Below are positions 1 through 64,000 of a stretch of 64,000 bases of DNA, one piece after another. The translations under genes and the position numbers were made by a program. The notes under the pieces were generated by a model. The model was not told the DNA's origin and searched no databases. It worked only from the letters and a program-made list of their open reading frames with translations. Source of the DNA: Liolophura sinensis (taxonomy: Eukaryota > Mollusca > Polyplacophora > Chitonida > Chitonidae); NCBI RefSeq assembly GCF_032854445.1, contig NC_088298.1:19425976-19489975 (forward strand). The letters are read 5' to 3'. Positions within the stretch are counted from its first letter, which is position 1. Every line of letters starts with the position of its first letter.

Positions 1-325
1 GTGTGAAATCGTGATATTGGACAGTGTTTTGTTACAGTGACCTGTACATGTAAGTGCCCTAAATAACATTAAATTTCACCCCTGACTAAATTGCCTATTT
101 TTCCTGAGAGTTCTATTGAGTTTAGAAGAATGTTTGGCAGTTTGCGTGAAAAATAGAATGATTCTGCAGGAAAGTTGTATATTTCAGCACTAAAAATAAG
201 ACTTGGAGACATTTATTTGCCTCAAAAAATGCACTTTTGTGGGCGAAATTTTAAGCCATTTTGAGGTAAATGAAACTTTTAAGATGACCATTATTGATAT
301 TCTCTGATGTCCTTGTGTATTACAG

Positions 326-442
326 GCCCAGTTTGACGCCAGTGAGTTAATCACAAACAGAGAAATTGTGTCGCAGAGAGTCAGCGAGGAGTTGACAGAC
401 AGAGCGGGTACATTTGGACTGATTCTGGATGACATCTCTCTG
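326..442 (+). CDS. PHB1: Prohibitin-1 coding exon (end of SPFH region)
   Basis: 117 nt, 39 codons, phase 0 at both ends, acceptor TATTACAG and donor GTAAAA. It encodes [10 protein letters not shown] through LILDDISL, the end of the SPFH/band-7 region. Confidence 0.95.
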
Positions 443-3400
443 GTAAAATGAAACACTTGTTATTCCCTAAAACTGAACTTTAAGGACATGGGCTGATTTC
501 TTAAAAAAAAAAATATAGCTGGTATCTATTTCCCAGTGCCTCTCCGGCCACAAATGGGAAGGTCTTGCAGCAACCTGCGGATGATCATGGGCTTCCCCCG
601 GTCTCTGCTGGTGGCCGTCATATAAGTGAAATATTCTTGAGTAGCTGTAAAACAACCAATCAAATAAATAAATAAATATTTATCATTGAAGTTAGGTGTA
701 TTGTACTGTTAAGGGAGGGTCACCAAAAATCATAAGCGTTTCAGTCGCTAAGTTTCAAGATCACGAATGATTGATTTTTGATTGCAACGGCAACTTTCAT
801 ACCGTTTCCAGTTAAATTTAATGATTGTAATTTTGACAATAAGTTCGCGATTGGTATCGATTGGATGAAATCACATTTGAGACTTGAGCGTTGTTCTGTC
901 GCGGAGTGATACATTGACCTCTCTCTAAACTACACAACTTCGATATCGGTAGGCCTGCATGCATGTGTGGAACTATAATCCCAAAGTATGACAGCGTCAC
1001 AGTAACTTTTGGATGGGTCATGGACTATTCTACCTCCATGATCAGAATAAATGTAATAAAAATCACACACCTTTCTGGACAGAGATCGAGTGATATAGCT
1101 AAAGCTGTGTGACCCACAACAAGCCTGAGACGAATGAAACATCCTGGCTTTGATGTGCCTGTTTGTGCACCGTCAAGAAAAATTAACGAACTGCGCCTGG
1201 AATAAATTGTACAGCTGCAACTGTAAATTTGGTAAATTAACTAAAATTACAGAGAATGTTCCCAGATTGAAGACCTATCAGTAGTTTATTGTTAGGGCAT
1301 GTTAGTAAATGGTTGATTCCATTAAAGAAGAGGGGTGACCATTCAAAAGCAAGTATTTACTGATGTTCAGAACTGTTCAGCTCAGCTGGGAGTCACACTT
1401 CATCAGAAGAAAACATCCAATATTCAGGATTAAAGTTGGAGCTATCTTCTTGGAAAATAGTTACTGACAGGAAGTAAAATATATACAATATTAGTGACAA
1501 GTGCTCACGGAGGGGATTAGCATCTGGAAATTAAGTTCTGACATGCCTATGATCGGATTATCAGCAGGTGTCATAAGTTCTCACTCACATACCAGTAAAG
1601 GCATATCTTGCTATGAAGAGCAAATAAATTCAACATCACACGTAATACTTTATATTACATTAATTTTAAACGCTAAGCCATATCATTCAAGGTTCAAAGT
1701 GACTTTCCTGAACCTATGATTACTTAGCTGTTCCCATCCACTGAGTGCCGCTGTAGCATGCAAGTATAATAGCGAAAGCGAAATAAAATAATGATAAAAC
1801 TCTGGAAAACGTGAGAGAATTAAAAATAGAGCTATCGAGAAAGATTGTCTTTGTTATGTATGCTTATAATCTTCCTTTGTTGATCAGTCTCCGGCATAGC
1901 GGCACCATATGACATAGAACTCCTGAAAAATGCCTCCTTCTTATACACTGTCACAAAATACATGTTTACTTTTTTTATGCACAGATCATTTTATGTAACC
2001 GTCTTTTCAGCAAGAAGATTATTTAAACATATACTGGCAGAAGTGTTCTCATATGTAGGCCTACTTCTTACTTGACTCGGAAGTTATAACAGCCTAGATG
2101 TTTGTCACGAGGGGTTTCACGTGACATCATCACATTAGGCAGAACAGTAGCCAAGTAGCCATGTTGGAGTCCTGTTAACATGGGCTGGTATAGCCATAGT
2201 ACTTCAATATGGCTACCAAAAGTAGGTCATGTAACCCCTCAGTTTGGTCTACCGGTACCCGCACATTTTCTGTTCAAGCTGAAGTATAAAAGAAAAACGT
2301 GTTGTATAATTTTCACAAACAGCTTTTATTAGTTTTGGTAACCGAAACAATCAGTGAAGGACGGTCACCGATATCAATATCTCGCCATTACTAGTTTAGC
2401 TTTCGACATTTCTCCAGGGCGACACATGGAACTGCTTTCGTCTTTCTTTGGCCCTGATGCCAGAGATCTCTCGCTTTCCCCAAGACCTTACAGACTCATT
2501 CGAAATCCAATCCTGAACAAATCGCGAGGTGAGGAGGGCCTCTGTCCTCTCCGTTTCAAAATGGATCAAACGTGAAATTCTCAGATCACGAGTGATTGGT
2601 TCTCAAACTATATTTGGCCACGGGGCCTCCGTGGCTCAGTCGGTTAGCGCGCTAGCACAGCGTAATGACCCAGGAGCCTCTCACCAATGCGGTCGCTGTC
2701 AGTTCAAGTCCAGCTCATGCTGGCTTCCTCTCCGGCCGTGTATGGGCGGGTCTGGCAACAACCTGCGGATGGTCGTGGGTTTCCCCTGGGCTGTGCCTGA
2801 TTTCCACCCACCATAATGCTGGCCGCCGTCATATTAGTGAAATATTCTTGAGTACGGCGTAAAACACCAATCAAATAAATAAATAAATATTTGGCCACAC
2901 TCCACAAGATACCATTCTTTTTTGTTTTTTTTCAATTGTCTGCAGTACAGGGACATTTTGACATCCTTTGGAGGAGACCAAATTACTGCATACCCTTAAA
3001 AGACAGAAATTATAAGAAATTGTGCATGACAAATTCGGCTAAAATGCTCTTAAAACAATTCGTATATTCATGTTAGTGTGGTGCATATTTAAAAAATTAA
3101 AAGTAAATGTGGTCACCACAATTAGCCACGTGATACATAAAGTAAAGGTTTACTAATCGTCTGTATAGGTGAAACAGCCAGGTATGTTTCTTTTGACAAA
3201 TGAAAGTTTTAGTTTTAATGATTGACATAAATCATATACACAACGTTGTGCAGCTTGCGCCATTGTGTGCAAAAATTCAGTCATAGGCCACACCAGTTTA
3301 AATTTTTGTTGTACGAGTGGAATATATATGTTTTCCAATGTTAGAGGAAGGTGAAAATATAAAAATAAGACATGAAAGTCATCTAATTTTTGTGGGAAAT

Positions 3401-4754
3401 GTGCCACAGCAATTATTGTTGTTAAAGACATATTTAAAAACACGGGAAAATCATTGAAATATCAAGATCGGGCAGATTAAAGCATGCATTTTCAATTTTA
3501 TTTTTGTCCTATTTTTGGGATTCTTTACTATCACCTCACCCATAAAACATAAAATGGGTGGCGCCCTACGAGTTCAAGAAATTTTTAATGTAGACTTGAT
3601 AAGAAGTTAATTGTTCAAGCCGATGATTGGGCGGAAAAATAAAAATGTTAAAAACCTGTCACAAATATTTACCCCAAGTCCATCCATGCTGTTATATCTT
3701 ACATTACTGGGTGATAGAAGTTTTAAATTTCTCTCTTCAGACACATTTGACCTTTGGCACAGAGTTCACAGCAGCCGTTGAGTTAAAACAGGTGGCTCAG
3801 CAGGATGCAGAGAGAGCAAGATATGTCGTAGAAAAGGTTTGTCATTTTTTTCACCTTGATCTTTCATTTGTGTTTACAGAGTACTAACTTTGACTACCAG
3901 GTTTCGCTGAATGAGGTCGCGTGTTCAACTCCAGCTCTGGCTGCTAAGACTTTATTCAGGGAGTTAATCAGTGCCTGATAAAGGACGGTAGTTTCCTTAG
4001 GGCTCACCAGTTTCCTGTCCTCATAAACCTGATCATTGTCGTACAATTAAACATTCTGGAGTACACAGTCATACACCTGTCAAATAAAAAAAAAAAAAAA
4101 AAACTAATAAATAAAGACCAAACAAGAATTCTAAACTCTTAATTTCTGTTCCACCTAATTTTATGCCATGTAGCAAGTATATAAACACCAAGTTAATATT
4201 TTATCCATTTCAATTTTATTTTTGTGCCGATGATTTTTGAGTCCATAGCAAAAGCTAGTGGTTGAATACGAAGACCACTCTGCTACTTTTGCTTTTCAAG
4301 CAGTGCTTCAGCGAAAACAGTGTATGTACATCTCTCTGTCTGTCATGCTTTGGTTTTATTTACATTTGCATAGAAATGTACAATTTGGGTGAAACCTTTA
4401 TATAAATATACAAATATCTGTATGCAGGTTAATTTTGTGGCCTCGCAGATCAAGTGTCAGTGCGATCCATGCATAACTTTTCTGTAATTTTAATGAAGAA
4501 TATAAATTTTCTGAAGTTTCCTTCTCTTTCTCGCTAAACAGGCCGAACAACAGAAGATAGCTGCTGTCATATCAGCTGAAGGAGACACGCAGGCTGCACA
4601 GCTATTGGCTAAGGCATTTGGGGACGCAGGTGAGGGATTGGTGGAACTGAGAAAGCTTGAAGCCGCGGAGGACATTGCCTATCAACTTTCACGGTCCAGG
4701 AATGTGGTGTATTTACCCCATGGGCAGCAAACATTACTAAGCCTTCCACAGTAA
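326..4754 (+). CDS. PHB1: Prohibitin-1, 3' part (last three coding exons)
   Basis: Three exons, 326-442, 3741-3836 and 4542-4754, join in phase 0 and encode the last 141 residues of prohibitin-1; the roughly 130 upstream residues lie before the window. Prohibitin-1 forms ring complexes with prohibitin-2 in the mitochondrial inner membrane, where it scaffolds and stabilises membrane proteins. Family-typical stretches are seen directly: [68 protein letters not shown]. The last of these lies in the C-terminal coiled-coil region. All junctions are GT/AG. Introns are 443-3740 and 3837-4541. No frameshift or internal stop is seen, so this looks like a working, conserved host gene. Identity is near certain. 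Confidence 0.96.
537..678 (+). mobile_element. tRNA-type SINE, 3' fragment
   Basis: Matches the SINE body (CTGCGGATG, GAAATATTCTTGAGTA) and ends in an (AATA)n tail. The tRNA-like head is missing. Confidence 0.75.
2622..2886 (+). mobile_element. Full-length tRNA-headed SINE with 12-bp target duplication
   Basis: The head carries an A-box-like TGGCTCAGTCGG and a B-box-like GTTCAAGTCC (2702-2711). The body is followed by CGTAAAACACCAATCAAATA and an (AATA)n tail. It is flanked by ATATTTGGCCAC at 2610-2621 and 2887-2898, a clear target-site duplication. This is the reference copy for about 16 copies and fragments in the window. Confidence 0.88.
3741..3836 (+). CDS. PHB1: Prohibitin-1 coding exon (start of coiled coil)
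   Basis: 96 nt, 32 codons, phase 0 at both ends, acceptor CTCTTCAG and donor GTTTGT. It encodes [17 protein letters not shown] and then [15 protein letters not shown]. Confidence 0.95.
3893..4106 (+). mobile_element. Possible second SINE family with poly-A tail
   Basis: Follows the second prohibitin exon. It has a B-box-like GTGTTCAACTCC, a body segment ATAAACCTGATC also found at 14451 and 16072, and an A-run at 4087-4104. The head is not clear. Confidence 0.4.
4542..4754 (+). CDS. PHB1: Prohibitin-1 last coding exon with stop
   Basis: 213 nt: 70 codons plus TAA at 4752-4754. Acceptor is CTAAACAG. It begins [15 protein letters not shown] and ends QQTLLSLPQ, which is the normal prohibitin-1 C terminus. 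Confidence 0.95.
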
Positions 4755-6060
4755 TGACCTCTAAAGTGTATGAACTCTCAACTGTCCAGGATCCTACCAA
4801 TCATTTGTGTCCACGATTCTTGAACAATGTAGAACGCTATTGCCACAGTGTGACTGACACAATATATGAACTCTCAGCTGTCCAGAATCCTACCAATCAT
4901 TCATGTCCACGATTCTTGAACAGTCTAGAATACGGTTGCAGGTGCATGAAGCCTAATTTTATAGTAATGTTACAAATTGTTGCAAGAGTACTGTACGGCA
5001 ATACTGTTTTTGGTAACAATTGTACTGGTAACTGTATTTCTGTATAGAATTTGAACACAAGACCATATTTGCAAATTGTTACAGAAGTAATACTGTTTCT
5101 GTAACATTGTTGCTGTGATATGTCTTTCTCCACAGAACCTGAATATATTGCCATGGTGGCAACCTGTCTGCAAGAATAAAACTGGCTGAGGATCTTGGTT
5201 GTTGCATCATTACATGTAGTGTTGTAGGAAACTTTAGCACATTTTTGCAGGCTTGGAAATAATTTTAAAGTTGCTGCAGGTCATAAGGACAAATTTTCTA
5301 GCTATTCACATTATTTGAAAAGTTAAAATTTTCTACATGGCAGTTTTGTCCTGTACTAAACAGTCAGTCCCTGTCAAAATACTATTTTGGTGCAGGACAT
5401 TGTCCTTGTCTTACTGCTTATTTCCAGGCTTGCTTTTTTAGTTTCCCATATCATTTTCATCTTGCAAGATATATAAGATCTCCTCAAACTTTTTACCAGA
5501 TATAATTTTTGACGTCAAGACTTCTTTGCAGCAGTATTCCATAATTATATGTGAATTCTGGTTCAAAGTTGCCAGCCATTTCTGCAAAGCAGAATGGGTG
5601 TCATTCAGAAGAGCATGACGTGTAAAAGAGTATATGGTTGGCAATCAGATGACAGATACTAAACTAATACAGACAGTAAAATTTTGCCAGCTTTCCAGTC
5701 AGTAATTAGTTCAAGAAAAACGTGCAGTACTGTTCCTTCACGTGGACCTGACATTTATATTCATTATCAAATCAAAACACTGTTGGCACCTTGTTTTTCT
5801 GCCTACAGGTCATCCAGAAAGAGGTATTTTGCCAAGGTTTGAAGTTATGTACCTTGTATAGATAGTGTTGTGCTGAAATGATTGTTTATAGTGCTGAAAG
5901 AATGTTTACAGTGCTGAAAGAATGGACTGTTATGTCCACAAGTACAAAGTATGTATCATGAATGGAAATGAGCATGGAACTCTTATGTCTTTGGTGTGTA
6001 GGTACATGCAGAACATAACCAAGTAGAATGTTTGAAATAAACAACGAGTATAATCTAATG
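4755..6060 (+). other. PHB1: Prohibitin-1 3'UTR with polyadenylation signal
   Basis: About 1.3 kb without coding potential. AATAAA at 6036-6041 is followed about 20 nt later by a GT-rich stretch (6061-6082), a good cleavage and polyadenylation context. An earlier AATAAA at 5175-5180 could give a shorter 3' end. A 96-bp tandem duplication lies at 4766-4940. Confidence 0.6.
4766..4940 (+). repeat. Two-copy tandem duplication, 96-bp period
   Basis: The stretch around 4769-4840 (TATGAACTCTCA ... CACGATTCTTGAACA) recurs at 4865-4935 with a few substitutions, inside the prohibitin 3'UTR. Confidence 0.75.
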
Positions 6061-6110
6061 CGTTTGTGGTGTTTTGTGTTTTTATGTATTCATAGTTGAA
6101 AATCGAATTG

Positions 6111-6327
6111 CTATAATTCTTCAACCTTTCCGCGTGTTTGCAACATGTTTATTCAAGCATATTCTAAAGGCATTATTCTGTGTAGACTTAGGACATTATG
6201 CTTTTTGTGAAGCCCTGACATTGGCCAGACCCAACCGATGTAGTCTTGTCTCCAAAATCAAATGCAAATGTGCATAAATTGCACTGAAAGGTGCTCTTTC
6301 ATATGGTTAAGATTTGATGAATTAGGG
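6111..6327 (+). mobile_element. MITE-A copy (mariner-like, TA target)
   Basis: 217 bp that starts TATAATTCTTCAACCTTT and ends in a diverged inverted copy (GATGAATTAGGG). Internal sequence matches copies at 50378, 53238, 54801 and 59003. Clean copies are flanked by TA. Confidence 0.7.
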
Positions 6328-6698
6328 TATATCAGATTGCAACTAACAGCTGTGACGTATTGTTTAAGGCACTCTTCTTTACAGCACTTGGAGCCGCGGG
6401 AACGTGATGCCATCTTGGCGACATTAATGAGTTATGTTCACAAAATAACGAGAAGTTAATCCTGTTTAACTGTGGGCGTATACATGTACTTGAAATGTGA
6501 TATGGAGAATGTTGTTTCCGTGAAAACTGAATGGTATAGTTACTTGTATGTACAGAAATGGCAGACAGAGAATCACGGCTGTGCGAATACTTATTAGAAT
6601 ACGTTAAGTATTAGGAAAGAGAGAATGGTGTTTCCGTGAATACTTGAATTAATACAGTGAAGAAAAAAACGAACCTTGAGAAGAAAGTTGATCGCATA

Positions 6699-6924
6699 CA
6701 CTCAAAAAAATAATCTGTCAACAGTAAGCCTTTGTTTGAGCGATGCTAGAATGTATTCTGTCATATTAACCACAACATCCTTTTAGTCTTATAGAATCTT
6801 TATGTCAAATTAATAGAACGTGTGTTATATTTAACGGAATAATCTGCTGCAATAACAGAATACATTCCAGCATCACTAAGACCACAGACTTTCTGATAAA
6901 ATTAACAGATCAATTTTTTGAGTG
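6699..6924. mobile_element. MITE-B, intact, TA target duplication
   Basis: 226 bp with terminal inverted repeats CACTCAAAAAA...ATCTGT and its complement, flanked by TA at 6697-6698 and 6925-6926. TA targets point to Tc1/mariner mobilisation. A decayed relative lies at 11085-11260. Confidence 0.75.
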
Positions 6925-7152
6925 TAAGTGAAATATTCTCATGGATTTTTTTTTATTATACTGGGTAAAACATCGATGTAATAATAAATAAATATTCTTA
7001 ATATGTGGATAAACAATACAGAAAGTGTCGGGCTAAAAAAGAAACGCATAGATGAGTGTTCGTCATTATCCATGCAGGTTATTTACAATGAGAAAGTTAT
7101 GATGTCAGTAATCGTATAGTAAGCAACGGATTCTCAGTCCGCGATGGCACCA

Positions 7153-7285
7153 GGGGCCAGTACTTTAAAAGTGTATTAACAGACAAGCCATAAATCTTAA
7201 CAAGGCATAAATCTTAATACCAGCCTTACTCTAATACAAAATTTATACCGGGCTCAACTGCTAATATACTTCTGAACAACTGAGC
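7153..7285. mobile_element. MITE-C copy 1, palindromic, downstream of the kinase
   Basis: Begins GGGGCCAGTACTTTAAAAG and ends CTTCTGAACAACTGAGC, an imperfect inverted repeat. The interior (AAATCTTA, TTTATACC) matches copy 2 at 9227-9372. Confidence 0.6.
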
Positions 7286-7832
7286 ACTGATCACAAGTGG
7301 ATGTGGTTATCTTACCACCATGTATGGCCATGCGCCGTTTATACGCTTCTTTTTTTGGAAGTATGTGTTTAAATAAAAATGACACGAACACATGACAGCC
7401 GATATATTGCTTAACTATGCGATTTATTTTCTTCTTCCAATTTCCTTGCCAGACAACTTGAACAACGTGTCCATGTATAGCACACATACGAAGCTATCCA
7501 GAGTTCATTCTTACTGTCTCATACTGGTTCTGTTTATGATTAGAATAAATAAGAACAGTGTCACTATTGTCCCTTCTTTATCAATAACCAATCATATACG
7601 TGTACGGACAACCGCCAGCCTCAGTGTAAAATAACGCATAATTCGAATAATTTAACAATTTTCTCCCATACAGTATAAATTTTGCCACATCTGGGTGCTG
7701 CTGTTTAAGATGCATGCATACGTACAATTAAACAAACTGAGATGCAAAGAAAATGTCAATTGAGTGCGACCACACGCTAATCTTTCTTGTTTTTTGTCTT
7801 CATTCATTTTGGCCCAGCCCCGTTTTTGCTTT

Positions 7833-8726
7833 CTAGGCTACTGTCTTCAACCAATCAGAAGTGACGATAATGCGACTGGTTGTAGCTCGTCTTATGACGT
7901 CAGGCTCCAACATCCACTTAATGAGCTCGACACATGATTCGCTCACACCTTTGGTGTCCGGAAATGTGATGTCGCGGTTTAATTCCTTTTGAACCAAAAC
8001 TTTCACATCTTTTTCCATGAAAGGCATTGCGTTGAACATCATAGCGTATAAGATTACTCCACAGCTCCAAATGTCCGCCAGGGTAGGGTTATATGGACTA
8101 CCCATCAAGATCTCTGGTCCAGCATAATACAGGCTTCCGCAGAAAGTTTTGCTTAAGATCCGTTTCCCTTCGTTGTCCAGACAACTGCGACTAAAGCCGA
8201 AATCGGAGATTTTGGGACGACTGTTTTTATCCAGTAAAATATTTTCCAGTTTCAAATCCCTGTGAGCGATACTCAGTTGATGGCAATAATGCAAACCATT
8301 GATGATACCACTGAATATCGCTTTACCTTCCTGGTCGGAGATAGCGCCATGTTTGTCCAATTTCTGGAACAAGTCGCCTCCTTCTGCGAACTCCATGATG
8401 ATATAAAACTTATCACCTTTGCGCAACACTTCATGGAAGCTAATGATATTTGGGTGTACCAGCTTCCTCAAGGCTTTCACTTCTCGAATGATGACTTTGT
8501 TCGTAGAGACACTTTCGGCTTTCTGGATGATCTTGACGGCTAATTTCTGATCGTCTTCCTGTGGAGTTTTCGGTTTAATCATGCGAACTTCTGCGAATGA
8601 CCCTTTACCTATCTGCTGTCCAATTTGATAATACGGTTTTGGTTTTGCTGCTGCCGGGTGGACAGCCGCTGTTTCCGGTTCACCTTTGCCCGTCTCCACG
8701 AACCGCCGGAAAATAGAGGACATCAT
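7833..8726 (-). CDS. TSSK-like serine/threonine protein kinase
   Basis: An intronless kinase reading frame of 297 residues from the ATG at 8724-8726 (A at -3) to TAG at 7833-7835. The kinase domain covers about residues 32-293. Visible parts are the glycine loop IGKGSFAEV (39-47), catalytic Lys65 in LAVKII, Glu82 in the C helix, HRDLKLEN (155-162) and DFGFSR (175-180). The APE motif is GPE (203-205), a mild departure. TFCGSLYYAGPEIL and ADIWSCGVILYAMM are typical of the testis-specific serine kinases, short spermatid kinases that are often single-exon. The frame stays open upstream for 109 more codons to 9053 with no ATG, and TTGTTTAG (minus strand) just beyond could be a splice acceptor. An upstream exon may therefore add an N-terminal extension containing REIKDLKEKLKAV. 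Active-site residues are intact. Confidence 0.88.
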   Translation of the reverse strand: MMSSIFRRFVETGKGEPETAAVHPAAAKPKPYYQIGQQIGKGSFAEVRMIKPKTPQEDDQKLAVKIIQKAESVSTNKVIIREVKALRKLVHPNIISFHEVLRKGDKFYIIMEFAEGGDLFQKLDKHGAISDQEGKAIFSGIINGLHYCHQLSIAHRDLKLENILLDKNSRPKISDFGFSRSCLDNEGKRILSKTFCGSLYYAGPEILMGSPYNPTLADIWSCGVILYAMMFNAMPFMEKDVKVLVQKELNRDITFPDTKGVSESCVELIKWMLEPDVIRRATTSRIIVTSDWLKTVA

Positions 8727-9053
8727 CTTGACAGAGAAATGTTGAAAACAGTTACAGTTCAAAAGTCTTGGAAAGTATTTCTTCTTGGGAGCCTGACAGT
8801 TAATGTCTCTCACATCCACCACATTTTTGTGCAACGTCGTTTTACCGCCCAGTCTTTCGGCATTCACGCAACCTTCCTCCAGCGAGTTTCCACCACAGCT
8901 TTCACTAGACTCGGTGTCTAGTTTTGTGGACACCAGACATTCCCAGGAAGCTCTCACAGCCTTCAGTTTTTCTTTCAGATCCTTGATTTCCCGCGAAGGG
9001 AGCGGGAAATCCGAAGCGTGATGCCAAGACGGACTCGTTGCCTTCGACGGCGC
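8727..9053 (-). CDS. Possible N-terminal coding extension of the kinase
   Basis: 109 codons are open in frame with the kinase, without an ATG, ending at a stop (9054-9056) that overlaps a possible acceptor. The translation includes a charged, helix-like LPSREIKDLKEKLKAVRAS. It could instead be 5'UTR that is open by chance. Confidence 0.4.
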
Positions 9054-9226
9054 CTAAACAAGTGAAGCGCGCGTGCTCAACAATAGCCTGCTTTGGACGT
9101 TGCTTGACGACGTATTGGCGGAAAGCGTTGAACGTTCACTCTCGGTCATTTCCGTCAATATATGTGTATGTACCTACGATGACGTCGTCTTAGACGTCTT
9201 CAAGTACAGCCTCGGTAATGCGTTCT

Positions 9227-9372
9227 GGGGCCAGTTGTTCAAAAGTATATTAAAGTTAAGCCAGGCTTAAATCTTGCTACCAATCATCCTAATACAAGGT
9301 AAATGGCACTTTAGTCTGGACTAAAGTTTATACCCTGCTTAAATTCTAATACACTTTTGAACAACTGTGCCC
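9227..9372. mobile_element. MITE-C copy 2, upstream of the kinase
   Basis: 146 bp, GGGGCCAGTTGTTCAAAAGT at one end and ACTTTTGAACAACTGTGCCC at the other, near-perfect inverted termini of about 26 bp. No clear target duplication. Confidence 0.7.
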
Positions 9373-9590
9373 TCCAGTGACATTGTGTTGCAATTAACTG
9401 ATTTCTTAATTTATTTAAAGAGGGTATATACAATTTGCTCTTCCGCGAAATTCTCTACATTACCCAATTGCCCTTTCAAAACATGAAGACTGAAGGCCTA
9501 TACCATTATACAAAGGTGTAGGCAATGTTGGCATACAGTCATGTTTACGTAAGACCTGGGTGTACGGCGACATATTATCACCGGACTGTC

Positions 9591-9598
9591 TGACGTTA
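9591..9598 (+). repeat. Left 8-bp target-site duplication of the 19.9-kb unit
   Basis: TGACGTTA directly abuts the left terminal repeat and is found again at 29483-29490. A C precedes both copies, so the duplication could be read as 9 bp if the inverted repeats are taken as one base unequal. Confidence 0.88.
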
Positions 9599-10068
9599 GT
9601 AGTATAGAATGTGACTTAGGTGTCGCTTTGGGGATCCATTTTTTGTGGTTTTGGGGATCCGTTTTTTTGTGGTGATGTGGTGGTGACGTCACACCTGCCA
9701 GCCCGAAGGGCTGGTAGGTGTGACGTCACCCCTCAGTTGTGGGTTTTTTCCACGGCGCGGGGTGTATGTGTGTATAGACGAGGGTGATATAGTATAACCG
9801 TATAACAGTATAGGGAAAAAAAGAGCGAAAAAAAAGAGGCAAAACGTCGGCTTGTAAAGTCGAGTGGGACAGCTCGAAAAGAGCTCCCGGGCGCCAAAAC
9901 GGACCAATGGGTGAGCCGGATTTGCCCCAAACGGCCCAATGGGGGGGCCCGCAAAACGGACCAATCAGCGTGCGAGAAGAGGTTACGTAAGAAAAAAACG
10001 AACCAATCAGCGTGTGGTGAATTTCCGCGTGGATGGGTAGTATAACCATATAACAGTATAGGGCATGT
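9599..10068 (+). repeat. Left terminal inverted repeat
   Basis: Starts GTAGTATAGAATGTGACTTA. In order: two GGGGATCC motifs, a 49-bp palindrome (9682-9730), GTATAACCGTATAACAG, an A-rich block, AAAACGTCGGCTTGTAAAGT, several CCAAT boxes, TTACGTAA, AACCAATCAGCG, and a second GTATAACC. Homology with the right end stops near 10068. Confidence 0.9.
9682..9730. promoter_or_regulatory. Palindrome with paired CRE sites (left end)
   Basis: A 49-bp hairpin-forming sequence. Each arm contains TGACGTCAC, the cAMP-response-element core, with a GCCCGAAGGGC loop region. The same palindrome, inverted, is at 29351-29399. It could be a CREB/ATF site, a transposition protein site, or both. Confidence 0.65.
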
Positions 10069-11469
10069 AGGTGACATGTATAAGGGTGTACTCCCCAGCT
10101 CGCTGGCGCAGTGGCTGGTTGACTGACTGGCAACAATGTATACAATGTATTCAAGGCGCAGCCGATCAAAAACCACGTGTCCAAACAAAAACCACGTGTC
10201 AAAACAAAGCACAGCTGACAACAGTGTTGGCCGGACTGCAGGCTGACTGGTGGGTAGGATCGCTCAGCGTGTCTTTGCAACACTGTTCGCCCAGGAAGGC
10301 TCACTGCTGCAGGCAGAGGGTCGGTGTTATGAACCGTAGACCCGGTCGGTGGGATTTTTTTTTGGGTGATCTGCCTGTCTGTCTACCTGCTGGTTGTGGT
10401 AGGGATGGATGGATCGACACCACACCCAAACATGCACGTACACTGGAGACTCTACTATACTATACTCTACTCTACTCTATACTATATATAGGCGGTGTAG
10501 TGGAATAGAGCACAGTAGAGTATAGGGGGAAAAAAAAAAAGAGAAAAAACTTGGATCAGAAAATCTCGAAGCTTATAAGAAACTTGGAGGAGATCAATGT
10601 GATGGTATTTCACACATATTTTCAGCATCTATATTTTCACCAACATCCACATATTTAAGCAAGATATGTAACAGCCATTTCTTAAACGGTTAAATTCAAT
10701 TATTCTTTATCCACTAATCTTAACACACATATACACAAGACAACCAAATGACCATGAAGGAGAAAACAACTACCAGGTTATATTAAAAAAATTCTTTTTT
10801 CAATGTTTTATTCTTTTCTATCAAAAATCTGAAATACAAAAGGATATACCGAAACATAAACTTGCAGTACTTGCTATGGGGAACCTAACAAAGCCCATAC
10901 GTGTAAATGATAAAAATGATATTGAAAATAAATGATAAATGGGTGTGCTGAACAGCTAATTTGACTTTGAAAAGACCTGTCAAAGCAGGTGTCAAAATGT
11001 CTGGCTCTATTAGTAGAGATTGCCAAATGACCATCGAAGAGACCTAGCCTCTGTATAAAGTTAAGTTCCTACAATAGCAGAAGGTATACATTCGAAAAAT
11101 TAATCTGTTATTTTTAACAGAAAATCTGTGATCTGAATGATGCTGGAATGTATTGTGTTATTACAATATAATATTCTGCCATATTCAACATAATATACTG
11201 TTAGTCTAATGCTAATTTTATGTGGGATTAATAGAATACGTGTTTTATATTCATCTGATATTCATCAGTTTTCATCTGATATTTTACATCACATGTGACC
11301 CGTTACAACTCCGGGAACAAGAAGATTCGAAGAAGGAAGAAGTCATTTAACAAGTCCACTCTGATACGGGCATCTCGTCCAAGGTCACGCCCCTTTCTAG
11401 CCCAGGGTCATATTGGTTATCAGAAATGAGAGAAAAAAAACAGAAAAAAACCAGGTCATCCATGGCTTT
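10069..11469. other. Element interior between left repeat and RRM gene
   Basis: No recognisable coding gene. 10171-10206 has two CCACGTGTC E-box motifs. 10448-10530 is a TACTC/TATAC simple repeat. 11085-11260 is a decayed MITE-B. The 3'UTR of the RRM gene probably fills the right part, with a minus-strand AATAAA at 10807-10812. Confidence 0.45.
11085..11260. mobile_element. Decayed MITE-B relative
   Basis: Shares TTAATCTGTTA, GATGCTGGAATGTATT and TTAATAGAATACGTGT with the intact copy at 6699-6924, but the termini are not clear. Confidence 0.45.
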
Positions 11470-11564
11470 TCACAGGATCTGTTGGAAGCGTTCCACAGGT
11501 GGGTCGGGGTGGTTGGCATAGCTCGGCTGGGTGTAAGGACATGGTGGGCTAATGAACTCTAGGG
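11470..11564 (-). CDS. Last coding exon with TGA
   Basis: 95 nt, acceptor GTGCTGCAG; stop TGA at 11470-11472. Encodes LEFISPPCPYTQPSYANHPD and ends VERFQQIL. A partial inverted copy of this exon lies at 20890-20968. Confidence 0.82.
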
Positions 11565-14500
11565 CTGCAGCACAAAACAATAAACTCTGACAATTCTAGT
11601 TATGCAAATAGTTACTTTCCTGGCTAATATTCATTCAAAATATACTTGGGTAACCGCATGCGTGTATGTATGTGAGTATTTAACCATTCATTCTTCAAAC
11701 GAGTTGCTAACACACACAATACCTGATGCATGTCACAAGTGCTTACATAACGGCAAACAGCTCAGCTATGAATAGTAATTTCCAGCAATTAAGTTTTTTG
11801 CAGCATGTCTTATTACATATGATCCAGTAAAGAAGTTTTTTTATACTTTTCATATACTGTTACAAACATGTAACATGAGATAGCTCTTACTTTCTTAAAT
11901 CAAGAAGCAAAGCTGGTTCAGGAAAGAAACAAGACATCAAAGCATACAATGGCCACTTATTCAATGAGGTATCATAAGTGAAAAAGGGTAGAGCTTGGGC
12001 GGTGAAGCATTTGTTTGTCTTTCCTTTTTTATCTGGACACTAACTTTACCTTCAAGAGGCACACCTAACTGCATCAAAGTGTACTCTGCTGCAAAAACCT
12101 TTGCCCCCTCAACAGTAGGACACAGTTTATTTGGGGTAAATGGATTACGATTTGGAAACTGAGTACCGAGAGCTGGTATGGTGATCTGAAAGACAAATGT
12201 ACTTTACCATAGATTAACAATGTAAATGCCTAACATCAACTTCTACATATATATACTTCTACATGTATAAACCCCAACCACGACATTCTTTTTTCGATTT
12301 ACTTCAGATCAATTATTTTTATAAGATAATTTACTTCTTATTCTTTCTGGTACACATGGACATGATTAATTGTATAAATAAATAATAAAAAAAGTTACAT
12401 TCCAGCAAAAAGAACTTGATTCTTATCTCTTCAAACAAGTTTCTTATCAACATTTTGTTGAAACCTATGGTAGTACCTTGTACAAAAAGAGCTCTAAGAG
12501 CTGTTGGGCACCACTTCCACCCCTTCCCATGAGAGAATGAAGCTGGTATACAGGACTTCCCCATCCATTCTTCTGACAAAGGTCATCGAGCACCTATAGT
12601 GAACATCGTTACATGCATGACATTCTTGATTTACTGAAGCCTCACTAGGGCAATCGGGCTATAAATTAAAGGTAATTAGTAAAACAAAAAATTCTTCCAC
12701 AAAACAAAATCATGGTCAAAGGTTCAACACAGAGCCTTGCATTATGACAACTTTCAATGATAACAAAACAGCCAATTTTTTAGCTATTAACACACCTGAT
12801 TAACGAAATTTAATTCAAAACTCATTACATGTATAGGAAATATTAGATAAGAATTAGTTTCTAAGTATGTTCCCTGTTACTTCAAAGTTTAAACAAACAC
12901 CCATCTTCAACGAAACTGAACTAACTCACCTTCTGGTTAATTGCACAATCGGTTCATGTCTTTTAGTACGGCGTAGGCAGATTATAGATTTTAAGACTGC
13001 GTAATCCTTTAAGCATGCTTCAGAATAAGTTGCAATGCGCAACTTTTTAATGGGATATGGGACCGGAAACCTTCTGCATTGACAACGATACACACCTCCG
13101 CTGGATGTTTCCTAAAGCCACACCCCCTCAGCATCATCCCTCGGCCTCGCACAGGGCTTCTGATGCCCATGGGACCTCGCCCTGCCAACGCCCTGCTAAC
13201 AGTACAAAAAAGCACAAATATTCCAGCTATTTCATGGTAAAAATTATGTGACTGAGCCTTCTTAAAGTTTCTTCTTCCTGCTTTTCCTCCTGAGATGTTC
13301 ACATAAAATCAAATATATTGAGCTATTCAGGTTTGGTTGATGAAACTTAATGCTTCTTTGTATACTTACATGTAAGAAGCTCATAAAACGTTTTTTTGAG
13401 GACATTGCATGGATAACACATAAATGCAACTTCTTTCACGTCAAATGACTCTATCAACCACAATGGTAAAACCACTAAATATGGTAGTGTACCTTTCCTA
13501 CATGTATGCTGTTGAATGGAAAGCTACAGAGTGACAATTAAAGAATATAGGTCACAGGTGGTACGAAGTTCACATTAATTCTTGGCAAAAAGCAAGCCCC
13601 TACCATTCAATAAAATCGCCTGTTTTCAATAAAGCTATGCCTTGCACAGTCTTGCAAATATTTCTGCTCCGTGTGAAGCACCTTCCAACTGAAATCCGTC
13701 ATTACCTCATTTTGGATTTCAGTTGCCAAAGTAGACTTACCCATGTCATTTTTCTAGTTCTCACTCTGTACTCTGTATCCATTAGCATATCAGCAGGAGA
13801 GCTACAATACTGTACTTTGTAAAAACCACTTGCATATGCTTATTTACAGTTACAGTTATTACAGACAAATCATAAGGTAAAATTTAATCTTAGGTTATCT
13901 AAGATTTCATCATAGATGATCACAACTGAAATGATTTAAAACCAAAGACAAATATCCTGTTCCTGGTCTGAAGCACACAAATGACAGAGCATCTGACACT
14001 TCTGAGAACCCTGATATTAAACAGACAAACTGGACACACACGGTGGAATATGACAACCTATGCTCTTAATTCCGCAAATATTGTTCTAAGCTAACTGATT
14101 TTTATAAAAATTCCAAGAATACAACTCTATTCTGACTGCCAGATCATCTGCTGTGCTGGATTCTCATCTGTATTCTTATATCGGGTGAACAGAGTTGTGG
14201 ATTTCAGGCCAAAATAGTTCTTACCTTGCGGGTGGTGGAGACATCGGGTTGTAATACAATGGAGGCGAGTAACTAGGATCATAGCCATAGCCCTGAAAAA
14301 TTTGTCACAGTATCAAGTACACTTGTCATACAACCAAAGCATGCATAACCCCCTACCTTAACATACGAGGAACTCTTACCCTAACATAACAGAGCCCATG
14401 ACCTATAAATTCATGTACAAATCCAGGTCTTACTCCAATTTCCTCCATCCATAAACCTGATCGTGGTGGAATAATGTGACAATTCTTGAATATAGTATTA

Positions 14501-17500
14501 TACACTGATTAAAAAAAAGTTATTATTAAAGATTTTTAGCATGTAGTTCTAATCATTTTTTAATCAACGGCCTGAAAGGCTAAGGCATTATACTACACAT
14601 ATGAGGCCTTCAATATTTCTACACACTGGAAAATTTCAACATCATAAGCCATCAGTGGCATTCCCTACCCTTGCATACCGGATCTGAAACCCCTATGCTT
14701 ACATACCAGAAACTCTTATGCTGACATATGAGAACCCCTTACCCTTCCACTCGTGGCCCAGGTGAGTATAATTACTTGTGTAGTTCTGAGTGGATTGTCT
14801 CCCTAATAGTTAGTTTCTCTACATTGTGAAGGGGAATATACCTTCAATGGTTGACACAACAAATAATGTTATCCTACCACATGAGGAACTCTTACCCTGA
14901 CAGGTGATACTTCTTTCTGCTTCCAAGATTCCAACGCTTCCGGGCCTCTGTTGTATGCTCTATCAACCTCACCCAAGTGGCAGTCCTGATTAGCCTGCAA
15001 TAAAGAATTTTCATCAGTAGTAAAATTCAATTATTTACCTGATATAAATATATATAAATAATTTGGTTTTTATATGCAAAGCTTACTTCACACCTATCCT
15101 ACCACATGAGGAACTCTTACCCTGACATATGATACTTCTTTCTGCTTCCAAGATTCCAACGCTTCCTGGCCTCTGTTGTATGCTCTATCAACCTCACCCA
15201 AGTGGTAGTCCTGATTAGCCTGCAATAAAGAATTTTCATCAGTAGTAAAATTCAATTATTTACCTGATATAAATATATATAAATAATTTGGTTTTTATAT
15301 GCAAAGCTTACTTCACACCTATCCTACCACATGAGGAACTCTTACCTTGACACATGATACTTCTTTCTGCTTCCAAGATTCCAACGCTTCCTGACCTCTG
15401 TTGTATGCTCTATCAACCTCACCCAAGTGGCAGTCCTGATTAGCCTGCAATAAAGAATTTTCATCAGTGGTAAAATTCAATTATTTACCTGATATAAATA
15501 TATATAAATAATTTAACTAGGATCAAAATCATAGCCATAGCCCTGAAAAATTTGTCACAGTATCAAGTACACTTGTCATACAACCAAAGCATGCATGAAA
15601 GCAGATTCGCTCAAAGGGTTGAACAGCTGACTTGCTTCCACTGTAGGTACTTGACCTATAAATTCATGTACAAATCCAGCCAGATATATGAGAACCCCCT
15701 ACCTTAACATATGAGCAACTCTTACCCTGACGTAACAGAGCCCACAACCCTAACATACAAGGAACTCTTACCCTGACATAACAGAGCCCACTACCCTGAC
15801 TGATTGATTAGCCTGCCATAAAGAATTTTCATCAGTGGTAAAATTCAATTATTTACCTGATATAAATATATATAAATAATTTAACTAGGATCAAAATCAT
15901 AGCCATAGCCCTGAAAAATTTGTCACAGTATCAAGTACACTTGTCATACAACCAAAGCATGCATGAAAGCAGATTCGCTCAAAGGGTTGAACAGCTGACT
16001 TGCTTCCACTGTAGGTACTTGACCTATAAATTCATGTACAAATCCAGGTCTTACTCCAATTTCCTCCATCCATAAACCTGATCGTGGTGGAATAATGTGA
16101 CAATTCTTGAATATAGTATTATACACTGATTAAAAAAAAAGTTATTATTAAAGATTTTTAGCATGTAGTTCTAATCATTTTTTAATCAACGGCCTGAAAG
16201 GCTAAGGCATTATACTACACATATGAGGCCTTCAATATTTCTACACACTGGAAAATTTCAACATCATAAGCCATCAGTGGCATTCCCTACCCTTGCATAC
16301 CGGATTGGAAACCCCTATGCTTACATACCAGAAACTCTTATGCTGACATATGAGAACCCCTTACCCTTCCACTCGTGGCCCAGGTGAGTATAATTACTTG
16401 TGTAGTTCTGAGTGGATTGTCTCCCTAATAGTTAGTTTCTCTACATTGTGAAGGGGAATATACCTTCAATGGTTGACACAACAAATAATGTTATCCTACC
16501 ACATGAGGAACTCTTACCCTGACAGGTGATACTTCTTTCTGCTTCCAAGATTCCAACGCTTCCGGGCCTCTGTTGTATGCTCTATCAACCTCACCCAAGT
16601 GGCAGTCCTGATTAGCCTGCAATAAAGAATTTTCATCAGTAGTAAAATTCAATTATTTACCTGATATAAATATATATAAATAATTTGGTTTTTATATGCA
16701 AAGCTTTACCCAGATATATGAGAACCCCCTACCTTAACATATGAGGAACTCTTACCCTGACGTAACAGAGCCCACTACCCTAACATGCGAGGAACTCTTA
16801 CCCTGACATAACAGAGCCCACTACCCCGACATATGAGGAACTCTTACCCTGACATATGAGAACCTCCTACCCAGATATATGAGAACCCCCTACAGATATA
16901 TGAGAACAACCTACCTTAACATACGAGGAACTCTTACCCTGACATAACAGAACCCCCTAGCCTACCACATGAGGAACTCTTACCCTGACAGATGATACTT
17001 CTTTCTGCTTCCAAGATTCCAACGCTTCCTGGCCTCTGTTGTATGCTCTATCAACCTCACCCAAGTGGCAGTCCAAGGCCTTCAATATTTCTACACACTG
17101 GAAAATTTCAACATCATAAGCCATCAGTGGCATTCCCTACCCTTGCATACCGGATCTGAAACCCCTATGCTTACATACCAGAAACTCTTATGCTGACATA
17201 TGAGAACCCCTTACCCTTCCACTCGTGGCCCAGGTGAGTATAATTACTTGTGTAGTTCTGAGTGGATTGTCTCCCTAATAGTTAGTTTCTCTTCATTGTG
17301 AAGGGGAATATACCTTCAATGGTTGACACAACAAATAATGTTATCCTACCACATGAGGAACTCTTACCCTGACAGATGATACTTCTTTCTGCTTCCAAGA
17401 TTTCAACGCTTCCGAGCCTCTGTTGTATGCTCTATCAACCTCACCCAAGTGTCGGTTCTGATTAACCCGCAATAAAGAATTTTCATCAGTAGTAAAATTC

Positions 17501-20014
17501 AATTATTTACCTGATATAAATATATATAAATAATTTGGTTTTTATATGCAAAGCTTACTTCACACATACACGACAGATGAGTTTACAATGGTGAAAGAAA
17601 GCTGATGGGGGAAAAATGTGGACAGGTCCCGGTTTCCGACCAAATACCTTCCACAAACTCTCAATTTGAAAACATTTGAACTCTTCCAACTTAACACAGT
17701 TTACTCCACATACTATGTTGCAAACAAACTTAACCTATGGAAGAGGATGATCGCTGGGCTGTCCTGAATTACACATTTGAGACGATTTTCACGATGTGGC
17801 AGCAACATTGACCAAATGATTTCTTACCTGCTCTCTTCCTTTTGCCCATGCAACCTCAATGTAAGCACCTTCAACATTCATTCCTAGAGAGAAATATACA
17901 TGACTTATTATATAACGCCTTCTCACCTTGATCTTCCTTTAATTTTATTTCTTGAAAGAATGAGGACGTAGTACAAATGCTACACATCAGTTAAAAAAGT
18001 GTTCCAGATACAGTCTACCTAGAGTTTCTCCCAAAGAAAACTTCTTATTTTCTCAAAAAATTCCCGGCAAAATGGTCCCGGGATCTTGGGTTCAATATTC
18101 AGCCTATTACATGTAACTGTTGAAACAACTTCCCTCTTTTAAACATTTGATCATTTAATGTTCAACAGCTTCTTTTCATGCTGAATGATTTATTGATTGG
18201 CCCGTTTTTACGCTGTACTCAAGAATATTTCACTTATACGACGGTGATCAGCATTATAGCATGAGTAAACCAGGCAGAGCCTGGTGGAAACCCACAACCA
18301 TTCACAGGTTGCTGGCAGACCTTCCCATCCATGTTGAATGAGGGGTGATATTAAGTTAATAATAAGCTACCATAAAAGCCAATTTATACAGAAATTTATC
18401 CAAACAAATATTCTAGAGAATGCCCACACCTTATGTTTTGAAGTGTGAATTTATACTGTATGTGCTCTTCTGTAAATATATGTAAGTCTGTCCCATAAAT
18501 GTGAGCCATTTCCGGTACGTAGTTGGAGTATCAAACATCCTATAGGCAAGCGATGCGTCAGTTATTCACTGTTTCATCTTAATTACTTGAGTTAGCATGT
18601 TTTCCCAATATTCTCCCTTAGATGTTGGTGGATATTCTATCATGTAATTTTCTGTAAACATCAATCAAGTGGAAAAACTAGTTAAAACATACTAATGTGC
18701 CACACGCGACTGACAAACGAAAATGAACTTTTACTTATCAGAAACAGAACTATCCGAATGGAAATATATCACACTCTATAAATGCACACAAAAACTACAT
18801 TCGCCTACCGATAGAAAAAATATACTTCCGTTAATGCATTTGTATTTATCCAAAACCAATCAACACAACTCCAAAATAAATAATTTTTTCTCACCATTAA
18901 GTTTAGCCATGGCCTTGATAGCAGCATCTTTGTCGCTAAAACGAATGAATGCATAATCTCTTATCTTCTTTACGCTTCCCACAGCGTTGTCTCTTCCCAC
19001 AACTTGACTGCACAGCTTTCTAATTTTGTCTTCTGTAGTTGTCGACATAAGGTTCCCCACGTGCAAAACCACCTTCTGTAATACAAATATGCACAACATA
19101 AATATTATTCCAGTCATACAAATATGCACAATATTAATGTAAAAGATGACGACGCATCAGTGCTTTTCAGCCATAAGTGACTATATTAATTATCACCACA
19201 GCCTCCCATACAGAAGAAATCACTTGTTGCAAGAAATGTTGCGCGCGCGCACACCACCCTCTCATGACAGAAAATGCAACAAATGCTGCACGCGCGCACA
19301 CCACCTTCTCGTGACGGAAAATGAAAGAGCAGACGATAAGAAATTGCAAGAAGTTACGCGACATTTTACACATATCCACCCACACAAAATACCCCTCTGA
19401 TACAAAAAATTTTAGTTCAATTATAACTTTTCAAATAACGGCTTACATAAAGGTCAAATTTGTTTGGACTGTGGTACCTACTCGTGAATTTTACAACTAA
19501 CCAACCGATATTTCCGACGTCTGGTGCCGTCTACATTGGCAATTAAATGTGTTTTAATTTGCAACGAAGAGACAACCAAAAAAGTTTCTATAGTGGAAAT
19601 TACATGACTTACAGAAGAGTTGCGAACACACAAGAGCTGGCCTTTACGAATTTCGTAGTTGTGAAGCTCCTTTACCGCTTGATTCGCGTGTTCTTTGTTA
19701 GTGTATGTAACGAATCCATATCCTCTATGGGGTCCAAAGCGGCGGTTCGTTACGAGTTTCAGTTCGTAAATCTTTCCTATCTTCTCAAATACTGGAACGA
19801 GCTCGTCTTCGTAACAGTCTTTTGGAATACCTCCGACGAAAATTCCACAATCCTTTAAAGGAGCCCGGCTTTCCCAGTCGGGAGGTGGACCGCCGTACTT
19901 TCTTTCCCATTTTTCTCGCCGTATGGTGTATCCTGTTCTCGCCGTAAGGTTCAGCAAGGCTTCGTTTGGCTCCCGGGTCACACGACATGGCAAAGCCTCC
20001 TCCGCGGACGCCAT
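11470..20014 (-). CDS. A1CF/RBM46/RBM47-family RNA-binding protein lacking RRM2
   Basis: Exons in transcript order: 19613-20014, 18895-19075, 17828-17883, a 99-nt repeated exon (six copies, see separate entry), 14225-14292, 13096-13195, 12477-12593, 12050-12185, 11470-11564. All join in phase with GT/AG junctions. With one repeat copy the product is 417 residues, plus 33 for each extra copy. Parts: RRM1 (RTGYTIRREKWERKYGGPPP and CGIFVGGIPK), RRM3 (VKKIRDYAFIRF), an RG-rich linker, then a dsRBD-like C terminus (LCQKNGWGSPVYQLHS, LFLYK, ITIPAL, AAEYTLMQLGVPLE). Vertebrate relatives carry three RRMs and act in mRNA editing, stability and germ-cell control. RRM2 is absent: the exon after RRM1 is RRM3, in phase, and 19076-19606 holds no RRM-like sequence. 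The gene lies wholly inside the 19.9-kb unit. Family call is firm; the precise orthologue is not. Confidence 0.9.
12050..12185 (-). CDS. dsRBD-like exon 2
   Basis: 136 nt: ITIPALGTQFPNRNPFTPNK then AKVFAAEYTLMQLGVPLE. Acceptor GTCTTTCAG, donor GTAAAGT. Matches the ITIPAL...PFTPPKL...AAEYTLQ segment of the family. Confidence 0.92.
12477..12593 (-). CDS. dsRBD-like exon 1
   Basis: 117 nt, 39 codons: VLDDLCQKNGWGSPVYQLHS through LFLYK. Acceptor CACTATAG, donor GTACTA. Matches the A1CF C-terminal double-stranded-RNA-binding region (CQKYNWG...YQLHS...LFLYK pattern). Confidence 0.9.
13096..13195 (-). CDS. RG-rich linker exon
   Basis: 100 nt. Acceptor is CTGTTAG|CAG|, a NAGNAG pair that could give one optional residue. 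Encodes ALAGRGPMGIRSPVRGRGMM and then RKHPAE. Donor GTGTGT is weak, but it is the choice that restores phase 0 for the next exon. Confidence 0.7.
14225..14292 (-). CDS. Tyr/Pro-rich linker exon
   Basis: 68 nt, acceptor TTTTTCAG, donor GTAAGA. Encodes GYGYDPSYSPPLYYNPMSPP, a low-complexity linker; ends in phase 2. Confidence 0.85.
14896..14994 (-). CDS. Repeated exon, intact copy (last in transcript order)
   Basis: 99 nt, acceptor TTATTGCAG, donor GTAAGAG. Starts ANQDCHLGEVDRAYNRGPE and ends KQKEVSPVR. Identical in protein to the copy at 16518-16616. Confidence 0.85.
15121..15219 (-). CDS. Repeated exon, intact copy
   Basis: 99 nt, intact acceptor and donor. Starts ANQDYHLGEVDRAYNRGQE and ends KQKEVSYVR; differs from the 14896 copy at three residues. 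Confidence 0.83.
15346..15444 (-). CDS. Repeated exon, intact copy
   Basis: 99 nt, intact acceptor, donor GTAAGAG after AAG. Starts ANQDCHLGEVDRAYNRGQE and ends KQKEVSCVK. Confidence 0.83.
16518..16616 (-). CDS. Repeated exon, intact copy
   Basis: Same sequence as the 14896 copy because it sits in the 685-bp duplicated block (14400-15084 and 16021-16706). Confidence 0.83.
16984..17074 (-). pseudogene. Repeated exon, truncated copy without acceptor
   Basis: 91 of 99 nt. The donor is intact, but the first 8 nt and the acceptor are replaced at a duplication junction at 17074/17075, so it cannot be spliced as an internal exon. Confidence 0.8.
17368..17466 (-). pseudogene. Repeated exon, diverged copy with mutated acceptor
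   Basis: The first copy met by the transcript. The acceptor AG is changed to GG (complement of 17467-17469). The frame is still open with four or five substitutions relative to the other copies (for example NQNRHLGEV). Confidence 0.72.
17828..17883 (-). CDS. Exon finishing RRM3
   Basis: 56 nt, acceptor TCTCTCTAG, donor GTAAGA. With the preceding split Gly codon it encodes GMNVEGAYIEVAWAKGREQ, the last beta strand of RRM3 and the typical E/WAK tail. Confidence 0.9.
18189..18345 (-). mobile_element. SINE fragment, minus strand
   Basis: Complement of the SINE 3' body (TACTCAAGAATATTTCACTTAT at 18217 onward, then the AACCTGYRAATGGT region). Lies in an intron of the RRM gene. Confidence 0.72.
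18895..19075 (-). CDS. RRM3 exon
   Basis: 181 nt, acceptor TTGTATTACAG, donor GTGAGA. It encodes KVVLHVGNLMSTTTEDKIRK and VKKIRDYAFIRFSDKDAAIK; RNP2-like VLHVGN and RNP1-like DYAFIRF are present. It matches the third, not the second, RRM of the family. Confidence 0.92.
19613..20014 (-). CDS. First coding exon: N terminus and RRM1
   Basis: 402 nt, 134 residues, starts ATGGCGTCC and ends at donor GTAAGT (19607-19612). The family signature KYGGPPPDW (39-47) precedes RRM1; RNP2-like CGIFVGGIP (56-64) and RNP1-like RGYGFVTYTN (97-106) are intact, followed by YEIRKGQLL. Confidence 0.93.
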
Positions 20015-20099
20015 ACCTACACCCTACTCCACCCTGCTGGTCCCACTGCTGACGAACTAGAAGTAGGCAAACTGGACTTTGCCACGCACGTGCGTGGAC

Positions 20100-20582
20100 T
20101 TAGAAGAGCCCTACAGCGCCATCTATGATCTCCAATAATTATTGTTTTATTCAAATTTACATAGAAAAGGCATCAAATCCAGAGAATATGACCGCAGAAA
20201 CGTGTAAGGCAACATATAGGTAAAAAAATAAGCTGATAACTTGGAGGGGCACGGTTATGTAGCACTCGCTGTGCCACTGCGAAAGCAGTTCACCCGTGAG
20301 TCTCAAGTATCGAAAATTGAACTGTTCATAGTACGAAATGTGAGAAGAGCCCTACAGCGCCATCTATGATGTCCAATAATTATTGTTTTATTCCAATGTA
20401 CATAGAAAAGACACCAAATCCAAAGAATATGACCACAGAAACGTGTAAGGCAACATATAGGTGAAAAAATAAGCTGATAACTTGGAGGCATACGGTTATG
20501 CAGCACTCGCTGTGCCACTGCGAAAAGCAGTTCACCTGCGAGTCTCAAGTATCGAAAATTGAACCATTCATAGTACGAAATA
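20100..20582. repeat. Two-copy tandem duplication, about 241 bp each
   Basis: 20100-20341 and 20342-20582 share AGAAGAGCCCTACAGCGCCA through CATAGTACGAAAT with about 10% difference by eye. It lies immediately upstream of the RRM gene start, so it may contain promoter sequence in duplicate. Confidence 0.8.
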
Positions 20583-20819
20583 TGGCATGTGTTTATACTT
20601 CAGTGAGTGTTCGGCTATACCAACTATCTGGGTGATTGAAAATGACCCGAATCCAATCTACTATCGCTGACATCGATTTGACAACAGGCATTGTCCTGTG
20701 TAATATTCAAAAATAGAAAAAACAAATTTTGTTTTCGCGTGGTTCTAGCTTCTGCATTGTCTTCTAGAACAGCTTATCATGTTCCAGGCAAACTTTCGCA
20801 CTGCGACGTCCAAGACAGA

Positions 20820-20968
20820 CCAATGAGCGCGACAAGGAGTAAAACGTCGGCTTGTAAAGTCGAGTGGAGCAGCTCCAACAGCTCCATGCTATGCCAGCTA
20901 TGCCGACCACCCCGACCCACCTGTGGAACGCTTCCAACAGATCATGTGATCAACCATGGATGACCTAC
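20820..20968 (+). pseudogene. Inverted copy of the RRM gene's last exon joined to a terminal-repeat fragment
   Basis: 20841-20875 is the terminal-repeat module AAAACGTCGGCTTGTAAAGT...CGAGTGG in left-end orientation. It is followed at about 20890-20968 by AGCTATGCCGACCACCCCGA...CTTCCAACAGATCATGTGA, a near copy of the last exon 11470-11564 including its stop, plus CCATGGATGACCT from the 3'UTR. It is a fragment with no open gene around it, and sits upstream of and opposite to its parent. Confidence 0.75.
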
Positions 20969-21267
20969 GGTACATATATATTGATCCGGCATTTCAATCT
21001 TTCAGACATGGATATACATGTATAACTTAGATTAGGGCCTGGAAACTAAACACCTGCCTAAACATGGCTCGCATGAGAAAGGTTTGTATTGTAATGTGTT
21101 ATAATAAAGACCGTATATTTTGACAAATAGAGTTAATTTTTTTTCTTTTTTTCATTTTGAAATTTCAGTTTAATTTTCTATCATCTGTATCGATCAATTA
21201 TACTGCTGGTTTAATATACAGAACCTGTTAAGTATACATGACACGTCTGAGTAAAAGTCAGACTTAC

Positions 21268-21322
21268 CTGGTGACCACACCCGCCTTGATTACTATAGGC
21301 TTGATTCTGGGATCGACCATGG
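21268..21322 (-). CDS. TBCA: Exon matching the N terminus of tubulin-binding cofactor A (fragment)
   Basis: 55 nt. ATG at 21318-21320 in CCATGG context, encoding MVDPRIKPIVIKAGVVTR, followed by a strong donor GTAAGTC. The family start is MADPRV..IKIKTGVVKR, so the match covers the first coding exon. TBCA captures beta-tubulin during folding. No later TBCA exon was seen between 20100 and 21267, and the exon lies inside the 19.9-kb unit, so this looks like a captured gene fragment. The sequence just upstream (TTCCTTACAG on the minus strand) could be used as an acceptor. Confidence 0.6.
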
Positions 21323-21875
21323 CTGTAAGGAATCAGTGACAAATCCGAACGCTATCTGAAGACGCCGCGTTTGGGCTTACTCTTCAGGAGATGCACTTAC
21401 AATTTCTGCTTTTCTGACTGCTGTTGTTGTAGCGATGAAAGCGGCTCCTGCAAGATGGCAACAGTACCGAACAGCAGACGTTCATGATAAGACCGGAAGT
21501 ACATCAACAACAGACGGAGCAGTTACCTCCCGTATTCCATATTATACTGATAGAGTAAAGCGTCCGCAGAGGCCCACTGCATCCACACGTGAACAAATAC
21601 ATATACATGGGGAATGAAAACCATTACTGAAAACAGAGCTAAAAAAATACTGATTTCTGGACTTCTGATAACGTTTGTTTCACCCATAGAGCACACATAA
21701 AAGTGTACTTGTTTGGGTGTTTATTAAGTCTCGGATTAAGGCAGTCTATCTTAATCCCAGATTGAACTCACTTGAACTCTTTGATAATTCCTGGTACAAA
21801 TTATCCAGTTTCTGAGTTAAGAAAACAAGTTTTTAGAACTATAATCTATATGTTAATCTACTACATGTATATGAC

Positions 21876-22100
21876 ATGTGACCCAGGAACCTCTCCACAC
21901 TGGGGTCGCTGTGAGTCCAGTTCATGCTGGCTTCCTTTCGTGCCGTACATGGGAAGGTCTTTCAGCAACCTGCCCATGGTTGTGGGTGTCCTCTGGGTTA
22001 TGCACAAATTCCTCCCACCAAAATGTTGGTCGCCTTTGTATAAGTAAACATTTCTTGAGTATGACGTACACCACCATTGCCCAATCAAATCAATAAATGA
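21876..22100 (+). mobile_element. SINE copy
   Basis: TGACCCAGGAACCTCTC through GAGTATGACGT and a short (AATA) tail; diverged. It lies within the 19.9-kb unit. Confidence 0.75.
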
Positions 22101-22236
22101 ATAGTAAGCAAGGCAGGGATGTCCATACCACGACCATGTTAAAACTTCCAAAGATAATTTGTTCATTCCTGTAATGTTGTGTTGGTGTTAAAAAAGTGTT
22201 CATAATAATAAAATAAAAAATAAAAAAAGCACTTAC

Positions 22237-22569
22237 CTGGCCCTGTTCCCCACGTTGATGGACACGCCAGTCCCACAATCGGTAAAAAGTTTTACCACAG
22301 GCAATCGCACACACGCTCGTTGTTTTTTTCCATGCTCCCGCTGGCAGCGCACCAAATGCTCCCGTCGGGAAAACGCCCGCCCGCAGGTTGGGCAGGTGAA
22401 CCCTTTTTTCTGGGGTTGGTGGTGTGCATGGTGGTGAGGGGTGGTGGTGCGTCTGCTGGTGACGCAGCCAGTCGTCCCACCGACTGAAGTCCCTGGCGCA
22501 CATCATGCAGGTAAACGGCTTCTTCTTCTTCCCTTCACCTGTATGATTTCCATCTCCATCTCCAACCAT
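22237..22569 (-). pseudogene. C2H2 zinc-finger exon with two frame breaks
   Basis: From the ATG at 22567-22569 (A at -3, G at +4) to a strong donor GTAAGTGC. Finger 1 is a good C2H2: FTCMMCARDFSRWDDWLRHQ then TH, preceded by a TGE..KPF-like linker. Finger 2 (FTCPTCGRAFSRREHLVRC, Cys where the first His is expected) is in a second frame. Finger 3 (CAIACGKTFYRLWDWRVH) is back in the first. The shifts lie near an A6 run (about 22407-22412), and near an A7 run and a GTGTGT repeat (about 22310-22330), so either decay or sequencing indels could explain them. A terminal-repeat-type promoter module lies just upstream (22575-22760). Confidence 0.6.
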
Positions 22570-22574
22570 TCTCG

Positions 22575-22767
22575 CGCGCGGATAGGTCCGTTTTGGGGGC
22601 CGTCCATTGGTCCGTTTTGGGGGCAAATCCCGCTCACCCATTGGTTCGTTTTGGGCGACAAAGAGCTCTTTTCGAGCTGTCCCACTAGACTTTACAAGCC
22701 GACGTTTTGCCTCTTTTTTTCACTCCCACTACCACCACTGCCCCTATACTATACTCTATTATACTAC
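22575..22767 (-). promoter_or_regulatory. Internal copy of the terminal promoter module (ahead of the zinc-finger exon)
   Basis: Shares GGTCCGTTTTGG, CCCATTGGTTCG, AGAGCTCTTTTCGAGCTGTC, CTTTACAAGCCGACGTTTTG and the C/T-rich block with the right terminal repeat. On the minus strand it gives several CCAAT boxes upstream of the ATG at 22569. The ATG-side border is close to the coding start. Confidence 0.65.
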
Positions 22768-23540
22768 CCCAATAAACATGAATGTACTGGTCCAATTCCG
22801 GGACTTAACCGGTTTGTTACGGCAGTAGGAGAGTTTAACAAGGCCAGTGCTGAACCATTTCCGGCTTGCCGCTATTTTGCCAGTGTTATGATCGCCATAT
22901 CTGGCCCAGCGCTGGCCCAGTTTAGTTTTACCGATACTCAAAGCATGTACTGACCCACCCTCGGGCCATTATTGGCTGGCCATTATTGAGCCATTAAATA
23001 TCGCCGTAACTTGCCCGTTGCTGACCCAATGAAGCTTTGCCGTTATGGAGACTTTAAAAAATCCCGTCAAGTCCCACGAAGCGCAAAATTTTCTTTAGAT
23101 AAGTTTGCACAGGCCTGGGTCCAAAGAAATAAAAAGAATAATATTGAGTTGTGTTTTGTTTTTTGTAGGAAAAGCAATGGATTTGATTGGGGATAAGCAT
23201 TCTGGGTCTTCACTATATCTGTTTAGGACCAGTTATGAGCAAAGAGTACATTGGCCCAATTCTAAATGTACTGTACTGGCCCTATTCTTACAAAGATTGG
23301 CGCTGTATTGGCCTAATAACTTTATGCAACTCTGGGCCAATCAATGTATTACTACACTGGTCCAATGCATGTTTAAAAATGGATACATAATGGTGAAATT
23401 CCCAAACCAGTACTGGACCAGTGCCGCGCCACTGTGCAAAACGTGTATTGGTCCGATAATTGTTTCCCCAAATGGCCCAATTGAATACGTGTCAGAGTGC
23501 CAATATTGGTCCAATGCTTTTATGTTTCTTGGGACACTCC
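22768..23540. other. Insert dense in TGGCCCA/TGGTCCAAT motifs
   Basis: It interrupts a terminal-repeat copy: the left piece ends near 22767 and the right piece (GTATACACACCCCGTCGTGG) resumes near 23547. The 0.8 kb between repeats TGGCCCAAT, TGGTCCAAT and TACTGG many times without a fixed period. No open gene was recognised. Confidence 0.45.
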
Positions 23541-23640
23541 ACTCTAGTATACACACCCCGTCGTGGAAAAAACCCACCACCACCACTACCTGACACACAC
23601 CTGACACGTCACAAGTGTGACGTCACTCCCAGCCATGCGC
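23541..23640. repeat. Partial copy of the outer terminal repeat
   Basis: TACACACCCCGTCGTGGAAAAAACCC and then GTGTGACGTCACTCCCAGCC parallel 29305-29375 of the right end, including one CRE (TGACGTCA). The true outer end is missing. Confidence 0.6.
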
Positions 23641-23989
23641 AAATAAGGCAAACACAGCAGAGCAGATTAAAATGACTGCATCTTGGGAAGGACAGTCCAA
23701 ATTACCGAAAAGCTCCTGATTAACCTTTGAATGACGAAGGCAATTCAAGAATGAATAACCATTTATGCGCATGTCTCATAAATTCTTGAATAATGTTGAG
23801 TCGTACATGTAGCGATTGGACCATATGTGATATAGGGGACAACAACAATAAATCTGTACTTCCACTTCACTGCCAAATGTTAACAAGAATGTGAAATAAC
23901 CCACCTTCCAGCTACAGGTTTTCAAATGACTTAATGCTTGAATTAAAAAGTATACATATGCAAAAATAAAACAAGCATCATTACGTTGT

Positions 23990-24100
23990 CTTTTTTACCT
24001 GAGACACGCGTAGTGATATCACCCATGACCTAACCACTCCCATCACCATCCGCCCACGCTAAATAGTCCCCCTTACATAACTCGTTCTCGCGCACTTATC
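23990..24100 (-). promoter_or_regulatory. First-exon-like segment with partial promoter module, copy 1
   Basis: On the minus strand: TAAGGGGGACTATTTAGCG, then ATGGTGATGGGAGTGG, and a GTGTCTCAG|GTAAAA donor. It shares over 60 bp with 24850-24960, so the two are paralogous 5' exons. No downstream exon was identified. Confidence 0.45.
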
Positions 24101-24239
24101 TACATGGAGTAGAAAAAAACACATCCACATGTCACCTACATAATTACACGCAGTAGACCATATCACTTCAACGAGTCGTCTATAACCTAAAAATTTTTTT
24201 ATACATAATACATAGGAACCATCCAGATAGGTAGGTAGC

Positions 24240-24850
24240 CGTGGCTTGTCAGCTGTGGTTGATCATGCGTGGTTAATCACAGCCCGACTGGTTGGTAACA
24301 CTGTATACAAGACCGTCTACGGTGAACAGCACGGTCGGTTGGATGCTATGCCTGCCTGGCTGACAACAATGTTTAGGCAGGCTGGCAGGCTGGTCGTCGC
24401 TCAACAACCGTGCGGCTCGCCGGACCGATTTCGTTGACGTCCGCGCTCCGCCACAGGCCAGGTGGCACGTTTGCCGGATTCTCTGGTCGGGGGAGACCCC
24501 TAACATATACACTACAACGTGTGCGTTACACTGAATCCTTATCCATTAAAATCCATATCACTGCTTTGATATAGGATATACTCCTACTGTGGCTTGTTGC
24601 AAGCAAAAGTGTAAGTATATCTGTCAAAAAAAATATCTATTTCCCAGCAACCCTTATCAAGGCTAAAACCCAACAGCTCTTGTCAGGGCTAATCATTTAC
24701 CTATCATTTACCACCATGTATCGGAGTAGGCGGGGGCCTGGGAATGTGGTGTGAATGTCTGTGGTGAAGTTTGGAGCAGCTTGTCGTCTATGGCTAATAA
24801 AAAAAAAAATGCACCAACCTGTATGGTTCTCAAAAAATACGACGCGCCAT
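24240..24850. other. Element interior, no gene recognised
   Basis: 24250-24480 is CG-richer, with repeated GGCAGGCTGG motifs but no convincing reading frame. 24797-24808 is an A-run after GGCTAATA. Nothing else is seen. Confidence 0.4.
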
Positions 24851-25112
24851 TTTTTTTTGTACCTGAGACACGCGTAGTGATACGTAACCTCACCACTCCC
24901 ATCTCCATCCGCGCACGCGAAATAGTCCCCTTACAAAAGCGAAAATAGTCCCCTTACATAACCGATTGGTCCATTTTTTCTTACGTAACCCCCTTCTCGC
25001 GCCGACTGGTCTGTTTTGCGGGCCCTCCATTGGTTCGTTATGGGGTAAATCCCGTTCACCCATTGGTCCGTTTTTGGCGACCAAGAGCTGGCCCACTCAA
25101 CTTTACAAGCCT
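24850..25112 (-). promoter_or_regulatory. First-exon-like segment with promoter module, copy 2
   Basis: 24963-25112 repeats the terminal module (GATTGGTCC, CTTACGTAAC, CCCATTGGTCCG, AACTTTACAAGCC). Below it on the minus strand are ATGGAGATGGGAGTGG and a GTGTCTCAG|GTACAA donor, as in the 23990 copy. Confidence 0.55.
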
Positions 25113-25189
25113 ATTTAGTGTGCGAGCCAAACATATGATGTCTGACAGTGTGCTGATATAACACAAAACTTGTTTAGATTTCGACCGCG

Positions 25190-25245
25190 GCCCGGACAGG
25201 AAGCCAGCATGAGCTGGACTTGAACTCTCAGTGATTGCATTCGAT
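25190..25245 (-). mobile_element. SINE head fragment
   Basis: GGAAGCCAGCATGAGCTGGA then CTTGAACTC (complement of the B-box region). Confidence 0.6.
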
Positions 25246-25880
25246 ATCTATTTAACAAATGTTTTCTGTATTGTTTTATTTTCACGTGACAATTGTGTTA
25301 GATAGTCCATTTGCTTTTTTTTTTGTTTCAGATTTAATGCCGAACGCAACAATACTGTACATATGTACGATGTTGGGTTGGAAGTAAACCACCGGCGTTC
25401 GTTAAGTCACCCACAGGCTTTCCCGCACACGACCGGCAGATATTGGTAAAAGGCTAGTGATCCATACGGTCATACATCATTTGAAGAACACAAGTCATAA
25501 GTAGAAAACTATTCGAAATTTTACGTGTAAATATGTCCCTTCACCTGGTTGCAGTTAGCTATACAAGACATATCATTATAAAATAAGTTTCGAAATAATA
25601 AATTCACTTTAATAATATACTACTACAGTAAAATCTGCACACTCATAACCTGATATTAAAACAAATGGAATTCATATGAAGAATTTTACTAATGCGACTT
25701 ATCTGCATGCATCATTCAAAAGCCAGTTTAAAGACTTAAGAGTCTAATAACCGTTAACACTCTTTGTGTGACTGAAAAGAGTGGAAATGTGGGATAAACT
25801 GTGCCTTTTTGTCCTGTTGTTAAACATTTTCATGGCAGAAAATGACCCTGAACAAAATAAGGTATCTACTCTAATAAAAC
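25246..25880. other. AT-rich spacer within the unit
   Basis: No gene seen. 25385-25450 (CACCCACAGGCTTTCCCGCA) may be a fragment of another dispersed repeat. Confidence 0.35.
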
Positions 25881-25899
25881 CGAATTGAGATACATGTGA

Positions 25900-26440
25900 A
25901 AAGTTGAATTACGCCCAAACTAATCTTGTTGTCAGTCACTTCTTCATTGCCACGGTTGTCAGTCACTTCTTCATTGTCACGGCTATAACCCTTGTTTCCA
26001 GTTACTTCCTTATTGTCACGGCCATAACCCTTCTGATCAGACAACTTTTCTTGACGGGAGTTATAACCCTTGTGGTCAGGCAATTCTTTCTGCCTGCTTT
26101 CATAACTCATGTGATTAGACAACTCTTCTTGGCGTGGGGTTATAACCCTTGTGGTCAGGCAATTCTTTCTGCCTGCTTTCATAACCCTTCTGATCAGACA
26201 ACTCTTCTTGGCGGTGGTTATAAACCTTGTGGTCAGGCAATTCTTTTTGCCTGGTATCATAACCATTCTTGGCGGTGATCATAACGATTGCGATCAGGCA
26301 GTTCGTTATACCCGCAGTTTTAATCCTTGTCATCACATAAATCTTCCTGGTCATGGTTATAACCCGCATGATGACGCAGATCTTCTTGGCGGCGGTTACA
26401 ATCCTTGTAATCAGGCAATTCCTTATAACCATGATTAAAA
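25900..26440 (-). repeat. Coding-like tandem repeat, about 39-bp unit
   Basis: On the minus strand about a dozen units encode variants of KGYxSRQxxLxDx (for example KGYESRQKELPDH and NRRQEDLRHHAGY). The pattern (Gly-Tyr, Arg-Gln-Glu, Leu, Asp) is kept while third positions vary, which suggests past selection as protein. The frame is broken by at least one in-frame TAA and by shifts between 26250 and 26330. The left end degrades to RDNEEVTDN. No parent gene recognised. Confidence 0.55.
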
Positions 26441-26501
26441 GAAAACACAAAAAAAACCGGGGATGGATTCCATAGTAAGGGAACAGTATTATTAGTATTC
26501 T

Positions 26502-26769
26502 TTACAGCAATGTACAGGTCTGTAACACGGAGCGTTGATAGACCTCTGTTAACGTGGGACGAGCAATCTCTACGTAATACGCTTGAATAGGTCGGGAATC
26601 CTCGACATGCTGACAGACGTCTTCAGTGTACGCTTGCAGCACCTGCAGTCGTCCCCCGTTCACCCTACCATCCGCAAACATACTATGAAGTACACTTGTG
26701 TAGCTTTGCAGGTCGGTGACGACAGCGACCCAGTCTTTCCATTGCGGCGTTGTACGGAGCTTCGCCAGG
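26502..26769 (-). CDS. Terminal exon of unknown gene, weakly cullin-like
   Basis: 268 nt from acceptor TGTCTTTTCTAG to TAA (26502-26504). 89 codons are open, with GC-rich coding style unlike the AT-rich surroundings. Segments include LAKLRTTPQWKDWVAVV, FADGRVNGGRLQVLQAYTED and IARPTLTEVYQRSVL. The spacing of the last two recalls the cullin N-terminal repeat (E-R-x-G-E-x-V-D-R-x-L-L and F-x(3)-L-x(2)-T-x(2)-Y), but the match is loose. The acceptor phase equals that of the RHIM exon upstream (27041-27137), so the PC4 exon could splice to either. Confidence 0.45.
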
Positions 26770-26845
26770 CTAGAAAAGACATAAAGAAGACACCGTCGTC
26801 ATTCTAATGCCATCACCGACCGAACCCTAGCCACATCAATCAAAA

Positions 26846-26856
26846 CGATAGATAGG

Positions 26857-26888
<32 letters not shown>

Positions 26889-26889
26889 C
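26846..26889 (+). repeat. (GATA)n microsatellite
   Basis: About ten GATA units with one GGTA variant. Confidence 0.9.
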
Positions 26890-27040
26890 TATCCCTTCAC
26901 CAACAGGTAAAGACAATAACCAACACCAAAGACCAGGGTCGTCAACCTGAAAACTTTTTTTTATTTATTTTTTCGAACTCGAACAGTGAACAAACGAATG
27001 AACGAATAAATACATGCTGTAAGTGTCCATTATTTTGGTG

Positions 27041-27137
27041 TCACGGTGAGAAATGTCTCGTGATGACGATTGTATCGCCAATATGAAAGTCCTGACACTG
27101 GTCAATGTTTATAACGCGCACCACCCTAGTCATCTTC
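27041..27137 (-). CDS. RHIM-like terminal exon
   Basis: 97 nt, acceptor TTTTTTTACAG (perfect polypyrimidine), 31 residues then TGA. The motif INIDQCQDFHIGD has the INI..C upstream half and IGD core of RHIMs, with His in place of the usual Gln of the tetrad. A low-complexity explanation is unlikely because the composition is mixed. Confidence 0.55.
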
Positions 27138-28579
27138 CTGTAAAAAAACACACATAGGTAAACGCAAAACGAGAATGTATGAAGGGAAAAACAAAACAAA
27201 CAAAAAAAAAAAAGCTGGGTAAGGGTGGTGCGGTTAAAACAAAAACACACTCACTCGGTCATCGTAGCCTGGGTGGCCTGGGTAGCCTGGGTAGGCTGGT
27301 TGGTTTGGTTGTTAGGCCGGATTGTAGGCTGCTTGTCAGGTGCAGCGAGGTTGTTGGTTGTCATCAAATACTCCACGTACATCTGGGCGAATGCCGGGTT
27401 CGATTTGTTGATCGGCGTCTCATTTAAAAACTGCCGCAGTTGGTCTTTCACACTCTTCTCCACAGCCCACGGGAGGGAGGCTGCCTTACGGGCCTGGCGC
27501 ATGAACTTGGTCAACACAGTTCCCTCTTTCAGGTAACGCATACGGGCCTCGTCCACGATACTCAGGGTCAGCTCTCGGTTCTCCAGCAAGGGGGGCCGGG
27601 GAGGGGATGGATCGCTCGCGGTGTTGGTGGATTGTCGACCGTACACATCGCGCTGTAACTTGAGGAGGTGGGGTTGGAGAGCTACATCGTAAGCTTGCCA
27701 CAGCAAGGCTGTTAGCGCCGTCTCAAGCTCAGGGTTTAACGGGTCCGCCTTTTCCACCTTTTCCACTGGGATGTCGGGGATGGTGGGGGTTGCAGTAGCA
27801 GCAGTAGTCGCATCATCGGCAGTCTCCCCATCAGCAGTCGTCACAGCAGCCGTCACAGCAGCGGTCAAAGCAGCACTCATAGCAGCATTCACCTCACCGC
27901 CCGTCTCACCAGTCTCTCCAGTCTCTCCAGTCTCTTCAGTCTTCCCCTCCTCCGTTTCCATCATCTCCATCTCCATCCCCGGCTCTTGGGGGTCTTGGGG
28001 GTCTTGGGGCTCTTGGATGTCGTCGTTATCACCAGCCTCGATCACCACCAGCACCAAGGCGTCGATGTCGGGGATGGCCTGGACTAGTTTTTGCCAGTAA
28101 GTCCAGTACTTGAGCGTGATACCCTCACTCGTCGGGTAGAGTCGACCGTTCGGCTGGTAGGCTCGCCATTTCTTCACATGAACGTACAGGACACCCTCCG
28201 AGTTCCTCAGCGTGGACAGAAAGTACCCGTTGGAGAGTGGCTCCCGCACAGGTAAACCGACCTCAGGTAGATCAGCAGCCAGGGTCTTGAGCCGAGTCCA
28301 CCCCACCCCGTCAAGCCTGACGCGTTTGGGTGGAGCGTTCGGGTCTGTCGGTGATTGGCAAATCTCAATCGTCTCGTCTCTACACACCCCCACCCACAGC
28401 CAGGGGGCCAGCTGTAATTTGGCAAGAACCTCGCTGGGTAAGGGCAGGCACACCTTCCTCTTCTTCTCGGAAGGTTGTTGTTGTTGTTCGGCTATGGTGG
28501 ATAGCCGGGTAGGTACAGACGCTGAGCGTTTCATCCTGATGGCAGCATGCAGGGGGTTCACGGTGGTGGAGCGTTTCAT
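27041..28579 (-). CDS. PC4-like protein with a C-terminal RHIM-like motif (two exons)
   Basis: Exon 1 is 27255-28579 from the first in-frame ATG (28577-28579, G at -3). Exon 2 is 27041-27137, TGA at 27041-27043. Unspliced, the frame stops at once (27251-27253), but GTGAGT at 27254-27249 and TTTTTTTACAG at 27138 make a 117-bp intron that joins in frame, giving 473 residues. In order: a basic N terminus with KKRKV; two stretches patterned like PC4/p15 single-strand DNA-binding transcription cofactors, the clearer one holding GVLYVHVKKW, GRLYPTSEGITL and VQAIPDID; an acidic Glu/Thr/Gly tract; an Ala/Thr-rich linker; a helical part (YLKEGTVLTKFMRQARKAAS); and the exon-2 tail VINIDQCQDFHIGDTIVI. 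The tail resembles the RIP homotypic interaction motif (hydrophobic-x-I-G-D core), used in amyloid-type innate immune signalling. Minus-strand AATAAA is at 26960-26969. Function is inferred from pattern only. Confidence 0.6.
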
Positions 28580-28930
28580 CTCACCAGGTAGGTAGGTAGG
28601 TAGGTAGGCAGGTAGGTACAGGTAGGTAGGTCGTGTAGCAGTCTCTTCTCTTCTCTTCTCGTCTCTCGGCAGGTCAGTAGGTCGGGTCGTCAGCAAGCAG
28701 GTCGGCAGGCAGGCAGGCCGGTAGAGCGTCAGGTGCGTCTGAGGCTGCCGGTCGCTGTCTTCACCGGCTTTTATCCTATCCACGCGGAAATTCACCACGC
28801 GCTGATTGGTTCGTTTTTTTCTTACGTAACCTCTTCTCGCACGCTGATTGGTCCGTTTTGCAGGCCTCCCATTGGGCCGTTTTGGGGCAAATCCGGCTCA
28901 CCCATTGGTCCGTTTTGGCGCCCGGGAGCT
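28580..28930 (-). promoter_or_regulatory. Promoter and 5'UTR of the PC4/RHIM gene
   Basis: Minus strand: four CCAAT boxes within about 105 bp (plus-strand ATTGG at 28805, 28847, 28871 and 28904), TTACGTAA (28822-28829), then a TATA-like GGATAAAAG near 28768-28776. A 5'UTR with a (CCTA)n microsatellite (28586-28632) precedes the ATG at 28579. The module is the inner copy of the right terminal repeat. Confidence 0.6.
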
Positions 28931-29022
28931 CTTTTCGAGCTGTCCCACTCGACTTTACAAGCCGACGTTTTGCCTCTTTTTTTTTCTCTCTTTTTACCCT
29001 ATACTGTTATACGGTTATACTA
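28777..29022 (-). repeat. Inner tandem copy of the right subterminal module
   Basis: The module from CCTATCCACGCGGAAATTC to GGTTATACTA occurs twice in tandem, 28777-29022 and 29024-29290, nearly identical. The left end has only one full copy. Confidence 0.85.
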
Positions 29023-29482
29023 CCTATCCACGCGGAAATTCACCACGCGCTGATTGGTTCGTTTTTTTCCGCTGATTGGTTCGTTTTTTTCTTACGTAAC
29101 CTCTTCTCGCACGCTGATTGGTCCGTTTTGCGGGCCCCCATTGGGCAGTTTTGGGGCAAATCCGGCTCACCCATTGGTCCGTTTTGGCGCCCGGGAGCTC
29201 TTTTCGAGCTGTCCCACTCGACTTTACAAGCCGACGTTTTGCCTCTTTTTTTTCGCTCTTTTTTTCCCTATACTGTTATACGGTTATACTATATCACACT
29301 CGTCTATACACACATACACCCCGCGCCGTGGAAAAAACCCACAACTGAGGGGTGACGTCACACCTACCAGCCCTTCGGGCTGGCAGGTGTGACGTCACCA
29401 CCACATCACCACAAAAAAACGGATCCCCAAAACCACAAAAAATGGATCCCCAAAGCGACACCTAAGTCACATTCTATACTAC
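29012..29482 (-). repeat. Right terminal inverted repeat
   Basis: Reverse complement of the left repeat with only scattered differences, a C run that differs by a few bases, and about 18-20 extra bp (a second AACCAATCAGCG unit at about 29052-29082). Ends ATTCTATACTAC at 29471-29482. The palindrome with two CREs is at 29351-29399. Confidence 0.9.
29351..29399. promoter_or_regulatory. Palindrome with paired CRE sites (right end)
   Basis: Inverted equivalent of 9682-9730, with TGACGTCA in each arm. Confidence 0.65.
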
Positions 29483-29490
29483 TGACGTTA
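29483..29490 (+). repeat. Right 8-bp target-site duplication
   Basis: TGACGTTA, identical to 9591-9598. Confidence 0.88.
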
Positions 29491-30248
29491 ATCTGGGCGA
29501 ATTCTGAGTCAGCTTGAAAGAAACAACGCCAGCTCATTGTGCACTGTTAAATACAGGTTTATTAACAGAGAACAGCGGGAAAGAAAAGAAAGAAAGGAAC
29601 AGGAAAATAGTGTGCTCAATCTCCACACGCCAGCTTAAGAATACCGACCTGTTCTTTCTGGAGTAGGCCTGCGTGCTGGGGACGTCAGACTCAACCTATA
29701 AACACAAAACACAGTGGTCAGGGAAACCAGATACTAGTAGATGGACAATAAATCTCATCTCCAAACCAGATATATGGTCAATGAATCTCATCCCCACCTC
29801 CCTCTACCCCAGGGTTAGATGGCAGCTAGGGGTGTCAACCGGCACAACATGTATGGCCCTAGTGAACACCAGCACACTCTGTAGATTACCGCTGTGTATT
29901 TTGAGTTTATTTGAGCCTGGGGGCAATTCCGTACCTTCAAGAATGTGGTTCTATAATAAAACAGCGGCCAACTTAAATGGATCAATGAAACTAATCATGT
30001 AGAGCCCAGAGAAAACGGCAAGGCCACTTCCGGTACCTTCACCATATTTAGATAACTGATAAGCTGCAGCCGAACCAAAGAAACGTGGATTCGAACCTAT
30101 GACCTCACTGACCAAAGGGCTTATTATCGGGTTTTATTCGCTCAGTATAGGTATTTCTTATTCGTGAATTCCCCGATAATGTTGCTGAATGCCAAAGCTG
30201 TATGGTTGGGGTTTTATTCTTTTTTTCTTTCAGTCATACGACGTACGA

Positions 30249-30356
30249 ATGAGTGAGTGAGTGAGTGCTTGGGGTTTAACGTCGTGCTGAACAATTTTTT
30301 TAGTCGTATAACGACGAAGAAACCCTTAGGGTGTATGTGATGTGCCTCCTTGTTGC
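30249..30356 (-). mobile_element. SINE-2 3' fragment
   Basis: (GAGT)n followed by GCTTGGGGTTTAACGTCGTG, CAATTTTTTTAGTCGTATAACGACGAAG at 30290 onward: the complement of the 3' end at 55420-55503. Confidence 0.65.
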
Positions 30357-31187
30357 AGAGCGGATTATGTGTTATCATATACTATGAGTAATTAGCAGAA
30401 GCATCTCAAGTCATTTGTTCCTCTGATGAAATTCATTATTTCGGTGAAATATTAGCACGGTTTTAAACTGATGGTTGAAATTTTGACTTCATTGGAATTT
30501 TAAAAATGGAAAACATTCGCAGAAAACTGAATACTAAGCTTTTCTTCCATTAGCGCCTTTACAGCTCATTTATTTATTTGTTTATCAGCTAATTTATTTA
30601 TTTATTTACTGTCTGTATGATAAGCAGGATGTCAAATATGAGATATATACCCATACATACTTTTACATTGTATCTCGAGCTCCAGCATGAGTCCAGTTGC
30701 TGCATGCCCTAGTTCATACACAACGACTACTGCTGCACGGTATACTTCCGGTCTCTTGTAGAGTGCTTTTGAGCAGGCGTATAAATTTGGATGACACCCG
30801 GGATAGTGGAGTGAAACGACCGATTTGTTTTGGGCAGAAATTTTGAAGGGTATGAAGAAATATTCTGAAACTTGACTGAGAGATTAGAGACAACAACAAG
30901 TGCCCATTGGAAAACGATAAATAGTCAGACCTGTTGTGGATATTTTTGGTCACAGCTGTATTTTCACCGTACGTTGTTGTTGTTGTTTTGACCGGGATGT
31001 GACGGTTGACTTTAGGCCTACTGTGTACGGCAAGAGCTACCATGGCGTTTTAAAGCAGTCACAAATTTGAACAAACCGTTGAAGCCGTGATACCATTACT
31101 TTCTTGAATGGTCATGTGCGGAAGGTTACCAAATGTAGAGAAGTACACGACAAAGGCACATATGACATAAAATATGCACTTGCAAGC

Positions 31188-31462
31188 CACAGCTGCTCCG
31201 ATGGTTACTAAACTAGCGTACGTAACATCGTCGCAAAATCTTCCCCGCACCATTCAGTTTAGGCCAGGCGAGGTACAGTGGCACTGTGGGGAGAATACGA
31301 ATAGCTGTCAGGCTTCCCCAGTGTCGCTGCTTCACCCAGAGCACAGTTGTAGCGACACCTTGCCTAAATTGAATGGTGTGGGGACGATCTCTCCGCTTTG
31401 AGCCAGGTCCTATTTGGGGCAGTGGTACGTACGGTAGTTCAGTAACCATCGGAGCAGTTGTG
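31188..31462. mobile_element. Palindromic MITE-like element, 275 bp
   Basis: Arms CACAGCTGCTCCGATGGTTA / its complement at the right end, and CCCCGCACCATTCAGTTTAG / TAAATTGAATGGTGTGGGG inside, so most of the length can fold back. No clear target duplication. Confidence 0.6.
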
Positions 31463-34274
31463 ACTATGTACTTACATGTTAGTCCGCAATACTGATCTAC
31501 ATGGACTCTGTGTGCTATTTTAAAATTCACACAAGAGTCCATCGTCTCCTCTCAAAAAAATTGCTGCACATTTCTGATTTCCCATTTGATGGGACTGGTC
31601 TCAATGAACTCTGTGCTGCTGGCACCCAAACTTTCCTGCGCTAAAAATACAAGTTATTTGAGGATAGTAAGTTAAGAGGATAGTATTAGAGATTCCATCG
31701 TAAAATTACGTATAAATGAGTAGTCCATCTAGATGTCCTTGTTACATGTATGTATGCAGTGCACTGTTATCCCTAGTCCATCTAGACCTTGAAGTACTAT
31801 TTTAAAGTTCTTACATTCCGTGTTAGAATTTTGAAATCTAGCACATTGAGACTAGCTCAAAACTAGCTGAATGTACATATATAATGCCCAGCTTAGGTCT
31901 AATCTAGGCCCATGAGGAAAATTTCACTAAAATAACAAATTCAAATACAGTCAAATACACATTTTCTGACAAATGTCACATCAGCATACCCTTAAAGCCA
32001 GCATTGGTGAACCATCAGTCAACTGAAATCCAACCATTTAAACTTCTGAAATGAAGTAGTCAAACCAGTGTCAGCCCTGTGTTGTGTTGTGACCTTCCAT
32101 AAAGGCTGTTCAAAAATTTTTCCAGTCGAAGTTTCCATCGTGAATTAATTTGTTTTTGAGTGTTCTTTTGATTAGGTTATACTTGACACTGGATTTTGTT
32201 GTCCACAGTTTATCTTTCGTCACCCTGTTACACTTGTTCGGTGTATCATTCTAGTCATTAGACCCGGCCCTGGCTATTCCAACACCTCGTTTTACACTGG
32301 GCTGGTGAAATATCATAGACACATAGATGTAAGTTTGTGTATTTTTTTAACCAAAGATAGACCTTTGTATCTCATATCACACAACGTGCAGGAGTTATTT
32401 CCCTTCCTCCCTAGTCATCTACCATTTATATGGGTGGCAGGACTTTTATATTGAAGAGTGTTTGCTTGAGCTTGTAAATGGTATTCAGTATTGTGACTTA
32501 TTATCTGTAAACTCTACGGAAGATATGGAAGACAACCATTCGATGAAAGAATGGCATAAAAATGCCGTTTATAAAAAAAACTCTCATGTAAAGAATTTCA
32601 ATGATGATACATGATTTATGTTTTCAGATCAGCACGCATAATTTGAAAGTTAAAAACATTCCCGCAGTGAAAAGTGGACTTCACGGGTGAAACTGAAACG
32701 GTAAACAGAACTGCCAAATTATAGGTAAGGACATTTTTTAATGCTTCATCATTGGAAATCTGGCTGCAGCTAAAAGTAATGAGGTGTAGAACATCTGGGT
32801 TTCAGTTCAGGAGATCAGAGACATTGACTATGCAATGTATTGTAAGAACTTGCACGTATCCATTGTCAGAATCAGAGAATGACTTAGAAAGGAGCACAGC
32901 GGCACAAATGCTGATAATTTTGCATTGTTGTTTTCTCTTTCAGAAAAGGCTTTTCACGTGTTTAGTTAATTTGTGTTTTTTGTTGGGGTTGACATGCAGG
33001 TATTTATATCGTGATATATGTAGATTAATTGTAATATGATGAGTGTAATAGGTCAAAAACTAACTGGCCTGATCATTAATCACCATCAGAGTGAATGAGT
33101 AGACTGTCAAATCTGGTGTCTTCAGCTTGGCATTGTAGTGAGGCAGCATTATTTTCGGCCTGCTACAGAGTATGAGAAGGCACTGTTCTTATATCACAGA
33201 AATAATTTTGAAAGCAACTTAAAGCTTCATACACATAAGTAAACAAATATTCATATTTGAGTGTCATATTTTGAGATAGAGGTAATATGAGATTGAAATG
33301 AGACCAGAATGTAAGCACCATTGTTAGAGCTTGTATGTGATATTTGTAAAGACCATGTAATATCTGTACAACCTATAGTGTATTTCGGTAGTATATACAT
33401 GTAGTCTATCACTATCCGTTCAACCTAATATGCACTATTGGTAGAAAGTATTCCAGAACCTACATGTATATGCCAATAGTACACGTGTGATCTAATTTTC
33501 ACTAGAATGAAGAATCTTGTATCTTTAGTATAAATTTACTTCCACATGTGAGGATGAGAGCTGGAAAAAGCTCTACTGCCAGGTGTGTCACACAGGTTAC
33601 ATTCAGAATTTTTGTCATATAAGGTCATATTTTTCACCAAGAGGATTTCACATGTAGATGTACATGTACAGTGTATGGTGTTATGGTGTATTTGTGATAC
33701 TTAATCACATATAGATGTAGGCTGGCATGTGAATCCGTCTGACATTATTTTCACATTATCTACATGTACATGTACAGTGTAAATACTAATGTAATAAAAT
33801 TGGAAATTCTTGAGTTTTCTGCCCAAAATGTACTTTTAATGAGGGTGAGTCATATTTTTGAGGCGAATTTCAGATTATTTTATGATGGCCTTTTCTCTCA
33901 CCGGAGTAGATATGTACTGGATGGCCTACTGCAGAAGTCTAGCATCCCAGGATTACTGTCAGTGGTAGATTACTGATGTAATATCAGACTCCATCTATGT
34001 GTACTGTAAGCTGTGGACAGACTGTGGTCAGACATATAGCCTATTATCGTGCTATAAACTTCTCCTTAGATCTCATTGTTGCTTTTTATAGAACACTGGT
34101 TAAGTGAAAAAATCTCTAATTTCTGTCTGTAGAAAATGTTTTGTGGGAAAACATCCTTACATGAAGCCTGTGCACTTTCCACGTTGGTTTCATTGAAATT
34201 GTGTGAATATACACGCCTGTTACCTGGCATGTTTCTGTGCATAATTCGTTTGTTTAATTCAATAAGTACATGTA

Positions 34275-34510
34275 GTGGCTGAGGTGGTTAGCACAATGAC
34301 CCAAGAGGCTCTAACCAATGCGGTCTCTCTGAGTTAAAGCCCAGCACATACTGGCCTCCTCTCCAGCCATACGTGGGAAGGTTGGGCAACAACCTGCGGG
34401 ATGGTCATGGGTTTTCCCCAGGCTCTGCCCGGTTTCCTCCCACCATAATGCTGGCCTTCAGTCGTATAAGTGAAATATTCTTCAGTACCGCGTAAAACGC
34501 CAATCAGGTA
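34275..34510 (+). mobile_element. SINE copy
   Basis: Head GGTTAGCACAATGACCC, body and CGTAAAACGCCAATCAGGTA tail; somewhat diverged. Confidence 0.78.
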
Positions 34511-34573
34511 AATACAGTTAGTAATTCAGTAAGTACACACTGTAAAAGTTGAGTAATTATATCGCCATGTATA

Positions 34574-34944
34574 TAATATGTGGTACATAGCGATCATCAT
34601 GGCTGGCTAATAATATGTGGTACATAGCAATCATCATGGCTGGCTAATAATATGTGGTACATAGTGCTCATCATGGCTGGCTCATAATATGTGGTACATA
34701 GCGATCATCATGGCGGGCTCATAATATGTGGTGCATAGCGATCATCATGGCTGGCTGATAATATGTGATATATAGCGATCATCATGGCTGGCTAATAATA
34801 TGTGGTACATAGCGGTCATCATGGCCGGCTAATAATATGTGGTACGTAGTAATCATCATGGCTGGCTAATAATATGTGGTACATAGTGATCATCATGGCT
34901 GGCTAATAATATGTGGTACATAGCGATCATCATGGCTGGCTGAC
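34574..34944 (+). repeat. 37-bp minisatellite, ten copies
   Basis: Unit AATATGTGGTACATAGCGAT then CATCATGGCTGGCTAAT; few substitutions between copies. Confidence 0.92.
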
Positions 34945-34964
34945 CATCTAGTCGTCAATTCATG

Positions 34965-35640
34965 TACAGTGCCTGTACATGTATGTAATGTATGTAATGG
35001 GTGATGTATATTGGCTGTATGCAATGGGTGATGTACAGTGCCTGTGGCTATATGTAATGGGTGATGTACAGTGGCTGTATGCAATGGGTGATGTACAGTG
35101 CCTGTGGCTGTATTTAATGGGTGATGTACAGTGGCTGTATGCAATGGGTGATGTACGGTGCCTGTGGCTGTGTCATTGGTGATGTACAGTGGCTGTATGC
35201 AATGGGTGATGTACAGTGCCTGTGGCTATATGTAATGGGTGATGTACGCTGGCTGTATGCAATGGGTGATGTACAGTGCATGTGGCTGTATTTAATGGGT
35301 GATGTACAGTGGCTGTATGCAATGGATGATGTACATTGCCTGTGTCGAATGGGTGATGTATATTGGCTGTATACAATGGGTCATGGACAGTACCTGTGGC
35401 TGTATGTAATGGGTGATGTATATTGGCTGTATTCAATGGGTGATGTACAGTGCCTGTGTGTAATGGGTGATGTATATTGGCTGTATACAATGGGTCATGG
35501 TCAGTGCCTGTGGCTGAATGTAATGGGTGATGTATATTGGCAGTATTCAATGGGTGATGTACAGTGCCTGTGTGTAATGAGTGTTGTGCAGGGCCTGTGG
35601 CAGTATGCATTGAGTGCTGTGCAGGGCCTGTGGCTGTATG
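34965..35640 (+). repeat. Minisatellite, about 30/60-bp unit
   Basis: Alternating GGCTGTATGCAATGGGTGAT and GTACAGTGCCTGTG units, some with GTATATTGGC. Long open frames on both strands are a by-product of the repeat, not genes. Confidence 0.9.
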
Positions 35641-35760
35641 CACAGCTGGTTTATTATGATAATGAGTGGTAGGGAAATAAGAACAGATATTAATATGCAG
35701 GTATTTAGATTTGTGAATTATTATATGATTCTATCTCACAGCCACATCAACAGTATTCCT

Positions 35761-36029
35761 AGGGGCCTCCGCGGCTCAGTCGGTTTGCGCGCTAGCGCAG
35801 CGTAATGACCCAGAAGCCTCTCACCAATGCGGTCGCTGTGAGTTCAAGTCCAGCTCATGCTGGCTTCCTCTTCGATCGTAAGTGGGAAGGTCTTCCAGCA
35901 ACCTGCGGATGGTCGTGGGTTTCCCCCAGGCTCTGCTCGGTTTCCTCCCACTATAATGCTGGTCGCCGTCGTATAAGTGAAATATTCTTGAGTACGGCGT
36001 AAAACACCAATCAGACAAATAAATAAATA
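35761..36029 (+). mobile_element. Full-length SINE with 12-bp target duplication
   Basis: tRNA-like head CGGCTCAGTCGGTTTGCGCG, B box GTTCAAGTCC, (AATA)n tail. Flanks AACAGTATTCCT at 35749-35760 and 36030-36041. Confidence 0.9.
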
Positions 36030-36041
36030 AACAGTATTCCT

Positions 36042-37290
36042 ACCATATACATGTATTTGAATTGAACCAGGAAACATAATGGTTTTTGACATGTAGATGA
36101 CAACATTCAAAATCCAGCAAGAAGAGATAGACATTAAAACAAACATTTCTAAAAATACAGAACTGATTAAAATGAGAGGGCTAGGCTTAAACAATAAAGC
36201 CGCAATTAGACACGGGAAGGAGTGTATGCTTGTGCTTGCTGAGCTGGCATATACCTGTGAACAACATCGCAAATAACTGATGAACAAAATAGTCTAATTT
36301 TATGTACTGTGTGAAATTTATGTGTTCCACACGTCAACAACAGGTGTGACTTCTAACGAGTTTCCTACGTTCAGGTAACTCACCAGCTGTCAGGTGTAGG
36401 CGTGATGCAACTAGAAGAAAATGTGAAGTAACAGGCTGTGTAGAAATTCAGTGTCTTGTTCAAGGCACATGTTCAATAACTGACAGTCTTTTCCCAGGGG
36501 TGGAGAAAGTGCACAAAAAATTGTGTAATGAGCACCCTGTATATTGTCATAAAATTCACCAGGTACATAGATTCAATAGGAGCAAGGTAAAACTACACTT
36601 TCAGACACACATGAAGACTCTAAACTTATCCTTTTGATGCTAACATTTCAATTTTCCTGATCAGAAATTGATCAGACTTCATAAGAAAAGTCTTAAGTGT
36701 CCCTAAAAGGTGGATGAATAACTGAGAATTAAGTAAAATGTGTCGCATGAAAAATGCTGAACTTTTGCTGAACAGTACAGTACCTACAAGGTGTGTTATC
36801 CTGAAACACATATTAGTATGTAAGATATGTATAAGTAGTAGTAACATGTGTAATATAATTGATAAACTAAATACATAATGAGAATAAATACACATGAATT
36901 ATTAATAACGTTACACGTGTTTAAATTGTTGTTTTATATGTAGAATAAATCTTTTTTTCAATGTCATCGGAGGGTATAAAAATAAAAGTAAAACTTGAAA
37001 TTCATATGACTTGTGGACTATTGGACTATCCCAGCAATTTTTTTTTCTGCTGAAGACATATTTTCATGATCAGAAAACCTGTTGCGAAACAGGAAATTCA
37101 AAAACAGGAAATGAAGGTGTTGTTGTGTAATCAGAAAGTCATAGTTTAGTTTTCAGATACATGTATACCTTTGATGGCAAGGAAACAATAGTTGAAAGTT
37201 TTCGTTCTATTACATATGATAGAAATAGGAAACTATTCCTGCATGGAGCAATTTGGGTCCAAGCTACATGTAGCTGTGTAGTGTAGTCTA
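36042..37290. other. AT-rich non-coding stretch
   Basis: No gene or repeat recognised. Confidence 0.4.
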
Positions 37291-37291
37291 C

Positions 37292-37518
37292 CTCAGTGGC
37301 TCAGTTAGTTAGTGCGCTAGAGCAGCCAGTGACCCATTAGCCTCTCACCAATGTGGTCGCTGTGAGTTCAAGTCCTGCTCATGCAGGCATTTATGTCTGC
37401 CAGCAACCTGCAGATGGTCGTAAGTTTTCTTTGGGCTCTGCCCGGTTTCATATCACCATAATGCTACCTGCCATCGTATAAGTGAAATATTCTTGAGTAC
37501 GGAATAAAACACCAAAAA
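37292..37518 (+). mobile_element. SINE copy
   Basis: Head CAGTGGCTCAGTTAGTTAGT, B box GTTCAAGTCC, end GGAATAAAACACC. Confidence 0.82.
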
Positions 37519-38349
37519 AAAAACCCACAATAATTCTGCGATTGAAATGCTTCATAAACTATGTTGGAACATAGTCCTCACATGTTGTAAGAGACCAATA
37601 ATGAAATGACCTCTGAATGACCTTTGAGTCACCATTTAGCAGATAAAGATAACTAATTCTAAAGGTTTCACCCCCTATGCTGAATGCAAATTATTTTTCC
37701 TTGTCAGCTGTCATGTGTCCTACCACTGTGGAAAAGGGCGGTTGGTTTCAAAAGTGCTTTTCATTTCCACTTTCTTTCTGTCTCTGCATCCTGTTGATGT
37801 TTTGAAAAGAACCTGATGAATAAGCATTATGCAATTCTGAAAAGTATGACTAATTCCCCGCCCTACCCCCCCCTTCCCCCCCACACACACACAAACAGCA
37901 TAAACCACTGACTATGAAATCCCCACTTATAGACAAGTCACAAATGGCTATTCAAAAACCTTCCATTCAGATGTATATAACCCTACTAGATACAATCTTG
38001 CTTCTGAGAATTCAAGCTTGTTTCAGCAAGCCTAGTTTGCCAATCCTGAAAATTTCAGTTGATGAGACTTTCTAATCTCTTTCTGGAACAGAAACTATTA
38101 CGATAAAACTCTGTTTGATAGTTTACGTGTCAGTTCCTAAACCTTGTGTGGTGTCCACTACTTCGTGATACCCAGTACTGATATAGCTACATCTGTATCT
38201 GCCTTGACTTTGATGGAGAGCCATTGTGTGTTCATTGAGGTTATTGTCAGTGTCAGAATCTTTGTGAGTATTCTTTATTCTTTTATGGTTACAAAACTTC
38301 TGGATTGCTGGATTTGATGTTTTCAGTTTTCATGGATCTAACTTCAATA

Positions 38350-38858
38350 TTTTCTTAGTTCAGTATTTATGGTTACAATTTATATGGTTCAGTATTTATA
38401 GTTACAGTTTTTGTGGTCCAGTATTTATAGTTCCAGTTTTGTCGTTCAGTATTTATGGTTTCAGTTTTTCTGGTTCTGTATTAATGGTTACAGTGTGTAT
38501 GGTTCAGTGTTTATGGTTACAATTTGTATGGTTCAGTATTTATGGTTACAATTTGTATGGTTCAGTATTTATAGTTCCAGTTTTTGTGGTCCAGTATTTA
38601 TAGTTCCAGTTTTTGTGGTCCATTATTTATGGTTTCAGTTTTTCTGGTTCTGTATTAATGGTTACAGTGTGTATGGTTCAGTGTTTATGGTTACAATTTG
38701 TATGGTTCAGTATTTATGGTTAAAATTTGTATGGTTCAGTATTTATGGTTACAATTTGTATGGTTTAGTATTTATGGTTACAGTGTGTATGGTTCATTAT
38801 TTATGGTTACAGTGTGTATGGTTATGATTTTTGTATTTATGGTTATAATTTTAGCTCA
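38350..38858 (+). repeat. 29-bp minisatellite with higher-order duplication
   Basis: Unit GTTCAGTATTTATGGTTACA plus ATTTGTATG. A longer block including GTTTCAGTTTTTCTGGTTC recurs twice (about 38453 and 38632). 29 is not a multiple of three, yet a 138-codon frame is open across it; I treat that as chance. Confidence 0.9.
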
Positions 38859-39311
38859 CCATTACAAAGTAAAGTGAGGTAAATATATTGCGACTGTGAC
38901 ACTACATCTTCATGAAATTATCTTCATCTGTTTGAACCAGTATCTGTTTGAACCAGTATCTGTTGGATGGATATTATTGTGGATATATTGTTGAGGTTAA
39001 AGACTTTCACGTCACTGCGTATATCAAAGGTCTGGTCAATTTTAAGGCTGCAATTTAAAGTGAACTGCTGGGTTTCTGCTATTTAATGATTTAGACTTTC
39101 ACATCCTGGAAAATATTTAATCTTCGGTAGTGCACATGGCTCTGATGAAAACTTTTATTTCCTATTATTGACTTACTTGAAATAAACATTGTGTAATTTT
39201 GACTCTTAAAAATTAAAGTTCAATTAAAAACCTAAAACATTACGTGCATGTGCTGAGAACATCAGATTGTTCTTCTTACATCTTAGTATTTAGCGTCTAA
39301 TCATGTGTGTT

Positions 39312-39315
<4 letters not shown>

Positions 39316-39366
<51 letters not shown>
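39316..39366. repeat. (AT)n microsatellite
   Basis: About 25 uninterrupted AT units. Confidence 0.95.
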
Positions 39367-39368
<2 letters not shown>

Positions 39369-42300
39369 TATACAATCCGTGTGTGATAAGGGGCTGTATT
39401 TGGTACATCTGTACAGGTGTCTCATTGAAAGTGTTTGTCAGGTCATGTAGACAATCGCATGATCGTTCTCACGTATGCAAACGTCCTCGATTCAACACGA
39501 GGAAGGTAACTAAGGACTTCCCCGGCGGCTCAGGTGTGCAGCTGACACGTGGAGTGATCTAAGGTGTTGCCTCAATGTCCTCTTTCTTAGCACACCTGTT
39601 ATGTAATGAGGCTGTAATATCAATTTGCCAAAGGCTTGTGTTTCCCCCTAGATGTTTTCGCCCTATTTCAGGTAACTTGCAATTTGACACGGGTAGGAAA
39701 CATTTGACTTTTGACCGGGCTTTGTCTTCTCCATTTTGTTTGCTATTTTCATTTGAGAAGTCTTAGGTTGTTTCAAGTTTACCTTTCTTCAGTTCAATAT
39801 TACCTTTCAGTAATCATCCTTATTTCTTTTCACTTTCTAATTTTTGTCTTCCCCCCCTCCCCACTTTTTGTCCAGATATTTAGTTTTCATGTCTCAATTC
39901 TCCCAGACATATAATTCTTACCAGCTTTAAAACATTTGAATTTTAAACTCACTCTTGTCATTTTTAACTTTAAAGTGTTTTCTTTTTTTGCTTTTCCTAC
40001 TGTGAATTAGCCCCTTCTACTTGTCTCATGTTTATTTAGTTAAACTTTCCTGACCTTTTGAGAATTATACAGTATTTTTTTCATTTCATAAGTTTATAAA
40101 TGCACCGTCATACAGATATTCATGGACGTGATGTGTGTACAGTAAAGTTTTATGCCCCCCGATTTACTACCTGCACTATAATTCTTGCTCTACATATATT
40201 ACATACTGGTACATTTTAAAAAGCCACAGCGTATTCCTTGAGGTCTAAAAATACCTCCGAGCTACTTACTCACTGGACAGTTGTTCTACTTTTTTGACCT
40301 ATGTTGAATTGCATCATTTCACTTTCTTACCCAATTTTGCTAGTTTCTTGCATCCACATACACCTTTATACCCCATGAATCAAGTCTTTTACCTGCAATG
40401 ATTTTTGTTTGGTCAGTTTATTTAATTTAGTACACTTTCTTTTATCAGGGTTGTATCTGAAGTCTGCAGGCATAGTATCATATTTTCGACTTTTCTTCAC
40501 TTTGATTGTACTTCAGAAGAAAAAAAAAATGAGTTTTTAAAAAAGTTTTTAAATTTGGCTTACACTGCTCATTTATTTACTTAGCCTAGAAATTGCATGG
40601 CTTAAAGGCTCTTTCAGACTGGTCTGTAGCTACCTGAGCTTGCCTTAAAGTTTGTCAGGGAAAATGACGATTTAAATAACCTCTCTATATCGGGAGGCGC
40701 ATTGCAGTGTTGCAGACGTTGATGGCGTTATGTGAACAGCAGGGTTGCATCTTGTGACTGGCTTTCCCATTTTGCACATGTTTTCCATGTCCGTGGTTGA
40801 CACCTGAAGTGCATCTATAGCATCAATGTCTTGCTGTAACTTTGCACCAGTGACAAAGTTGTATGGATTTGTAATATAATTATGAAGGATGTGACTTTGG
40901 AGGCAAAAGTGGCAAATGTTTGAGACGTGGATTTTTACCTGGACGCCAAATCCCACCTGGATTACATAACAGCAAAATGTTGTCTTTCCAGCGCCTGCGG
41001 TCAAGATCAAAAAGGTATTGATACATATTAGTCTGTTTCTATTTTTCTTAGTGCATGAGCTGTAGTCTTGATGAATATGTTTTTATTATTTATGTATTTA
41101 TTTGACAGTTGTTTGTCCAAGTTATAAGCTATTCTGTGCATATATTAGGACTGTTATCCCACATGGCCTTGAATACCCTCACAGATAAATGTATATTTAC
41201 ACTACACATATGGTTGTTGTGCATAGGTAATCACATATTCAGTTTCACAGTAGATATATACAGTGTATGTATATATGTATGTATATACATGTATATAGAA
41301 CATGGAATGTGAAATGAATACTTACAGTTTTGTATCATAGTAAGTATATGAGATCATGAATAATGATGCTGATAGTGTGGGCTTACAAGTAGTTTGAAGT
41401 AAAGTACGTCTTGAGGTGATTTTGACCTGAACTTATTAGGAAGATTAAAGTGACGAACCTTCAGGCAACCCCCTGTTTTCATCTCTAGCTATGTTTTAAG
41501 CTACGTCAGGTTTGCTTCGGCTTCCAGACCGCGAGTAGAAATGACATGTCTTTCGATCATTATTGCTGCAACCTCCAGAAAATGTTGTAAACAGGAAAAC
41601 TTGGGAGAGAAGTGCAAATATTAGATTTCCTAGAGTGAATGTTTGGCCATGGAACCAGAGCTGCCACGAGAGAGGCGGCATTTGTTCGCTCTATGGGCTC
41701 TCAGAGTTTTTTCTCCAGGTGTCATTGTTTACAGACTTTGTTCTGAGGTTTTCTCTGTCCACTTTAGTACACATGTAACTCAGAGATGAAACCTGTTTTT
41801 TTGTGGTGTGGATTAGGTTGTTGTGGTCATATTTTACACTTTGTAGTCTGTGGATTATAACGTAGTCATTACCTGTTTAGGTAACCACTGATTGAAGCAA
41901 AAGATTAAATAAATGAAAAGAAAGATGTTGTCTCCCTTAAATCAGAAATGGTATAACCTGATTACCTTTGAAATCATAGGCATTTCTGTTTTGGCCATTT
42001 GGTTCGGTTCAATTTTTGTAGGGAGTGGGAGGGAATAAATGGTGTTGGGTGGGGAGGATAAGGTTAACAATGGGCTATCTATATGTTTTTCTGCTTGAGC
42101 TAAGGCTTAGTCAGGATTATAAAGTTTGTGGCGTCATTGCAGTGTTTCTTCTTGATTATCGAGGTCAGACTTCGTATATGTCACACGTCATCGTAAAACT
42201 TCAGACGATCTTCTCTCAGCTTCGCTGTTCGTGTGGCTTCCCTCCCCGTATTTCACACATCTGTTGATCTCGTCATAGTTTTGATCGGTATCTGAGAAAT

Positions 42301-43916
42301 TACGTCACTGCTGTTGTGTGAGGATTTCATGCGACAGCACGCTGAGCCGTCTAGGGGAGAATATGTGCGTGGTGCGATAATATAGCGGGTTGACAGCTGG
42401 TGACTTTGGGTCCACACCTGTTTTTGAATATTCGTCCAACCCGGTCTGATCATACAACAGCAACCAGACTCGGTCTGTGATGGCTTGTTTTTTGCTCTCA
42501 TCTTGATTCACATAGATGTTTTTGTGGGGTTTTTTTTTTTGCCATTCTTTGTTTTTTTTTTTTTGGATCTAACATGTGCTGTGCTGACCAGAAAATTATC
42601 ATTTAAGGAGAGATCAATTTACTGGATGGATAATGTGGTGAATTGATACCTTGAAGTTGAACGCATTTTGTCGTGTGATTGTTTGCTAAGTAGTGCGTGG
42701 ATGCTGCGGGATAGCTGCTGAAGTGTGGAGGAACAAGTCTCTAACTTAGCCGAAGTATGAGCTGGCTTTGAGTACAGATGTGAAACATCCCCAATCTGTG
42801 GACAATTTGGTTATGCAAATCTTGAATTTGATGGAAGACTCTGTCGTATTTAGGCCTGCAACAAGAAATAGGCCAGCTACATCTACATGTGCAAGGGTTC
42901 TTAAATACGGACTGGAGAGAGAAACGTCTTAAACAAAGAGGTGAAAACATGCCTGAGGAAGGTCTTGTTCATGCTTACTCCATATGTGAGTATAGTGTAG
43001 AGAGATTGAAATCAGACGTAACTTTTACTTACATCAGGTCAGTTAATCTGTCTTTATCTTCACACTTTTCTGCACATGAAGTCATCAGAAAGCAGATTTT
43101 GTGAAACTTTAGTCAGTTGATCTGAGCGGTCTGCTACAGCTTCACTGCACTGTTTGTCAGCTGAATTCAAGACCTCTGACCAGTTCGTGGATGGAAAAAC
43201 AAAAAGCTCAGTTTACTTAGTGAAGCTGAGGACTGAAGAGTCCGAGACCGTTACCATTTGATAACTTAATAGACTTTCGTGATAAAAAAAAAAACCCAAG
43301 AAAAACGTGCTTGGATCCTGTCAAGATGTGTAAATTGTGTCATTTGCCAGGAAGTGGGTAAGTTATTAACGACTTCTTGATGTTTTGTTCCCTGGTGACA
43401 TATTTGTTATTCAAAGATTGCGATTGTCTTTTAAACTATTACTTTTTCAGATGATCACATACTTCTCGCTGATAAATTATGTTGAGCGTGCCTGTTAGTT
43501 TCTTAGTTCGGCAACTTTGATCGCTGTTGAGAAATTACATTTAAGTACATTAAGATGTTAGTTAGTTACATGCACTTATAAAATATGTACGTATCATTAC
43601 TTATTGTAGGGTGCTTCATAGTCTATCCTGTAAAGACTGAGATTGTTTCGTTTACAATGCATCTATTACACATTCAGTTGATAGCATACGAGTACATATG
43701 TGTTATAAATTATGTCAGGTGTGCCTGTTAAAGAGCTCATTGGGCCTTCATTGGAAGTTTCCTTGATACGTGTGTAATAGGTCGGTTAAACATGTACTTG
43801 TAAAATAAGGGCCTGTTTTTATTGTAGACATGGTAAGACGATGTGTCGTTGTGGTTATTCGTGTGGGTTTAACATTTTACATGTTTGATAAAGGTTCACA
43901 TCAGATCACCTAAGGC

Positions 43917-44145
43917 AATAACCCAGGAGCCTCTCACCAATGCGGTTGCTGTGAGTTCAAGTCCAGCTCATGCTGACTTCCTCCTTGGCCGTACATGGGA
44001 AAGCCTGTAAGCAACTGTGAGCGGATGGTCGTGAGTTTCCCTCAGGTTCTGCCAGGCTTCCTCCCACCATGATGCCGGTCGCCGTCCTATAAGTGAAATA
44101 TTCTTGAGTATGGTGTTAAACACCAATCAAATGAATAAATAAATC
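43917..44145 (+). mobile_element. SINE copy
   Basis: AATAACCCAGGAGCCTCTCA, B box GTTCAAGTCC, GGTGTTAAACACCAATCAAA tail; A-box part missing. Confidence 0.8.
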
Positions 44146-45183
44146 AAATCACATTTTACAATATATCAAGAGCCTGTAACCCACAGGTAACATGTATCCA
44201 CTTGTGTAGAGTGGAACCTTTGTGTAAACTTAGTAATGACGTGAAGGGATCAAAATGTTTATCTTGATATCACTTGTTTTTAAGAGGTGGTGATATAATC
44301 TGATGACCTCAGATTGAGCCGAGGTCGTCACAAAGATAACTCTTGAGACAGGCTCTTTATCCTCGTCCATTGAGACGTTTCTTTGCATTGGGGTTGTTTT
44401 ACAAAGTCGTGAAATGGAGTCTAATTCGTTTCACACCTATACATTATACTGGATGAGTTCAATTTTTGTTGAGGGCATCACTCTGAAGAGCTGGAGTCAT
44501 GGCACGTTTTGACACTTGATATGTACCGCCGCATACTAAAATTGCTGTGTGATGTACACGGAATGTTTATAAAGTACATGGGTACAGTTTCAAACTGTTT
44601 AGTTTACAGGTGCATGGTATGCAACAGAACAGTTTGACTAAGACTTTATGGCTATGTTCAGATTGTATAATCTGAAATCCACAGATTTTTGGGAAAGGCC
44701 TGCAGACTGACATTGTTGGGAAAATTTTAATACAAAGCTGTATATTTGAGAAAAAAAAATTAATCCGGGGAGGTGTGATTTTGAAGCATCTGTGTACTTC
44801 ACAGTTAACTGATACTTAACCTGGGTACCTGTACCTTGAGTAAAAATTTGTGAATGCATATTTAAGTTATCGGTACCTAGATTCAGACACACAAGTCTTC
44901 ACTTTTTATATTATGCCTTAGCCCCATTTGTCAAAGAGTAAAGGAGAGGTATATGTGCACATCTGAAAAATGTGCATTTTAGGAAAGCAGTTCCCAATTT
45001 GGACATTTGTGGCCGCAAATTTGAAAACCGACTGTTGGGAAGGGGGCCAATTATGGGACCCTGGAGCATACGCAAGTTATGTCCTGATACTTGGACAATG
45101 CTCTTATTAATGGTCTTAAAAAAGTGTAGCCATTATCAGCTTGCCTGAGGTACACTCATAGTAGAATTAGAATCTTATTATAA

Positions 45184-45186
<3 letters not shown>

Positions 45187-45223
<37 letters not shown>
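45187..45223. repeat. (AT)n microsatellite
   Basis: Uninterrupted AT units. Confidence 0.95.
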
Positions 45224-45227
<4 letters not shown>

Positions 45228-45952
45228 CTGGCTGAACCTTGAGTTTGATTAGTGGAAGTTAACATCTCGTATTTCATTTTAGAGCAATTTGATCAGAAAT
45301 ATAACAAGGTTTTGTATTGTGGAGGGAGCTAGGGCACGTTTTCAAGTTTCCCAGGATTTAATTGAATGCTTTCTCGGGTGGTAAAATTTAACTACGTCAA
45401 TATCAGGGTCATGTTAGAGAGGAGTTCATGTTGAAACTGGCTGTTAGCATTGAAAATATATCAAGGGCATGGATTTACGCAGTCAATTTACAGAAAAGTG
45501 CCGACAGATTTAATATTTGAGCTCATGCACAACCTGTGTTCATGCAATAATGTATAGGCAGGCTTAAGCAGTGTACTTTGTATGTGCATGCAGTGCCCAC
45601 AAGGATATTATGACACCCGGGATTTAGAACCCAATTAATGTATTGTGTGCTCGTAAAGGAACATCGGGGGAAAAAAATCACCGTAAAAGAGCTAAAACTT
45701 CGCTCGATCATGATGAATTGATACATTTTGCCTTGGGAGTTCCATTCGTCTTAGAAAGGTGTTTTGAGGTTTGAAGTTATTAGTAACAAAAGTAATATTT
45801 TCTGACTTACATTGAAGTTCAAATGCAGTTGGTGGGGGGAGGGGTGATTTTAGGTTATTTACAGTACATGTGTGTACTTGAGAAGTTAGGGCAAGTGACG
45901 TTTCAGCGTAAAATCATTTATGTGCTAAAAGTTAGTTAGGTGTCTACTTTAA

Positions 45953-46008
45953 TTCTTCAACTTTTTTCGCATGTTTGCAAGACGTTTATTTAAGCATTTC
46001 CACCTTTC
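45953..46008 (+). mobile_element. MITE-A fragment
   Basis: TTTAATTCTTCAACTTTTTTCGCATGTTTGCAAG (left end) only, at 45950-45985 and a little beyond. Confidence 0.6.
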
Positions 46009-46224
46009 CTTGAATGTTTACATGTATGTACTTGTCAATTCGAATACTGAATGAATGAATGAAAACCTTTACTAAAGAGGGTAACTCTGTCAAATTGTAC
46101 AATTTCCTCTGACCATGTAAAGACCGTGTGCTGCAGCATCTCCCCTGACTTCCCCCTGACCATGTTGAAGAGATTAGTTGATTTACAAGAGGGCCAGTGA
46201 GGTTACGACATATGTGCAGTGTGC

Positions 46225-47245
46225 ATGTAAGCTTACCGACCGCAAGTGTGCCTATTAAAGTTTGCAGCCATACAGTGTGTACCATGCCTGATGACAGGTG
46301 TACCTTGTGTTGTGTGGTCTGCCAGAATTCAGGCCTGAGATTCCGTGTTCAAATCTGATCACAGGCAGTTTGATATCTGTTCCCCACCACAAATGTGCCT
46401 AAAGGTTGTAGCTATACAGCCATACCTGTCTATGGTTACACAGCCCAGTGTGCACCATGCCTGATGACAGGCGTACATTGTGTTGTGTGGTCTGCCAGAA
46501 TTCAGGCCTGAGATTCTGTGTTCAAATCTGGTCACAGGCAGTTTGATATCTGTTCCCCACCACAAATGTGCCTAAAGTTTGTAGCTATACAGCCATACCT
46601 GTCTATGGTTACCCAGCCCAGTGTGCACCATGCCTGTTGACAGGCGTACATTGTGTTGTGTGGTCTGCCAGAATCCAGGCCTGAGATTCTGTGTTCAAAT
46701 CTGGTCACAGGCAGTTTGATATCTGTTCCCCACCACAAATGTGCCTAAAGTTTGCAGCTATACAGCCGTACCTGTCTATGGTTACACAGCCCATTGTGCA
46801 CCTTGCCTGATGACAGGCATACCTTGTGTTGTTTGGTCTGCCAGAATACAAGGCTGAGGTTCCGTGTTCAAATCTGGTCACAGGCACTTTGATATCTGTC
46901 CCTCACCACAGAAAGTTTGCAGCTATACAGGAATTCCTGTCTGTGGTTACACAGCCCAGTGTGCACCGTGCCTGATGACAGGCATACCTACTGTTGTGTG
47001 GTCTGCCAGAATACAAGACTGAGGTTCCGTGTTCAAATCTGGTCACAGGCACTTTGATATCTGTCCCACACCACAGAAAGTTTGCAGCTATACAGGAATA
47101 CCTGTCTGTGGTTACCCAGCCCAGTTTGCACCATGTTTAATGACAGGTGTATCTTGTGACGTGTGGTCTGTCAGAATCCAGGATTCAGATTCCGTGTTCA
47201 AATCTGATCACAGCCAAGTTGACTTTTGTTCTCCACCACAAAAGT
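46225..47245 (+). repeat. 173-bp tandem repeat with tRNA-like B box, about six copies
   Basis: Period 173 bp between 46366, 46539, 46712 and 46885, then a little shorter. Each unit contains GTGGTCTGCCAGAATTCAGG, CTGAGATTC and GTGTTCAAATCTGGTCAC, an RNA polymerase III B-box-like segment, plus TATACAGCCATACCTGTCTA. It looks like a SINE-derived satellite. Inner copies are the most alike; edge copies have diverged. Confidence 0.85.
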
Positions 47246-48700
47246 GGACTGAGGTGCAGTTTGCGGTTAAAGTGCTCCTCCTTCAATCACTTATATATTT
47301 CACAATAGGTGTGGGTTCAACCACAGCCTTGGACAATGTTTGTTGTGGCTTGTGTGGCTGTTTGTGCTGTTCAGCGTTGTTTGGAAAATTTCTTCCATCA
47401 ATATTGTACAAGCATATCAGTATGTCACATGTGGAAAACTTTGTCATTGACTTGCCAGACTTTCGTTGTTTACCTGGGCACTCCAGTTTCATTCACCCGA
47501 CCATAAAATTGACTACCATCATTAAAGTGAAAAACTCTTTTGAGTATAATTAAGACTAGTGGAAACACACCAAAATGTCTACAACCATTTCTTGCTGATG
47601 TGCTAGGTATTAAACCTCACTTAATCAAATATCAATCTGGATTTCTCATGATCCTATGAGATGTACCATGTTTTGGTGCCCGTAAACATGATGTTCTATC
47701 GCCCGTACCCTGCGCACGTATGATTTAAAGGCAAATCAAGGTTCGGATGACGTAAGTGGAAACGGCTGCTTTATCGGGGTATAGAGATAACTCGTGCCTG
47801 ATTAATTAAAATTAATAAATCGGCTGCACTTTTGATAAGCTGCACTTTGTGCCATTCTGCTTACTTTGAACTGTGATATCTCAGTTGTGTAACATCTCCC
47901 TGTGGGATACCTTATTGGTGCATCTACTTTGAGGTAGCACGGCGTAGTCATTTCTTTTAACTACATTGTGTTAATGGGTAAACATCCAGAGTTAAATTAT
48001 GAAAATTTATTAAAGCTGCTAGGAATATATAACAATAACTTGGTGATATGAAAACCCCTCAAACTGTATACATACATGTGCCATATTGGAACTAAAGTTT
48101 CATCCATGACTATGTTGCCCATTTAAAGTGTTTTCAGGTTTCTTTGAAAAGTATGACAATATCCTGCTGAAGAAATTCCTCAGTTCTAAAAGTTACTGTG
48201 TTTCACCTAAAGTTTAGTATCCAAAAATGAACTTTCAGAAGCCTATAAAAACCCTCAAAATTATACTTTCGATGACAACTCTCATTTGTTTCATATAAGA
48301 AATTAATCAAACTTCACAAAAAACTTTTAAATGACACTTTACGGTGGAGGAATTAATCAGAAGCAAACAAAATGTGACCCTTGAAGAACAAAAGCTAAAC
48401 CTCAACTGAAATACAATATACATGTTTAAGGTGGTTTATGACCTTTATTGCCGGCCTCGATTTAAAAAGTGGGGGGCGGATTTTTGGGGTAAATACTCCA
48501 CATGTATTTCTCTTTTTGTATTCAGATATAGCCTGTGGCACAGGGGTTTCTTTTGAATAAAAGACTTATCAAGGTCACTCCATTGTCTGTGCACACAGGG
48601 ATTGTGTCTCATTACTGTCTGTGAATACAAGTACATGTGCATTGTGTATTGTCGACCATGCGTTCATGCCGTGTTGGTACAGCTGACATACATGTACATG
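47246..48700. other. Non-coding stretch
   Basis: AT-rich, no gene seen. Confidence 0.4.
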
Positions 48701-48714
48701 TAGTAATAATACTA

Positions 48715-48795
48715 ATAATAATGGCTTTTTGTGATAATAATGGCTTTATTTGATAATAATGGCTTTATTTGATAATAATGGCTTTATTTCAAGAG
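48715..48795 (+). repeat. Short tandem repeat GATAATAATGGCTTTATTT
   Basis: About four copies of a 20-bp unit. Confidence 0.85.
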
Positions 48796-48932
48796 GGTAA
48801 AATACAGTGCGTATAATCAGTCAACACTGGGTTGATCTACAACTTGAAACAATATGTTACATTACATATGCATTGGAAAATATGGTAGTTTGGATTGTGT
48901 GAACCACTTGCAATAAGATTTTGAAAACAATA

Positions 48933-48941
48933 TATATATAT

Positions 48942-48980
<39 letters not shown>

Positions 48981-48981
48981 T
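48933..48981 (+). repeat. (TA)n(GA)n microsatellite
   Basis: TATATATATA followed by a GA run. Confidence 0.9.
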
Positions 48982-49078
48982 ACAGTGGCAAATTAAATCA
49001 ACACAAAGTACTTAAACAGTGAAATAATGATAAAAACAAGTGTGAATTTTGCCACCATAACTATCTCAAGATAGGTTA

Positions 49079-49345
49079 GTGGGAGATGGCCCATTACCGA
49101 CCCCTTTCTATCCCCTCCAGAAGTTGGAACCTCATGAAACACATGTTCAGAGCACAGAACGAGTGAGTGGGTGATGGCCCATTACTGACGCCATCCTATC
49201 CCCTCCAGAAGTTGGAACCTCATGATACACATGTTCAAAGCGCAGAACGAGTGAGTGGGAGACGGCCCATTACCGACCCCTTTCTATCCCCTCCACAAGT
49301 TGGAACCTCATGAAACACATGTTCAAAGCACAGAACGCATAAGCG
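49079..49345 (+). repeat. 88-bp tandem repeat, three copies
   Basis: Unit begins GTGGGAGATGGCCCATTACC and holds TATCCCCTCCAGAAGTTGGA. Confidence 0.88.
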
Positions 49346-49704
49346 GTTGATGGCCAGTGAGTACAATTCCTACCTGGTACATTAACACTTCAAGTCTCTC
49401 CATGTGTGTCAGTGTGTCATGACCCATTTAAAAGTACAACAGAATCACTTTACTCTTAACAGTTGAGTGTTTTATGAAAACGATGTTGGAAGGCCTAAGT
49501 AACCCTGGAGCCTAGTTATAGTCTGTTTCATGCAGGAAGGAGAACTGGTATTGACAGATTTTATAATAATGTTACAAGAATTGTTGCTGAGTGGTTAAAC
49601 GCTTATTGTTGAATGACAAGGATACACAAGGTACGGTTTCAAACCTGGCGATGGGCAGGGCTGTCATTGTTCAAGGGACCTTGGTAAAAATAAGCTGAGG
49701 TCAG

Positions 49705-49925
49705 CGTAATGACCTAGGAGTCTCTCACCAATGCGGTCGCAGGTGAGTTCAAGTCTAGCTCATGCTGGCTTTCTCTCCGGCCATTAGTGGGAAGGTCTGC
49801 CAGCAACTGGTGGGTGGTTGTGGGTTTTCCCCGAGTTATGCCCGGTTTTCTCCCAGCATAGTGCTGGCCGTTGTCATATAAGTGAAATATTCTTGAGTAC
49901 GGCATAAAACACCAATCAAATCAAA
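49705..49925 (+). mobile_element. SINE copy
   Basis: AGCGTAATGACCTAGGAGTC, B-box region, GCATAAAACACCAATCAAAT tail. Confidence 0.8.
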
Positions 49926-49954
49926 TCAAATCAAATCATTGAAGTGACATTAAA

Positions 49955-50105
49955 TAAGCAAATTAACTCCACAGAAATTTATTTTGACGATCTCAATATT
50001 TTTCGACTTAAATTAAGACATTCGGGAGCATTTGCCACGTGATATCAACTAAATAAAAATTGAAATATTGAGATCATCAAAATGAATTTCTGCCAAGCTA
50101 ATTTA
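49955..50105. mobile_element. Inverted-repeat (hairpin) element
   Basis: Arms CAGAAATTTATTTTGACGAT... and ...ATCATCAAAATGAATTTCTG (about 45 bp each, some mismatches) around a short spacer. Confidence 0.5.
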
Positions 50106-50377
50106 TCCTGCTAAGCTGTTCAGTGGATCATCTACACGTAGAATGCGCATTGAAGTGATAATATTCATTTATGTATTTGAACACCCAACCCTGTGCAGGT
50201 TGCTGGTAGAAAGCGTATTCAACCAAGAGGCAAACAAATAAAAGTGAGGTTGTCCTTTAGACCGCTTATATAATATTGGAAGTCTTATCTACACCTATAT
50301 ATATATGTGACCATGCATATAAGCAAATATATTATATAATACAGTGGTACGATTATATGGACTACATGTAAAATTTA

Positions 50378-50598
50378 CATTAATTCCTCAGCCTTTTCGC
50401 ACATGAAAGAGCAACTTTTGTTGCAATTTATGCTTAGTTTTAAGCTGATTTTGGAGACGAAACTACATTGGTTGGATTGGTCCATTTCAGGGCTTCACAA
50501 AAGGTGGGATTTTATCCGTGAGCACAGAATAATGCCTTCACAATATGCTTGAATAAACACCTTGCAAACGTGCAAAAAGTTAAATTGAAGAATTACAG
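50378..50598 (-). mobile_element. MITE-A copy, TA target duplication
   Basis: CATTAATTCCTCAGCC ... TTGAAGAATTACAG, flanked by TA at 50376-50377 and 50599-50600. Confidence 0.8.
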
Positions 50599-50599
50599 T

Positions 50600-52190
50600 A
50601 GTTGTAATCGTTAATTGAATGCAAGTGCCCTTTTAATTTGGAACTGACATTCTTAATTATGTAATTTCTAACGGGATGTATCATTAAACTATATTATGTA
50701 ACATTAAGTACATGTACCTTCTTATTGTGTTAGACATAAAGGGACTGAAAGATTGGATTGCTACAAATGTACTGTTAAATGTGAGATATTCAGCAAATAA
50801 TGGACACACTCGATAACTGTGGAGTAATAATATTTACAAAACTCGTTTTTGTAGGATTCATTTGTCACTGTAGCGAATTACGTTTGTTTAACCTGAGTAC
50901 CAAATTCTTTTTCGGCCAGAGTAGAAAATCCCTGACTTGAAAATTTGTCAGTAATACATATTGAACATGCCACAGCGCACAATTTTTGATGCCCTGAGTG
51001 GATGCCCAAATTAAGGCCAAGCATAGCTCAAATTAAGTTGGACACTTCAAAAATGTGTTCATTTTTATTTTGATATTAAAAATGTGTGGTATCTTCTTTT
51101 ACACTCAAGCAGCATCTGTTTAGCTACATGTAGATGTAGATATACATTTTATAGTTCCACAATTTCTCAGTTTTAGCCCAGATTATGGAAGTTTTAATTT
51201 ACCCTGATATGTGAAGTGAAATACAAGGAAGGTCAAGTCACTAGGTAAGCTCATGCCTTTGTTCCTGACTGGCCAGGCTATTGTGTGGCATCTGTAGTAT
51301 GAGTCATTCTCATCCACCTACACTATTGGCACAGACTATAGCTGACAGGTCTATTATTGTACTGCTAGCCTATTGCCCATGTCAGCCTGGGATGAGGAAT
51401 GCATTGGTAAGATAGGCAGGGGTAGAGAGACAGATGCTGCTGCTGATGATCAGCCTATGCAGACACTCTCCTCCACCCCCAGGAGGTCATCGCAGTGGAT
51501 GTAAACAAAGCAGCCTTCATCAGGGAGAGGGCACCCACAGCAACTCTGTTATTAAGCAATATTATGTAATAGCAGATCTGTTGGTGGTAGTCCAATGTTA
51601 ACAATGGTGTTACTGGCCAGTGTGGAGGTGGATTCACTGAACACATGCCCATGGTTTTCTCCTAGTGTGTGAAGTGTGGACTGTGGATCATATACCCTGT
51701 TCAGGCTGATTTATGCAGTTATACCATTATATCTGTGTTGTGCATGGAATGTGGCAGGATTATTACCATCTGAACCGCAGTGAACTGCACTATTATAAAC
51801 CGCTGAACCACAGAATGGTACATTCGCAGGACCATGTATTACCTATTACGGTAAGTGTTATATTGTGCCGTGCGTTCTTGTTTGTTAAGGACAGCCAGCG
51901 GTCAGTGAATATATGCACATATATTACTGTTGTTCAAATCATAGTACAGTGAGTTTTGAGGGCATTCTTCAGTGTAGAAGTGCTGAGTATCACTGTCACT
52001 GGTGCAGTGTTGTGAAAAAGGGACATGGATTTCTGTGTCCACTAAAGCCCCAAGTTACATAGAATAAAGGCTCAGGAATATGGTTGATTTTGGCGTTTAG
52101 GATTTATCATGTTCCTTTTGATACAGATGCTAAAGTTCAGTATCAAATGCTGATTGTGTGATTTGACAGATTTCCAGTAACTTTTCTCGA
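50600..52190. other. Non-coding stretch
   Basis: No gene recognised. 51482-51570 has an exon-like open segment after a C-rich acceptor, not supported otherwise. Confidence 0.35.
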
Positions 52191-52199
52191 GGTTGAATA

Positions 52200-52440
52200 G
52201 ACATGTACAGTACATGTACATTTGTACAGGCCTACAATATGTGTATGTAGTGTTTGTGGCAACGTGCATGTACATTTGTACAGGCCTACAGTACATGTAT
52301 GTAGTGTTTGTGGAAACGTGCATGTACATTTGTACAGGCCTACAATACGTGTATGTGGTGTTTGTGGCAGCGTGCATCTACATTTGTACAGGCTTACAAT
52401 ACATGTATATGGTGTTTTTATCAACATCCATGTACATTTA
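52200..52440 (+). repeat. 54-bp minisatellite, four copies
   Basis: TTTGTACAGGCCTACAATAC recurs at 52221, 52275, 52329 and 52383. Confidence 0.9.
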
Positions 52441-52539
52441 CCTGCATGCATGTATGTGTAACTGATAGGTCCTACATGTAGATGGCTCTGAATATCAAAT
52501 TATGAAGTGAGATTTGACAATTTCAACAATTCTATTTGA

Positions 52540-52675
52540 TTTATTTATTTATTTGATTGGTGTTTTATGCCATACTAAAGAATATTTCAGATATACAACG
52601 GCGGCCAGCATTATGGTGGGAGGAAATGGGGGGAACCCACGACCATCTGCAGGTTGTTGTCAGACCTTCCCAAGT
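52540..52675 (-). mobile_element. SINE 3' fragment
   Basis: (TTTA)n, ATTTGATTGGTGTTTTATGC, then the body as far as CAGACCTTCCCAAG. Confidence 0.82.
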
Positions 52676-53237
52676 ACCAGTTCTATTTGAGGTTAGACAT
52701 ATGCATGTATGTGTACTAAATGCACTTTGCATATTCAAATATAGGTGTATATATAAGGCAGTGTCTTTCTCTGGTATCTAACCTAACCTTATCACAGACT
52801 GTAATTATAATGTGTGCACAAGGATATACCATGTACATGTTGATGGTCAGTATGATTTGACAAATTCCAGTTATTCTGCTTTCAGGTTAGACCAGCGCAC
52901 GTGATGTACTATATGCACCCACTCTGTAATATATAAAGGTGTATTAAGGCAGTGTTTTCCTCTAGTGCCTGACCCGACCTTATCGTGGTCAAATTAGAGA
53001 TTTGTGATCGGTATGATTGGAAAATTTCTGTAATTCTGTGTGAGGTCAGGATAATCACACTAGTTAGGCCCACACACCATTTTACACCCCCCCAACATTG
53101 GTACTCATTGTTTCGTATTTTGCCAGAAATCGTCACAAAAATAAGCCGAAATATTGATAATGAAAAATGGCAATTTGCTCCACCACCTGCATCAAAACAA
53201 GGAATCAAGTTCATTGGCCGTAGCATTTGTACATCTA

Positions 53238-53732
53238 CCGTAATTCTTCAACCTTTTCACATATGATTTATTTATTTGATTGGTGTTTTATGCCGTACTC
53301 AAGAATATTTCACTTATAAAACGGCAGCCAGCATTATGATGGGAGGAAAAAGGGAGAAACCCATGACCATTTGCAGGTTGGTGGCAGACCTTCCCACATA
53401 CGGCTGGAAAGGAAGCCAGCATGAGCTGGACTTGAACTCACAGTGACCGCATTGGTGAGAGGCTCCTGGGTCATTATGCTGCGCTAGCACGCTAACCAAC
53501 TGAGCCACGGAGGCCCCCTTTCCACATGTGAAAGAGCAACTTTCAGCTCAGTTTATGCACATTAATTTGATTTTGGACACAAAACGACATTTTTTGGATT
53601 GGCCAGTTTTAGGGCTTGACAAAATTTATATACAAAATGTATAATTTTATCAGTCAACACAGAATAATACCGTCATAAAATATACTTGAATAAAAACCTT
53701 TGCAAACATGTGAAAAGGTTGAAGAATTACAG
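53238..53732 (-). mobile_element. MITE-A copy split by a SINE, TA target duplication
   Basis: Left end CCGTAATTCTTCAACCTTTT at 53238; right end AAAAGGTTGAAGAATTACAG ending 53732; TA at 53236-53237 and 53733-53734. The SINE at 53263-53516 sits inside. Confidence 0.83.
53263..53516 (-). mobile_element. Full-length SINE nested in MITE-A
   Basis: (TTTA) tail, body, and head ending GCTAACCAACTGAGCCACGG. TTTCACATATG before and TTTCCACATGTG after are a slightly diverged target duplication. Confidence 0.85.
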
Positions 53733-54800
53733 TATGAACAATTTGGGATTCTGTTTGTGTCCATGTACCTGTCAGAAGCCTTTTCACAGACAAATTACTT
53801 GTATAAAATCTGTACTTGGATATTAAGGATCAGTGTGATCAGTTGGAAAATTCCGATATATATATATATATATTTTTTCCACAGTTAGCATTTGTATGTG
53901 AATAAATGTAAGACTAGAGAACTGTGTGGAGGTGTTTTGTTTTGAAAACCTCAATTGGCTCTGATATATGCACGATGAAGTGGACATCTTCAATACCGAG
54001 TACATCTGGACACTTCAGTGGTATTCTGAGGTGGCATACAGATGATGAGGTGAAGTGTAACATGGGAATTAACACATAGGAAAATGGACAAGAATGGCAG
54101 ATACTCTGAGAACTACAGCTGATGATAATCAGAAATTTTAGTATGTTACAGGCAATGTACAAAAAATGCACATGATTATGTAAACGTCCAATTATCAATT
54201 AAATTAAAGTACAGCTTTGGACTTTTCTCGCTGTGAAGCAGAATTTTGTATTAACTTCCATATTACCTAGACTACATGTATGTGTCCACCGTCTTGTCTG
54301 TGTGAGTAAGGCAGGTAGGTCAGACCTGGACATCAGACATACAGGTAATAGCATGTATACATGTACCTCTCCATGTATCTCTACAGCTGTATAAAAGTGC
54401 TGGCAATTAAGCTATCATTCTCGCCACAGTAGACCTGGTCTTATAATTAGCACAGAAATGTCCGTGAAAGTCTGGACTTAAGATGCTGTGTGTAAGAAAG
54501 GCAGACGCAAGTCGTGCAAGAAACTTGCTGTATTGTGTTGTGTTGTAGTTTTAAGATGCTCATTTGGCACCTGAGTGTTCTATAACCACATGTCAGTTCA
54601 GGTTATGGGTGCACAGACAGGTTAATTGATTTTGCTTGCATATCTGGAGATCAAAGCAGAAAGCATTTGTGAAAGTGTGTGGCTGCATTATATGTACATG
54701 ATGTGATTTGTATTAAGGTATTTTGAGTCTGTGTTTTAGGGTCTGTGACCTACATGTACTTGCCATAGCTATTACACTTAAAAAAACAAGAGTATATGTA

Positions 54801-55017
54801 CTCTAATTCATCAACCTTTTTGCATATGAAAGAGCAACTTGCATTGCAATTTATGCACATTTAAAATTAGATTTTGAGAACAAAACTACATTTGTTGCGT
54901 TAGCCAATTTCAGGGCTTCTTACAAAGTATAATTTTATCAATCTACAAAGAATACTGCCTTCAGAATATACTTGAATAGACGCCTTGCAAACATGAGAAA
55001 AGCTTGAAGAATTACAG
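54801..55017 (-). mobile_element. MITE-A copy, TA target duplication
   Basis: CTCTAATTCATCAACC ... CTTGAAGAATTACAG, TA at both sides (54799-54800, 55018-55019). Confidence 0.8.
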
Positions 55018-55164
55018 TACAATCTGTTAACAGAGTAACATTTGTAGGTATCTGTAATCTCATTGTTTGTGAAAATAAGAGGTTAGAGGCTCTTCTGGGG
55101 ACATTTTCGCAATCCTGTTTGTTCCTCAAAAGGATCTTCTATCTACATGTATACAATATTTCTT

Positions 55165-55503
55165 ACACGGCTTCGGGACCGGTAGATACAGGATCAATCC
55201 TTGATCGAGTCACACCTAAGACTTTAAAAGAGGAAGTTGTAACTTCCTCGCTTGGCGTTCAGCATGAAGGGGATAGTGCAACGACTGGTTGACCCGTATC
55301 AGTATAATGGCTCGGGCGGGGCGGCTTACTTGCCTTCGGTAAGTCGTCTCAGTGAAGCAGCACTAAATAAAAGAGCGGTGGAAATCCATCCTGCAACAAG
55401 GAGGCACATTACACGTGCATGCACCCTAAGGATTCCTTCGTCGTCATATGACTGAAAAATTGTTGAGTACAACGTTAAACCCCAAGCACTCACTCACGCA
55501 CTC
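55165..55503 (+). mobile_element. SINE-2 copy (second tRNA-type family)
   Basis: Head GGACCGGTAGATACAGGATC with B-box-like GGATCAATCC, body GGCGGCTTACTTGCCTTCGG, and 3' end ACGTTAAACCCCAAGCACTC followed by ACTC repeats. The 30249 and 60587 fragments are its two ends. Confidence 0.7.
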
Positions 55504-55778
55504 TTACCTTATAGCAGGTGTAACTGCTTGATGTATGACCATAAAATTTTGTTTATGAGTACATTTATGTGATTATACAACTAGTGTGACCTACATCTGC
55601 TGCCATTGCTGGCAGAGGTGTATAATGGCTCCTTTCCCAGGATACCACCAGCCCTTTAGGATTACACCATGAGGATCTGTGATTTACCTGTCTGGATTCA
55701 CAGCTTTACCTGGTTCATGTAGTCTCATAGCCTTTGCCAATAGTGATCCAAGGTATAGTTTATAAGATAAGACATACA

Positions 55779-56055
55779 TGGGTTCCTCCGCGGTTGAGGT
55801 GATTAGCGTGCCAGCGGGGCGAGATGATGCAGGAGCCCCTTACCAGTGTCATCGCTGTGAGTTCAAGTCCACCTCATGCTGGCTTTCACTCCAGCCGTAT
55901 GTGGGAAGGTCTGCTAGCACCTTGCGGATGGTCTTGGGTTTCACCCAAACTCTGCCCATTTTCTTCCCACTTAATGCTGGTCGCTGTTGTATAAGTGAGA
56001 TATTCTTGAGTTCGGGTAAAACACCTCTCCAAGAAATACATGTAAGTCAAATAAA
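55779..56055 (+). mobile_element. SINE copy, diverged
   Basis: GTTCCTCCGCGGTTGAGGTG, B box GTTCAAGTCC, body, broken tail. Confidence 0.75.
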
Positions 56056-56059
56056 TAAG

Positions 56060-57000
56060 ACATACTATGCATTGTGTTGTATAACCCTAGCCAAAGTAGG
56101 AGTTTTAAGGTTTGTTTGGAAAAGAGGGTGATATCCTACTGCAAAAAGTAAAATCTATAACCTTGATTCATTTCCTCCTAAAATTGGGCTTTTAAGACTT
56201 TTAAGAGTCTTTATATACATGCAGATCAATACCAAGTCTTCTCTAAGGACATCAGCATAACAGTACCAGTAAATTGGCTTACTGTGTAGTGCGTAGGTGA
56301 TGCATGTGGTGATTATGGATTCTGGTTACCTAGCTGTTACCTGTAGCTGATATACGGCACTTCATGGATTATACATGTAGGTGGTGTCTGTTTATTGATT
56401 GTCAGCTGTATTGAGGTCCGACACCTGTGTGCATGTCTGCTTGTATATCTACGTGTCCTGTTATCACTGTACCAGGATAAATTGGGGGAGGTAAAAGTGC
56501 ACCAGTACTTATGCCTTCAAGTTTTTCCCTATTCACTTCCAGATATGATGTGAATTATGTCTTCCATATTATGAACTTCCATGATTTACTTTTCCTTTGA
56601 GTTGAGAGTAAGGCGACACCAGTTTTACTTTGTGTTGTGCAAGCTGACAGTAAAAAATCGAAAAAATGAAATAATACTGAAAATCCTGGGATAGTTAACA
56701 TTTCCTACAAATTAGATGATTTTTAAGTATTATGTTTACTTCTGTACTCCCCTCGTACATTGAACAAGGATTTATTCTGCTCATTTCTTTTTCTCAACAG
56801 TTTAAATTGTTATATCCTAATGAGCTTCCTGTAGACGTACAAACTATGTCTTTGTGACTTGTGTGTCCAAGGAAATAGTGCCCTTACGTACAGTAGTGCC
56901 CTTATGTACAGTAGTGCCCTTACGTACAGGCACATGTACATGTATCTACACTGTACATAGACATGTGCAGCAACACATCTACATGTATCTACATACATAC
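56060..57000. other. Non-coding stretch
   Basis: No gene seen; 56875-56930 has a short CCCTTACGTACAGTAGTG repeat, three copies. Confidence 0.4.
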
Positions 57001-57008
57001 TGTCTGCA

Positions 57009-57194
57009 GTTGCTGTGGGTTCAAGTCCAGCTCATGCTGGCTTCCTCTCCGGCCATATGTGGGGAGGTCTTCCAGCAGCCTGCGGATGGTTGTGGGTTTT
57101 CCCCAGGCTCTGCCCGGTTTCCTCCCACCATAATGCTGGCTGCCATCTTATAAGTGAAATATTCTTGAGTAAAACACCAGTCAAATAAATAAAT
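57009..57194 (+). mobile_element. SINE 3' part
   Basis: From GTTGCTGTGGGTTCAAGTCC to the (AATA) tail; head missing. Confidence 0.8.
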
Positions 57195-57199
57195 ACATA

Positions 57200-59000
57200 T
57201 AAACTGTCATGAACTAGCCTCTATCTCTAGGGCCGAATCCACAAAGCCAGTTCTGATTTAAGGGTGGAAAAGACATAAAAATGATGGAAGTTCAGATGAA
57301 AGAGTGCGAAAAGTTATTCCTAAATGTGGTCTTCAATATTTTTTCTGGTTTTTCCTTAGGGAGAAAAAGACACATGAAAATAATTTTGTATGATGGGTAT
57401 TTGGAATGACCTTTTGGTATTTATAGTCAACTGTATAACAATGTCACAAATGAGGATGTAACACAGGTTTAATACATATATTTGCACTAGAATTTGTTCT
57501 TTTCAGCTAACAAATGTATTAAACCTCAATTTGGATCATATTTATATGTTTAATGTGTTCATAAATATTATCATAATTTAGGGAAAATGCAGACATACCG
57601 ATATAAACAACAGATGTACATTCAAATCAATTTATTAGACAAGCTTCACATCCTTATTTAGAACATTATTATGCAACAATGATAAATACCAAAAGTTGGT
57701 CCCAAATAACCACCATGCAATAATATTTTCAAATGCCTTTTTCTCTTGAAAAAAAAAAAAATCCCCAAAAATAGTAAAGGCCATATTTGCAAGTAAGTTT
57801 TGACGCTCTTTTATCTGATTTGGCATCATTTTTATGTTTTCTTCTCCTTTAAGACTGAAATATGACTTTAGAGCTTTTTTTCAAGACTTAATGGTTACTT
57901 TGACCACCTTATTAATACTGTCTCAAGCTAAATGTGTCAAAATTGAAACTTCCAGTACCTAAAACCGAGCATTGTGAAGAGACTTTAAATTTCGGCTTAA
58001 GTGAGAAATATCTCTGTGGAATAGGCGCCTGGACTGTATCTATTGAGCTTTTGTGTTGTAGTGTTACCACTGTACTTAATCTATAATCAAAAGCTTTCTT
58101 CCTTTACCTATACCTGTACAAATCCTCTAATTGTCTGCTCTTGATTCACCTGTAGGAGCCTCATTAGTGGCATGATCTTAGTGTGGCAGTTACAGGTACA
58201 GGTAACAAATCTGCGGTAATTGGGTAACGTTTGAGAGGTACAGGTACAGGTGAGCAGAATCTGCCTTTTGATGTAGTCTCATCTAGCCAAAAAGATGAAC
58301 ACATTTTTAGATCAATTTATTTACGGGAAATTGTACCCTGTGCATTTTATTATTTTATTCGTTATTTATTTACTTGTTTATTTGAAAGCTTTTTACCGCA
58401 AGATCCTCATTAATTTCATGGCTTTTAAAAGGGTTCTTCGTTTGTGCTAGGTGTAATTAAAAATTTCCAACTGGTCAGGTGATGAAGACATTTATCGGGA
58501 GAATGTGTTTTTGGATTTTTTTGAAAATTGTGGTTTTGCTTTTGGCGACAAGGATGTTTGCAAACTACATGTACAATGTAAAAATAACTTTCTGAACATC
58601 AGCGTTGTACAGTGCAGTAAGTCTTTTATTTTTTTAAAGTGTTATAATTAAATAACGTTAACATTACAGTGGTCATTGTTAAACTGCTGATATACTGTAT
58701 TTCATCTAAAGGTTAGAGCATTTTTAATGTCACACATTTTGCTTGATACTGATTGGTTTATATTTCAATCGGAAAAACTCAGGTGTTGTCATCAAAAGTG
58801 TTTCATGTTAATTAAGGCCTTGAAGTTTTTATAAAAGTACATTTTCACCTGCCAAACTTCAGGGGAAGTATAGTAATTAAGAAAGAGGACCAATTCAAAT
58901 CACGTGCTGTTGATGGAAAGCATGATGATCTCAGTGAGCATGCAACATACATACTTCTTGAATGACAGTCTAAGGCTGAAGTGAATGTAATGTCAGCCAC
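57200..59000. other. Non-coding stretch
   Basis: AT-rich; no gene or strong repeat recognised. Confidence 0.4.
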
Positions 59001-59002
59001 TG

Positions 59003-59219
59003 CTGTAATTCTTCAACATTTTCGCAGGTTTGCAAAGAGTCTATTCAAGCATATTCTGAAGGAATTATTCTTTGTAGACTGTTAAAGTTATACTTTTATG
59101 GAAGCCCTGAGACTTTCCAATCCAACAAATGTAGTTTTGTCTCCAAAATCGAATTAGAGATGTGCGTAATTTGCGCTGAAAGTTGATGTTTCACATGTGG
59201 AGAGGTTGAGGAATTAGGG
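59003..59219 (+). mobile_element. MITE-A copy
   Basis: CTGTAATTCTTCAACATTTT ... GAGGTTGAGGAATTAGGG; right TA present, left flank is TG. Confidence 0.75.
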
Positions 59220-59316
59220 TAAATCTAAATCACTTCCCAAAGTAGTTCTCTAGAGGCGTTCTAAGATATTTAAAAAAAATCTACAGTGCTTATCAACAGA
59301 AGAAAGGACAAATGAT

Positions 59317-59440
59317 GATTTATTTATTTGATTGGTGTTTTACGCCAGAATGTTTTATTTTATATGTGACGGTGGAGAGCATTTTGATGGAAGGAAACTG
59401 GGCAGAGCCCTTGGGAAACCCACGACCATCGGCAGGTTGT
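59317..59440 (-). mobile_element. SINE 3' fragment
   Basis: ATTTATTTGATTGGTGTTTT then diverged body to GGCAGGTTG. Confidence 0.72.
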
Positions 59441-60586
59441 TGTGTTGTAAATACAGTTCCTGTACATGTATTATGACAGTATAACTTAGATAACAGTAGT
59501 CAGTTTGAAGACTAAATTCCCAAGCCCTAAAGTTTGAGGAAAAGTACATATATATATTTGTAATGCTCTGAAGAGTTAGTGCCCTTGGGTGGCCAATATC
59601 CTCAGATTTAGTCTCTAAATTTTAACAGATGAAAATTTTTAAGCCTGTCATATTGTAGGGTTATGGGAGTCATCAGGTCACCTGAGGCGTGGGTTCAATC
59701 CCATTCTTGGGCAAGGAATTTTCTGGGAATAATAAGATGCCGACGTTTGTGCTCTTGTGTGGTCTAGTGTGAAATTCACTTAAGACCAGTTGGTTTAATT
59801 CCAACAGCAGTATGTGGGAGAGTTGCCAGTATACATGTAGGTTTGTGGTTTACTCCCTGCACCCATAGAACTGGCCCACCTCATATAAGTGAGAAATTCT
59901 CACTCCAAAAAAAAAAACAATCAATTATAATAAAGAAATCTAAGGCTAATTTTATCAAATTCTTGTACTAACAGCTTGATATTATGGTGTAAGACTATGA
60001 TATCAGGGCAGTGTCAGTGGTCATACTTTTTCAGCTTTAGGCTTCCAAATTTGCCTCATTTAAAGTGATTGATGTACATGTGTGTTTCGTGACAAAGAAC
60101 CGAACAAGGCAATGGACCCGACAGAATGTCAAAAAATCTCAGAATGTGGGACCTCAAGCACATGTGACGGGTTTCCCCTCTAGACTTGACAAAATTTTAT
60201 CAGTCAGTATTGACGAAATATGAAGGAAGAGAGAATCAGTGTTAAAGTTGGATGTCTATACCTCTGTAGGACAAGAGTTTCATCCCTTGTTACCTTTCCC
60301 ATGTTTATCTCCTGGAATAGAGGTAGAATTAGTCTCTGTTGCTACATTTCCAAGAGTATAAATCAGCCTGTATGAAAAGAAAGATGCGTTTATGTCATAC
60401 ATGCATCTATGTGGACATATATATAACCATGTGATAAATTACCTAGAATGTAGAACGTGGAGCAAACCCGGAAAATTGCCCGTCTAAAACAAGCCAGTCC
60501 AAACGGCGTGTTATTCTCCTTTTCTATAATGCGTGAACATATACCTCACTGTATCTGTGTACTTGTGCTCCTAAAGCAAAGACCTC

Positions 60587-60668
60587 CCCCAATAGTTCAG
60601 TTGTTAGAGCACAGCTTTGGGAGCAGTAGATCCAGGGTCAATCCTGGGTTGGGTCACACCTAATACTT
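60587..60668 (+). mobile_element. SINE-2 head fragment
   Basis: TAGTTCAGTTGTTAGAGCAC (A-box-like) and GGGTCAATCCTGGG (B-box-like), ending GGGTCACACCTAATAC as in the 55165 copy. It lies 22 bp before the exon at 60691. Confidence 0.65.
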
Positions 60669-60690
60669 CCTTGTTTATCATTCTTCATAG

Positions 60691-60938
60691 ATTCATCCAA
60701 ACGCTGGTGGCCTACCATTCTCTGGACTCTTCTGATGCCGAGCCTCCGGACAAATCGGAGCGTGAGGAAGCAGACGTCCCGGCTGTGGACGTCGTAGAAT
60801 GGTTGGAGAACTCCGCCAAGCTGGCAGCCAATGAAAATCTTGTGTCATCCGATGCTCTAGTGGAGGAGGTGTTTACGAATGTGGCTGATGAGACGTTGTC
60901 ACCAATGAGCACCAGCGTCGAGGCTGGCACCATTACAG
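60691..60938 (+). CDS. Internal exon of an unrecognised gene
   Basis: 248 nt between acceptor CATTCTTCATAG and a strong donor GTGAGT. The open frame gives 82 codons with coding-like, GC-richer composition: FIQTLVAYHSLDSSDAEPPD, VPAVDVVEWLENSAKLAANE, SDALVEEVFTNVADETLSPM. It is acidic, Ser/Glu-rich, likely partly disordered with short helices. Phase 2 at the acceptor and phase 1 at the donor show that both neighbouring exons are needed; they were not found in the window, so introns may exceed 3 kb downstream. I do not recognise the protein. Confidence 0.65.
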
Positions 60939-61121
60939 GTGAGTCATCTTGTCAAGGTGGTAGCGCTAATAGTCTTGTTTTGTGTAAGCCACATCCACAT
61001 TCCAGCCAAAATGTCCTGAGGTCTCATGCTATTTGGGGTCTGGGCGCTAATTATCTGTCTAGGGTATATGAAGTACATGTACTCTAGCTACGGCATGTTT
61101 ACCGTATTAAATACATGTGTC

Positions 61122-61277
61122 TATCGTAAATGGGAAGATCTGTCAGGAAGCTGCAGATGGTCGTGGGTTTCCCCCGGGCTCTGCTTGGTTTCCTCCCTCC
61201 ATAATGCTGGTTGCCGTCGTATAAGTGAAATATTCTCGAGTTTGGTGCTAAACGCCAATCAAATAAATAAATAAATC
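61122..61277 (+). mobile_element. SINE 3' part
   Basis: From CGTAAATGGGAAGATCTGTC to GGTGCTAAACGCCAATCAAA and the (AATA) tail. Confidence 0.8.
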
Positions 61278-61279
61278 AA

Positions 61280-64000
61280 AAAGCAGCCTAAATTGTATTC
61301 AGAATACTGAATTTTGTTGGCTGCAATTTTTATTTTATTGCAAAGATCTGCTAAACCGAGTGGAAATGGTTTAACTATTGTTAACATTATGCACGAGAAG
61401 GTTACACACCTAAATTCATAAATCTTTTATCATAATTTAAAAACCAAAAATATGAACAAAACATAGTTGCCAAAAAGTTCAATTTGGAGAAATTCAGATT
61501 TTAGCTCAAAAATTTTTTTTGCTGAAATATTGGATTATAAGAAAAAAGAAATGCATTGCAATTATTCTTCAAAAATACCAGCATTCTATATTATGAAGGC
61601 CATACTAGTCACTTATTACATCAGGGATAATTGGGTTGCTATGGAAACAGATGGCTGAATCGCATGGCAGTTGCAGCATTGTGTGAATGCAACTATTCTG
61701 ATACATGTACAGTGTATGAACAGAGACCTGTTCCTTTCAAACTGATGCTGATAGGGGTAGACACTGTTCCTATGGTCCCACAAACAATGTGTATATTCCA
61801 GCAGGTCAGAAAGCTTGTTTATCTGCCCTACTGAATCTTCCCATCAGATTCCCCCCACCCATATACAATGTACCAGTTTCTGATTACATCAGCCTGCAAC
61901 TGCTGCGTTGCCATGGTAACCAGAGGCTGATTCACCCAAATTTATCTCTAGCGGGACCCACTGGCCTCATTTTACAGGCGTGAACGTGTGGATGTGGACC
62001 CCACTAAGCAATTGGTGTCCTGGTTATTATGTACAAGTAGTACAGTGTGCTTATGGTATGTTACTGGAATTTCCCCCAACCGAGTAAGCCACCATTTTGG
62101 CAAGATGTCGGCCATATTGTTTCTTGACTTTGTATAACTCAGTCTAAATGGCCGCTGTTCAGAGAGCTGGGCATGATTTCGATCTCTTCAGTCAACAAGT
62201 CGCCTGTAGGACTCCGTTGACAGGCTGCTGGGTTAGTGAGCGTGTAAGTACATGTAGTGGACTGCCTGATGTTATTGTGGAATTACATATATATATATAC
62301 ATGTACTTTCTATGCCTGTATGGGTGAGCTGGCAAATGAACAATACTGCGTCTGGGTACGGCTTGTTTTGGAAGTTCTGAATAGAAGAGGTACAAAATGC
62401 TGGATTTTCTGAGTGATAAATATGTTGTTTTAGTTGACTGGATAGGAAGGAGAGATGGAGAAAAGGGAATATAATGGTAGACAACAGCAGGTTTGATTCA
62501 GATGGTGAAATACTGTGGGATATAAGTGTGTGGTAGGGTGGGTAGTTGTTGTGTGTTGTGGGATGGGGAAGGGGGGAGGGGAGTGGTGGGTGGGGGGGAG
62601 TAGGGGTGCCTATGTACATATATAGCCTATTGTGGTTGCAGCTATTTTTATGGGTATAAATAGTCACAAATTTATATCCCGTTAAAAGAGAGGAAGTAAA
62701 CGAGGCAGATCTAATATGTATTTAATAATGGTTTTGTTTAAATTGATGAAATTGACACATTCTTAAAAATAATATACATGTACTTTACTTAAGTCTGTGG
62801 ATTATTTAGCCTATATGTTTTGCTTTGTAACAAAATATGAAGCAATGTGTGTTTGGTCAAGGGACATCACTGCTCCAAAAGTGTTTTGTGTTTTGACATC
62901 TAGATTTAAGTATCCCCAAATTGGATGGGCACTTTTTGTTGATTACACTGAGAGAATGTGTTAACATAAACATTATGTGACCTTATAAACAATTTCATAA
63001 CAGTACAGTGTGAGAGTTATCTTATCCTGGCCAAGACACAGTACAGTGTGAGAGTTATCTTATCCTGGACAAGACACAGTAGAGTTTGAGAGTTATCTTA
63101 TCCTGGTCAGAACACGGTACAGTGGACTTTATTGTGAAATTTTGTATTTATCCAGAACACTGTCAAAAGTAAGGTAAAGATGGGTTAATAATAATATGAT
63201 GAAAAAACTTGTTAAACTTGGTTTTCTAACAGTGCGTAATTAACGTTTGATTAACTTGAGGGTTAAGTAAGTCCATGTAAAACCACAGAATTATTTATTG
63301 CTACAAAAAGTCTAAAATTAGGACAGTTATTATCAAAACAACGTTTATGTGCTGTACCGGAAATTACACGTGACAACAGTATTATGCAAGTCGCTGTGAA
63401 GTTTTGCAGATATATTTTGATTTTCTTTTTAACCCTATTTATCTGCTAAAGATCACTTTTTGTGGTTTTGTAAGAGTTTGTAATTTTTGAATCCAGGATG
63501 TAATAAATACAAGTCAGTTCATTTTCTGGTTTAAATTTACTTGTGTCTATTTTGGCGAGCCAGTGGCTACATACTAAGCAGTGTTTGTATGAGTTTGTAT
63601 GTGGTTAGATAATAATAGGTAATCATATGTATTGACTATTGTTGAAACATTCTACATTCATACAGGCGGCTTTCTTTAGTGAAAGTGTTTTATTGGATTG
63701 TCAGTAGATTAGGGTACGGATCTTTCCTGGGGCTCAAAATGCCGGTGAGGAATTCCACATTCGTCCTCATGCCTGGAGAGTATGGTCTGTTTGGCTGGCA
63801 CTGCGGTAATAAAGTTTTCAGTGTTTTGATCTGATTAAGTTGATTTTAAAAATTTTCCTGTCAAATTTTCAGATTTTATAGAGAAAGTTTTTGGCAGGAT
63901 TAATGTAGGACAGTGTTTTATGATTGATTTTTGTCATACTTTACCTATATCTTTATTTGAGGACTGGAAAGATTGAATCTAGGTTTGTGAAGTTTTTGTT
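61280..64000. other. Non-coding stretch, probably intron
   Basis: No coding exon confirmed. Contains a G-rich tract (62555-62605) and a 38-bp triplicate (63000-63113). Confidence 0.4.
63000..63113 (+). repeat. 38-bp tandem repeat, three copies
   Basis: Unit ACAGTACAGTGTGAGAGTTA then TCTTATCCTGGCCAAGAC. Confidence 0.9.

Follow-up and report, generated by a model that had tools for sequence, protein, structure and literature searches.

A predicted non-autonomous Polinton/Maverick derivative carries a captured RBM46/A1CF-type gene in the genome of the chiton Liolophura sinensis

Vertebrate Mavericks are described, in the accessible part of PMC8097293, as bearing (AGT)2//(ACT)2 end motifs and 6-bp duplications. 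The available portion of PMC10680173 reports cargo genes on nematode Mavericks, including wosp proteases and krma kinases, and whole-gene cargo on Mavericks is already known from that source. The accessible text of PMC9529142 calls RBM46 specific to germ cells in mice and necessary for the fertility of flies and fish, and that of PMC9871953 likewise describes it as germ-cell-specific. In the open-licence literature, represented mostly by titles and the opening lines of abstracts, we found no description of an RBM46-type gene captured by a satellite Polinton, and PMC11071296 makes no mention of RRM, RNA recognition motif, PC4, Bcl, chiton or mollusc. As far as the available text on nematode Mavericks goes, the chiton element resembles them in being a Maverick with a host-derived gene, but differs from them as a predicted core-less satellite with an RBM46-type RNA-binding gene, whose donor and satellite are found in one genome.

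The window analyzed here is a 64-kb stretch of DNA (C4:19425976-19489975), in which the element extends over ~19.9 kb from 9598 to 29483 (Table 1). Its near-identical inverted ends, proposed in a preliminary description made from the letters of the window, were borne out with 97% identity over 357 bp and 93% over an overlapping 248-bp block. The terminal inverted repeats are long (about 470 bp), and left and right ends are unequal in length because a 269-bp unit of the right one is duplicated in tandem (28800-29291). The termini, AGTAGTATAG...CTATACTACT, are of the AGTAGT...ACTACT type, and the ends, formerly set at 9599 and 29482, are better placed one base further out. A perfect 8-bp target duplication had also been proposed. 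The 8-bp string TGACGTTA indeed lies outside both ends alike, but the flanks of 18 inverted pairs, window copy included, rule out an 8-bp duplication: an exact 6-bp duplication adjoins the AGTAGT-type termini in 17 of these pairs, E17 being the sole pair without one, and the 8-bp reading is possible in the window copy only (1/18). The two extra bases are a chance match. E03 has two right ends (positions 4533 and 6838 of the extracted L015) with a matching duplication at the outer one only, where its duplication was scored.

The genome (609,464,459 bases in 632 contigs) was searched with the left end of the window element, and the best 40 of 202 candidates were scored, so that the number of pairs is a lower bound. 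The search recovered at least 17 other inverted end pairs and 3 single ends; ten of the other pairs were fetched as separate pieces and seven as ends only. Other paired copies of the ends, as foreseen from the window, thus exist, but with duplications of 6 bp. Among the best candidates scored, PolB matches were enclosed by 12 of the 18 pairs and RRM gene matches by the other six, namely E00 (the window copy), E01, E03, E04, E05 and E15; PolB and RRM matches never occurred in the same pair (0/18, best candidates scored in both searches).

Mobility genes were found in related pairs with matching ends: the ORFs of E02 gave Pfam matches to DNA_pol_B_2 (PF03175), to rve and Chromo, and a marginal one to Adeno_IVa2, which corresponds to PolB and an rve/chromodomain integrase. 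The PolB, integrase, ATPase and capsid-candidate proteins match all six PolB-type copies read (E02, E06, E07, E08, E16 and E17), with E07 retaining 27% of PolB and 69% of the capsid candidate. The capsid candidates, a minor-capsid one among them, are proteins that we take to be such, a double jelly-roll capsid protein being characteristic of Polintons/Mavericks. The capsid candidate had no match by sequence in the PDB. None of the PolB, integrase, ATPase and capsid candidates had a match in the 64-kb window (tblastn, E 1e-3) or in E01, E03, E04 and E05, in agreement with the earlier statement that the interval holds no recognizable transposase, polymerase, integrase or capsid gene. Judged by its sequence, the window element appears to be a non-autonomous (satellite) derivative of a Polinton/Maverick and not a full Polinton, since it has no PolB or integrase of its own, which PolB-type Polintons with ends 88-95% identical to its own do have. 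It is like a Polinton/Maverick, a virus-like self-synthesising transposon, in its AGTAGT...ACTACT termini, 6-bp duplication and long inverted ends, in the spacing of 13-25 kb between paired ends in the chiton genome and in having relatives with PolB, integrase and ATPase. Unlike a full Polinton, the window copy lacks core genes, and about 8.6 kb of its 19.9 kb are host DNA.

Long blocks of alignment (about 91-99.7%) cover most of the window element in the four RRM-type copies E01, E03, E04 and E05, which have different 6-bp duplications. These alignments and the different duplications exclude chance, and the proposal that the whole interval moves as one piece was supported. A 2.7-kb piece of the cargo is 100% identical (rounded) in E15, E03 and E01 and 98% identical in E04 and E05. 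In one copy (L036, C406, 1000-9928), the cargo has the reverse orientation with respect to the right arm. Near the end there is a GDSL-lipase-like ORF related to one in E16, which has a Pfam match.

The right arm is found whole in E02, E06 and E07 (about 93-95%) and partially in E08, E16 and E17. The shared stretch ends 121 bp upstream of the probable start codon of the E02 integrase, and a breakpoint at 26429 inside the integrase gene was rejected for this reason. Two ORFs of this arm were examined. The 98-aa ORF, whose amino acids are identical in E02, matched Bcl-2 in Pfam with an E value of 0.0031, below the curated cut-off, and all 45 PDB matches listed for it were Mcl-1 (best E 0.032). 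The 442-aa ORF received no name in the Pfam search; it has at least two database relatives among the best 8000 candidates, one of them from the same species, and may bear a resemblance to PC4.

Table 1 Features of the window element and its flanks, with positions counted from the first base of the window.
Feature	Position	Strand	Basis
Left 6-bp target site duplication GACGTT	9592..9597		Flanks of 18 pairs compared
Left terminal inverted repeat, begins AGTAGTATAG	9598..10063	+	End comparison and copies
510-bp stretch present in E01 and E03, missing from E04 and E05; insertion or deletion	10943..11452		Copy alignment
Captured host segment: RBM46/A1CF-type gene, introns, about 2.7 kb of 3' flank	11453..20092	-	Donor C6:64136550-64145164
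Last exon found by tblastn	14179..14298	-	In-frame TAA at GCAAG/GTAAGA
Six copies of the 34-aa exon (exon 4)	14905..17469	-	tblastn and splice sites
Individual 34-aa exon copies	17368-17469, 16984-17073, 16527-16619, 15346-15447, 15121-15222, 14905-14997	-	
Exon 3	17828..17884	-	tblastn and splice sites
Exon 2: RRM3	18893..19069	-	tblastn and splice sites
Exon 1: start codon and RRM1; donor GTAAGT	19613..20014	-	tblastn and host comparison
Displaced inverted Polinton-arm piece: C2H2 zinc-finger ORF and inner end-repeat sequence	22093..22767	-	ORF and copy alignment
766 bp aligned in none of the four other RRM copies read (0/4)	22768..23533		Copy alignment
Right arm common to PolB-bearing Polintons	26429..29483	-	Copy alignment
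98-aa ORF, weak Bcl-2/Mcl-1 similarity	26502..26798	-	Pfam and PDB search
442-aa conserved right-arm ORF	27254..28579	-	Copy and database comparison
Right terminal inverted repeat with internal 269-bp tandem duplication	28775..29483	-	End comparison and copies
Right 6-bp target site duplication GACGTT	29484..29489		Flanks of 18 pairs compared

The host DNA of the element derives from one locus on C6. The host-type gene at C6:64144698 has RRM1 and RRM2 in one open exon and is 97% identical to a database protein; among the matches listed, no right-arm, integrase or PolB match lies within 27 kb of it. Host and window share the 3' flank with 89-93% identity, a 1294-bp block of intron and exon 2 with 86.7% identity, and also 78 bp upstream of the start codon. 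The left capture limit was first set by the start of the query and then checked with host bases beyond both limits: those just outside the left limit (L072) had no match in the window, and those beyond the other limit (L071) match it only at dispersed SINE-like repeats. A retrocopy origin of the RRM gene was rejected, as it has introns, splice sites and 3' flank in common with the host locus; the deletion of RRM2 and the array of 34-aa exons likewise reject a recent capture without change. A single capture was inferred because the copies share the same host flank.

On the minus strand of the element, tblastn identified exons for RRM1 and RRM3, a short exon, the sixfold 34-aa exon and a last exon. 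Splice sites of the window copy are canonical, except that two of the six exon-4 copies have no AG acceptor at the expected place. The in-frame TAA of the last exon may be part of a splice donor; it is also present in the host gene, which rejects a mutation of this exon on the element. RRM2 is deleted at 19614/19617, where 290 bp of host sequence are missing from the window copy. The complete intron-bearing RRM gene of the preliminary description therefore stands with regard to its introns and exon series, but not to its domains. Like the RBM46/A1CF/DND1 family, the cargo has RRM1 and RRM3 homology; unlike this family, it has lost RRM2, so that two of the three RRMs of RBM46/A1CF are present, it carries the 34-aa exon six times and is multicopy on mobile elements. 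The cargo protein is predicted to be a derived, truncated member of the RBM46/A1CF family. E00, E03, E04 and E05 each have six copies of its 34-aa exon and E01 has three; the exon was not detected in the part of the C6 host locus that was read. Sequence comparison of exon 1 with the PDB gave Syncrip, hnRNP R and DND1 as the best matches, and two related predicted L. sinensis proteins are named probable RNA-binding protein 46 and APOBEC1 complementation factor-like.

Across the genome, 23 loci were kept from 39 matches, comprising 22 non-host RRM copies and the host gene; five weak matches (≤46% identity) were dropped as other RRM genes (C1:64379663, C3:14182623, two on C13 and one on C2). The host 3' flank lies within 27 kb of every one of the 22 non-host copies. 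A Polinton marker is nearby in 20 of them among the matches listed: the right-arm ORF within 27 kb in 16 copies (two of these, on C3, share one match), integrase as the sole marker in two further copies, and PolB within 13 kb in another two (C9:23357823 and C13:7065982). Among the same matches, C3:14892254 and C3:21653131 have none. Nine of the 22 copies are located on C3, a 27.5-Mb contig accounting for about 4.5% of the genome. RRM2 sequence is retained in two C1 copies and in C3:8518012. Because some copies retain RRM2 sequence and some adjoin PolB or integrase, the order of events suggested by the sequences is capture, then deletion of RRM2, then loss of the core genes in the satellite line. 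On C3, three tandem integrase copies (94-95% to the query) adjoin a broken RRM copy (C3:25203596-25208635).

Selection on exon 1 was analyzed in the 17 of 22 non-host copies in which it is open; C9b, C1a, C1b, C3h and L069 (broken) were left out as partial or broken. Omega was 1.93 for the 17 element copies (p=0.0026 against 1), 1.81 with the host added (p=0.003), 2.83 for the E clade (p=0.016) and 1.73 for clade2 (p=0.065), with p values that are approximate because the tree was fixed and the null was taken from a grid of kappa. As controls, the right-arm ORF gave an omega of 0.57 (nine copies; below 1, p=0.004), the ATPase 0.80 (six copies; difference from 1 not significant) and the minor-capsid candidate 0.51 (five copies; p=0.054). 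Pairwise dN/dS of exon 1 averaged 0.98 from host to elements and 1.18 among elements, and reached 4.98 among seven E-type copies, at a dS of only 0.005. In exon 2, host and E00 differ at 4 of 36 synonymous and 15 of 141 nonsynonymous sites, a ratio near 1. Intron 1, compared over its first 160 bases, shows 2.2% difference among 16 element copies and 4.7% from the host, and the mostly intronic block shared by host and window differs by 13%, close to the exon 1 dN of 0.153 between E00 and host. Amino-acid change in exon 1 appears not to be held back on average, with the frame open in most copies, and may run above neutral. The signal is modest, with other yardsticks nearer to neutral.

Altogether, we consider it highly probable that the window element is a satellite Polinton which captured a host gene, lost its core, is presumably mobilized in trans and carries a remodelled cargo that may aid it in germ cells. 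By sequence, a Polinton lineage of the chiton captured 8.6 kb of host DNA, with the RBM46/A1CF-type gene, its introns and 3' flank, possibly through an error of replication or recombination. A descendant lineage, represented by the window copy and four others, lost the PolB, integrase, ATPase and capsid genes but retained ends, right arm and captured gene. It moved after this loss, since near-identical copies with separate 6-bp duplications are found at several sites and on several chromosomes. Mobilization presumably occurs in trans, with polymerase and integrase of full Polintons acting on the satellite ends. On the element, the cargo was remodelled by deletion of RRM2 and by the sixfold 34-aa exon, with exon 1 changing at a roughly neutral rate or faster. 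The RRM1 and RRM3 protein most likely helps the element in germ cells, putatively by interfering with or borrowing host RNA regulation. As a single genome contains the donor locus and the limits of the capture together with the remodelled gene and the scars of insertion, the route can be traced stepwise by which a virus-like transposon would take up a whole intron-bearing host gene and spread it as a core-less satellite, and the selfish use of captured germ-cell genes becomes testable.

How far the cargo serves the element is the point on which the strongest competing explanation differs. The RRM gene could be a passive passenger, an accidental capture with little or no expression that drifts unconstrained and brings the element no gain. 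The mean host-to-element dN/dS of exon 1, the exon 2 ratio and the existence of broken RRM copies fit such drift, while the open first exon in most copies, the splice sites kept by the window copy and an omega above 1 in three of the four sequence sets tested speak against it; we regard this explanation as quite plausible, if somewhat short of probable. A bolder conjecture is that the satellite has turned the RBM46-type gene into a diversifying, RRM2-less tool that would redirect or compete with host germ-cell RNA regulation and so favour transmission of the element. We hold this to be rather unlikely; if true, the element would be a mobile agent that manipulates the germline and competes with its host in evolution.

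Other explanations concern the origin of the structure itself. Multiplication of the RBM46-type gene by segmental duplication, with Polintons inserted alongside, would account for the crowding of nine copies on C3, some of them close together; it is contradicted for the six pairs whose Polinton ends, flanked by duplications of their own, enclose the gene, and in view of the Polinton markers near most copies we think it very improbable in general. Similarly, the displaced Polinton pieces and insertions in the interior of the window element might recall a full Polinton that inserted at this site and decayed in place, its core genes deleted and host DNA gained later. However, four other copies, with different 6-bp duplications, share the core-less structure, so that the element moved in that state, and decay at the site is very improbable. 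Hardly credible, finally, is capture of a host gene by a Pack-MULE-like element or another cut-and-paste transposon that makes 8-9 bp duplications. The likeness to Pack-MULEs raised in the preliminary description consists in host DNA between inverted ends, and the window copy alone permits an 8-bp reading; the chiton element differs from them in its 6-bp duplication, its Polinton relatives and its whole intron-bearing gene. The terminal motif, the duplication length seen in nearly all pairs and the PolB, retroviral-type rve plus chromodomain integrase, ATPase and capsid candidates of relatives with matching ends point to Polinton/Maverick instead.

Outside the satellite Polinton, the window contains tandem repeat arrays at 34573-34941, 34989-35587, 38358-38823 and 46273-47246. 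A dispersed SINE-like repeat family is present at 2622-2889, 35762-36029 and further positions, and one of its copies lies within the element, in an intron of the RRM gene (18206-18331).
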